Shown: piece after piece, positions 1 to 64,000 of the stretch | Layout: each line of letters starts with the position of its first letter | Numbering within the stretch: the stretch's first letter is position 1 | NCBI GenBank assembly: GCA_030141605.1 | Contig: JAQGDQ010000566.1 | Location: 62,001-126,000 of the forward strand | DNA length: 64,000 nucleotides | Reading direction: 5' to 3' | Source of the DNA: Tubiluchus corallicola | Taxonomy: Eukaryota > Priapulida > Priapulimorpha > Priapulimorphida > Tubiluchidae | Program-made: the position numbers and the translations under genes | Notes under the pieces: generated by a model | Database searches by the model: none | The model's input: the letters and a program-made list of their open reading frames with translations, nothing else | What the model was told of the DNA's origin: nothing

Positions 1-75
1 ATGTGTGTTTTTATATTTAATGATTCGGCTAAAGTTTATAATTCCCCACACACAAGAAATAAGTTCGTGAAGCAG

Positions 76-235
76 ATTAGGGTTAGGGATAGGTTTAGTG
101 TTAGCGTTGGTTTAGGGTTAGGATTAGGGTTAGGGATAGGATTAGTGTTAGGGTTGGGATTAGGGTTAGGGTTAGATTTGGGGTAGGGTTGGTTTAGGGT
201 TTGGATTAGGATTAGAGTTAGAGATAGGGTTTATG
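76..235. repeat. Degenerate interstitial telomere-like repeat (TTAGGG type)
   Basis: The stretch consists of many TTAGGG units and one-base variants such as TTAGGA, TTAGTG and GATAGG. The array is impure, so it looks like an old internal telomeric or subtelomeric tract and not an active chromosome end. The open frame across it (Leu-Gly repeats) is a by-product of the repeat. Confidence 0.75.
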
Positions 236-377
236 GTTGGTGTATTTAAATTGTGTGAGGAATTGTAAACCCCTTTCAATGATTCCTCCTTCATAGGGTT
301 ACAAAAAGGTTTAAAAATTTATCAGCCTAGTTATGTCCAGTGTTATTTCTGTTATAGCCGTAGTTACTCTTCATGTA

Positions 378-1074
378 CAGTAAGTCCTCGCTTAACAACC
401 CTAATGCGTTCCAGCAAAATGCGACGTTAAGCGAAACGTCGTTAAACGAAGCCAAGACTTCCATAGAGAATAATGTAAAAGAATGGAGATATGTTCCAGA
501 GGCAAAAATCCATACTGTTTATTAAATGATATAAGTTAAACATTCTATGAGTTTTATTCATATTTCTACTGATTGATTTCTTCCTCTTTGCCTGAAACCA
601 CGTAGATATTTTACTTACCAATACCTAGGTATAGTGGTTACTCTTTCGTTAACTTTTAAGCCTAGTCAGCAGTTGAACAATAAACACTGCAGAGTCAAGC
701 CCTGGTGCGACCCTGGGAATTTTACTTACCTACTTAGTCTTCTGGTTACTACAGCAACAGGTTGCAGTCAAAATTGCTCGCTGGTCACTTGATACACAAA
801 CCACTAGTAATACAGTAGTAGCATCAGTAGTCAGTCGGGAAGCAAAAACATGTATAATAATTGCACTGTTTACATTACTTGTGCATTTTTAGAACAAAAT
901 AATGCAATAGGTGCTGTTTTAATGCATCAAATTAGGTAAAAATTTTGTTAATCAAATGAAAATTTGCCTTGAGCAAAGTAAAAAATCGTTGTTAAGTGAA
1001 AAAAGGTGTCAAATGATCGGCGTCATTGAAACGAAACGTCGTTAAACGGGGAGTCGTTAAGCGAGGATTTACTG
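378..1074. mobile_element. Nonautonomous pogo/Tigger-like DNA transposon (family A)
   Basis: The left end reads CAGTAAGTCCTCGCTTAAC and the right end, reverse complemented, reads CAGTAAATCCTCGCTTAAC. Both ends abut TA dinucleotides at 376-377 and 1075-1076, the target duplication expected for Tc1/mariner-pogo elements. A subterminal motif containing AACGTCGTTAAACG is repeated near both ends. The 697-bp interior has no transposase frame, so this is a MITE-like copy. Confidence 0.8.
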
Positions 1075-1315
1075 TAGTAATCATTGATTATAGTTATTTA
1101 GCTGTAGGTGTTTAGTTGCTGTAGAGATACCCATAACACAGAGAATTACACATTTGCAATTTTGAGGAGCAATTTAGAAATTTTTATAAAAATTCTTGGT
1201 TTTGTCATATACTGCCATACTGTATTTTATACATAAATAGCAAATAGACTAGGACTCCTCAGGGAATATAAAAACAGACAGCTACATTATTCCAACTTTG
1301 TTCATCTTTTTTCAG

Positions 1316-4300
1316 TGAAGAAGAAGTCGACGTGTATTTGATAGATGAGGGATATACTGAAAAAGCTTCACTGAGTGACTGTATTGATGACCTTCCATAT
1401 GAGTTCACCTTGCAGGAGTGTGCTCCCCAAGCTTTTGACTGTGGCTTAGCAGATGTACAGTCTTGTGGTCAATTGGTAAGATATTGCACAAACTATTAAA
1501 TGAATCTTACTCATTACGACTAGGCTAGTTAACAGTATAAACTAGCTGATTACTTGAAGAAAAGAAGCAACAACAGACTGTAGCAAAAGTCTTTTTCTGA
1601 CTAATGTAACAAAATTTAACTTCTGCCATACTGAACAAAACTTAGAGTATCAAAACATTGTGAAAACACAAATGATCTATTTGCAGCTGGTCTTCATAAG
1701 GTAAAGCAACAAAAAGTTAAAGTAAGATGATAGCATATGGAAAGCTCAAAGATGTTAGTATATATATATATATATATATATCATATCTTCTTCTTCTCAG
1801 CTTTTCCCTATGCGGGGTCGCCGTTGTGAATAAGTTTTCTCCATGCATTCCTGTTGTTGACCATCTCTTCATTTATGTTCTTCTCTCTAAGGTCTCCGCT
1901 TATGCATTCAAACCATCTCAGCTTGGGTCGTCCTCTTTTTCTGTTTCCCAGTTATATATATATCATATATATATATATGTATTGACACACTGAGAGCCAA
2001 AATCCAGCATTTACGACATTGCCCTTGTGAAGCAGATTAATTTCCAGGCCCGAAAAGTTTGATATTTAGTAAATAATTTAACTGTAAAGCAAATTTAAAA
2101 TTAATTTTAAATTAAATTTTATTTTAATTTTAATTTTTTAAGTTTCAGTAATGTGTTTTTAAACGTCGAAATTTAGAGCAAAGACGTTACACATGTATTT
2201 TCACTGACTAACTGTGCAATTACACAGACATTCATCACACAGTGGTCTAGCTCACCTTCTTTTCTTAATTACCAAGTGTCTCTGTACAACTTTGAGCTCC
2301 TGTGAACGATGTCTGTTTGCTTTTTTGTGCACTTGCATCGCAGTGTGCAGCTGATGTATGGAGTCAGTTTGGTTCATTTTGACACAGACCAAGTGATTTT
2401 TGAAAGTTGCATGAATGCACTTGATTTGAGCTCCTGTAAAAGCTGTTTGCTTTTTGCTGCATGTTTTCCATTAACGCTTTTCAGAGTTCTCGATAAATTT
2501 TGTAGTTTTCATATTAATATGAACGATCTTCAAAGCACAACTGATTTGCCAAATATTCAGACAATATACCATCTCATTCTTATTGAAAACCAGCATAAAA
2601 TTATCATTGTGGTGGAAGTGTGCTATTTTTGAAGTTAACACAAACCACATCTCTGGGTATGTCGATCAAAAACTACTAAAACAATCAAATGAGTGGCATA
2701 TATTCTAAGAATGAATAAAATTTAAAAGAAAATTTTTTACAATGGAGTTTGGCTCATTGCTGTTATTCAGTTTAATCCCACTGCTTGTATCTGTTTTGTT
2801 TTTGCTACTGCTATAATGTTAGCTTTTCTGTTTGGTAAGCTTATGAAGGTGCCAGTAATTTTATTGGTTGCCCTGCAAAGAGGTTGAATTTCATGTGACA
2901 AATCACAGGAGACAGCTCTTGATGAAAAGATTTTTTTGTTTTCTGTTCATGCTATACGTCCTATTCTAAGTGCAGCAGCTGGTATGTCCTTTATGTTATG
3001 CATTTTGATGCATTGTATCCTATTTTTGATTAGTTTTACTTACTATTGTAACTCTGGCAGGTTGACGTTTGGGACGATGTAGCAGTTAGTACATTCAAAC
3101 AACTTGTCCTAAAGAGAATCTTGTATGGGAAAATAGAATCACAAAAGCAAGGAGTGAAGAACTTGACTTTGTCTTTCACGTAAGAAATATTAAGATATGT
3201 CAATAAAAAATACAGATTTTGACAGACAATTTTTGCACCTGTTAGTCCAGAAGACTATGCTTTAGGTCTGTGGTGAATGACATTACAGCTCAAATTTAAA
3301 AGTTTCCAAAAAGTTTGGACTTAATGTTTTAAGTCAACTTGATTCATCACCAGAATTTCTGAAAAATAAATTTAATTATGTAAAGTCCACAATGAAGTGC
3401 CTAAACTAGTGTTGAAGTCATTTAAAATAATTGCAAAATCGAAATTGCAAAATTATATTTATATATTTAGCAATTATTTTGGGCAGGTTTGCATTATTAT
3501 CATTTGTGTGAGTCGTCACTAGTAGTTGTTTAGGTCCTTTTTGGAGACTTCACATTCTTAAATTTATTTTTCAGAACTTCTGATGGTGAATCAAGGTGAT
3601 TCGACATGTTAAGTTCAGTAAATGTTATTATGTTGCAAACTTTGTTTATACATACCATATTTTAGATTTTAGTGAAAACTACAGCTCACGTAGATTTGTT
3701 ATTAGCTTTAATCTTTTGATGATTCATTTGCTAGTTGATACAAAAGATTTTAGAAAAAAATAAAGATGGCATGTATCTCATGCATCTGTTTTTCAGGTTT
3801 TTTCTTTGTTCTCAGGCTTTTCATCCACAAATAAAAAGGAAAAGCTTCTTTATCATTGTGTCGCCATTTTGGATTGCTTCTGACCTGCACTGATGGTGTG
3901 ACATGCATTTCAATACTTTCTCAACATATCTTTGTAATATTGATATTCTCTTGGTAAACCCCAATAGAAGCAGTAGTTTTAAATTACAATAATAGAAGTC
4001 ACAGAGGCCGCGCAAAAATTTAATAACATTGAAAATATTTGTATAGTTGTCAGAATCTGTTAAAGTATGTTATAATTAAAGCAAAACCGGACCCAATGTT
4101 AAATCGTAGGTCAAAACAATCTACTCTTTAAAATATTGAAAGGCAACATAACTGTTTTTTCAAAAATGACTTACATGAAAGAATTATTAGCACACACACA
4201 CAATTTCACGTTCGCGCCATTAGTTCTTCGCTGCTACATACATTTCCCATTCCCCAGTTAGACGGGTACTAGTGTCTGCATTTCGAAATGCATTGTGCGA

Positions 4301-5194
4301 AAAACAGCTGCTGTAGCTTTCAGTTCAGGTGTGTTAGTTTGTGACGAACTACACATGTTCGACAGCTCATGCTTGAACACAGCTGTAAATTTGAAATTTG
4401 AATTTTTATCTCAAAACTTAAAGAAAAACCTACTGATTACTCTACCTGCATCTTGGATTGTTAACTGATTAAGTGTGAAAGTGTGATTTGCAATGAGAGC
4501 TTCAAAAGGAAACTGCTAGACAAGTAATTAAATGTTTAGGTTCCAGAAATTCTTGGGTAACGAGGTTAATTGCAGTGGACGAGCTGATAACAGATTCAAA
4601 GCAAAACTGCTAGGCTAGCATATTAGCGCATGTTAAATGTACCTGCTTACAAACGAAACGATACTTAACGTGATTGTTTCTATTTATATTATAGTGCACA
4701 AAAGGGAAGAAAAGATGACATAAAAGTAGGAAAGGCTCTTTGGGCACATACAAATGTCTTATTTTAAGTATGTGAAGGAAAAATATTTGAGTCAATTACC
4801 GATAGTTTTTATGTACATTTGAATAGAAGCGGCCCGTACCAGGCATTTTTGAGTCTATTAACCGTGAGTCTATTAAGTGGCACCTACTGTATTATTTAAT
4901 TATCAGGAATACTTTTGCAGCAACAGTTGTGCTAAAATGTATACTTTTTATTGGACTTATAAATGGGCTGGTATTATGAATATCATCCTGTCTTCCTTTA
5001 TGTGCATTTTGATTATGTATTAATATTAGTTGCATGTCAATTGTTATAAAGTATTTTATTCATCCAATCTGTGACCTTTTCTCTTAATTCATTTTGCATT
5101 TAGAGAGGAAGCTTCTCAGTCGATAGCAAAGATTCTCGTTGAAAAGGGTCTTGCTATCACAACCAAATCAGAAATGCCAATATCTACACTGGTG
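1316..5194 (+). CDS. Exons 1-3: C-terminal half of an extended Tudor domain
   Basis: The three exons join to 123 residues. The first contains VYLIDEGYTEKASL, which lies where Tudor domains have a V-x-x-I-D-[YF]-G-N core, followed by a Leu-Pro-x-x-Phe motif (DLPYEF) and an AFDCGLADV strand. The second and third continue with the SN-like half (VDVWDDVAVSTFKQLVL, then AKILVEKGLA) typical of extended Tudor modules of piRNA-pathway proteins. The preceding strand and N-terminal SN-like helix must lie upstream of the window. The usual aromatic and Asn positions of the methylarginine cage read E and Y here. Confidence 0.85.
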
Positions 5195-8100
5195 GTAAAT
5201 ATATTGGTTTACCTTTTGTTAAACAGCATTAAAAATCTCATTACATATTCTTATAGACTATCTTTGTTATAAATTCTGAATGTTTTGCTAATTTTTTTTC
5301 TTTTTAACTTATTTAGATCCAAATTATATTCTAACTGAAACTGAATTCTCAAAAAGTTTGCCTATGTTCCTTCTGCCAGTAAAAATGTTATGTGATCTTT
5401 AGAATTCCCTTACATAGCAACTCATGATGTTTTGTTCAATTGAGGCGGGTTCTTAATGAATGTGTAAGCTTTTTTGGGTGTAAAGTGGTTTATTGGGATT
5501 TTATTTAGATCTAAGTGAAATGTGGCATTGAAATTTAACCATCTTAAGTGTGCACCCGAGTGTTTCTGTAGCCATGTTATACAATGACGTTAGAATAGCA
5601 TATGCACTGCTAGAAATAGCTGATCGCTACTGTTGCTTCTAGTATCCTAAAAAGTTACAGAAATGGTTAAAATGGGCAAAAAAATTTGCTGTGCCACTGA
5701 GGTTCACTTTAATTTCTTGCCTAAAAGTATCATGCTGTTGGTTAAATTTATGATGTACTGGACGTGAAATCCTTGTACATCATATCCCAAATATCCCAAA
5801 TATCTGCAGCTTTGCCATAAATGATTTGTTTAATAAAATTACTGTTAATGGAATTGTTAGAAAAATTGAAAAGCCGTATGATCACTGCATCGCATGTTTT
5901 AATCTTGCTGTGGTGTTGTAAGTCGAGTTATTTTTATGAATGTACAACTGTGTTCACTTGCAAAGAAATGTTGTAATAAACAAAACTTTTTTGAGAATGT
6001 AGTTTCAGTTAGAATATAAATCTATTTAAGTTAAATAGAAAAAAAGATTTACAAATGATAAGCTGTAACGTTTCAGCTGTTTGTCATGACACGTCCTTTA
6101 GCTGTTCTTTACTTACAGAAAGAACTTGGTTTAGAACCTACCTCACTTTCGTCTAGTCGACGTAGTTCTCGCAACTCAGCTTCTGAAAAAGATACCAGCA
6201 GAGAAGAGTTGGGAACAATGAAGTATTTTCCTAAGGAAGACAAAGTTTCTTTACTCACTTTAGCAACTGAGACGGGTGATAATGTAATTGCAGGTTCGTG
6301 TATGCACATAAATAGTGTTGTGAAAATTTCTTTGGCAAATATAGTCTTGCCTACTTATAAAACAGTTTGTCATAACTTAACTAGCTGTCCTGTTTACCAC
6401 CAGGCCAGACATGGTTTATTTACAAATCTCTGCACTCTTTTGTCAACTTTTAATATCATTAACTTACAGGCTTGCAACAAATGAACTTGTACATCTGTTC
6501 GCATGGGAACCATGCCCTAGATAATTCTGCAACCACTCAAATTTTTGTATTAGTGCAGTCTTTTTTCAAACACTAAGGGTATTTAAATAGTATTTACGTT
6601 GTTACTCTTGTTATATAGTAGTGTTCATATTTATTGCAACTTTTTTTGTGCATAGTGATCACTATTGCTCTGCATCTGTCTATCGTTTTGCTCCAACTAG
6701 GAGAGAACATATATCAGTTATAAAACTATCTGTTCAAACTTAGTTCGATGTTACGTCTTCAATAAAATTATGTTTACATTGAATATTCTTTGTGTGGGGG
6801 AAAACAACTGGTGATTTTTACCATCTTAAGTAAGTGAAATTCATCAATTTTTAATTTGTCATTCTGTGATTTTCTTATTATTTGTGTAATGAAAATGGAT
6901 ACGTGGTTTTATGTTGTGTTATACAGAAAGCCCTGGTGTAAAAATTCCTAACTTTAATTGGGATAGTCTTCCTCAAAACATTGGTCAGTTTGCGGATGCT
7001 GATGATATAAGTTGTTCATCTGAGGCCAGTGATGATGATACGACTTCCGCACAAGAAAGAGAAGGTACAATATTTTGGCATTTTTAATTTGGTATTGTTG
7101 GGTAATTAGCGCTTGATTGTTTGCTAAATAAACACCAATAAAAAGTTATCATAAAGTTTTGAGCATTTCATAAAATGTGATGCAAATTCGGTAGAAATTT
7201 GGTCTTTTTTGGGGGATTTTGTTATTCCTTCTGTTGCTTATTCCTATATAAAAATGATTAACTGCAAAACAATATTGTTTTACGGTGATAATCTTTTTTA
7301 AATATAATCAGAAAGTCCTCTAAATTACTTTAAGATTAGCAGATTTATGTTTACCTAAAAACTAATTCAGTTATTGTAAAATTGATTATAGTTTCGATTC
7401 ATTCAAGATTAAAACTGTCTTGATAGATGCCAAATGTTTACAGACTGTGTTGGATTGATGTAGCCATCTCTGTAGTCAGACATAACAATGACAAAGAAAT
7501 TGAAAAACAAAAAACAAAATAAGAAAAAAATGAAATTTGCTGGTGGAAATATTTCAGCCACCTGGAACCGTGCAGCTGAGAGCATTTAATTAGCAGTTTT
7601 AGGCCTTTGGTCATCCGGCATAATTGAACTTGCTATTTGCAAGTTTTTGTATGGTGCTTTACAAGATTCGTTTTGTATGTTCTGCACATGGAACCATCTG
7701 TAATAGTTTTTACATCATTTTAAATTGTTATAAGTACTGAGGTCTTTAGACCATGCATATTCGTAAAAATGGGATACTAATATTACTCTGGCAAATTGTA
7801 ATATTTACCAAAGCTTGTGTTATCACACTCCTTGTTTCAACTTTGACTACAAATAAATCCACGTAGTTGTTTAAGGTAACTCATTATCATCTGCAACTTT
7901 CTGCTCTGTGACCTTTCATTCACCTCACATCAACTGACAGGGTTATGTATCTCTTCTTCAATTTTTACAAAGCATTTTGCAAAATATATTTTTAGTAGTA
8001 AATACAATTGCTGTCGAATGAAGTAATATCTCAGCAACTTATGTGTACATGCATTAATACTAACTTTAACTTCAACTAAAGAAGGGGTCAGGAATTTGCT

Positions 8101-11100
8101 AAACTCTTTCAGGTGATGTTTAAGTTGTAATAGGAGTTTTAGTTTAAACCTTAAGACTTCTTTGCTATTCACAGAATAAAACTTAAATTTACAAGCAGTT
8201 GAAACTTTACTGATAATATAAATTCACATAATTTAGTGGATAAAACAAAAAATCTTATTCTTTTCTGTTAGAATATTGAAGCTTTTCTCATAGAGAGTTT
8301 TCAACTTGTGTTTTGTTCTGCGAATGATGAAGACCTTAAGTATCACTTCAAGCAGTTTGTCTATGGTTGGGTTCACGTTAGGTTTTGATTACTTTCACAT
8401 TATTCTAGCAGAGGAGTAGACATCATAATAATGTGATTATTGAATTGTTTTTGTCAAAGAATTGTTCTCTTTGCAGCCAATGACACTGATTAATATCTAG
8501 TTAATATCTATACAAACTCATAGTTAAAAATAATGGAAAAGGGTGCAGAAACTAAAAGTAAATTTTTTTGTCAGCACTTTAACATCTTAGCACTGCTAAA
8601 CTAGAAGTGATCATTACCAAGGCTAAATATTTGAATGTCGATATTAAGTTCTACTTTTTGAAGTCACTAGCACTTTTTTCTTCTGTGTTGGGATATTTGG
8701 CTTTGCTACACCATCGACCTTTATAGATGGCTACACTCATGTTACATAATTGTTATTTCTCTAGCTATAATTGCATTTGTTTTAATATTAATGAGAAATC
8801 AGTACTGTGTTTTGCACAGTGCTGGTAAGGATTTCATCTCGTAAACAACAAATTAAAGAAAAATGGCTTCGAAAAAACAAATTTTCTTTAATTTGTTGTT
8901 CATGATATTAACTATGGCAGAGCCATAAACTTAAGAAACTTTTCACTTTTCTACATTATTTAGTATATGAAAAACATGGAAACAATGTTACTACAATATG
9001 TGTTAGGGGACTTTTCATTTACATGTGTCACAAAAAAGGTCTTCATTGGGGCACCCCTTGGCACCTCATGAATTAAGTAAAATAGATAAAATGCCTATCA
9101 AAACTTTGACTCTTGGCAACTCTCGTAATTTTTCTTACAGGGAATAGTTTAAATCAATAAACCATGTGTGAGCATTTTTGCTGTATGTGATCACTCAAAG
9201 CTGCAACTCCCTAATTTTCATTCAAGGAAGGAAAAATTCATTTCAGCAAGATCACAGTCAGGCTTACCCTGCTAGTCCCTTTTGGAAAATTTGCATAATG
9301 ATAGTGATGCTATTTCTTTTTAGGAAATGATTGTCTTATCACCTTGTCTAGGGACACTTGGTCATCTGCAGATTGCTGTTATAATGCCTTATTACTATTT
9401 TATATATATTATTTATATTATATATTATGTGTGTATATGTGGTAGTCTTCAAGTATTAAATTATAAATTTGTTGTGTCTGTTTTAGCAAACAGAAAACTT
9501 GGATTTAAATATGTTCTTATGTATACGGTTGTTTTGGGATAAATAGAACTGAAGTAGTAATATTTAACTTCTTATCATGTACATAATTACTCTTATATAA
9601 AATAGTTTGAAAATGACTAAATTTTGATGCTGGAATAAAATTCTATATAGTAAGGTAGTCACAATGTTTTTTCAGCCGAAGAATTGAGGAATGAACTTTT
9701 TGGCACATCAGTTAGTCATTTTCAAGAATGGAGTAAGTGAAAGTTATATAAACCACAAAAATTGGACAAAAAACTTTGTGTGGACAGTTTTGGTAACACA
9801 TGACTTGCATTACTTGTGGCATGTAAAACAGCTAATAACAAGTCGGTTTCTTCGTCTGACAGAAAGCTTTATGTACCAACTGTTGGCAAATTAAAATGCG
9901 TTTTTTGCCTTTTTTCCAAATCTCAGTTTCCTTCATTCATACTTCTAATCATTTCTCAAATTCTTAGAAATCAATTGTAACTTATTGAGCCAGTAGACTG
10001 TAGTTTTCAATCTCCACCCCTTTCCACAAAATGCTAAGGACAAAAGCATAATTAATGGCTGCCAACCATTTTAGTTTTTTTGGGCTGGAATTTCATCATG
10101 TAATCAGTAGTTGAACTTCGCTTTTTTAGTATTAAATAATTTACTTATCAGTGTTACTAATTTCTTTTTACACTTTGTCACACTGTTAGCCAGAATCCAG
10201 CAGTGGTCAATTACATGGTACGCTCAGTGTGATGTTTGTAGAGCGACCGAAACTTAACTCATTATCAGTATCGTCTAGTCCAGAAGATAGGCCAATGAAC
10301 CAGCTGGGTGTTTTAGCTATGTTAAATTTTTTTATATCTCTTCCAACAAGGTACACAGCCACAATCAGTATGGCGTGTGAAACTGCCCAGAGAGATTATC
10401 AAACCCGTGCAGTCGCAAGCCATTCATGTGTAGACGTGACCACTCAGCCAAGCCGGAAAATATATAATCAATACCATATGATTTGCTTATAAGGAATGCA
10501 AGTTGTTACTGTTACCAGCATCTTCAGCTTTTTTCCCATTGTGACTATGTGTATGAGTTATAAGTTGATTTTAACATTTTTTGCACGATTAGAGTTTTTG
10601 TTCAACTTGTCACTAGGACAGTGCAATCGTACTTAGTCTTTGTTTAAATAATTATTTTTCAATTTACTTTTATAGCATTAATTTAGTCGCATCCAGTACA
10701 TCATTTAGTGCATTCTGTTGATAATTAGTCATTAGCGTTTTCTTTGCATGATAGTTTTAGTCTGTTCTACAAAGTTTTAACTTTCCTGTTGCCATGGTGA
10801 TGGGTTGATTTTTGTTAGCAATTCCACATTGCGCACATGTCCGCTGACTTTTCCTCAGTTTCGTATGCTTCTGACAGCTTCAAATGCATCTATTTTATGT
10901 AGCTTTGTATATCTGTCACTCTCAGTCTTATTTCAGAAAGTAACTGTAACAGAAGAAATCATTTATGATTCATTTTTCATGGATGGTTATAAACTCAATC
11001 ACAATCAGTAAACTCCCAGCCTTTAGTAAGTATCTTGGGCCGACATTAAAAATACTTCTGTTTCCATCTGTTCGCCCAGGCAATATTTTTTTATCGTGCA

Positions 11101-14100
11101 CCCGGCCAGGAATTTTATCATTTTTTTGTACGTTCATATACTTACTTGACACATTCATATAAAAGCGTGTTTTTTTAATCTAAAACATAAAAAAATTCAA
11201 TAATTATTATAAAGTCGTTCTTTCGGGGAATGCAACATGCGGCTATGTTTTTCCACGGCTAACTCTTGGCCATGGTTGCCGTTTTGTATGATGCTTATTG
11301 TAGTGGAGGCTAAAGTATTGAATTTTCTGCCAAATAGACGTATTATTAGCCGAGTAGTGTTACCACTTATACCATAATTATCAGAACATACACGTTCATG
11401 ATACAAAAAAGAGACTATACAATAATCGATACTTATTCGATAATATAGTAATAAGAAACTAAAAAACAAACCGTGAAAAAATGTGCATTGAAAAAATTTA
11501 AACATTCCTGCTAACCAGTGGAAATAACCAAACTTTGATTTCAACTGATTTTAAATATTCCACGATTCAACTTTAAACATTCACAAAGCTTTAAAAAGTT
11601 TTTTCCTCCCTTCTTACTGACATCTTTCGAGGTCATGAGGTAAGACAGAAACAAATTTTTTTGTGACCAGCCTTGCCTCGTTTTCCTAATAGTTGTTAAC
11701 TACTTATGATAATGATTGTTTACTTATGTATAGTAGCAATTTTTTGAGATACCAGTATACTTTTTGTAAAATATGAACTAATTACATTAATGGCAATAGT
11801 TTTAGAACTATTAATAGGGCTTACTCAAAATTTATTAACAGTAAGCACCATAATCTTTAGGTACTCTTTAGGCAGTTAGTATTACTTTCATAATATTATG
11901 TAGATAGGTGTATGAACATATGAAATTTAGTACTAATTAAAAAAACCATGGAAGCCTTTACACCAGATAAACATTTTAAAAAACTGAACTTTCCATATAT
12001 TGAAATACGGTGTATGGTACCATTAAATTTGTGAGACTTAGCAACACTGAAGTTGGCCACTTTCAAAAAGAGCAAAACAGGAGTGCGAAGGAAAACATTC
12101 AATGCTAACAAGTAATTCTACAGTGTGTTTTGTTGTGAAGTGATTAGTTCCTCAAATCCGCACCTGTATTGATATGCCTTTTGCCCATTCAAAGGAATTT
12201 TGTAAAGTAATAATTGTCAGATGATTGTAAGTCTAGTGCAGAGTGTGTTATATCAATCTCAAAACTAGTTAAAAAAGGTAAAAATAACCATTCTGCGGTG
12301 CTGGTGCAACTACTAAAGTCTCAAAATTAGTTAATGGTTGTCAGAGTTAATGAATTTCATCTCTTCATCAAGTTGCCTGATTTACTAACTTTCTTATTTT
12401 GCAAGTCTCTGTGTGGGTATTTGGGCACATCAGCTTTCTCTAATCAGCTTTATGTGTTGGGATTTTCTTTTATGCTTGACTTTACATAAGTATTTATTGT
12501 CTTTTCTGTCTAAATTTCACACAGCTCATCATTTTAACTAATATCTGATTTTGTGATGGTGCATAAATTTAAACATTTCAGAAAAGACGGACATGTTGCT
12601 GGACGGACACGTTCCGCAAGAATGGAACACGCGTCATGATCATTTGCGCCACGTACGCAGAGAGATAGATTCTCTTGGTGGTTCACGGAAAACGTACGAT
12701 TTACAATCAGGTGTGTGTGAACTTTGCTTTTACAAAGAAAAGTTACAGTGTATGACAGCCTGTTACCAGAGCGAAGGAAATAAATGGATGCAGAAAGAAA
12801 TGATTGGCAGTTCAGAAATTGAAATAATTGAGACGTCGGTGTAACCAAGTGATTTTTTGGTCAGTAAAACTGTAGCTGGCAGTATATTTGTGTTGTTTGT
12901 AAAACTAGTATGTAAGTTTGATCACATTTTTTAGGTCATGCTTTGTCTGTATGAACACTATCTATTTGGTTTAATTTGCTTATTGGTTTTAATATCTAAT
13001 TTAATTAACCGTTGCTAGTCATGCAGTCTGCACTATGATAATTATCACATTCAGGAAGCCTAAAGAACTCACAACCTCGGCATAAACATTATTTTGTAAA
13101 TCTGGTGATATGTTTTAACAAGCGTTCTGTATTTTGAATAATTTTATGTTACTATGTGAGAGGATTGATTTTCTTTGCAGAAACACAGCAGCGTGATCAC
13201 AGAAGACTTAGGCACAGGCACCCAGACACTGTAGCTTACCCTTTAGGCTACAAATTTAGCTTCACTCGAGGAAAGGATAATATCGAAGAGTCAAGAGTTG
13301 GTGGGCCTTATCAAGATAGAGATTCTTCCGTTAGGCAGAAAGATGTTATACCACTTGGTAGAGGCATGGTGCAACAAAAGTCAAGGCACCCAGGGTGTAG
13401 GTGTGTCCTAATGCCATCATTACTTTATCATGTAGTAACTTTTTAAATCTTGTGATGACTTGGTTTTGTAAAAATGCAGGTGTCGCTAATTTGTCTAAGA
13501 AATGTAGAGGAATAATGTTTTCTACTTAATTCTCTGTAAAGGTTTTCTGTATGATGCCAAACAGAATAATTGGTTTTTGCAACTTAAATGATATGTACGC
13601 CTCGTTATAAATATCGAATACTGTAAGTCGAAAAACCATTGTGTAATTGACACTAAAACTCACGTTAAACTTCCAAAGTACATTGTGGTGTATTAGTTGC
13701 ATATTGGTTCTAATCGGGTTTCCTAGGAAAAAGGAGGTACTTCTTTCTGCTCCTTATTTGCCTATGATATTGCATTTGACTTCTGGAATAGGTTTTCTTT
13801 AGTGGTTGCATTTTGCCAGGTCACACAGGCTTTTTCTCGATAACCAACAGGTGCTTTAATTGTCAAAATAATAAAAGTTCTTTGTATATAAGCTGATGCT
13901 ATTCATATTATTAGTGGCTTCTTCTTCAGACTACTTTCTCAATTATGACATTTAGTGGTTTGATATTCTAATATTACAAGTCTTACAGAATCGCTTAAAC
14001 AAGCGGCACCTCAGCAATTTAATACAAAGACATAAAACAGGCTTGGACAACCAGTTCACTTGTTTAACATTTACTACATGGCAGTGATGTGAAATTTCTG

Positions 14101-17100
14101 TTTTTAAGTAAATATTGAGGTTGGACTGGACAGAATAAGCAGGAGTTTTAGCATTTGGCAGCATCTATGAAATCCTTGCAAGAAACGTCTGGATCATTGT
14201 TAAGTGTATTAGCCATTATAGTATTGATTTGCTTTGTTTCCCATTTGCATCATCAGCAATTTTATATTTGCCCATTTTCAGCTTGTCTCGTTCTGCACGC
14301 AATGCTGAAATTGAAGATCCCTCGATAGATATTGTTATTGAAGGTTGGTCCGAAGACACTGATGATGCACTTACAGGAACAAGTCTTTCCAAGAAAATTT
14401 CGGAAAGCTGCACACCTTCACGTGTTGAAAAGTATAGTATTTTAACAATTGAACATTTAACAGGGGCATGAGTGTAAAATAAAATTGCATCATCTTGTAA
14501 AAAATGGCAGTATGTTTATTGTACATTGTGTACAAAACTTGTAATTATATATAGCTTCCCATTTGTTTTGTTTGTGATTGATAATTGTGCTATGTTTTCT
14601 CTTTTCTATATCACCTAGCCTATTTTCAGCCATATATGTTAACTAATAGCATGGGAATGCAGTAAGTTGTTGTTATATTGCCATAAGTATGTTACAGTAT
14701 ACTTTCTTGCTTGATTTGGTGCATCAAAATTTTACAAAATCCAAAATCGGCGAGAAAATATGAAATTTGGCGACGAATACGAAAGTTCAATTTTGTCGAA
14801 TTTAGAGAAAATGTCTAAAATGTTTGTGCTTCTAATGTTGAACGCAGGGTGGTATTTTTAAGACTGGCATCTTAGAGTGTTGAATTCAAGGCGATACTTT
14901 GAAACTGTACTCAGGTACTTACGTCTTTGTAGATTTTCTCGAAGGAGTGGGCCAAGTCCCGAGAGAGAGGATGAAAGCTGGAAGCAAGAAAGTTTTCCAT
15001 CATTGACTGAAGTTTATAGGTATTGCGGAGTTATTTTAATTATTTTGTTCTGCTGTTGCATTTTTTCAAACTCATTCTCTAGTGGTTTACTTAACTTAAT
15101 GGTTTCGTAAGTGATGAATAATACCTACTAAGAACATTACTGATATTCTTGTAAGATTCTTTTATTGAGAAAAGTGAATTTTGGCATATATCATGATCAC
15201 AAATACATTTGAAAATTGTTGTCTGTTTTTTTAAACCAAATTGCAATAGATTTTGCCTGATAATATTTACAGTATGATCTGGCTACCAGACCAAAACATG
15301 TGGTTCCGAGACCCAAAGCTCGACTTTGTTACTAGAAAAAAGCATTTCGTTAAATCATTTGATACTGTTCCATTACAATAATTTGAAACATTGCCCTTTA
15401 ATAATCTTGAGCTTGAGGTTTTGACTTAAAACCTCTTTTTTGTTTTAGAATTTGAATTAATTTTGGTGTTTGTTACTTATATTATTTTTTTATTACAGGT
15501 CAGAAAAGAAGCGAGATTTACCAAAGATAGTGCCTAAATGGAGTAGGAATGTCGCACCTAGGTTTCGGAAGCTGCGGGAGCAGCAGCATCACCAGCAGTC
15601 AATTGCAACGCCACTTTTGCCAGATGAACATCAGATGCATTCCAAAACTGATTTTAGACATTCTCCAAGTCCAGCACTCCAAAATGAATTTGTACATCCT
15701 TCAACCAGAATTAAAGCTGATGCTAGCTATGCTGAAGCTCTTCCTGTAACTCAAAAATTAGATGCGAATGACAATATGTGCACAGAGGAAAAATCATTAG
15801 AAGTTGATAATCCAAGCCAAATTTCAGACTTGCCAACAGCACTTAATGAGCCGAGTGTGATGAGCAAGAGCATTACAAAGTTAGTTTTTCTTTTTTAATA
15901 GAAAAACCAGTGATTTTATATTAGCTGCATGGTGTCAAGCCAGCTGGCTGTTAGGCAAAGGCTGATAGATAAACGACTGATTATTCAAGTCTGATTTATC
16001 TGTTCTAACCTAGAGCAATTTTTTAGCAGTCGGTTAAGTGCAAAAACTGAAATATGATTTAGATAATTCAAAAATTCAAAGATAATTCAAAAGTTTTTAA
16101 ACAAATCCTGTAATGAAATAATAGAAACCTGAATGATTTAAAAACGCTAAGTTATCACTGTTAGGTCTTTGCAACAAAATCTAGTGGTCGACCACCAATC
16201 AATCATTGTTAATTAAAAATCAATAACTGCTCCCTATTTATTACCAGAATTTAAACGAGACCAACTTCGCATTGTGTAAACAAATGAAAAGCAGAGTTGA
16301 GTGATTACAGTATTATTTATCAAAAATTAACAAGTCTCAAATTTGTTTTCAAATCCATGAGCATAACCATGTTTGTCACTTGACTGTGTCTGGTCCAGTG
16401 CGGTTTACTGATGTGAGAAAATGTAGATCATAATAATTACATTGATTGTGCTCATATGTGGCTAACCAGTGTGCATGGTGCCCATAACTAAGTATCACTT
16501 GACTATGCCTGGTACAGTTTGACTTACTCGCGTGTGACTGAGCAGTTTGTTCTAATTTTCACATTTACATAATCCCAGGTTATTTAACACTGCCATTGTC
16601 TGAGTTTCTATCCCAGGTGTCTGCCCTCCAAGTTTCATGACCTGAGGAGACCAGCCAGAAAAAAATTGTTTCTGTCTTGCCTCATGTGCACAAAAGATGT
16701 CAGTACTGAAGTAAAAATTTTTTCAAGCTTTTTGAATGTTTAAAGCTGAATCGTGGATTCAGGTGAAATCCAAAGTTTTTTTCTTATTTTCCACTGGTTA
16801 GCAGTACTGTTTTAAATATTTTCAATGTCTTGCATTACTAAAATATCGTGTAATTATCGATTATTGTATGGTCGCTTTTTTATACGTTACGAACGCGTGT
16901 TCTGATAATTATGGTGTAAGCAGCAACACTACTTGGGGTCATCAACATGCTGATTTGCAAGAAAATACGATATTTTCCGGTATCCAGTATGATAATCAGA
17001 ATCATACAAAATGTCAGTCTTGGCCAAGAGATTGCCTTAGAAAAACATGGCTGCGTCCTCTCCAGAACAATGACGTTATAACAATTATTGCATTTTAAGT

Positions 17101-19007
17101 TTTAAATTTAAAAAATGCGCCATTATATGACGGAGTAAGTTAAGTGTATGAACGTGTAAAGAAAGATAAAATTCCTACCCGGCCAATTAGATGTAAACAG
17201 AAGTATTTTTATTGTGGCGGTTCGTAGTTCAAATTACTGGAGGTGCTACTTCAGAAAAATCTTAGCCATTGTTCTAATACTGTGTAAAGCAAAACAAACA
17301 TATGTGATTTTTTAGTGTTGTAATTTGTAATTTTAATGTTGTAATTTGTAGAATCCTAAACAACAAATATTGTTTGCTTGCAATTAGCCTAAATTATCGC
17401 AGTTCAGGCAATGCACTTGCGAGTTAAAATGAATTAAAAATGGTTGCTTTATAAAACTTGTGAAATCAATGCCTAGCATTGAGTTCTCATAGAATCTGTT
17501 GCTTGCAGATTATATAAAAGTGTGCACTTGTCCAAACACTGTTTGTTTGATATTTTAATGATGCCTTACCTGTTGCCAGGTCATCAGACGAAGAAAAAGA
17601 GAAGCGGGAGATAAGACATGGTCATCTTGTTAAGCAAATTGATAAGGTTCTCACTTCTCATAGTCTGCATCATTACGATGCCATTCTGGATGAACTGGAT
17701 AAAGTTATAATGATGGGTTGGTTTTTTTTTAATTACAGTCTTTTTATTTTAACCTGAGTTTGCAGCTGAGTTTGCAAACGATGTTACTAAGAACATTTCT
17801 GGTGCACCAAGAATTTTCTGAATTAGTGATGTTCATGAATTTTGAATAGGTTACTAATTTTCTAAAGGATGTCACATTTGATTTTACAAACCCACAGTTA
17901 TTTTAAAAACATGTGGTTTTGTAAAAATACACAAATTAATTTAAATAATAATAATATAATACATCTAATTTATTCTCCATTTGCAGAAGTACAATACATT
18001 TGTTATTCATAAATACACTTCATGCATAATATATGAAACATTACTACAGTTATCACAGTTAATTACATATATGCAATAGTGTGCATGAAAGTTATCTGTG
18101 TCAATATTCTCTAATGTATACTGTACATTACAGCACCTGATACGAATATCTGTGAAATACAGTACCGTTTGGTTACACTAGGAAAAATACTTTTCTTTTT
18201 GTGCTTTTGCATTGCAAAATCACAATAATAGGCATTTAGAATAATCATAGTTTCATAATTCTGACATTTTCTTTTTGCGACATGATTGACTAAGCTGCAT
18301 GCAATCTTTAAAGCAAACAGGATAGCTTACACCCGCATTGAACTGCTAAGACATAAGCTCTCGCCGCTGACGAATCTCTGCTTTCAAGACATTCCGGAAG
18401 CTATTGTCAAACACCATTCACTGTGCTTTGATGATGATTACCAGAATGGGATAAAAGATGCACCACATAAAGGCAAGCGTTTGACATTTTTTGCGTGCTT
18501 GTTGCAATCATCATCATCATAATAGCCATGGTCATTGTTATTGCCTGTAACATTGCTCATCATTGTATATGTGTTTATAATTTGTCGAAACTTCGGTAAC
18601 CATTTCCATATTATCAATAGTGTGTATTAGAAATTATAATCAATCATTGCCGTATTTGTTGCTGTTCCCAATTGTATTAGAAATTTTTACACTTTCTTAT
18701 TTCAGTTATTTTCAGTTTGATTTTTTTTATTATGCACTTATTATTACTGTGTATGAATTGTACTAACACGTTATAAGTTTATCAATTTAATGTCATTCAT
18801 AACAATTTAGTTTTTATTATAAGCAGTACTAACACTAATACACTGTAGCATAGCGCCTATAAAAAATGTTCATCACTAACCAAAGGGCAGCTGAATAGAT
18901 GACCAATTGGTCTTTCGCTGCCCTTTCTTCACATTTTTGTTACCAAATTAATTGTATTATAACTGTGCGTGTGTTAAAAGATAAATAAAAGATTATTATT
19001 ATTATTA

Positions 19008-19074
<67 letters not shown>

Positions 19075-22000
19075 GGTAATGATTGATTTTGAAAGTAACT
19101 GACTGTAAATTGTTCTGCTGCACAAACACATGTTTTGACCACTTGTTTATTTTTGAAACTGTACATTTTAATATTTCTGCTTCTTAAATGATTGAAAACA
19201 AATAACAAGAACATAGTAATTGGTCAATCGTTTTGGCCTCCATGGCATAGTTTAGTTATTGAGGCCAATTTCAAGAGGCATTTGGCGCACTCATATTCTG
19301 CTAAATTTCTTTTAAAAATTAAGTGTAACTCAATTTACTACCATGTACCTAAAATGTAAATGTAGTTTTATGTTTTAGTATTTAAGCTCACCCAACAACA
19401 TATTGATGAAACAAAACATTTAAAGCAACTGCCGTTATACGTGTTCAGTATTCATTGCTGCTCTTCATATTTAGTATTTTTTCTTTATATTTGTTCTTCT
19501 AATAGTGTTAATGTTGTTATTAACAATCGTATGTAGTCAAGGTGATCTTATCAGCCCTTAGGACTGTTTGTCAAAGGTGTAATATGGAATAAGAGAACGT
19601 ATATATAAAATGTAAATGGTTTATTAAGATAGGTTGTGCTGTTTGATTTATGAGTTCTTGGGAAATCTTTTACTATCATAATTTTTAATTTTTTGTACTG
19701 CCAACAATTAGAACATTTAAAGTGTTGCCTTTTCGTAAGCATTATAACCACATTATATTTGTAGTGTATTTTTTGTAGCGTAGTCTATCAGTTATTTGTT
19801 TAATTATCCATTAGTCAAACGTATTAATTTTTTAATCACTTAATTCCAGAGACCACTTTGACATCTGGTGCTGAATGGCTTGAACTTGTGTTGGAGACGA
19901 TTATGCGAGCCGCCATTCGACAGGGCTTCCCGGATGCCTCACATCTAGTCATCTTACTGGGAAAATTCCAAGGCAGGTTGCATTGGTTTTCTTCTAGTAA
20001 TGCTTACAGGCTCAAAACAGTGGAATGTTTGGATTATTAAGTTGTGTCAAGTTCTGATCATCTGAGGTGTAAGATATGGCTAAGTGGTCATAATATGTAC
20101 TTCATAGTCAAAGTTAAGCAAAACCAAGATTGTATAGTGAATGGAGGTTGACCACGGGTTCAATACTCACTCTAGGCATTTCTTTCATCACACTAATTCT
20201 GGCTGTTTGCCTAAATGATAAAAGATGTATTCAAAACTAACCTTGCAGAGATATTTCTGCCTGTTCAATACCTCATCTTAGAAGATGGACTTTGACCAGT
20301 ATTGCAATAACCAGCTACATTAAGTACACCTTGAATTTATTTTCAAAGGGCCATCTGTAAATTCTCTTAATGAAAGTTTGCTTACAACAGGTTGCTGTAA
20401 ACTTGACCAATTTTAAATCCTTAGAGTAATTAATATTATTCTCACATATGTGACAATAATCTCTTAAATTTGGTCATAGATGCTAATGTTTGTTTCCACA
20501 AGTCTCCATTGTTTCAATTTTTTTTGCATTTTCTGTAAAAGGTGTTTCTGTTATGGTTTAATTATATGCATTTACAAAAATAGGTAAAGAAGGTTATGCT
20601 GTCTGTTTAAACAAACTCTTGTTGAAGTATCAAAACCAGTTCATAAACTCCAAGGTAACTTTTTATTATAGTGTACATCTTTATTTTCTTTTGTTGTATT
20701 TTTACCAACAAGCAGGAATTTATTGCACGCTTGAACGGAGCGGTCTGACCACAGTTCAAGCAAAATGTCATATTAAGAAATTCACCGTAAATTAATATTA
20801 ATTGCTGTATGTTCTAAGAACATTCTAAGTACAGTAGGCGCGCTTAATAGACTCACGGTTAATAGACTCAATCGCTTAATTGACTCAAAAACGCCTGGTA
20901 CGTGCCGCTTCTATTCAAATGTACATAAAAACTATCGGTAATTGACTCAAATATTTAACTCCACATCATTGACTCAATATTTCACCTACTTAAAATAACA
21001 CATTTGTATGTGCCCAAAGAACCTTTCCTACTTTTATGTCATCTTTTCTTCCCTTTTGTGCACTATGTATACAAAAACAATCATGTTAAGTACCGTTTTG
21101 TTTGTAAGCAGGTACGTTTATCATGTGCTAATACGCTAGCATTGTGGTTTTGCTTTAAATCTGTTACCTGCTCGTCCACTGCAATTATCCTCATTACCCA
21201 GGAATTTCTGGAAGCTGAGCATTTAATTACTTGTCTAGCGCTTTCCCTTTGAAGCTCTCATTTCAAATCACACTTACGCTTAATCAGTTAGCAACCAAAG
21301 ATGCCAGTACAGTAATCAGCAGGTATTCTTTGTGAAATATGATTAGAGCACAGAGTTAAGAAAAATTGCAACTCAAGCACACCAAGCGCTAAATGTTTTA
21401 TGAGAATATGTGCATCACACAGCAACGGATTTTCAATGTTTTTATAATTATGAGAATTTTGTGAGACAACTTGTTCATGATAAAGTGAAGCAGCCGACTT
21501 TGAAGGAATTTTTGTAATTTTTGCAATTAAATGGACTTGTGTGATTTTTAAAAGTATACTTTTTAATATATTGCTAATTCACTTATCTATACTCTTATAT
21601 TAATATTCTTGGTATCTTAATTTATATATATATAAGATTCGCGGCTACAGCCCGGACGAGGGCACCATTTGCGGCGATCTATATATCAAACGAAAGGTCT
21701 CGATCTAGTGTCGTGCCATTGATGGTTTATTTTTCGAATCGGGCCCACCTGAAGGAAGGGGAGTCGAAAAACCTCCAAAAATGGCCATTTTTCGACCGTT
21801 TTTTGCAAAAGTTATACGGCTGAGATGTAGAGAACGGGAATGGGTCGAGGGTGGTGCTGGGTATGGATAGATAGCCCGTTCAGCGGTGGGTGTCATAGGC
21901 CTATTTAGAATTCGCGAGAGGACCACGGCGCCCCGCAACGGGCGTTTTCCCGGACCCAACCCCCGATTTTTTCGAAATTTTGACCAAACAGCCTGCGGGA

Positions 22001-25000
22001 AAAACGTTCTAGCGGCGCCAGGTGGGACTCTCGGAAGGAGATATACGGCTCTTTAGAAAGAGGAAGAACGGGGCTACACGATGATGTGGGCTATATTTTA
22101 GGACAGGTCCACCGAGAGGAGTACCAACGAGTTAATTAGGAGTTCTATTTTCGGCAATTTTCGCTTAGAAAGCTGCTGACGCAAAGGCATTGTTGTGACG
22201 TCATCCATTGTACTCTACTCTGCTTATAACTTTAATTCAGCAAAAAGCTACAGGCTTTGCGTTAGTTAAACAGACAGTAGGCATGATGTTACGGGCTTTG
22301 CGTTATACATGAGGACTAGGTAGGATGTTCGCGTATTATTGATTACACGTGGTTTTTTACGCAAAATCTTTTGCGGGGCCTTTGCTATTTATTATATTAT
22401 AGCACATAGTTTCAACTTTGTGAAAAATGTTTGGAATGGTTTTGTTGTAATGCTGTGCTGTTGGTGCTTGTGCTATAGGTGTCGTCATCATTGCCACCAT
22501 CCATCATCATCATCATCAACATCATGATCACCACGTGAGGTGGTGGATTTGATGTGGTGTGGTGTGATGTGGTGGAGTATTATGGTGTGGGTGGTGCAGT
22601 GGTATGGTGTGGTGCAGTGTGGTGGAGTGGTATGGTGTGGGTGGTATGGTGTGGTGCAGTGTGGTGTTATGGTGTGGTGCTGTGCGGTGTAATGTGGTGG
22701 AGTATTATGGTGTGGTGTGGTGTGGTGTGTGGGTGGTGCAGTGGTATGGTGTGGGTGGTGTGGTGTGTAGGTGGGTGGGTGGTGTGGTGCAGTGTGGTGT
22801 TATGGTGTGGTGCTGTGCGGTGTGATGTGGTGGAGTATTATGGTGTGGGTGGTGTGGTGTGGTGTGGGTGGTGTGGTGTGGTGTGTGGGTGGTATGGTGT
22901 GGTGCAGTGTGGTGGAGTGGTATGGTGTGGGTGGTGTGGTGTGTAGGTGATATGGTGTGGTGCGGTGCGGTGTGGTGGTATTGTGTGGTGCGATGAGGTG
23001 GAGTGGTATGGTGTGGTGCAGTGTGGTGTGATGAGGTGGAGTGGTGTGGTGTGGGTTGTGTGTTGATTTGTGCACAAAATTCTTTTTGTGGGGTTTGGCT
23101 AGTATAAATTAATATTTTAAAATATATTTTTTTTAAATATTTAACTGCACAAAGGAATTCAGGTATTGCTTCATTTCTAAAAAAACCTTTGCATTGCATA
23201 CTAAGGTGATGACTCATACTTCTATATCTGTAATACTACACCCATCTGTTAATAGGTTCAGTCAGTTAATTGGATCAAAACACTTCGGTCCCAAAGTGAG
23301 TCCATTAAGCGGTGCCTACAGTAGCATAATACACCGATTTTAGTGCTAAATTTATTATTACAGTGTTCATAATTCCTTACACTTTTGTTTGTTTTACTTT
23401 TTTAAGACTGAAAAAGCCAGTGCTGTATTAATGGACTTTTAATAATAAAACATTTAATAATGGACGTTTAATAATAAAAGCCAAGTACTTTTTGTAAAGT
23501 CTACAGAAGATCTAATCATGTGCTGGAAATGTTGCAATAGTTTTAAGCAGTTCTGTAAACGACTTTATTCACAAAGGTATTAAAAGCTGACTAGAATATC
23601 TTTGTCGTCTAAGTTTAATTTAGTAACTTTGTTTGAGGAATCGTAACTTTTGGTAAAATGCATATAGAGGAAAAGCGGCCAAAACCTGAATCTTGGTCAG
23701 ATTCTTCCGGATGTCTCTTTCTGTGGCATGGTCACATATGGCGTGGAGAACATGTTTTTTATCGAATTTGTGGTTGTTTGACTTTGACAAACTAAGGCAA
23801 TAAGCAAATTATTAACTGCATCTGGTGTATTTGAAAAGCTCATGCAGAATAGTAGGATGTTGACCTAAAATCTGACCATTGTTGCGTGTTTGTGTTGCAG
23901 ACTCTCAGTACACCTCGTGCTCAACTACTGCGTCAAAACTACTGTGCACTTTTAGCACGGGTATTCCTAGATGCTCAAGGCTGGGGGGAAAAGTAAGTGT
24001 TATCAGATAATGTTTCATTTAAATTTAACTCAGTTGTTGTTCAGTTTGCTTGTAATGCCAAAACACTATGTTGTCTTGCTAATGTAAAGTGTAACTATGA
24101 ATGAAATTTCATTTAATATATGTGATAACATGTATAATGTGAGATACTTTTTGCAGTCTTTTGTATATTTTCTGCCACTGTCTGCTTATAGCATTTCTGT
24201 TGATTATAACAAAGCAATTAAATATTGCAGAGTGTAGTATACGGGTCCTGGTGCAAAATTGATTTGCCACTTTAAAATATTATACAAACATCCATTTTGG
24301 ATATCTGATTTGCCTGTTTTATTCAAGTCTTGTTTTTTTTCTGTTGATTAGCAGACTGTTCTAGTGTAACCCAGTTAAATATTATTATGATCTATTTGGT
24401 ATAGTAGAGGTATAGCATGGTTTTGAAATGCTAAGGTTCTGTGATTTTTGCACCTTGCTCTAGTACTGAATTTGAGCTCTATCAATCTATGTGGAACACG
24501 TTCTTGTTGCATCTTTTAAATCTGGTAAAATTTCGTCTACACTATAAATGACAAAGCTGTAGAAATATTCTAAATAGTACGTTGTACGCCCTACTAAGAA
24601 ATGATGTGCAATAGGTTCTATCATTGTCCTGTAAAACTCGATTATGGTCAGTTTTAAAAATGGACAGCCGTATAGCCTATTTTACATGCATTTTAGCAAT
24701 AAGATGGGTTAATTGTATGGGCCTTATTACGCGATTGTAAAAATTGTTCACAGCAGAGTAGAACTTTTCAAAGCCAGATGTTTGGGTTTTATCACATATT
24801 AGATTATTTTACTTTCTCACTTAGACTTACCCAAAATGCATTGTGTTTATATTTTTTTTTAGAAATGCAACAACTGTAAACAAGTTTGTCTTTCATACGC
24901 TGGAAAAGTGGACAATTTTCAATAGGAATGCTGTGGTAAATTTCACAAAATTAAGTTCATATATATATTTGTAGCAACCAACCAAGAACCCAGGGAGGGG

Positions 25001-28000
25001 GATTGGGGGTCGAGGCAGTAAATGGGGCTTTGTGTAACTGTGAAGCGCATCACAGTTTTTGAAATCTTGTCAAATCAAACCTGTATGTTATAATTTCAAA
25101 CAAGCATGAGAACAAGCCTTGATAAAGACCTCATAAAGCATCTGTGTAATTTCCTAAACATCTGTGTGTTTCTTATATTTTGGTAGAATACTAATTTAGC
25201 AAAATTAAGCTGTATTATTAACACATGTTAGTCATTACTTAAGAACTCCGTGTTTTGTTTTAACACTTTTTCACTTAGTGACGAATGTTTCATTATAAAA
25301 ATGAATTTCTTGGCCCTAGTTCCAGTGAATTTTTATTTCTGCTCTTTTAAGAAACCAGTACTAAGTCCTAAGTGATATTGTGCTTACCATACTTATTAAT
25401 AGCTGGGTGTCATGGATGTGATTTATTACTGGTGCTTGCCTGCTTAGAGACCCTACTGTTACTTGTACACTTAGGGTTAGTAACTAAATTTACCAGTTAC
25501 TGTATTTTACAGTGTTGGGAGAAAGCAGTGCTTTCATATTGGGAGAAAGTTTGGTAAAAAAATGTAATATTAAGCAGTAACACTGGTAAAATGTTTGATT
25601 TATATGAGTCAACTGTTATTTACCATTACCATCCTAACCCCCAACCGTCCCCCCGGATTTAAGTTTTCATGCGATAGTCTGGTTCTAACATATAATGCCT
25701 CACAACAAATATTATAGATATTTTCTACACAATTTTCAATTCATATGTAAATTACTCTAGCTTTTTACATTAATATCTTGTGATTGTGAACATGAATAAT
25801 CAAATTGCATGATATAACATAGTTCCATGCCGGTATCATATTGTTTCATAATCAGCTAACCAATAACTTATAATTACAAAAATCAGTTCACTGTTGTTTG
25901 TGTATTACAGCATCAACAGAAGAGTCAGCTGTGGTTACAACAACAGTTTGTCGATTGTGTTCAGCTAGTCCTGTACAGTGTTGGACCCATCATGGAAGCT
26001 CGTTTCTTAAATGAAACTAATAAAATATTTGATGCAATCAGGGAGTGTGCTTTGTCTGATAATGTTCCCAAGTAAGAAATTAAGCTAATTTTCTATAACT
26101 TGTACTTAGTCAGTAAGTTAAATGCATTGTCTACATAGCATATGAGATATGTAACAGTTAAATATAAAACATAAATTATTTCTTAAAATTATTTCAGAAC
26201 TACTAAAACCAAGATGCTAGACCTGCTGCTGTTTCGTAGTGAAAACTGGGGTCGTGTTAAGATCGAAAGCTCTACATTTTCTTCTGATGATGAGAGAAGT
26301 GGTAAAGAATCTTACTGCTGTGCTTTCCTTTGTACTTGCTGTAGCTAATTAAGTTTATTCCTTGTGTAAAATTTTATGGCGTGAAATTAAATGATGATTA
26401 CATTTATACTTCTAACTACAATGCTTGTTGCTTCTAGCCAGTGGCATAGGAATAGCATCCGAGGTCTCGAACACAGTTAATTTTGTCATCTTTGTCAGGT
26501 GCTAATTATGTTTATTATAGACATTATTTAGGCAGAATTTTTAAATGTGTACTTGCATAGCAGAATCGTCCACAAGTCGGTAAATGAGCTTTTCTGGTTA
26601 TTCACATATTCCTGACGAATATCTGGGCTTGGCAACAGAAAAAACTTGAAACAAAATGACTGCTTCCACGAGCTTCTATCGGAGTTTGAAGATACGAGTT
26701 TTTTACAATAGCAGTACTTGTTTGTACCCAGAAAAGTGGGTAGGGGGTTTAAATTTTTAATATTTTTTAAATATTTTCTTGATAATTTCATGTTAGAATA
26801 TTAAAGTCCAGTATATTTAGCATTTGTTTTTATAAAAAAAAACAAAAACTTGACATTTGAACAAATTTTTGGTGCATTCTACTTTGAAGCATCATAACAT
26901 AGTTTTAACTATGCCAACTTATGGACGGTTTTGGTTCGCAAGCTCACAAATGAAAAAGGTATATTTTGAAGACATGAATCCAGCAAGCACTAGACTTTGC
27001 TGTGCCAATGTCACTACCATTCATTTAAAAAGAAATTGTGAGACTGAACAGCTTTTTATATAAAAACTTCAAAATGAGCTTTATTAGCATTTTAAACTTT
27101 ATAGCAGCTTTAAATTTAAATATTTTATTTGTTTCATTGCATTCTAATGTAAAGTGCAAAACAGTTTTTATAAAGCTCAAGTTCATATTTTCATGTAAAT
27201 TAGCATTCTGTGTGATTATGCATGTTCCATTATTCCATTGCCAAACGTTTATGCATTTTTAGAAGCTGAACCCCCAAATACAGCTAAACAGAGAGTTGAG
27301 GTGCCGCAGACTGAACCTCCGTTGCAATCGGTCACTGGGACGCCCAGTAAGTGAATAAGTAAAAGAATAATGAGTAAAAGAAGAATAATTAATAAGAATG
27401 ACAAGAATAATGAATTTCCGCATTACGTATTTAGTGCACTTTGTATTTTTGCATTGAATTAATCTGTGTTATTCAGTAAGAGAACTTACCTTTGTCATGG
27501 TTTGTGGTCAGAGAACTAAGTTGAGCATTTGTGAACCTGCTCAATAAAAACAAATGAATGGGAGGCGGCCACGAAAACTTCTGGCTGTTTCTTACCGTAC
27601 ATGCTGTTTATTGTGTTAAGAGGGATGGAGACATGTCCGAATGTGGTTTAGGCACCGTTGCTGTTTCAGTATATCATCTTAGTGAATTGTCGTTGATAAT
27701 GAAATAAGTACTTTTAAGTGAAGGATGTTGGTCTGCCATACTAAGTGAAGAAATTTATTGACTAACAGAATAACCCTGGACAAGTTCTGATAGGTGACTG
27801 GTTCTGGCTAGTAGTTAGTGTAACGGCTGATAATTGATTCTGTTTTCCCGAAGTTTCTAAGTTTGTGCAAAAATATATCGGTTCATCGGAGAACTCCGAT
27901 AATGAAATGGCTATAATGAGTCACTATGGAAATCAGGAGTTAATCTTTCTCAAGGTCTGTGCAATTGATAATTGACAAAAATCATCCATTTCTGATATTA

Positions 28001-31000
28001 CTGCTTCTAAAGGATTTTTGCAAAATTTGAAGGCCCTCAAGGTGGCAAACCTTCAGGGAACTGTTTTTTTTAATTAGGCCACTAAATAATGTCTGACAAA
28101 GTGGCTCCACATTCATAGAATTTTGTACTTTTCAGCCCCAGCGGATTCAAGATGGATTGATACACCAACAAGTGAAGGTGGAACAGCTCACCATTCAGAA
28201 TCTGATCCATACAAACTAGTTACCGAAATGTTAGAAGAACTGCAAATGGTCGACCTTCTGCCAACTTTTAAACAGAATAAAATACGGGTGGATAGCAATT
28301 TTGATTAATCGTTTTTAAAATTAGTTTCACATCGTGTGTTTGATATGCATCACACAGTTATACAGATAGCAAAAATGTCAGAACTTTAGTGCCAATTAGC
28401 CCCTGAGATTGCAAAATGTCATAACTTTAGTGCCAATTAGCCCCTGAGATTGCAAAATGTCAGAACTTTAGTGCCAATTAGCCCCTGAGACTGCAAAATG
28501 TCAGACTTTAGTGCCAATTAGCCCCTGAGACTGCAAAATGTCAGACTTTATTGCCAATTAGCCCCTGAGACTGTAAAATGTCAGAACTTTAGTGCCAATT
28601 AGCCCCTGAGACTGCAAAATGTCAGACTTTAGTGCCAATTAGCCCCTGAGACTGCAAAATGTCAGAACTTTAGTGCCAATTAGCCCCTGAGACTGTAAAA
28701 TGTCAGAACTTTAGTGCCAATTAGCCCCTGGGACTGCAAAATCTCAGACTTTAGTGCCAATTAGCCCCCGAGACAGCAAAATGTGAGAACTTTAGTGCCA
28801 ATTAGCCCCTGAGACTGTAAAATGTCAGAACTTTAGTGCCAATTAGCCCCTTAGACTGTAAAATGTCAAAACTTTAGTGCCAATTAGCCCCTGGGACTGC
28901 AAAATCTCAGACTTTAGTGCCAATTAGCCCCTGAGACTGCAAAATCTCAGACTTTAGTGCCAATTAGCCCCTGAGACTGCAAAATCTCAGACTTTAGTGC
29001 CAATTAGCCCCTGAGACTGCAAAATCTCAGACTTTAGTGCCAATTAGCCCCTGAGACTGCATAATCTCAGACTTTAGTGCCAATTAGCCCTTGAGACTGC
29101 AAAATCTCAGACGTTAGTGCCAATTAGCCCCTGAGACTGCAAAATCTCAGACTTTAGTGCCAATTAGCCCCTGAGACTGCACTTTCCAAATTTTGGGAGC
29201 CCCAACTTTGCATCACAAATTTGATTTTAAAATTTAAATTTTTTTTTGTTTATTTTTACTTAAGAGATGCTGTTTTTACAGACATTAAGCATTTCTGTAA
29301 ATGCAAAAGTGTGTACAAGGTTGTATTAGGTTGATCAGTTCTTACAACGGATTACTTATAACTTTGCAGTTTATGCGACTAATAATTGTTGTTCAAGCTT
29401 CTAGTATTAATGCTCAGTATAAAAACATTGATGACGATTTACAGCATGCAATGTCTTTTTTTTTACACTCTAGGATAAGATTCTGTCAGCTGATTTCTCC
29501 GCTTTATCGGAACTACTAAAAGAATGTGATATTCCTAGAGGTTATGTGTTTGAGCTGATTCAGTACCTGAAGATAAAGAGTAAGTGCTCAAGATTAAGAT
29601 TATGATAAAAATACATATTTAAAACCCAAGAATATGTGTGAGCAGTGCATCTCCGTGAGTACGTTTTTAGTCGGTAACAAACACCTCACTTTTGCTATGG
29701 CTGATAATTTCGTTCAGTAGAGTACTAAGTTTTATTAGGCAGGTAATGACTGTGAACGCCAGAATGCTCATAAACCATCACGATTCATCTCACAACAATT
29801 ATTACCCATTGCGGGTAATGAGTTAAGAAAAAAGGAGACGCTGAAATTTCATCCTTGTGACAGATAATCCAACAGCACCACAAGGGTGAAATCTCGGGCC
29901 TGCTCTGTCATGTTGAACTGGTAACTGGTAGAGCGGGAGGTCTAATCCCAGGGCTTTGTATTCAATTCCCAACTGGTTCACAGTTTTTCTTTTCCGCATC
30001 TCCTTTCTTCAACTCATGACCCGCAATGAGTAATAATTGTTGTAATATAACCCACAATGGTTTATGAACATTCTGGCATTCATTCGCAGTGATAATCTAG
30101 TAAATCATATTGTTAATTGTCAGCTAATTTGATAGAAGTTGATACCATAAGTGCCAAGTTTCATGAGCATGTTCTGCTCTTCTAGCGACAAAGTCACCAT
30201 TGTAGTCAAGATTAAATACTGAAACTCTGATTTGAATGTATTTTAACAGTTTGGGTCAATTACTTTTAAAATGTAGTATCACTACAAATACATTTATTCT
30301 TCTGAAAAATAGTTTCACACCCCTACAAATACTCTTATAAAAAAGTAGTTGCAACTACAACTACTCTGTAGAATTAGTGTTACTACAATAGGCACTACTA
30401 TCTACTTTTGTTTTGCAACTTCTGGGCAAATTCCAAAATATAGGTGGAACATTAAAAGAGCGGTAGCAGTCACTGACAACTAAATTGTTTAGTGACAGCT
30501 AAACAAACCCAAGTAGAAAATTTCTCAAATTGCATCAAGGTTCCAACGAAGCAGCTTATTTAGGATTCTAAAGAGACACCTGAAGGTCATTCATTCATTG
30601 TCAACACAATAGTAAGTGATTCATTAAAATATTATTCATGTGACACTTCATTTTTATATCATGCGATAAACTGCTGTTCATATTTCAAAAACTTAATTTT
30701 TTAAAGTTGCTGTCACTAAGCAAAATATGTTTTCCAAGAAGAGACACAAATAACGATGACCAGCGAGGCATGTTACACATAAAAGACTTACTTCACCGTG
30801 GCCTAAATCATTACAACTACGTATGCAGTTACACAGCTTGCTGAAGCTGTAGACGTCAGGGACGCATGCTGCAAAAACACAACTCACCATGCAGACATTA
30901 ATTGTCAGTTGCAAGAATTAAACGCAGTGCTGTAGTGCCATTACAGTTTACCGGTGTTTGTGTTCAGAGTAGTGGTCTACTTCACTATGTAGTGGCACTG

Positions 31001-34000
31001 CTGCAGTGGCGTTACTACCCAACAGTGGATTTAACTGCAGTTTATTTCAACAGAAACTGAAATTGAAGAAAAGCTGGCGAAACAGCATTCTGAGAAGCAT
31101 ATAGAAATAGAGCTCAAGCAGGCTGATGTTGAGTTGCATAACATTGAAAGAAAGCCAAAAGTTATGAAACTTGTCCCGCTGGAAAGACCTCCAGTTGACA
31201 GTGCAACTGAAGCAGTGGTGCCATCCTGTGAAGAGCTAGTCAAACCTACTACATTGGTAAGATTTCTTTGATGAGTTTTAATGTCGTTTTACGTACTGTT
31301 TAGCTGATGTTTAACTATGATGGAGTAATCTACCAGCTGTTATTAATTACCAATACGTTGCTGTTTCATTTTAATTATGCTTCTCTAATTGTTCTCTTCT
31401 CTTCTCTAAAATAAAGAAACAATTTTAAAACAAAGAAAAGGCATGACGTTTCAAACCACTGCTGCAATCAGGTGTAAAAATGAAAGAAGAAAAATCACAT
31501 AAGATACTAAAACTTATTTTTCGTTTTTTATATATTACTTATACGTAAAAATACCACATTTAAAAGTTAAATGTGGTATACAAACACATTTACAAAAATA
31601 CAATCAAATATTAAAATCATGGAGGTACTCAAAATGGAAAAACTGAAGTATCACTGGCCACAATCGCTGTAACTGCAAGAGACACACAAAAGTGTGGAAG
31701 TGCCTCTGTGTTTGAAATAGGATTGTGACTATATCCTTTTTGGTGTAGTATTTTACGTGTAAATAGTATAAAAAAAATCCCAAAAATTAGTTTTACTATT
31801 TGTGTGGTTTTTTTCTTCTCTTTTTTCCACCTTATGATAAACCTCGGTGGCTGTTTGAAATATCGTGCTTTTTTATTATTTTACTAGTGAGATTTTTTAG
31901 TAATTAATAAATGTTTTTATCTCGTCTGTTAAGTGTAACTCTGATTTTGCTCAATGCACAGAAATAAATTTCAATACCAACAACTCCAGATTTGTGTAAG
32001 TGGAAAATACCTAATTCACTACTTAACTTATATAGGCCCTTCTGTCAAATTTAATTAAATCATTTATGTGAATTATACGTTTAATATTGTGTGGGCTGTG
32101 CATATGCTTCTACTTTGGACAGGTTAAACAAATTATAAAAAAAAGTTAATTAGAATTATTACTCATTCGGATTACAGAGCTCTTACAAATGTTTTATTTA
32201 AGCAGCTTAATATTTAAAAAGTCAATAGTATTGTTTGTATGAAATTTGCGTGTAAGAAACAATACACTTCATATGTACAATACTAGGCAGTTCAATGATT
32301 ACCATATATCAAAAATAACAATTGATGTTACGAAAGATTTTATTGGTTACCAGTCCTGTTTTATGGAATAACTTGCCGTGTAATATGAAGGAAACTAATT
32401 TGTGCTTTAAAATGGAAATGAAAATTATATTTTAATATTTTTATACCACTAAATAACTTTCATTGCAAATATTTTGCAATAGTTTAAATTTTCGAATGCT
32501 TTTTATTTATTTATTTAGTTTAGCGAATTTAGCCTTATGTCTGGTGACTTTGTGGCCAGCTGTAATTTGTGTTATGAAAATGATGTAAATTATTTTATTT
32601 ATCAGAACTGTATTTTTCATGTCATAGCTAAATGACCAAGTCTTTGTTAATGTGACTTTTCGCATACAGGAAGATATTACTATGGCAAACTTAGAAAGAA
32701 AATGGCAATTTCCGTTGAGTTTTGAATTTTCTTGCAAGCAGTCTCATTTTCTGTGCCTGGCCAATGAAGAAATTATTCAGTACTTCCTTTCTAGTTTGAG
32801 AGGAGGCAGTAAATCTTTATAGTTTAACTTTTTTCAGTGTAAAATGATCATATCACTTACTTGCACTGTTTACATCTTTGCAGGCAGCTCAGCCGACATA
32901 TTCTGATTATAGTTCAGTTGTAAAGTCTAATTTATCTGAAAGTAAGAAGCAATCAGGTGAAATCAGCAGGTCCGTGCCAACTCGTCACCGTAGTGCCTCT
33001 GGCGACTATGCAGCAAGTGTTGCCCAATTGCCAGCCATGCTGTCGCCAACATCCTTGCCAGCTGTGCAAGGTAGCCAAAGATCTCGTAGGACTCCAGTCA
33101 CAGAGATGTTTATAAACCATCTACCGGATTTACGTAGTCCAGATGCTGAAGTCAGCATTCCATTAGATTCTGATCTGAAACCTCCATCAGCTTTTCTTCT
33201 TTCTCCGAGTTCTTCGTCTGATGGAAATAAACTTTTAAATGAGATTAAAACGCTTGGCGCCATGAAAGATGATTCGTTTGCTGCTACGCCGCTGAAATCG
33301 AGTGATATCATTGAAAACCAACATCTACTTACAACACTTCATCAAGACATCTCAGAAGACATTGTTCACAGATGTGAAAAGTTGGAAGTTTCAGACAGTC
33401 TACCTAAGGATGCTGATGTAAAACCTGACTGGTTTAGTCCTGCCCAGTCGCCTCAGCATTTTTCTAATCAAGTGGCTGTTGATGTTTCCAGCTCTCAGAG
33501 AGCGGAAATCTCATCCGATCAGTTTCATAAAACACTGGAGAAAGCTACTGATGCCAGGGAATTGGATAAGTTTGCTCGTAAGGGAAAGCTTTGCACCCTA
33601 CCAAGCTGGTCCAGTTGTATGGATTCTCCCAGTCCTGGTACACTGCCACAAGTGAAGCAAAGTGCCCAATCTCGCTCTTCACTTACAAGAGATTCTAACT
33701 TAGAGGATTGTGTTCGTAATAAATCAAGTTTGAATCCAATAGCCCCCATTTTTAACTCAAGAATGGCGGGGCGCAAACAGCCAATGAAGCCGCCGAATTT
33801 GAAAAGTTTAGCTCAGGACTTGATGGAGGGCAAATTCACGGAAACTCAAGCTGCTGATGGTGAGACTGTCTCAAGGAGAGATCTTGTCGAACAGCTTGAG
33901 AAAGTTTGCACTCCAGCTAATGTTTTTGAAGAGGAAGAATGGACACCACTGGATTGGAGCGAATCGGCTACAAATGTTCTGTCACAGTCCAATGTACAGG

Positions 34001-34257
34001 AGATACCTGTGGAGCCTGTTACCACTACAGTACCTGCTACTGAAGCTGCACATATTGATGACAAGCATGACTATGATCAAATGGATTATTATGATTTCTC
34101 TGAGGACGAACTTGTGCCTGTTGTTCAGGAACATGCAGTGGAAATCACTGAACAGCAGGCGAAGTTTATTTTTTCATCTGAGAGGAGGTTCTGCACAAAC
34201 TGTGGCAGCCCTGACCATCTTGTCTATTCGTGCCGTGAACAACGTCTACTCATTTGA
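1316..34257 (+). CDS. Tudor-MIF4G-SAM-zinc knuckle protein, 3' part of gene (24 exons)
   Basis: Exons inferred from GT-AG sites and phase continuity: 1316-1475, 3061-3179, 5104-5194, 6119-6293, 6927-7064, 9676-9732, 10194-10307, 12582-12710, 13181-13400, 14282-14431, 14933-15019, 15499-15879, 17580-17716, 19850-19972, 20584-20654, 23901-23992, 24863-24935, 25911-26071, 26198-26301, 27263-27346, 28136-28287, 29474-29579, 31054-31256, 32884-34257. All junction phases agree, giving about 1,499 residues plus stop. Order: half an extended Tudor domain (residues 1-123), polar linker, MIF4G domain (about 620-855), SAM domain (about 911-973), Ser/Pro-rich tail, CCHC knuckle (about 1479-1492). The first exon begins inside the Tudor fold, so the 5' exons lie outside the window. 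Tudor and MIF4G domains are known for methylarginine-protein binding and translation-factor binding; an RNA-granule or translational-control role is inferred. No ortholog name is recognised. Small exons 9676-9732 and 10194-10307 are the least certain. Confidence 0.85.
1752..1985 (-). mobile_element. LINE 3' end: reverse-transcriptase C-terminal fragment with TA tail
   Basis: The reverse complement of 1808-1950 is open and reads GNRKRGRPKLRWFECIS, then further residues ending in WRKLIHNGDPA and a stop. RGRPxxRW followed by a WRxLI-type ending is the classic C-terminus of non-LTR retrotransposon polyproteins. The stop is followed by a short 3' end and a TATATA tail (about 1756-1782). A second TA tract flanks the other side (1952-1979). 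Confidence 0.8.
4430..4889. mobile_element. Pogo-like element family B, truncated copy 1
   Basis: The right end, read in reverse complement, is CAGTAGGTGCCACTTAATAG followed by ACTCACGGTTAATAGACTC, and it abuts TA at 4890-4891. About 460 bp match, in inverse orientation, the left part of the copy at 20832-21340. The opposite terminus was not found. The open frame at 4610-4795 lies inside this repeat and recurs, altered, in the second copy, so it is not evidence of a gene. Confidence 0.75.
6119..15879 (+). CDS. Exons 4-12: polar linker of the Tudor-MIF4G protein
   Basis: Nine exons encode about 480 residues rich in Ser, Glu, Asp, Arg and Gln. They have no recognised fold and look disordered. 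Exons 4 and 5 hold Ser-rich (SLSSSRRSSRNSAS) and acidic (SSEASDDDTTS) stretches. Exon 12 (15499-15879) has a Lys/Arg-rich start (SEKKRDLPKIVPKWSRN) and a Gln/His run (EQQHHQQ). The 10194-10307 exon is supported by phase and by the frame PEDRPMNQLG, but an open stretch just downstream (10351-10430) may be an alternative exon. Confidence 0.7.
8844..8900. repeat. Perfect 19-bp hairpin in an intron
   Basis: AACAACAAATTAAAGAAAA at 8844-8862 is the exact reverse complement of 8882-8900, with a 19-base loop. The sequence is AT-rich. It could be a small foldback element or a transcribed hairpin. Nothing around it identifies a mature small RNA. Confidence 0.6.
11040..11700. repeat. Dispersed repeat R1, copy 1 (inverse orientation)
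   Basis: The region 11500-11700 (GTGGAAAT, a CCACGATTCAACTTTAAACATTC segment, GGTCATGAGGTAAGACAGAAAC) matches the reverse complement of about 16650-16800. The left part (11041-11110, with ACTTCTGTTTCCATCTG and CCGGCCAGGAATTTTATC) matches the reverse complement of 17170-17215. No coding potential. It lies in the intron between 10307 and 12582. Confidence 0.65.
16600..17250. repeat. Dispersed repeat R1, copy 2
   Basis: This is the direct-orientation partner of 11040-11700, in the intron before exon 17580. It carries the same motifs (GACCTGAGGAGACCAGCC, CTGAATCGTGGATTC, CCACTGGTTAGCAG) and ends with a short motif that also recurs near 56320-56390. The frame at 16868-17098 lies within the repeat and is not a gene. 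Confidence 0.65.
17580..26301 (+). CDS. Exons 13-19: MIF4G domain (PAIP1/CTIF/eIF4G type)
   Basis: Seven exons join to about 255 residues predicted to be all-helical. The block runs from a helix with DAILDELDKV, through EWLELVLETIMRAAIRQ and a short YAVCLNKLLLKYQNQF exon, to QQFVDCVQLVLYSVGP and the closing motif LLLFRSENWGR. That closing motif closely matches the end of the PAIP1 middle domain (Arg-Ser-x-Asn-Trp-Gly-Arg). MIF4G domains are HEAT-like scaffolds that bind eIF4A or other translation and decay factors. The intron after 19972 begins with GC instead of GT (AAG|GCAGGT), and phase requires this site. Confidence 0.8.
18286..19072 (+). mobile_element. Probable retroelement 3' region with open fragment, hairpin and TTA tail
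   Basis: An open segment (18286-18522) with coding-like composition contains RIELLRHKLSPLTNLCF and IPEAIVKHHSLCFDDDYQNG, but I do not recognise a family. About 360 bases later, AAAGGGCAGC (18882-18891) pairs with GCTGCCCTTT (18917-18926), and the unit ends in AATAAAAG plus a long ATT repeat. A very similar hairpin occurs at 43215-43265. Terminal hairpin plus microsatellite tail is typical of CR1/L2-like LINEs and their SINEs. The open segment cannot be a cassette exon of the surrounding gene, because the phase that would be needed puts a stop in frame. Confidence 0.5.
18990..19073. repeat. (ATT)n microsatellite
   Basis: About 26 ATT units run with one interruption (ATTTTT near 19009). They follow AATAAAAG and probably started as the tail of the retroelement to the left. 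The Ile-rich antisense frame here is an artefact. Confidence 0.9.
20068..20300 (+). mobile_element. tRNA-derived SINE
   Basis: TATGGCTAAGTGG (20074-20086) fits the RNA polymerase III A box and GGGTTCAATACTC (20156-20168) fits the B box. The spacing is larger than in a normal tRNA gene. After the B box comes a body containing CTGGCTGTTT, a motif shared with the SINE at 40600-40795. The anticodon and acceptor arms cannot be folded cleanly, so this is not a tRNA gene. Confidence 0.6.
21640..22205. other. GC-rich island of unknown origin
   Basis: About 560 bp with many CG dinucleotides (GGCGCC, CGAATCGGGCCC, CGCGAGAGGACC) sit in an AT-rich intron, immediately after a TATATATATA tract. The only long open frame (antisense 21705-21959) resembles nothing I know. 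Two subsegments have a similar pattern: a T/A-rich TTTTTCGA core beside a GC-rich flank. Candidates are an insertion from another element, a satellite unit or foreign DNA. Confidence 0.5.
22540..23065. repeat. GT-rich minisatellite (GGTGTGGTGT-type)
   Basis: Irregular units built from GGTGTGG, GTGGTATGGTG and GTGGAGTATTATGG run for about 520 bp. The plus strand is almost free of C. All frames through it are open because of this composition, so the Trp/Cys/Gly-rich and Thr/His/Pro-rich frames on the two strands are not genes. Confidence 0.9.
28136..29579 (+). CDS. Exons 21-22: SAM domain
   Basis: The residues KLVTEMLEELQMVDLLPTF and the next exon's DKILSADFSALSELLKECD with IPRGYVFELIQYLK match the five-helix SAM pattern: a Leu-rich helix 1, Phe before the Gln-Asn-x-Ile turn, an L-x-x-L helix and a final Gly plus a long amphipathic helix. 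SAM domains mediate oligomerisation or RNA binding. Which of these applies cannot be told from the sequence. The 1.2-kb intron dividing the domain holds the 20-copy tandem array at 28369-29180. Confidence 0.8.
28369..29180. repeat. Tandem array, 20 copies of a 40/41-bp unit
   Basis: Each unit contains TTAGTGCCAATTAGCCCCTG followed by AGACTGCAAAATGTCAGAAC or variants. I count 20 occurrences of the CCAATTAGCCC core. Early units mostly have AAAATGTCAGAAC or AAAATGTCAGAC. Later units are almost uniformly the 40-bp AAAATCTCAGAC form, which suggests recent local amplification at that end. The array lies wholly in the intron that splits the SAM domain. There are no spacers, so it is not a CRISPR. 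Confidence 0.95.
29746..30092. mobile_element. Foldback element enclosing a tRNA-like sequence
   Basis: The left arm (about 29746-29840) and right arm (about 29996-30092) are imperfect reverse complements over roughly 95 bp, sharing GCCAGAATG, CATAAACCAT, ACAACAATTATTAC and GAGTT near the inner end. The loop contains GGTAGAGCGGGAGG and TATTCAATTCCCAACTGG, spaced like a tRNA D arm and T arm. It lies in the intron between 29579 and 31054. Confidence 0.7.
30236..31020. other. Intron segment with degenerate GTAGT/ACTAC-rich motifs
   Basis: Several inverted motifs (GTAGTATCACTACA, AAGTAGTTGCAACTACAAC and GTAGTGGCACTGC) occur at 30270-30410 and again at 30930-31015. This is suggestive of an old hAT-type element, but no paired termini or target duplication were found. 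Nothing else is visible here. Confidence 0.3.
32085..32434 (+). mobile_element. Degenerate CR1/Jockey-type LINE fragment
   Basis: Broken frames read KKLIRIITHSDYRALTNVLF then KQLNI near 32136-32213, and PVLWNNLPCNMKE near 32356-32400 before a stop. These match the conserved C-terminal reverse-transcriptase pattern RIIT-x-S-x-YRAHT-x-x-LF-x-x-LNI and the LWN-x-LP motif of CR1/Jockey/L2 elements. Stops and a frame change between the two parts show that the copy is dead. It sits in the last intron of the Tudor gene. Confidence 0.7.
32884..34257 (+). CDS. Terminal exon: Ser/Pro-rich tail with CCHC zinc knuckle
   Basis: This single exon encodes 457 residues and the stop. Most is low-complexity (Ser, Pro, Asp, Glu) with a basic patch AGRKQPMKPPNLKSLAQDLM near the middle. 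An acidic tyrosine-rich stretch (DYDQMDYYDFSEDELV) precedes the end. The final residues contain CTNCGSPDHLVYSC, an exact C-x2-C-x4-H-x4-C zinc knuckle of the kind that binds single-stranded RNA, followed by seven residues and TGA. The acceptor ctttgcag and the long open frame make this the most certain exon of the gene. Confidence 0.92.
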   Translation, partial: AAQPTYSDYSSVVKSNLSESKKQSGEISRSVPTRHRSASGDYAASVAQLPAMLSPTSLPAVQGSQRSRRTPVTEMFINHLPDLRSPDAEVSIPLDSDLKPPSAFLLSPSSSSDGNKLLNEIKTLGAMKDDSFAATPLKSSDIIENQHLLTTLHQDISEDIVHRCEKLEVSDSLPKDADVKPDWFSPAQSPQHFSNQVAVDVSSSQRAEISSDQFHKTLEKATDARELDKFARKGKLCTLPSWSSCMDSPSPGTLPQVKQSAQSRSSLTRDSNLEDCVRNKSSLNPIAPIFNSRMAGRKQPMKPPNLKSLAQDLMEGKFTETQAADGETVSRRDLVEQLEKVCTPANVFEEEEWTPLDWSESATNVLSQSNVQEIPVEPVTTTVPATEAAHIDDKHDYDQMDYYDFSEDELVPVVQEHAVEITEQQAKFIFSSERRFCTNCGSPDHLVYSCREQRLLI

Positions 34258-34460
34258 ACTGAATTGTATTCAAAAAGATGCAAGTTTCCAAATTTGTGGT
34301 TTCTTGATGCATCAGAAATGTTTTGTTACTTCAACTTCCTAATAAATGCGCCACATTTTCCAGAAACTTTCTCTTTTTGTAACTCCATTCAGTGTTATCT
34401 CTCATTTATGTATCTTTTCTACTTGCAAAATAAATGTTTTAGTATCCTAGCTTAAAGACT
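34258..34460 (+). terminator. 3' UTR and polyadenylation signals of the Tudor-MIF4G gene
   Basis: An AATAAA hexamer lies about 80 bases after the stop (near 34340) and a second near 34429 (CAAAATAAATG), followed by T-rich sequence. No further coding sequence follows on this strand until 41667, so transcription probably ends here. Confidence 0.6.
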
Positions 34461-35024
34461 ACCTTATATGTTTTTAAAAACACAAAAGAGCAATAATTAT
34501 TCTTGTTTTACTAATGTATAGTTACAAACGAAACTTCAGTTTAAAAACACTGTATTTTTTATTTTGTCTGTTTTTCTTAAACTGGGATGACATGTTGAGA
34601 AAATAAGCAGTTTCACATGACTTGAGTGACAGTGAAGTTTGAAAAAGAAATTTGATTTAATTCACTCGGAGATGCGACTCCCATTCTAAACTTCATAACG
34701 GCCGGAAACGTTGTTTTTGTCATTTCAACTCAAAAACTCCTAATTCTCCACTTGTGAAGCAGATATAGCCTTTATTTGATTTGCAGTGCTTATTTTATTG
34801 TTGCCCTTGAGTGGGGTTCATGTAGCATGCAGATGTGTTTTGGGGGTGCGGAATAGATAAATTCTGTTTATATTGTTTTCAATGCACTCATTTATGCAGG
34901 CTGCATATGCATAGCTTTTTCTGCAGCTATTTCCTATTGATTTTTTTTCTGCAGGCTGTTCTCCAGGTAGAAAATGCATCATAAATGCGACTTAATGCTA
35001 ATGCATTTTGCTTGGCATATTTAT
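34460..35024. other. Intergenic stretch, nothing recognised
   Basis: AT-rich sequence between the end of the Tudor gene and the first transposon. There is no open frame with coding character, RNA gene or clear repeat. Confidence 0.5.
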
Positions 35025-35607
35025 CGTATATACTTATCTACAAGTCGAATTTTTGAGAGGTGATTTTAATGTCAAATTTTTGGGGGTCGACTTATACTTA
35101 AGATATGTTTTAGGGAGATGTCGCTAAAGAGTCATCTACAATATGAATATGTAAAGAAATAATCCTTCATTATACACTGGACTGAATGAACACTCATACT
35201 GTGATACTTCACATCAGAGAATGTTCGCATCTTGTCATTACTTCACAAAATTAACAAATATTACTGTAATTTATTTTAATGTATGTGAAATTAAATTAAA
35301 ATTTATGTTACCAGTAAATGAACTAGCGCGGAGCACTCGATCAGCACATGGAAATCGCCAATGTTGTGCAGGTGCTGCCGCCTCTCGGCTTCCACGAGAA
35401 GTTTTACACTGGCCTTGTATGTGCGTGTTTTATTGGCAAAATATCGATTACCATACACGCGTATATTTAACACTTCATGATTTGCTCTGGAAGATCTTAA
35501 TATTTTATGGTCGACTTGTACACAGGTAATATATAAAATGATGCAATTTTTGGGCTTAAATGCACATCGACTTGTACATAAGGTCGGCTTGTACATAAGT
35601 GTATATA
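35025..35607. mobile_element. Tigger-like nonautonomous DNA transposon
   Basis: The left end (TATATACTTATCTACAAGTCG, then GGGGGTCGACTTATACTTA) is the inverted counterpart of the right end (CATCGACTTGTACATAAGG, then TCGGCTTGTACATAAGTGTA). The repeated motif CTTATGTACAAGTCGAC at both ends is characteristic of this class. The interior holds no intact transposase. Confidence 0.65.
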
Positions 35608-35620
35608 GTAGTTTGGCTAT

Positions 35621-35957
35621 CAGTTCTTAACCTGGCTTCAGTGAGTCAGTCTCGGGGGGGGGGGGGGTGTTTGACGGAGGTGTTCGTGCGTGTGTCCATT
35701 CCGTTCACCAGTGTTGCTAGGTGCATTAATATACTTTGACATTCACATAATACTTTTATGGCATTTTCAATGTTTCACCATAAGAAACTGAAAGATACTG
35801 ATGAATATTTATGGTAAATTCTAAAATCTGTAGCGCAATTTATGGCAAAACACATCATTGTTATGCAGTTTTATTTTTCCAACTATGAAGGGTTCGGTGA
35901 ATGCACACGTATGAAGCTTGCGGGGTTCAGTACCTCCAGCAAGGTTAAGAACCACTG
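35621..35957. mobile_element. hAT-like nonautonomous element
   Basis: The left end CAGTTCTTAACCTGG and the right end CAAGGTTAAGAACCACTG are inverted, of the CAGTGGTTCTTAACC type common in hAT elements. A run of 13 G occurs near 35655. No convincing 8-bp target duplication is visible. It begins 13 bases after the preceding Tigger-like element. Confidence 0.6.
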
Positions 35958-36464
35958 ATTTTGTATAATGTACTGCTTTTTGCTGTGAATGGGCTTTTAC
36001 TTATTTCTGCATGTTTTTGGAGCTTGTTAATTCACAAAGGGGAGTTTTTTAGTCCAAAAATTTGCGAGCTTTCAAAATTAGATCTATTTTACGGTACTGC
36101 ACTGTTTATCTTTACTGAAATCCATTGCCTTGTTGTACTTTATTGCAGGTACTTATTGAACAAAAAAAAGTCGCATTTAGGTGTTTTTTTGCTTTGTCAC
36201 AACATTCTTGTTTTGCCATCAATAATAATAGTTATATAGTTTAATTATTGTTAAGATAGTATCTTAGAAGAAATTAAGCTAAATGAAGTAGTGGTGTGGT
36301 GATACTTATTTTATTATTTGTCATCAGACTACAGTAGTATATGTGGTAAAATAGGCCAGTCATACTCATGCACCAGCTGAAAAATGTCTACATTTCTAAA
36401 ATTGTTATTTCTGTATACGTGCATGTAGGTACGATTTATATTTGGGGGGTGTTAATTTGTATAG

Positions 36465-36858
36465 TATTGGTGAGCATCGAATGTTCGAGTTTGAACGAGC
36501 TTTTTTAGTTCGATTTCGATTTGAACCTAAAATTAAGATTCGAATAATTCAGCCCTTCAGCCACTTATGTTCTTTATCATTAAAACGTTTGAAACAGCAT
36601 GGAATTAGCAATTAGCACAATTTTGCTGCAATTTCTGTGCAAAATGTGCAATAAACTAGCAGTGGTTTTACTGCAGAACAAAATCAAGTACTCTGCATGA
36701 TCTTTGTAAGGCCACTTTTTACTAGTGGTTCGAAAACAGGTTCAAAATTCTTTCAAACTCAATTCAAATTCGATTCGAAATTCGGTTCAATCTGTAGTCG
36801 AAAGTCACATATTTGATTCGATTCGAATTCGCATTCTAGTAGAGAATGCTCACCCCTA
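36465..36858. mobile_element. hAT MITE with 8-bp target duplication
   Basis: The termini TATTGGTGAGCAT and, inverted, TAGGGGTGAGCAT are flanked on both sides by TTGTATAG (36457-36464 and 36859-36866). The interior is a degenerate palindrome of TTCGAATTCGAA-like motifs. The clean target duplication dates the insertion as fairly recent. Confidence 0.85.
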
Positions 36859-36869
36859 TTGTATAGTAA

Positions 36870-39800
36870 CACAAAATGGCAGAGTACATTGATACAATGC
36901 AGTATTGGAACATACACATACTTTGAAAAATAACTCGGGGCTGTACTGTGGGAAGCTGGGAGGAAGCCCTTGGCCACATGTGCTCTGTAGTCATTAATTT
37001 CTGTTAACTCGGTTTTCATTTTAGGAAATGGCATATTAAATTATATAACACAGTGCGGTGACATCTGTTGACAAGAAAAATGGAATTGTAATTTAATGCC
37101 TCTTGAGGTTTCTGTGTTATTCAGCTACTACCTTTAACTGGCTTAAGTAGCAAATATTCACAAGAAATAATTTATACGTATTAAGTATTTTAGCAAAAAT
37201 GATTTTACTTATAATACCCCTACCAGGCCTACAAGTAGCACTATATTTTTTCCTTCACAATACAGATATCACACGTGTTGTACTTATGGCGATGCCCTGT
37301 CACTTCGCCCAAAGTTTCAGAGCTAATTATCTATAATTTACTTGTATATCGAAAATCGTAAAACAGTCAAAACTTGCCACAAAATTTGTATATTGATATA
37401 TCTTCTGTATTACACAACTTGCGGTGTGAAGCAAAAACTTCTATGACAATTTCACAAACAAATACGCTAACGAAACTTTTTATAACACAGGTAATCTAAA
37501 CAAGCCATGTCCGCTTTTCTACACTCGTCTCCTGCAGACTCGTGCGCGACGAAACAATCGGGTCATGTGACCATTCTGATTGCGTCAGCACAGTAGTGAC
37601 AGTAGCATAGGTATCGCCATCTACTGAAATGATTACTGAACTTACACAAGCTAATGTATCAGTTAAAACAATATTAAAGAAGCAAATTTTTAAAGAAAGA
37701 ATATCAGTTGGAAACTGTTGTAAGAACGAAACCATTTAGTTAAAATCGTGTTAAAAGTTACACCAACTTTATTGACTTCATAATATGAGTAGGAGTAGCG
37801 GACTTGTTTAAACGTCGCTATTGGGAGTGACGTCATTTAGAAAGAGTTCAGGGCTTCTTCCAGAAAAGGAAAGTAAGCCCGCCAACACTTATGTTATTGT
37901 TGTGCAACAGCAAAACGAAATTCCTATTTTGAACAGAAATTCTGTACCGATTTTATATTCGGAACATTAAATTCAATGCACGACAGTTCAAGAAAATTGA
38001 AACTTATAGGCCTATTTTTTAGAATTCAGTTCATCTATTTTGCGAAGAACATATCACACCGCGTGTACCACCACAACGACGCTGCCAGTTCATTTTATCA
38101 ATTAAACAATTGTTCCATCAAACGGGAACGAAGTATATGCGTTTACTTATGTGGGTATAATAATAATAATTGTGTGTGCCCCACCTTGTTATGAATCTAT
38201 ATGAGTATGCTGGTCTACTGCCGCATATGTACATATTACAGTGTACAGTCATATTACAATCACAGTTGCTATCGCTTTTATGTATGAATTCCCATTACAA
38301 ATGTAGACCTACAATTTCTGTTGTAAGTTTTTAAAACATTTACTGCCTGCAGTATGGCTAATATTACGCTATTGTTACCCGAATCACTAGTTACAAGTAG
38401 GGTTATTGTTTTCCTTGTGAAACGTGCTTGCTTAGTTGTAAATATAACGTCTACAGGGTGTATCAAAAGACACAGTGCTGTAAAATATACTTATAAACTT
38501 ACATTAGAACGAGAACCAAGGTTTGTGGTGGGGAAAGTAGAACTATGTAAATACAATGTGTAATCATTTTTCATCATTATGATGTCACAATGCAGAAATT
38601 CGGATTCATTTTGGATAGAAAAGAAAGCAAGTATTCAAAACATTCAACTTGATGAACTTAAACGTGTTCTTCATAACATGCATGCGACGTCGTTCCCTCT
38701 TATGACTACAAGTACAAATCACCAATAACAATGTAGGGAATCTCTTGCCAAGTGACCAAACGCTCAATCGCATTTCATTGTGATTTGATCAGCATAAAAT
38801 TATTTAACTACATGTATGTCACGTTAATTATTTGCAATGCACTGTTTCTTTTGAACACACTATAGTTGTCTGAGGATTGTACATATTGACTTATCAGATA
38901 TTCAAGTGTAGAACGACTGTTATTTATTTGTTGCCTGCCGAGCAGAAAGAAAACGAAGTTCTTTCCTGTTTGGAGCTGAAATATAGAGGTTTTGAGATCT
39001 GGCTAAGCTAGCTTGGAAGATTGATATTGTGAAATTTAGTGTCTGTTTGACAGAATGTTGGGAATAGTTAAAAACACAGCACGTGATGCGATCATTTGAA
39101 CGAGACAATAGGATGCACAAGTACTTCTACGATTAGCACTTTTGACACATTAAAGCGGTGAATAGAGATGAAAATTGCAAAAGAGGGAAAATTGTAAGTG
39201 ACATAGTGTAGCGTTCAGATGAATGTTGAAGACATGTGCCTTGACTGATGTTAATGAATCTCTATAGCTCACGTCGTTTGATAACTGTACAGTTGAAAAA
39301 TAAAATTATTTGTAATCAATATAGCTACTTATTGTTTCGTCTTTTGTGACATTTCAATTTTTGCTCTCAATCGAATAGTTGAAAGGAGGTTCTTATTCTC
39401 TGCTGTTGTGAGTTAATGAGGAAGTGAGTGAATCGGTAGGTTGGTTAGCTAGCCAATCACTCAGTTAATCAACCAATCGATTAATAAAATAATGAAAAGC
39501 TTAGTTGTGTATTAGGGTCGTGTGTATGACGATGGTGAAGAAGGTGATGATGATGCCGTGACGGTGATGACGATTGGTGACGATGATGGCAACGCTATTG
39601 TTACCTGAATTACTAGTTACACATAGGCCTTTCGTTTTTCCTTGTGAAACGTGCTTGCTTTGTTATAAACGATGATGATGATGATGCTAAAGGTCATAAT
39701 TATTGTGTCACCCGGTAAGAAAATAAGCATATCATTATTTCTTACAATTCATCAAGTTCAAACTCAGGATTCGCAAGCTCAATTCAGAATCAAAACTGAC

Positions 39801-40590
39801 AGTCAAACTAAAGCTGCAATTTAGGACTGAACCCTCCAACATCGCACAACTGCAAAGTAAAGTCCAGGTTAATGTTTTTCAGTCTAACTTACTTAAAAAA
39901 GCAGAAATCCAAGAATAGGACCAGATAACTTTTGACATTATTAAGCCAATTTTTATTTTTTTGACTATAGGCTTAAAGCACAAGAAATCCTCCATTTACA
40001 TAAAGTTTAAAAATTCGAATTGAAATACCACTTTTCTTGTCCTTTAAGCAACATGAACCTCATCTTCATCAATGCCACAAATAAGTCTAAAGTACGACTA
40101 AGCATGTTTTTTTATCATTGTATGCAGTAAACCTAAATGGCAATCATTTTCTTTAGTAGGCTTATACCGACAAATTTATATAATTTTGTTAAGTTGAGTT
40201 AACTGTGTCCGTCTATTCAAAATAATTATGGCTATATTATTACGTACTCAAGATAAATGCAGAGTAAATGCGAGTTGAGTTTAGTTGAGTATAAACTCAT
40301 GAGTTACAGGCATCTTGTGTAATCCGTAAGATTTGAACTGAGTCTGCAATAAAATCACCAATAATTTTTGTTTCAAATTTAGTAAAATTATGTCCTAAAA
40401 ATGGGAAACTTGATTTTTAGATTTATTACCTTTAATTTTATTTGTACTAATTGTGATAGTTTTATTACCAATTTCTATGTCAACAATTTTTTATTCTTTT
40501 CGGCTGATACAATTCAGACACTGCAAACCGGAATTCAGCATAGAGCCCATTCAGTAGGTATAGCTGTGGTAAGACTAGAACCTAGCTAAT
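36870..40590. other. Intergenic region without recognised genes
   Basis: No coding frame here has convincing composition or neighbours. A motif block at 38368-38448 (CGCTATTGTTACC, CTAGTTACA, TTTCCTTGTGAAACGTGCTT) recurs at 39592-39672 in direct orientation, the second copy flanked by GAT-rich repeats. The remainder is unremarkable AT-rich DNA. Confidence 0.5.
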
Positions 40591-40599
40591 TTTCAAAGC

Positions 40600-40795
40600 T
40601 AAACGTCCAGGACGAGGTACTGAACCAGCAGAGGAGTCGTAACCATGTTTGCATGCAAATACGTCATCCCTCTACAAGATAAACAGCCAGGATCAGAAAC
40701 CGCCCAGGGCGAGTATCGATCCCAATGATCACCTATCTATTGTGACTTTGGTTTTTTAACACACGCAGTAACCATTCCGCTATACCCTCGCTTCA
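40600..40795 (-). mobile_element. tRNA-derived SINE
   Basis: On the minus strand TAGCGGAATGGTTA (A box, 40769-40782) and GGGATCGATACTC (B box, about 40711-40723) are well preserved. They are followed by a body with CCTGGCTGTTTATC. The same CTGGCTGTTT motif follows the B box of the SINE at 20068-20300. The tail end is not defined. Confidence 0.7.
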
Positions 40796-41309
40796 AAATT
40801 AATGGAGATAGTCAGTCTTTGTTTTGCTCTCGTGTTAACTGTTATAGAAAATTGTCACAATTTCAGCCAAAATCTCAAATTTGAATTGTGAGCTAACTTG
40901 GAAAAAAAATTATGTAATTCACTAAGAATAACGAGATTTTTTGTTATTTATATACACCGGTCATTTATTTGCTAATCTGATGTAAGAAAAGTAAATGACT
41001 AGAGCTTGCTTAGCTTGAACTTGAAAATTTGTTGATTGTGGTGACCAGTGGGGCATTTACGAGCAAAATAAAGAATGTTTTTGTGTGTAATGGAAACTCT
41101 GAATAATGTACTAGAAGATGTCATGAGTTGTCCTCCATTTTCATTTGCAAATAAAGGATGTCACAAGACGAGTGACGTCTCCTTTGAGGCTATTGTTGTC
41201 AAAATAAACGCGAAGTAGTGACCGGTCACAGTTCACCAGGTAAATAAAGTAAGTCTAAGCATTGTGTATAAACTGTGGCAGTGCACTTTTATCGAAAACT
41301 ACACGTGAG

Positions 41310-41385
41310 TTATGATGATGATGATGATGATGATGATGATGGTAATGATGATGTTGACAACAATAACAACAACAATAATAATAAG
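41310..41385. repeat. GAT and AAC/AAT microsatellites
   Basis: A (GAT)n tract passes into (AAC)n and (AAT)n units just upstream of the ammonium transporter start. Whether it lies in the promoter is unknown. Confidence 0.85.
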
Positions 41386-41666
41386 TATAATTTTATCACG
41401 AGTAATTAAAGATTAATATTATAACTTCTCCAACATACAAGAAGAATTTTCATTTGGTTGCGTTAAAATTACCATGTTGAACATTTTCCAACTAAACCGT
41501 TTGCCATTGCCTCAAGGGTTAGTAATTAAACGAACCTCACATGACTGCACTAGCTCGCAGAAATACTTGGAAGTCTCGAAGATGTTACCCCTAGGCACCA
41601 AGCTACTACATTTCGTGACTACGCAGTAGTACTGAGTGCCACAGAGGAGGTGAAAAGAGAGACATC

Positions 41667-44600
41667 ATGGCTGCTCCTGTGTGGACTTACCTTCCTCATG
41701 AGTTCGATGTTACTGAAAGCCCAGCTGTGCAGCTTATACTGAATATGTCAACTGACGATGTTGTCAAATTAGTTCTCAGCGTAGAAAGTCTGAAGTCAAA
41801 TGTCGATATTTTCTTTCTTCTGGTCATATCCGCACTCATCTTATGTAAGTGTTTATGCATCTAAACTACTTACTTAAAGTACGTTACACACTTGGCTATG
41901 TATAAATCTGAAGACAGAACGTATTTATAACAGTTTGGAGACTTAGGATCCTTCAAATTCTGACGATTAAAGCCTTCAAAATCAACTACAGAAACATGCT
42001 ACTAGAGGCCACTATGATAGGGCAGAGTTGCACCTGAGATTGGATTAGTTCACCATCTCTGTAAGGTCAGTCGACGTAATGTTGACCCGTCAGGCAAGTG
42101 TTACAAACTTCATAGTTGCAAGCAATGTTATAAAGTAACAATTTCATTCGAATACAAATGGAGAATGTGCTTAAATTAAAACGCTTTTGAATTTGGAAGT
42201 GAGTTAATATTGATTGTTCAAATTCAAATTTGGTCCTAGATACTATTACCTCGTCATCATCTGTCAATTTGCCTGTTGCAATTTAAATATTACACATCTG
42301 GTTTATTATTAACATGTTAAAACATTTAAATACTAAGCGTGCTATGTGTTGCTTTTTCGTAAACTGTAACTCGTGCAAGAAACGTTTTGACTGCTATAAA
42401 ATAGGAAATGTTTTGAAGTTTTTTAAACTGAATTTGTCCAAAATTTAAACCAAACCAATCTTCGAAAATAGTGAATTTTAAAAATCTAGTAATTAAGAGC
42501 TCGTTTCATCATTAATAAATAATTTTGTACGTAAATAAATATGAAGAGCGTTGTGTTACTCATAAATTACTAAACGCCTTAAGATTTTATGAGACTGGAC
42601 GCCAATAATTCTCCGAAATACAACAGATATCATTATGTCAGTCTCGTACAGCAAGCTAACACTAGCTTTAGATGTCCAATGTAAAACATGAATGCTATTA
42701 TGATTGAGGTCTAAACGTAAAACCCAAAATTTTATAATAAAACATCAATACATGTTCATAAACATAGCCCTCTGCACGTATAAGTCATGAAGCTCTCAAT
42801 CCAGACAGGATTTTGTGATAACCGAATCACGATGATGAAAAGCCAGCGAAAGGGGCGCAAAAATTTGGACGGCAGAACCACATAGGGGTGTATTTGAAGT
42901 GAGGCTTTTAGGTCTGCCTACCTCCTAACAAGAGCAACTGTCATAAGAACCTGCGTTCCCAATTACTTCTGTACTTTGCGTGTACAATACATCGAGTGTA
43001 GTGCGCCTACTTGTCTTAAAATGTGCGTATTTTTTTAAGTTTAGAGGGCGGAAAATTTCAGAGGGGCACGCAAAAACCAAAACCCATGACGAATATCTCA
43101 TCGTTGCGTCACTTTCGGTGGCTGACAGCTATGTGATTTCTGAATGCATTTTGTAATAACACCAATAAAGATATTGTAGTGTTACATGTTTAAAGCACAA
43201 GAAAAACCTCTTATTAAGGGTAGCTGACTCAATGACCCGAAGGTCTACCCTTTCGCTACCCTTTCTCTTGCATACACGTAATCACTTAATAAATTTTCTT
43301 CCTCTTATTTTTGTGTAAATTTGGGTTTAATCAGTTGTGTGTTGTATGCGCTCTATGTGTACTACAAGAGATGCCTATGTATTCATAAATAAATCTTAAA
43401 AATTCATGTTGGATCATTTACATTTTGTCTTCTTGCATCAGTAACGTTGTATAAAACTATATAAGACGTTTGAAACAACTTTAGATAACATTGCGTAAAG
43501 TAAAAAATAATAAACAGCGCAATCGTAGCGCACTCTTCCCTAATTAAGCAAAAATTTAAATTACTTTACAATGTCAATAATATGAAGCACACTGGTGATG
43601 GTGATACAGTGCTGTTTCACAAGATGGCGCGAATATTTTAAATTATTAAGAATTTTTTTTTGAAATAGGTAAACATAATACTAAAAAATATAAGTTTATA
43701 TGAATTTGATACAGTGCTGTTTCACAAGGTGGCGCGAATATTTTAAATTAAGATTTTTTGAAATAGGTAAGCATAATGTTAAAAAACATAAGTTTATATG
43801 TAATTTTTTTGGGATTGACTTTAAAATTACGTTTCCTTAACGTTTAACTTTTAGCAGTGTCCGTCACTGTTCAGGGTTATTATCTTATCTGCATGCGAAT
43901 AAGCCTAGTTTGCTTTACACCGTCTCAACAAATACTAGGTCAGTCTCCCATCAATTTTGTACCACGAGTTTTTTCCTCTTGTCATTTCTTCCACAAACCC
44001 GCACACCGCGCAGTCATTAAAGTGAAGTAGCTGTGGACATTCTGGATACTAAAATCAAAACTATCGTGTCATGGCCAACTCCTACAGTCAGCAACAACAT
44101 GTAGCTTTCACTGGTTGTAATAAATGACATTGTCAAGGTTGAGATTTCCCTCAGAGGAAAACGCGTCCCCGTTCTTGGCTTTTTACGTTTTCATAACATT
44201 TAGAGTGAGGAATTTTATGTGCTTTTGATGCTTAAAGCCAATAGGCGTGCTGGCACATTTAAAAGGAAACACATTGTTGAATTTAGACAACAACTAAATT
44301 AAAATGACAGCAAAATTAAATTAAGCTAAAACGTTCACCAAATTTAAATTCTTTATCAGCTTGCTAGTGCTATAATACTAACAATTAGCACATTAAACAT
44401 TTTTGCTCTACAAACTTGTCTCTTAAAAGAAAGCAGGATGATTTTTCATATCCTACCTCATTTTGAAGTACGTAAAAGTACACATTTTCACACCTATAAT
44501 AATGACAAAGTGTTTCTCATAATTAAATAACATGTTAAAAGCTTAATTTATGACAGGCGAGCCCAACTAGCGATGTCATCACTAGAGGATCTCGAAGATA

Positions 44601-47600
44601 TTCAGCATATAAAGAGCACCCGTATTGCTGTTTGCCAGGAGGCAATACGGGTGCTCTTTATATGCTGAATCTCTTTAACATCTGCTTGACACTGCATGGA
44701 GTTCTTATTGTTAAATGTGTTAAAAATTGCCTCCTGGCAAACAGCAATACGGGTGCTCTTTATATGCTGAATATCTTCGAGATCCTCTAATCACAAACTA
44801 ACATAATTATCAACAGCACAAACATTCCATGGGCATGTTGCACGTGTTTGCGAAAGCGAAAATTGAAGTATAGTGTTAATGTACAACATTCAGTGTGATT
44901 CATAAAAACTGGGCAAATTTTAAGTTTAAAATTCAAATTTATCTATATGTTCGCGCATGAGCTCTCGGACGTTTACACTACGTCACTACGAACACCTCTG
45001 TTGTGAGAGGTACACACCTGTTTTGTGCAGCGCGTTTCCAAGATGCAGGCACTAGTGCCTATCTAACTAACAAATGTCGAAATGCATGACTAGTGAAGAA
45101 TTAGCCGCAAGAGCGGAAAATCGTTGATATAGTTATATAAACGAGTTTAAACTATTGTTTGTTCTTTTCACTGACGGAATTACAAATACTGTCTCCGAAA
45201 ACCAACTATAATTCTCCGAATTCTTAAACATTATCAGATTCTGATAGATTTAAGAAAGAATTTATATTTCAGATCAACGCCGCTTAAGTGACAAAAAATC
45301 AGGCAGGTTATGATCACATTTCTCCAAAGTTTCTTTAAACTTGTCGCAGAAACCTATAACCAAAATAGTTTACAAAATCATCTCACGTTCTCAGTTTCCG
45401 AATCTGTTAAAGGGTGTTAAATCCTACTTTTAGAGACACAGATTTATGGAACGTACCAAATACCGCCCACTAACGTGTATATTAAAATTTCCAGAGACAG
45501 TAACAAATAGGTAATTGAGCTGGTTTTGTAATGGCGCACCCTCTTATCACATGCTTACAGATACGGCGATGGCTGTCAATACGCTCATTTAAATTTTGTA
45601 AAAACTTGGAAAAAAGCTAAATAATAACAAAGTTACGGCTACAGTAGGCCCATTTATCAAATTACCAAAAACAGGCGATTGTTTGCTGTTTGAATTACTG
45701 GAATTTCAAAACTTATACCCTATTGCATGACCAATGATGCGTTAAAAAAATTACGTGACAGACGTCAGAGTTCGTATATATATATATATATATTATTCAC
45801 ATTAATTTAAGTATATATTTCTATTTCTATATATATTTCTGTATATATATATACTATAATATAAGTATATATATAGGTATGTCACGTAAATAACTGGCAA
45901 TAAGTTTTAACACATCATAGGTCATGCAATAGGGTATAAATTCTGAACCTACAGTAATTCAAACAACAAACAATCGCATGTTTTTGGTAAATTGATAAAT
46001 ATAAGCTAACAAGCAGGTATTGCTTGCAGACCAGGATAGATGGGCAATTAGGACAAATTGCTCACTCACGCATAAGTAAACCGCACTGGATCAGGCACAG
46101 TCAAGTGACAAACATGGTCACTGGTGGATTTGGATATAAATTCATTTGTGTTTTACCCATTTTAATGCACCGCGTTGTGAATAAATTTTATTATTTCAAA
46201 TCCGTCAACATAAAGGATTTTTGAACAGATATCATAACAAGATATAAGTAATATCAACACAATTTCAAGCGTAAGTTAAGCTATGTTGTGATTGCAATAA
46301 CTTGAACGTAACTTCTGTGTTCCAATAAAACGGGATTATGTAGCATATCTTAATAATAATAAACTATTGACAAATAACAAGTGTAAAGCTCACTGCAATT
46401 GAATTGCAAATTCCAAAGGATGGTAAACTTCTATTACAGCAACAGACCTAATAATTAACAGGTCGCAAAGCTACTTAATTAACTTTCACGAATGAAAAAT
46501 TGCACTGAAATGAAAAAGCTTTGCTGCTACTAATGTTATTTTCAGAAATCCTTTCGTTCATTTTCAGTTATGCAATGTGGATTTGCATTCCTCGAGGCAG
46601 GGGCTGTTCGCAGCAAAAACTGTACGAATATTCTAATCAAAAACATGCTAGACGCAAGTAAGTTCAACAGTTTTTATTTACGTAACGCTTATTTTTATTT
46701 AAATATGTCTGGATAATGAAACATCTGAAAGATCTCGAATGTTTTTTTCAGTTTCTGTGCTAACCTCAAAATTCATGATGTAGCTTATTTCAGTGATTAA
46801 TATCGGTGTACCGGTAATGACCACGATGATGATGATTATGTCTCTAGCTAATGACAGTGATTACAGCAAAGATAATGGTGATGATGATGATGATGATGGT
46901 GATAATGATGATAGTGATGATGATGATGACGATGATGATGATGATGATAATCATGATGATGATGACGACGACGACGACGACAATGATGATGATTATGTCT
47001 CTAGCTAATGACGGTGATTACAGCAAAGATAATGGTGATAATGATGACGACGACGACGACGACGATGATAATGTTGTTGATGTTGGTGATGATGATAACA
47101 TTGATAATTACAATGACGATTTGTTGTTGTATACTGATGAAAATTCGTTTCGCACGGATTATGCCTGATATAAATTATCCGAGTGAATGAAACAAAGAGG
47201 CGGTAGCGATAACGACAATGAGAACCATTAAGGCCAATAACAACAACAAAAACAAGAACACACTAAATTTCACGTTGTTAGTTATTTTAATTTTACATAC
47301 TGTTAAAAAATAATAGTCTTTCTATCTTTTATATCATTCCATATATGAGTTTCATTCAATACATCATCCAATTTTAAGCACTAATGTTTTTTATCACGAT
47401 TCACTTTAAATTTTCAGATTATCTCCATTACTTTTTTTCTCTATCACTGTGTGGGACAATCTAACAAGCCCTGCTTTTTGATTGCCCGCAACACATTTAC
47501 CTTCGTGTATAAGTGAACAGCGTTTGAGGCTTTTTCTGTGCAGTATTTCTTATTTGTATTATATCCATTGTAGGCCCTTTCACTAGATATTGTATATGTA

Positions 47601-48772
47601 ACCATTGTAAATGTGTAAGGTGAAATAAATGACTTATGACTTATGACGCAGTTTAACTTTGAATCATGTACCTGCTACTATAAGCTAGACGGGTTTAGCT
47701 ATTCAGAAATGATGATTGTTTGCCTCTTATTTTGTCTTTTGGCTCTTATTGAAAGAACCTAGGTGGGTACTTAGTTTATTGTTGACCATCAACTTGGTGA
47801 GGTGGACTTTAAGCAAGTGGGACCAGGAATTTGATTGAAGAACGAGATTTTCCCGTTTTCCATAAAAGAGTATATCTGTTATGTTGTGATGAATAAAACA
47901 TATCAACGCGAAGCGAAACTGGTTTCCACTTTAATTACAAAACACATGTAGTTGATAAAACTACCATATAACGGAAAGGCTCATTTGAGTATAACTAGCT
48001 TCTGTACATTACTACAACTGCAATGATAATTTTATTACTCACAGGTATAGCTGGAGTAGCCTACTGGGCAATCGGCTACCCTTTCGCATTTGGAGAAGGA
48101 AACGCTTTCATTGGGTACCATCACTGGTTTAGTTACGCTTTGACCAAAGAACAAATGGCGCATTGGTTATTCCAGATGGTATTCGCAGCTACTGCTGCAA
48201 CTATTGTATCAGGAGCAATGGCAGAGAGATGCGATTTCATTGCTTATTTTGCATATAGTTTTGCTCTAACAGGTAATTAAAAAGACAGTACAGCGTACGG
48301 TAAATTATTGTTCAAATGAAAGAAGAAATACTGAAATTGTTGTTTCAGAATTTGTCACTCGGTTGACCTATTCGCACTTAAAGTCAAATTAGAGTCACTT
48401 AAAATCAAACTGTCACGTTAGACAGTTAACACAATTGATGTGTAATTTCTATCATATGTCAACCAGCAGTTTAAGGTAATCATGTACCTAACTTATAATA
48501 CCTACTATAAAACATTGAAATCCCTACTTGCGTAGACTCTATAAGTTATGATAACTAATGCTCTAGTTTGACGTGAATTGAGAAATTGTGATGTTTCAGG
48601 TTTCATATATCCGGTAGTGACCCACTGGGCATGGTCATCGGAAGGATGGTTAGCCAAGGGAATATTTAATGGAGAAGTTGTTTTCCAGGTACAGAATAGT
48701 TTACATACTGATTGTTGTCGTTATCATTTTCCTTGCTGTTGCTGCTGCTGCTGTTGTTGTTGTTGCTGCTGC

Positions 48773-48840
<68 letters not shown>

Positions 48841-51800
48841 GTTGTACTGTTGTTTTAAATCAACTAAAGTTGCAATAATTTTAGCATTATTAATGAAAAG
48901 AAATTCAATCAGTTTTTGATTTGTTGAGAAAACGTAATTTGATGAGTAAAGTATGACCTCATTGCCGCAGGCAAAATTGCTAAAAAAATCGTTTGTGTTT
49001 TGTTGTGTTGGGTGGGTGGGGGTGGTAAAATTAGTGTGGTCCAAACTAAAATGGAAAAAAACAAAGTTTCATCTTAGAGAAATGGCTAAAACACGGTAAA
49101 AACGCAGAAAAAAGTGACACAAGGGATCATAGTGGCCGTCAAAGTCACCAAGTAATAAAATCTTTTTATCACGACATGCGCAGAGACACACGTACAACCA
49201 AAGCGCGGCTAACTCTTGGCCGTAATGCTCGTTAAAGGTTATTCGGAAGCCAAACTCTGGAAATGCAAAACTTAATGGAGTAGTAGCTTATGTTGGTATT
49301 CCACAGCTTATCTTGTGTTTGAACTATCAGCTTAGAAAGAAAGCACGCAGAGAAAGATAACTTCTCAGAGATTTTCAATGTCCATTTGATGTCCTTGCTC
49401 TTACGCATCTCATCTCATTCCGATGTCAAATAAATATTGTGAAAACGTGCAGACTATACTAGCCTTTCTAGATAAGAGGTCACCCAAAGGCCAATACCCA
49501 ATAAAGACAAAATCTCCAACATATCTGCACAGTGAAAAATCCTCGGGTGTTTCGCGTTTTATGACTTTTCTTGGACCTTTTAAGCGTTTTTAAACATTCT
49601 GTGACCAGCGAACCATCGTCTAAATTTTGGAATGTTAATTACAGGACTTTGCCGGGAGCGCTGTGGTACATCTAGTTGGAGGTGTGTGCGCAATTGTGGG
49701 CGCGTTCTTTCTCGGACCACGGATTGGTCGATTTGATGTTGATGGTAATGTGCAGGACATAAAAGGTCATTCCGTTCCGGTAAGCTGAGGTGACCGCACG
49801 TTGCCTTGGGTTGTGCATTTAGAATAGTCATTCATTGTCAAAGTTCAATCATCACATGAATCATGACGTCGCACATAGGAATCTAATACGGCCGTGTTTT
49901 TACTATAAGTAAAACTTTTACTATTACTAATTTAATATAAGATAAGAAAATATATTTATTTATTCAGGGAAACTAATAGTATAAGTAAAACTTTTACTAC
50001 TACTAATTTAATATAAGATAAGAAACTATATTTATTCAGGTCCGGATTGGTGGTTTTAAATTTAAAATTAAGAAAAATAAATACATGTAAGGACTCAAAC
50101 ATAAAAAAATTTCAGACATACACAAAAATGTAATGTAAAGGCACATTTTACAAGTCTACCAGTGTCTAATGATCATTTTCTATACCCATTAAGGGATAAC
50201 AGACTAAGCTACTTCTACAGTCTTCTCGCTATTCTTTCTTTAGCTTTGTAATTTCTTACTGAAATAGCATTTCGTGACCTACCAAACGAATCTGTTAATA
50301 ATTATGGTCCTATAATGTACAAAAAGACAAAAATAAATAAAATTGAATTGAATTGAACTGTACAATGATTGAAGGCGTAGGAAATCAGATCCTAGATAAT
50401 TTATTTGGAGCATATAAGTATTATTATAGTGACTGACCCATGCTGGCTGCTGAAATATCTTTGCAGTCATGGTATTGTAAAGCTCTGCTGTAAAAAATCA
50501 AAATATTAAATTTAAAGTATTCGATTTTTTTCTTTTCAAAATCTAAATTATGCAAAGTTGTAACAAGTGCAAGTGCAGCTGGCAAATTATATCAAACAGA
50601 ATCTTTCAAATTTATGTGCTGCTGAGTGTATTGCACTTAATTCAAAAATTTATTCGATTCCCAAAATTGTTTTTGTACGGAAGATATGGTTTATTTTGCT
50701 GCCCCAGGCTGCAAAAGCCTTGTGTAAACGTGCACCCTAAAACTTCCTACTTTTTACGGAGAGACGAAGATCTAGTAGAGAAAAAACTACTAATTTTATG
50801 AGCTATCGCTCGCAATGTTCTTATAGTACAGCAAAACACACTCAGCTATCAGCAGACTGTATGAATCACAGCAGTGATAGCGAAAAATTTAAGCAACTTG
50901 CAAGGCGTTTTTATGCAAGGATTTATTGCATGAAATACCACCTTAATCTTAGAAATAATAGAGTTTGTACACCATAAGTTTACTTTTTGTGATAATCACA
51001 GTTTACTCTTTTCTACGTCTCTCAATCCACATTCATTTGGGGTGCTCTCAACATGTAATTACTTCTTGAGTACCCCACGGCTCATTTGCAGCTTGGCACC
51101 TTGCGTACATAATAATAAATATGTTATTAAATTCTTTTGAAGTGCTATGCTGTAATGATTGTTGTGGTTGTATTTAATAAAATAATTAAATTAAAAATTA
51201 AATTAAAAAATTAATAAAATAATTGCAGACCAGTGGCACTCGTTAAGAAGCTTGTTTCAATCTCATAAGAAAGTGTTTTTTCATCGTAACGTCATATTGA
51301 CCTTATACGCTTCATTTCTATGTTGTACATACATTTAAACAATTGATCTCGGCTATAGCGATCAAATTTTCAAGGTCTGTTGAAACTCGTTATAAGTGGA
51401 TTATACTGTACAAAGGCTTATCAGTCACAATGAACGCATGCAACTTTACCAATTGTAGCAGGAATTAAATGAATAAATGAACGAGCGACGACTAAATTAA
51501 GAAAAGAACAAATAAAAATTTTATTCACGTACCATAGAGACGTTACATACACTGCAATCCGTCTTTTAGGGCGTGATGAAATAACCATACATCATTCGAC
51601 ATATAGCAAGTTACAATTTATGGCTAACAGTGCTTTAGCTGTGTGTATATGACCTTCGCCCAGGTATAGACAATATACACGTATTAAAATTGACGAAAGG
51701 AATCCTTCGGTTGATTGCTTATAAAACTCTAGACCTACGTCCACTCATGATTATTATTCCACCAGATTAATTTTCTGTTATTCTTCTTATTTCACTTTCT

Positions 51801-54800
51801 TGTCACTATTATGTCTATTGAATTGTTATATTATTAATACCAGAAAAATATTGCAATATTGCAACACTAATCGTGCTGTTTATTCTTTCTGGCAGCTTGC
51901 AGCCCTGGGAGGGTTCATTCTTACCTTGGGTTTTCTCGCATTTAATGGAGGGTCACAAGGCAGTATGTCTCAGAGCGAAGACGGTGGAACAGTAGCCCTA
52001 GCAATGGTAAGTAGAGGTATAATAATTCGCTAAATGTTGCTAACTTATTGTTGTGGTTCTGCACGCATGTTTCTCCGTAGTTTAGCTTCTTTTAAATTAA
52101 ATAATTACATTCTGTTCAAACATTACTTTCTGCTGTGAAAGTTAGTGTGTAATATGCAACAGATTTGAAGAAATACCAGTAAACATCTTCCCTCGCCCAC
52201 TAATATGGCAGTGTTGACTGACAATTCTGCAGCCGACTCCTAATCTCAGATCTGAAAATTCAAGCAAAAAGTTGAAAAATGATTTTTGTTGTAAGTTATG
52301 ATTTAAGAAAATCCTAATAGAGAGCGGTGTGCAGACGGAAGTATTTTCGTCTAAACATAAATTCAAAATGTGCCACCTAAGTCATCGACATAAGATCTAC
52401 TACTGCAATAGATATTCCTTACTTCTTGGAAAATTCCGTATTTGCACATATTAAATCGTTCCTTTAAACTGGTTATTTAATCATAACTAGACAGTCTTAA
52501 TAATATAACGAATAAGTCAGTTTGGGCATTTTGATTTTCCATTTTGCATTATAACCTTCGCAGAGATGTTCTCCACCTTCAATCAATCAGTAAATCTTGC
52601 ACATATGCATTTTCTCATTTTACCTCATTTTACTAATTTTGTATAATTGTCTCTTAACTTCCACCTCATCGTGTCGCCAACTGTCGTCATTACTCCTCAC
52701 TAGTTTTCCACGTCATTTCCTTTTCATTTTTTCTTTTATTTTTAAAACATGTCATTTAAATCGAAATTTCGCAATCAGTGCATTTTTCAAGCTTGACTAC
52801 CTTAATGCCCTGCAACACAAATCATTTAGGTATTTATTTAAATAGCTCAAATTTCACTTCTGATTAAGAACTTTACTTATTATTGAATTATAATGGGCAT
52901 TGAAATGATTGTTTCGTAATTTGTATTTTTCTAATGTCAGTATTACACTTAATTATGTTGATGTGAAATAAACAATCTTGAAAAATCATGAATCAATCTT
53001 GAAAACAGGTCAACACAATCATTGCTGGTAGCTTTGCAGCATTCTCTGGCTTGTTGGTCAACAAAATTGGATTCCTTGGTACAATGAAATGGAGTCTGTT
53101 AACAACAATAAACTGTGCCCTTACTGGAATGGTGAGTTCGTTGCATTAAATTTAATTTATTAATGTGATTAATGCCAACTAATTTATCTGTCCAGAAACT
53201 GAAATGTAACGCCCAGACTGCATCACCCATTAAAGTGACTAGGCTGAAACTTATTTCCTCTTGTATGAATCAAATTGTCTCTTAATACTAAAACGACAAC
53301 CTATAAATTATATGTTATCCATATATATATATATATATATATATATATGGATAACATATATAACACATATATATATATATCTATTTATACATACTTATAC
53401 AAAGATATATGATATGTATATATCTTTGATAAGTTGGATTTTGATTTTGTTATTCAGTATTAGAATGTTTTCTTTTTTCGAATTGCAAAAGTGTGTATAA
53501 CCTTTATTAAAACTTCATTGCTGGTAATTATTTTATTACACGTGTTTTTGTCAGAATACCAAGTGAAGACGATCCAGTGTAAATAATTTATTGGATACGT
53601 TTTATTATTTTTTCTTTGCATGTTGCATTTTTCAAGCGTACCATTTGTGCTATCAATTTACTGTACGCATTTATGGCTAGAATGAAGTTTGCGCAGTATA
53701 AAATACAAAGCACGAGATTCATCGTCATCCAGTCATTATTATTTTTTTAAATTGTCTTTAGAATAGAATAGATAATTTATTTATTTCTTGGATACATAAA
53801 AAACAAGATACATACATGTTTTTTTCCATTATGGTTCAAGTTTTAATAAAAGTTAAATCACAAAATAAAGTACACAGAGAATGTTAAAAATACAACAGCT
53901 TACTATTACGTTATGTAAAAATTAAATAATAATAAAAACTTAAATGTACTGTAAATCAAACACAAAAGATCATCGATGGTTATATATAAAAATATGCATA
54001 AGATCAAATTTGTACAATTAGACTAAAAACCTAAAAAAAGTAAAAATAAACTAAGATCTATAATGGTTATTTAAAAACACTATAGATAAAAATCAAATCT
54101 ATAGTATCCTGAAACGCAGTTATAATCCTAAGAAATCTGTACTCTATCTAAAATTTATAATTCTTATTTAAATTAACAGCACTATATATTCGACTAATAT
54201 AAAGCGTTTGCGTTTGTAGCAAAGCAGTTCTAAGCTGTACTTCTGATGACTAAAACCTAAGATTAGCATTGACATTATTGCACGATAGTGCTTCCGAATA
54301 TTGTAATATTGCCTTTCCTTAGTCTATTCTTGAATTTGATGGTAAAAGTTGGCCTTCTCCCGTTTGTCTCGTGTTATGTTGTATAATTTTCCTATTTATT
54401 TAGCTTAAATAACGTTTGCTATGATGCCTAGGTGTCAATATGTGCTGGTTGCAATGTTTACTACCCATGGGCAGCTTCTGTGATTGGCATGATTGGTGGT
54501 TTCACATTCATTCTCTGGGCTTATATAGTAGGCAAAGTCCTGCTCATCGATGATCCACTTGATGCAACAGCAGGTAAAATAGATGCTTAATCATTTACAA
54601 CTAAAACGATGCTATGTAGACCACGTCTTCCTGATCTATGATTTCTAAATGAGGTGTAAACCATTTCGTGATCATATCTTTACCTTGATCATTTCCGGAT
54701 AAGGAAGTGTTTGTCCACCTTAAGGAGCTCGTCTAGGCACAATCACGAGGCTGTTTAGAGTTACTTATATCAGTTTTTTGACATTAGCTGTTCTCTTTTC

Positions 54801-57360
54801 ATGAAGCGGCCAATTCAAGGATATATGGAAAATTATAACTAAAAGCAAGAAACAAACAAATTTTAAAAACTAGTCCAATCAGAGTAGAGAGCTCCTGTTT
54901 CTGTTACAGTTCACGCTGGAGGAGGTGTGTGGGGCATTTTGGCTGCTCCAATCTTTGCTCGGGATACTGGGATCATATACACTGGAAGTCGAATAGCTTT
55001 TCTGGTAGGTTACCATGATGACCAACACCATAGTATTAATAATTAAGGCACATTAGGACGGTAACAGTTTTAGCTGCACTGAATATTTCAATCGTATGAA
55101 ACTACCCGTTACCGTATATAATTGTTTATTGAAAACGACATTTGGAGATTATTCCCGCAAAATACTTGAAAATTAAATTAGTTTACATACTAACAATGTA
55201 TTAAGCAATGTAACTAATGCTTAAAATCAATGCTTAGATTTGCAAATGATGGGAAATTATCGAGAGAGGTCCTAAAAGGAATGATAACATTTTAATGACG
55301 TAAACTTTAATGCAATTGTAAGTGCGAGCATAAAATCCAGTTAAGTATGAGGTGCGGCAACAGTGTGTAGCGGCAAAGCACCATTGAATTATAATCACAG
55401 AGTTAAACCTAATGCATGTAATAAAATACTATGGCAAGCTCATATAAAAACTACTGACGATACAACAGTAGCAAAACAGTCACTTTATGAAAATGATTCT
55501 TTATGTTAATGGTCCGTGAATGCTGAAAGAATCCAATCTTCAATCAGTCAAGAAGTAAGAAACATCAACCTTTAATGTATAATGATGTTGGTTACACTGA
55601 CTGTTTGTTCAATGAACAGCCATACAAAAATTTTGCTTTAGTTATCTTGAAGACAATCTTTTAATTCTAAATATGTGTGCATATTTTACATTCTAGCAAT
55701 TTGCTTGGAATTTGGCTGGCGCTTTGGCTATTGCCTTGTGGAGTGCTGTCATGGCCGTTCTTATATTTGGGGGACTGAAGATGGTGAATGTTCTACGCGT
55801 CGACCATATAACTGAAGAACGTGGTCTAGACATTCCAAAACACGGAGAGCAGGCGTATCCTGTAGAGGCCTATGGGCACGGCTGGGGAGAAAAGGGAGAT
55901 GCACTAAAAAAGATGGTCATGAAAACAATGCAGAGTGGAGGTGGTGGTGTCCTTATGGCTGGTAGTGGAGGTATGTTTTTTAAGAATGCTGTTTTAAAAT
56001 AAAAATAGTGAACTAAATTTAGCCAAATAGCATTAATAGCTTTAACAGCAATCCAACAACAGCTACAATAACAATGGCTACAACAATAACCAAAACACCT
56101 TAACAGCAACAACAACAGCAGGAACAGCAACAGCGAGAGCAATAGCAACAGAACAGCAACAGCAGGAGGAGGAAAACAACAACAACATGAGCAATAGCAC
56201 CTTCAGCTGCAGTCATAGCAAAACAACTACAATAACAACAACAACAAACAACAATAAGGCACAGGCATAGTAGGAGGCAAAGTTACAAGCACAAGCTACG
56301 GCGGCTGGTAGCTAATATTAGTGGGAGTGCTCCTTCGGAAAATTTTCAGCCATTGTTTTCATATTGAGTAAAATGAAGCAAACATATAAAAAGAAAATTT
56401 ATACATAAACTTGACAAAATCCTAAACAAAACACTTGCACGACATGATCGTCACTGCGTGAGCGACAGTGCTTTCTCTACCTAGCAAGCAGCTTCTTATC
56501 TCGGACACGTGTACGTGTACATGGCCGCGTGCGCACGACAACCAAGCGTGTCCACCCCAATACTATACACAAGCCGCCACCGAGCACAAGCTAGGCAAGT
56601 ATGGCAAGTCCACCCCAAAACTATACACGAGCCGCCACTGAGCGCAAGCTAGGCAAGTATGGCAAGTCCACCCCAATACTATACACGAGCCACCACCGAG
56701 CGCAAGCTAGGCAAGTATGGCAAGTCCACCCCAATACTATACACGAGCCGCCACTGAGCGCAAGCTAGGCAAGTATGGCAAGTCCACCCCAATACTATAC
56801 ACGAGCCGCCACCGAGCGCAAGCTAGGCAAGTATGGCAAGTCCACCCCAATACTATACACGAGCCGCCACCGAGCGCAAGCTAGGCAAGTATGGCAAGTC
56901 CACCCCAATACTATACACAAGCCCCCACCGAGCGCAAGTTAGGCAAGTCCACACCAATACTATACACATAATACACACAAAAAAACCTATAAACACCGCC
57001 AACAATAATGCCAACAACACCTATTGCAGTGACCGTAACAATAATAACAACAATAACTAAAAATATTTTGTGGTTTTTGTATTGATTTCTTTTAACCCTT
57101 GTTCTTATTATGAATGTGCATTTTGATCTGTGCTATTTAGTGAACAGTAAATATGCCTAAAGTGTTTGTTTGATTTGTTAGGTGATTTAGCCAGAAGAGT
57201 GAGTCATGTGAGCACAACATCTCTTGAAAAGATAAACAACCGATTCGAAACACCTGAACTTCAACATCGGAAAATGGCTATCCAGCAGAATTTAGGGGAC
57301 CGTTCTAGATCTTTGAATGCAAGCTTAGAATGTGTAAGCACTCTTCCGTTTGGAGAATGA
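41667..57360 (+). CDS. Ammonium transporter, AMT type (11 exons, complete)
   Basis: Exons: 41667-41844, 46568-46657, 48045-48272, 48600-48688, 49645-49779, 51896-52006, 53009-53131, 54432-54573, 54910-55004, 55697-55970, 57182-57360. Phases agree throughout, giving 547 residues. The product is an Amt/MEP/Rh-fold membrane channel for ammonium, with about 11 membrane helices and an extracellular N-terminus. Recognisable blocks are [15 protein letters not shown], the [13 protein letters not shown] segment (Asp196, first pore His204), [11 protein letters not shown] (second pore His367), and [16 protein letters not shown] (outer gate Phe). The MAAPVW start has A at -3 and follows in-frame stops. 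A glycine-rich stretch and a cytosolic tail rich in Ser and Arg (exons 10-11) follow the last helix. Amt proteins occur in invertebrates but not vertebrates; roles in ammonia excretion or symbiont nitrogen handling are possible but not shown here. Intron 1 is 4.7 kb and repeat-filled. Confidence 0.95.
43195..43300. mobile_element. Retroelement 3' tail with terminal hairpin
   Basis: AAGGGTAGC (about 43216-43224) pairs with GCTACCCTTT (43255-43264) around a loop containing TGACC and AGGTCT. This is the same arrangement as at 18882-18926, and both continue into AT-rich sequence. The two sites probably belong to one retroelement or SINE family. Confidence 0.5.
43482..43870. repeat. Dispersed repeat R2, copy 1, with internal 110-bp tandem duplication
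   Basis: The unit starts with TAGATAACATTGCGTAAAGT and ends near a GGGA-ACTTTAAAATTACG-like block. A second copy starts at 57642. Inside copy 1 a segment of about 110 bp (GATACAGTGCTGTTTCACAAG, then GGCGCGAATATTTTAAATTA) occurs twice in tandem at about 43602-43705 and 43707-43800. Confidence 0.7.
44583..44789. repeat. Perfect 64-bp inverted repeat with a nested third arm
   Basis: Positions 44583-44646 are an exact reverse complement of 44726-44789, separated by 79 bases. Within this, 44600-44628 is also the exact reverse complement of 44642-44670, so a 29-bp block (containing GCATATAAAGAGCACCCG) is present three times, once forward and twice inverted. No open frame. It sits in intron 1 of the ammonium transporter. 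Confidence 0.95.
45652..46000. mobile_element. Foldback MITE with TA-rich centre
   Basis: The left arm (45652-45760) and right arm (45881-46000) are inverted copies sharing TACCAAAAACA, GCGATTGTTTG, TTTGAATTACTG and a TATACCCTATTGCATGACC block. The right arm has a 12-base segment missing on the left. The centre is (TA)n. The flank at 46055-46110 is the inverse of 16365-16420, another dispersed repeat. Confidence 0.8.
46798..47105. repeat. (GAT)n/(GAC)n microsatellite with internal duplication
   Basis: GAT and GAC triplets run for 300 bp in a transporter intron. A segment with GTCTCTAGCTAATGAC and ATTACAGCAAAGATAATGG occurs twice (about 46838-46880 and 46995-47037), so the tract duplicated with its flank. 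The Asp-rich and Met-rich frames are artefacts. Confidence 0.9.
47540..47650 (+). mobile_element. Retroelement 3' tail ending in tandem TGACTTA units
   Basis: A segment with TATTGTATATGTAACCATTG leads to GAAATAAATGACTTATGACTTATGAC. An AATAAA-like end followed by short tandem units is the usual 3' end of many LINE/SINE families. The body upstream is too degenerate to classify. Confidence 0.45.
48731..48842. repeat. (TTG/CTG)n microsatellite
   Basis: CTG triplets give way to a long TTG run in the intron after exon 48600-48688. On the opposite strand it reads as polyglutamine, but no gene is there. Confidence 0.92.
49900..50045. repeat. Tandem duplication, period 76 bp
   Basis: A segment beginning ATAAGTAAAACTTTTACTA at 49905 recurs at 49981 with few differences and ends in TTTATTCAGG both times. 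It is intronic. Confidence 0.85.
50285..50358 (+). mobile_element. Retroelement 3' tail with (TTGAA)n end
   Basis: AAAATAAATAAAATTGAATTGAATTGAAC ends a short degenerate segment. Repetition of ATTGA after an AATAAA-like motif suggests a LINE or SINE terminus. Confidence 0.45.
53309..53360. repeat. Perfect 52-bp palindrome with (AT)n centre
   Basis: TATATGTTATCC and its exact complement flank an uninterrupted AT run in a transporter intron. It resembles the (TA)n tracts left in other foldback or microsatellite loci of this window. Confidence 0.85.
53755..53835 (-). mobile_element. Possible retroelement 3' tail on the minus strand
   Basis: Read in reverse, AAATAAATAAATTATCTATTC precedes TATTCTAAAG. 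The arrangement mirrors the tails at 47540 and 50285. AT-rich sequence without coding character follows to about 54160. Confidence 0.3.
56040..56260. repeat. CAA/CAG-rich simple repeat tract
   Basis: Mixed CAACAG, AACAAC and CAGCAA triplets run for about 220 bp in the last transporter intron, directly before a short R1-like fragment and the 58-bp minisatellite. Confidence 0.85.
56540..56968. repeat. Minisatellite, about 7 copies of a 58-bp unit
   Basis: The unit contains CTATACACGAGCCGCCACC, GAGCGCAAGCTAGGCAAG and TATGGCAAGTCCACCCCAA. The CTATACAC core falls at 56563, 56621 and then every 58 bases. It is GC-richer than the surroundings and lies in the intron before the last transporter exon. 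Confidence 0.92.
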
Positions 57361-57641
57361 AGACATTCATCAACAATTATTAGTGTTCATCAAAACTGCG
57401 AAACTTCGTATGTGATAAAAAATGTGTTACCTTTTTGGTTGTTAAATTCCTTAAAGCGCAAAAAAACCCTCCACTTGCATAAAATTTAAAAAATTCGCTT
57501 TGAAATTTTATACCACTTACGTACTGCCTTTTTGCATGCAGGGCTTGCGTCGGCATCAATACTGTAATAACTCGTAAATTTAAACTCCCGCGATGACCGT
57601 TAAGCGCAGCCATTTTAATGGTAGGTCGTTTATTACGAGTC
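57361..57641. other. 3' flank of the ammonium transporter
   Basis: No strong AATAAA lies close after the stop. The first good one is near 57704, inside repeat R2. Nothing else is recognised. Confidence 0.4.
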
Positions 57642-57945
57642 TAGATAACATTGCGTGAAGTTTGAAAAATAATCAGAGCATTCGTAGCATGCATGTTGCT
57701 ACCTAAATAAAATTTTAAATTACTGTATCTCCTCAATAGGATCAAAAATACATTTTTGGTTAGTGCATGGTGTAGCCTAGAGGGTGAGTCAGCGACATTT
57801 TACCAATTATTGAAAACATTTTAAATAATTAAAAATTTTCTTTTGTAATTACCTAAGTCTAATTACCAGCAGGTAAGGGAAATGCTATGTAATATATATT
57901 TGCATGGCAATTTTTTTTGGGACATAATTTAAAATTTCCCTTTCT
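57642..57945. repeat. Dispersed repeat R2, copy 2
   Basis: It begins TAGATAACATTGCGTGAAGT and continues in parallel with 43482-43845 (ATTCGTAGC, AAATTTAAATTACT-like blocks, AAATAATTAA, then TTTTTTTTGGGA). It may supply the transporter's polyadenylation signal. Confidence 0.6.
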
Positions 57946-58249
57946 TCCCCTGATTTACGTTTGTGTAAGTGACGTCATGTAATGGCGCACATTGGAACAG
58001 TATTGCGGGAGATTTAAAATGAAAACAAACAAAAATTATTTATAACGCGAGTGCTTTACGAGCGATACGAAAATGTTGTAAAGTAATGCTGTAAATCATT
58101 TCAAGGTGATTTTTCTGAAGCCCTCTTCAGGTACCTCTTTTCTTGTCTTTTAAGCCGATGGCTTAATAACATTGATGGACTCGAGTTAACAGTATTGTCC
58201 TACGTTTTAAACAATCCGTTTCAAAGTTTATTTCAGCAGTTTTTACTGA

Positions 58250-58792
58250 AAGGAAAACCGGACGATTGTGTAAACATTAGTTCAGAATAAAGACTGCTCT
58301 AAAATAATGAAAATTACAATAGCTTTTTAAATCAAAGCTTAGTTTAAATAATAATTACCTCGGATACTCAAATTTTGTTAAACTTTCAAAGCTACGCGCG
58401 GCTCAGTGAACCTACTAAGATTGGCAACGGCGCCTTTTTGTCACATTCGCGTGGCCGATAAATAGAAGGCGGTACCGTGATAACCACGATCATGAACTGC
58501 AGTGTTAGTTTCTGACATCATATGACGTAGAGCCCATTTTCGTGACATTACGCGTTTAAGCAGTAACGCTTACGCAAACATGCTTGACGTGCAGAGGAAG
58601 ATGCCTGCCATTGCACAAACTGTGGTTAGTTTCTGACGTAAGCAATAGTTGTGTTCGGTTGCCGTTAATTAACTTTCTAAGCTAATTATTCAAATATAAG
58701 AAACAATTGCTAACTTTTATAGGCAAGAAAATGTCTACTTCGGATAGTAAATTAAAGTGAGATTGAGTCTAACCAATCGTCCGGTTTTCCTT
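58250..58792. mobile_element. Possible foldback element with 19-bp perfect termini
   Basis: AAGGAAAACCGGACGATTG (58250-58268) is the exact reverse complement of 58774-58792. The interior contains two direct copies of GTTAGTTTCTGAC (about 58503 and 58623). No transposase or clear target duplication. Confidence 0.5.
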
Positions 58793-59044
58793 GAACAATT
58801 TCAGTACCCTTACGCATGTTGTTGCTACATAAGTTTTGTAACTTTCCATGTTGTGGGTCAAAGGTATCTTTCTTTATGTGTGCACAAAGAATGCTGATGA
58901 ACTACCTGAACATATAATTATTATATTCAATCTTACAATATTAAATCTCTATAAATAAGATGTCAAATATAGGACAAAACAACACATTTTTTGTTTGTTT
59001 TATTGTATTTATCGCAGTGTTTTATGAATAAGTTTTATGGTTTC

Positions 59045-59260
59045 ATAATTATTGTGAAATAACAACAACAACACGACATACAACAACAACAACGACGACG
59101 ACAAGAGCAACAGCAGCAACAACAACAACAAGATGAGTGTGTCTAACTAAAGCTCCTTTTGTTTTGACTAAAACAGTTGTAATACATGAAAGAAAATTTT
59201 ACTAAAGCTCCTTTATTTGGGCTTAAAAACAATTATAGATAATGAAAGTAAATTTTACTT
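59045..59260. repeat. (AAC)n tract and short tandem duplication
   Basis: An AAC/GAC/AGC triplet tract (59060-59132) is followed by two copies of ACTAAAGCTCCTTT (59147 and 59202), each ending in GAAA, GTAA and TTTTACT motifs. Intergenic. Confidence 0.8.
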
Positions 59261-61426
59261 TATAGGTGTAGCCTACATATGCATTATATAAATAGTGTAG
59301 CTAGTATATAATCATTCGAGTGCTATATTTTTATGTTCTATAGTTTTGTAAAGATAAAAAACGTAGCGTGTACTACAAGCATAAATTGAAAGGTGTAAAC
59401 ACTATTTTCAACTATTAAATTAGTTATTCTGATATGTTTTCATTTTGTGGCCGTGTTTTTGTTCATATTAATTAGTTTTGTCACGCATGCGCAGTAAGCA
59501 GAGGTCAATTCAGCTTAAAGTGTAAAAGTCAAAATAATTACTTTGCATCTTTAATCGTGAGTTGATAAATGGAAAAGGTGTCAGCTGTGAATTCATTTTA
59601 GTCTCCATACCTGATAGTCTATGTTTGTGTTATTACTTTGCTTGGGAGAACAAGTTCTTTATGGACTCTGTTTTTCTTTTGCCAGGTATTTTTTTCTGCA
59701 TGAGACACAGTAAAATTTTTTGTAGATATCTACTGTAAAAATTTTCGTTTCGGAATAGGCATGCGTCTTCCAAAAACATACAAAGTTTCATTGTGATCAT
59801 TTGAATTTACTGCCAAATTTAAATTATTTTTAATCGGATAACTTTTAATGCTCAAATGTATCCCTCTGTATTAGAACTACATCATTCATCAGACAACGCA
59901 TGCAAGGTGAACTATATGGTGAAAATGCAAGCAATTATGCACCCCATAAGTTCAAAACATCTGCTGCCAGCATTGTGGTGAGATTTCCATTAAAACGGTG
60001 GAGATGATACCTGGGTTTAATAATCTTCCCGCATTATAACAGTAAATATCATGACTTTGATGAGGGTGGGTATTTAAACATTCTGCACCAGGGTTGTACT
60101 CACTATTCGTCTAGGAAGCTTTGCAGTTTCGTTGCTACAGGAAGCATTGTTGTTTGGCGTGGAACGCATGCAAGAAGAAGGTAAAATTAGATATTTTAAT
60201 ATTTTGTAGTTTTTTTAGACGTAGAGTGACGGATAATCTAATGTACTTCTTAATTAACCGCATCACAACACACCGTATTTTGGAATTACAGCCGTATTTG
60301 TGTTTAATATGGATGTTTACATTTGGGTTCTCAACTGTAGACAAATTTAAAAGCCCATTCACCTATTGATGAATTCAGTGCCGGATTAAGGCACGGGCTT
60401 TATGGGCTGCAGTCCAAGGGCCTCCCCCAGCTGAGGGCTCCAGAGTAAAGTTACTACAGAATGAGAGTAGAAGTACGTTGAATTATCTCATTAAAAACGG
60501 TTCAATTAATTAATATACTGTACAGTAATACACTGCAACTGTTTTCTTATCCACAATTCTAGCTCACTGGTACTGCCGCACTAGCAAATACCAGTAATTT
60601 GTACGCATTTGTATTTCATATTTCAAAAAGTTATTTTAATTAGGTAAATATCAGAATATCTCCTCTTTTTCTTGTGTTAGACTTGCACCCATCTATGTAG
60701 GTCTAATGTTGGCATTATCTTGTAGAAGTTGAATAAACTGATTTGAGGAATCCAACATTCATACTTTTGTATTGTCACTGGGTACCGAAGCCTCACAGAA
60801 TCTGTAGCTCAGGGGAGTACCAAATCAAAATGAGGCCCTGCATTAATTTTATATTATGTGTAATTAAGGCTTGATGAACTTAGGCTAGCAAATCGTACTA
60901 TTAAACGACCTTAAATGAACGCTAAATTACCGCTTTAATTATTATTAAATGAACGCATCTAATTACGTCAAATGATTTTATTATTTAATTCTTCGGTAAA
61001 AAGATACTTTTAACTTTTTTAACTTTGCCAATAACAAGCCGTAGCGTGTAGACATGTATAGTTACGAGTCAGTTTTTAGTTAACCTTAATGAAAAATCTA
61101 TCACTGGTTGTACATAAGCAAAATTTGTGTGTTATTTCTCGTCACATTTTCATTTTGTGCAAAATGGCGACATTGCCATTCAAACCCGACTTATGCAAAA
61201 TGATTGGATGCTCATTGTAGACCTAGTGATTATTACTTATTGATTGACATAACAGGGAAATTGATTGAGTCTTTGTAGGACCGTTTTTGATTATCTAAGC
61301 ACAGATTGACTATTATATAGATCAAAATTTGAGATAATAATATTGACGATTTATAATTTATTACAATACATTACAGTGAAGTACAATGAAAAAACTACAT
61401 AGACAGAACCCTGCACATGAGGTAGG
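59261..61426. other. Intergenic region without recognised genes
   Basis: No open frame has coding character. CAGTGCCGGATTAAGG at 60377 resembles a hAT-type terminus, but no partner end was found. The rest is AT-rich. Confidence 0.4.
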
Positions 61427-61438
61427 AATATAATCGCC

Positions 61439-61475
61439 ATATAATTCAATAATAATAATAATAATAATAATAATA
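61439..61475. repeat. (AAT)n microsatellite
   Basis: About ten AAT units lie downstream of the pentraxin gene. The Leu-rich antisense frame here is produced by the repeat. Confidence 0.9.
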
Positions 61476-61834
61476 GTAAAGGGTAATTATGACAACTATA
61501 ATATATTATGTTATGTTGTATTACAAAGTTTAGTGCACACACGAGTTTTAATTATTTCAATTACATTTTTCATTAAGTTTACACTGTAGAGCATAGTATT
61601 ATATTCAACATTCTGGTAAACGGCATTTAAAAAGAAGCAATGGAAATCTTACACTATTAACTAAAACAACAGGTAAACTCAATTTTGCAAATTTCGTTTC
61701 TTAAAACACTCAGTAATGAATTTTGACACTTAAGTTTGTCATTTCGCTTATTTTATGACACTAATTATTTCACTTCTGATTATGCATGTTTATTCTTCAG
61801 TGGTCGTAAAATCCTATACAGCTACAGTATTTGA

Positions 61835-62870
61835 CTAAGCTTCGATTAAGCTCGCTAAATAAATCAGGTCTTCATAACTGTGTTGAGGAAGAGTACACAC
61901 GTTTCTGATTGTTGATTTAGCCACGAATGGACACGTAGATGGTTCTTGTTGAAGATCGTCGCCAACGAGGTTAATCGGTGACTCACCCCAGGTGAACAAA
62001 TCTCCAGTGTTAGTGCAAGTCTTTGAAGACAGGCTTATTTCTTCGTCGGTCAACTTTCTAGACGACATCCAGATGCCGGTAACACAACCTTTAAAGCTTT
62101 CCTCTATTTCAAAGTCACCACCTGTATAGTCTTGGTCCTGCCCAAATATCAGAATACCGCCAGCAGGAATGACGCCCAAAGTCTCCTCATATGTTTCTGA
62201 CGCGTGATACTTGTCATCAGCGTCAACGACCCAGCTATTGTCTGTACTATCGTAGCGGGCACACAAGTAATGCCACTTACCGTCTCTCAAGTTTGCATTA
62301 AGTGCTACCAGATTATTGTCTTCTGGCCTATCGCCGTTCACGTACAATGCCAGTGAATTACATTTCAGAGCAAACTGGATCGTGTCGTCGTCGTTACTGA
62401 ACTCAGAGTCTGTAGCGTACGACAGTAACGTTGTTTCGACATTATATAAGGTCTCTTTGTCCGTTTTCACCCACATGCACGCCGTGAAAGTTGTCAAATT
62501 TTCATTAATGACATTGCCTAGATCTATGTAGCTGTCGTTACTGAAATCAGGAAACACTACCATACCCTCATCAACATCTCCATCGCTTGCTTCCTCGACA
62601 TCAAAACATTCTACTTCACCTTTTAAAGCATTTATATCAACTAAATTTGTCTTCTTTCTTTTGTTGTGTAGCTCTGTTGAATACTGCATCTTGCTGTATC
62701 CACTTTTCGACTTGCTGAATTTACGCAGTGGTTGGTTACCATATCCGCGCCTTGCATTGAATTGAGATTTTCCTGCACCGGCCTCTGTACTTGCCAAAAA
62801 AAAAGAATAAAATGATTACCACGGAAAAAGCACAAAAACAGCATAAACGACAACGTGTAGTTAATGCCAT
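61835..62870 (-). CDS. Secreted pentraxin-domain protein (one-base frame break near the start)
   Basis: A long open frame (61835-62797, no ATG at its head) encodes a pentraxin/LamG-like lectin fold from about residue 80 to 285. Visible are FPDFSNDSYIDLG, TTFTACMWVKTD and WHYLCARYDSTD (the two conserved cysteines), and GQDQDYTGGDFEIEESFKG, matching the calcium-binding loop of pentraxins. A basic N-terminal region and a 35-residue C-terminal tail flank it. Pentraxins bind ligands with calcium, often in immunity. Just upstream, ATG at 62870 opens MALTTRCRLCC and a strongly hydrophobic stretch, a good signal peptide, but it is one base out of frame across nine T (62796-62804 on this strand). Either the run is miscounted or mutated, or an unusually short intron of about 38 bases joins the parts. 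AATAAA on this strand near 61787 could end the transcript. Confidence 0.85.
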
Positions 62871-63268
62871 CGTCTATAACAGCCAATATATTGAGATCAC
62901 AAGACGTGCTGGCATGGAGGTTTAGCTACATTCTATCTACATATATATATATATATATATATATATAGTGCGTTTGTACGTTTTTAGGTCAAAAAGTTAA
63001 AACAAAATGTGACCTTTTTAACTTGGGGGCAAAAGCCTTAACGTACCGTTCCTATTATTTAGTAGGTTGCTGCTGGCTTTCACACTTGTGACATTTTCAA
63101 ACTAGCACGTTGCTACACAAGTGGATGAGAATGTCATTTGTCAATTGTGTCATGTAAAAATGTAAAAATTATGGCAAACAAATTATGGCTTTGTCACTCA
63201 GCTTCTCTTACAATATTGGACTAGGAGTCACTGTTAATGCATGTATGGGCAACCGGGCAAAAGCAGAT
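62871..63268. other. Upstream flank of the pentraxin gene
   Basis: It contains an (AT)n tract at 62941-62968. No TATA box or other promoter element can be assigned with confidence. Confidence 0.4.
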
Positions 63269-63650
63269 GTGTAATAAGTATTTTTCGAAAAGTGGGCTTG
63301 GCCAGATCACATGACATAAGCGAAAGTGTTAAAATGGGGTCTAATCAATAACCCCATAAGTGCAAGAGCTAGAATCACGAAACTTGCAAAGTGGGCACCT
63401 AACATAGGTTGCATGGAACGGTATAGGAATGGGGACCTCTGGGTCAAAGAATACAGCAGTAAGACTCAAAATGTGAAAATAAGAGTGAGCGAATTTGTCA
63501 CTCAACACTGCTTGCAGTATTTAACTAGAAACCTATGTTATAGCGCCTATGAGTAAGCAGTCGAGTACAGGCGTGTAATTAGATTTTTTTGAAAAGTGTG
63601 CATGGCCAGGTTACGTAACATAGGCGAAAGTGTTAAAACGGGTTACAATG
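63269..63650. repeat. Two direct repeats about 303 bp apart
   Basis: A block of about 78 bp with GGCCAG, ACATAAGCGAAAGTGTTAAAA starts at 63269 and recurs at 63572 (GGCCAGGTTACGTAACATAGG, then CGAAAGTGTTAAAA). It may be a duplicated fragment of a longer dispersed repeat. The small frames here are not supported as genes. Confidence 0.65.
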
Positions 63651-64000
63651 AAATGCATTTCCTATGTAATCAATATGGAGAATTCAAGCATAGCAAAATT
63701 ATGATCTTGAGACAAAGTCAGGAAAGATTTTTCACAGTCAGCACTTGCAGTTTTTGTCTTAAGTTTATGGACTTTGTCATAAACACGGTCTAGTTGTTTC
63801 GCCTTCGCTGTACTGATTCTGACTGTTTACCTCATAGAGGGCGCTGCATGAACACCCGACATGCCAGGCACCTCTACTAGTTCAATATCTTATCTTAGAG
63901 CCTGCAGGGGCATCGCCCTGATAACGACCCAGATTTCGTTTGACAACCCAGAGTTGACATCTCTACTCCAGTATATTGGATGACGCATTAAAATGTACAA
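63651..64000. other. Right edge of window, nothing recognised
   Basis: No gene, RNA or repeat can be supported in this stretch. Confidence 0.4.

Follow-up and report, generated by a model that had tools for sequence, protein, structure and literature searches.

The predicted product of a gene on the + strand of a 64,000-nucleotide stretch of Tubiluchus corallicola DNA (the window, i.e., C1468:62001-126000) appears to combine, in one protein, an extended Tudor domain with a MIF4G end resembling that of PAIP1 and with a zinc knuckle at the C terminus, an architecture supported by comparisons of the joined exons with profiles, solved structures and other sequences of the same genome (343.5 Mb searched, in 2344 contigs). 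The preferred reading, to which a probability of about 0.45 is given, is that this one gene encodes a cytoplasmic, mRNA-regulating scaffold for PABP and translation factors that would resemble PAIP1 and would carry a cageless Tudor domain for docking.

The exon chain was rebuilt from the sequence as 24 exons between window positions 1316 and 34257, and the number of phase-compatible exons given in an earlier note on this DNA was thereby borne out, with 23 of 23 junctions in compatible phase and a single open chain of 1514 residues that closes with a stop codon at 34255-34257. Acceptors were AG throughout, and the introns were of the GT-AG type in 21 cases and of the GC-AG type in two, the GC donors being those of exons 13 (18314..18472) and 14 (19850..19972). 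The GC-AG introns (18473-19849 and 19973-20583) are thus successive introns of one gene. Reading of the contig upstream of the window revealed two more in-phase exons, C1468:61002-61128 (or from an ATG at 61014) and C1468:61380-61545, with which the protein reaches 1608 residues. Since C1468:61002-61128 is preceded by an acceptor site, it may not be the first exon, and there may be more upstream. The coding chain of the earlier note is therefore real but is not the whole gene; the 24 exons are part of a gene of at least 26 coding exons and at least 1608 residues, the 5' end of which lies upstream of the window.

Since a chain picked by eye could be made to fit, two tests that involved no training on this gene were applied. 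For the coding test, codon usage was trained on six open-frame stretches elsewhere in the same genome, including Tudor genes on C814 and C2019 and two MIF4G-domain genes that we take to be NOM1- and CWC22-like, and each exon was compared with open (i.e., stop-free) intronic windows, exons longer than 60 codons being judged on their first 60 and single p values being floored at 1/3000. Coding signal at p<0.05 was noted for 21 of 26 exons (the 24 and the two upstream). The exons below threshold when taken singly were exon 2 (3061..3179, p 0.07), exon 15 (20584..20654, p 0.32), exon 16 (23901..23992, p 0.09), exon 17 (24863..24935, p 0.26) and exon 18 (25911..26071, p 0.06). For exon 1 (1316..1475), none of 3000 intronic windows scored as high. 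Combined p values by Fisher's method were 6.5e-20 for exons 1-11, 4.1e-7 for exons 12-19 and 3.5e-9 for exons 20-23, and a leave-one-out codon test trained on this gene itself scored 20 of 26 exons as coding. The chain and the coding test together indicated linker exons 7 (12582..12710), 8 (13181..13400), 9 (14282..14431) and 11 (15499..15879), the charged linker of exon 23 (31054..31256) and the long exon 24 (32884..34257).

For the second test, a gene finder with the same outside-gene training and a generic splice consensus was run over window positions -1999 to 36000 at three intron penalties; low penalties, which gave many tiny exons, were discarded. Exact exons numbered 16 of 24 at a penalty of -12, 12 at -15 and 8 at -18. 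At -12 the finder predicted 22 exons, of which 16 were exact, three overlapped exons of the chain, two were the upstream ones and one was extra. At -15 it made 16 predictions, 12 of them exact, and at -18 it made 10, 8 of them exact; at these two penalties much of the MIF4G region was lost. Linker exons 4 (6119..6293) and 5 (6927..7064) were recovered exactly, as were exons 16 and 17 at the mildest penalty only. Exon 24 was exact save for one base, left off the stop codon by the script, exon 12 (17580..17716) was given a 3' end at 17703 instead, and the start of linker exon 20 (27263..27346) was shifted by 3 bases. The finder did not include linker exons 6 (9676..9732, coding p 0.04) and 10 (14933..15019, p 0.003) or exons 13 and 14 (p 0.01 for each) and 15.

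The extended Tudor domain proposed in the earlier note was confirmed once the upstream exons were joined. Thus, the match to PF00567 rose to 45.9 bits (E 7.3e-12) against a cut-off of 23, as opposed to 14.4 bits, under the cut-off, for the window part alone. The two upstream exons encode the first half of the domain, exon 1, which is bounded by AG and GT, encodes the end of the Tudor core (VYLIDEG), exon 2 encodes the SN-like part and exon 3 (5104..5194), which was also indicated by the chain and the coding test, encodes the end of the extended Tudor; completion of the domain by upstream DNA is good evidence for these N-terminal exons. The best matches among solved structures were all extended Tudors, namely TDRD1 (2.1e-7), SND1 (1.1e-5) and Spindle-E, and the PDB alignments, including that of TDRD1 over exons 2 and 3, ran across residues 23-208 and hence through an SN-like extension. 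The structural Arg and Asp of extended Tudors appear to be kept in W-Q-R-A and I-D-E-G (residues assigned by eye), and these two residues together with the SN-like extension constitute the definition of an extended Tudor in the excerpted text of PMC7255803.

Residues of the methylarginine cage were assigned by eye on an alignment of the domain with two Tudors of known structure and 11 of the 33 Tudor matches in the same genome (i.e., the near-full-length ones). The five positions were occupied here by S, Q, L, E and Y, compared with F/Y, Y, F/Y, Y and N in the canonical cage, which was kept in full in 7 of the 11 aligned Tudors of this genome. A methylarginine-reading Tudor has four cage aromatics plus Asn, and the incomplete cage of Krimper eTud1 goes with binding to peptides of PIWI proteins in which Arg is unmethylated (PMC8249470, in excerpt); the same is stated of TDRD2 in an excerpt of PMC7255803. 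Canonical sDMA reading by the present domain is unlikely from its residues, and because its cage is replaced and Krimper eTud1 and TDRD2 bind unmethylated peptides, its probable role is that of a module for docking proteins and not that of an sDMA reader. The description of the protein in the earlier note as a piRNA or germ-granule reader is weakened by the cage residues, although binding of unmethylated PIWI peptides by cageless Tudors does exist.

The MIF4G-like region, which corresponds to residues 763-955 of the spliced protein, is preceded by a lead-in in exon 12, begins in exon 14 and extends through exons 15, 16 and 17 to its C-terminal half in exon 18 and its end (MLDLLLFRSENWGRV) in exon 19 (26198..26301), which also passed the coding test. 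No match to Pfam MIF4G was found in the joined protein at E<=10, and none of the seven PF02854 matches in the genome was on contig C1468. In a search of PDB, the matches listed at E<=10 comprised only two distinct sequences, both of them MIF4G proteins (E 0.63 and 0.64). The alignment with MIF4GD (chain 4jhj) was equalled by 0 of 500 shuffles and placed about 62 residues at the end of the region in the right part of that domain; the aligned part as a whole spans 25929..26258, across intron 18. A profile of eight MIF4G sequences, with one row supplied from background knowledge and one joined by hand, gave 14.0 bits where the best of 2000 shuffles reached 9.3, and a profile of five sequences exceeded the shuffle maximum by a narrow margin (10.8 compared with 10.3). 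In profile-profile comparison 0 of 300 shuffles scored as high. Of 711 sequences HMMER gave 545 a score, and the region came top among these, with the runner-up at 5.7 bits.

Pairwise comparisons were more varied. End pieces of the PAIP1 of the same genome scored higher against the region than any of 1000 shuffles, and weak results were obtained with eIF4G1 (15 of 500 shuffles as high) and eIF4GII (86 of 500). The high pairwise score with human PAIP1 depends on a tail supplied from background knowledge and was not significant when that tail was left out (131 of 1000 shuffles as high). The N-terminal half of the region alone was likewise not significant (151 of 2000 shuffles as high), and exons 15 and 17 within it showed weak coding signal. 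The C-terminal half finishes in R-x-x-x-W. The MIF4G domain of human PAIP1 ends in an NWG motif, and the MIF4G part of a PAIP1-like gene at C419, read from four collinear pieces, ends in ELKASNWGQ. When the genome was searched with human PAIP1, a single match was listed, to one exon of the C419 gene (E 0.01), and four collinear pieces were found within an 8-kb stretch (E 3e-7 to 0.11). The new protein is, to judge from these comparisons, distinct from the PAIP1 of this genome, which would be the separate gene at C419. From the results as a whole we conclude that the region probably represents a divergent MIF4G domain with a recognizable C-terminal half; thus, of the MIF4G domain claimed in the earlier note, the C-terminal half reached significance by more than one kind of test, while the N-terminal half did not and the domain has no Pfam match.

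Two further elements were found in exon 24, which encodes a polar tail and the stop codon. The zinc knuckle CTNCGSPDHLVYSC (34192..34233) conforms exactly to C-X2-C-X4-H-X4-C, a motif present in 2 of 5000 shuffled proteins, and its Pfam CCHC score was just short of the cut-off (18.9 bits compared with 20.8, for a 41-residue piece), so that the terminal knuckle reported in the earlier note was upheld by the exact motif. A PAM2-like motif, SSLNPIAPIFNS (33724..33759), which that note did not contain, is a putative ligand of the MLLE domain of PABP. Positions 3, 4, 5, 7 and 10 are as expected (L3, N4, P5, A7 and F10) and the usual Glu at position 9 and Pro at position 12 are lacking, the determinants being those given in an excerpt of PMC2854688 with Asn 4 added from an excerpt of PMC7356810. 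The motif was chosen after the fact; its relaxed core was present in 21 of 5000 shuffles and a broader core in 277, and SSLNPIAPIFNS did not match a stricter PAM2 pattern. Two MLLE matches were found in the genome. The PAM2-like motif adds to the putative link with translation. An eIF4E-type YXXXXL motif was taken as chance, since 2812 of 5000 shuffles have one.

Evidence for the SAM domain of the earlier note, which would begin at 28204 within exon 21 (28136..28287), continue in exon 22 (29474..29579) and cover residues 1029-1095 of the spliced protein, was mixed, although both exons passed the coding test. No Pfam SAM match was found in the joined protein, 193 of 1000 shuffles scored as high with a six-sequence profile, and the spliced region tied with an unrelated open frame at 4.6 bits. 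On the other side, only 5 of 1000 shuffles scored as high with a 17-sequence profile, the profile-profile score was above all of 400 shuffles, if narrowly (17.9 compared with a maximum of 17.4), and the frame of exon 21 by itself had the top SAM score among real open frames. A SAM domain is possible at this position. The intron between the two SAM-like exons (intron 21) contains a 40-base satellite of about 20 copies with 93% matches (28372-29181).

The view that the chain joins two or more adjacent genes, namely a Tudor gene that stops in the neighbourhood of exon 3 or of 15898, followed by a MIF4G/CCHC gene whose start would be at exon 4 (ATG 6086) or close to exon 12 or 13, was weighed against the one-gene reading and is considered rather improbable. 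It draws on a version of the finder for which this gene itself was the training set and which at penalties of -20 and -26 began with an extended exon 4 at ATG 6086, without the Tudor exons, and at -26 also placed a break at 15897; moreover, the frame of exon 11 would reach a stop at 15898, and intron 11 is 1.7 kb long. The outside-trained finder, in contrast, returned one gene at all three penalties, from before exon 1 to a sole gene end at 34256, with no break at 15879-17580 and with exon 12 in the model at two of the three. A gene end between 15879 and 17580, which the earlier note, with regard to transcripts, gave as a sign of two genes, was therefore seen with one finder, at its harsher setting, and not with the other. 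Both candidate split junctions are in phase, and no AATAAA occurs between 15880 and 17580, where two ATTAAA are present. Exon 12 is coding (p 0.0003) and yet has no ATG in its own upstream open frame, which makes it unlikely as a first coding exon. The gene finder thus supports one gene without proving it.

Two other explanations concern what the domains would do. In one of them the middle of the protein is made up of helical repeats of a generic type with no working MIF4G, so that the Tudor domain and the knuckle would stand and the link to translation factors would be unreal. The absence of a Pfam MIF4G match and the shuffle result for the N-terminal half speak for this explanation. Against it, the C-terminal half beats shuffles and the other scored open frames and has an NWG motif at its end, also present in the PAIP1-like gene of this genome, and the explanation is regarded as unlikely. 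According to the other, a strict form of the reading in the earlier note, the protein is a germ-granule methylarginine reader whose Tudor domain binds sDMA-marked PIWI proteins while its MIF4G part brings translation factors. The extended Tudor is real and the genome has Piwi-domain genes and other Tudor genes; nevertheless, all five cage positions differ from those of canonical Tudors, and this explanation is given very little weight.

Comparison with known systems serves to place the preferred reading, that of a PAIP1-like scaffold with a docking domain. The new protein resembles PAIP1 in a MIF4G part that ends in NWG, as does that of the PAIP1-like gene of its own genome, and may resemble it in having a peptide of PAM2 type outside that part, and differs from it in the Tudor domain and zinc knuckle, neither of which, to our knowledge, is present in PAIP1. 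With MIF4GD (SLIP1) it shares the C-terminal half of MIF4G over the aligned 62 or so residues, but the solved MIF4GD chain has only 222 residues and, as far as we know, MIF4GD has no other domain. TDRD1, SND1, Spindle-E and TDRKH are similar in having a Tudor with the SN-like extension and the structural Arg and Asp, whereas the canonical cage is missing from the new protein; we know of none of the four with a MIF4G domain. ZCCHC14 has SAM and CCHC domains, of which the new protein has the CCHC and a possible SAM, and no Tudor or MIF4G domain is known to us in ZCCHC14 or GLS-1; orthology of the new protein with these two was considered and is not proposed. Krimper eTud1 and TDRD2 are alike in that cage residues are replaced and unlike in their other domain partners, peptide binding by the new protein being putative. 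GLS-1 of C. elegans, called a ZCCHC14 orthologue, works together with GLD-4, both in the germline and in P granules (PMC7988573, in excerpt).

The domain combination is judged to be new. We know of no characterized protein with this domain order, which agrees with the statement to that effect in the earlier note, and no paper on such a protein was found among titles and abstract starts of a mostly open-access literature; it is quite possible that annotated but unnamed homologues exist. An NCBIfam search gave nothing useful, relatives of the MIF4G part were not found in viral contigs, and relatives of exon 24 were not found in viral or prokaryote genome contigs. A Pfam match to JetA (E 0.01) was taken as chance.

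PAIP1 joins PABP to initiation factors via PAM2 and MIF4G. The presence of PAM2-like and MIF4G-like elements together with a Tudor docking domain and a knuckle of the RNA-binding type is the reason for proposing a PAIP1-like scaffold tied to a Tudor partner. Such a scaffold would act like PAIP1 with a docking domain built in, and translation of the mRNAs bound to the Tudor partner would be raised or lowered, perhaps in germ granules. The genome contains intact-cage Tudor genes, MLLE and the separate PAIP1-like gene, as well as genes with Piwi domains, which may be of the Argonaute or of the PIWI type, and the last of these together with the other Tudor genes make germline use plausible, so that a germline function may be suggested. 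A second possible role is stimulation of DEAD-box helicases by the MIF4G part, since helicases of this kind are stimulated by MIF4G domains, which contact the two RecA-like domains and set their orientation (PMC5458760, in excerpt).

A more far-reaching version of the scaffold proposal holds that the protein represents an undescribed family of translational regulators of animals. Their cageless Tudor would attach a PIWI protein without methylation, or another granule protein, directly to the PABP and initiation-factor machinery and would thereby couple, within one polypeptide, the small-RNA or granule membership of an mRNA to its translation. This version is offered as a long shot. The usual account connects PIWI/Tudor granules to the translation machinery by chains of separate adaptors; were the proposal true, a single protein would provide a direct physical route from granule to translation and a simple genetic handle on it, and the Tudor fold would have been used beyond methylarginine reading and combined with translation factors. 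Should the architecture turn out to be conserved in invertebrates but lacking in the common model animals, this lack would explain why such a regulator of translation had been overlooked.

Several features of the surrounding DNA were also noted. The 20 matches listed in a self-comparison all belonged to the satellite named above. A search for a suspected inverted repeat linking introns 6 and 11 gave no such repeat at the settings chosen, no Rfam or tRNA match was obtained in the window, and COX1, sought in order to narrow down the animal group by its mitochondrial code, was not found. The intron before exon 1 contains a degenerate array of TTAGGG, in about 26 copies (77-231), and intron 15 a long minisatellite of the GTGGT type (22540-23062). 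Upstream of the window, the contig carries C-terminal exons of a ferritin (PF00210; C1468:16607-18153) and, at C1468:46695-53407, an fn3 exon and a later exon, ending at 53407, that looks membrane-spanning, the two possibly belonging to separate genes. Downstream of the gene, exons of an ammonium transporter occupy 41619-55970 on the + strand (outer limits by eye), two tested pieces of which matched PF00909 at 56.8 and 30.8 bits, and a pentraxin domain, matched by PF00354 at 73.3 bits, is encoded on the - strand in an open frame of 326 residues (61835-62815).
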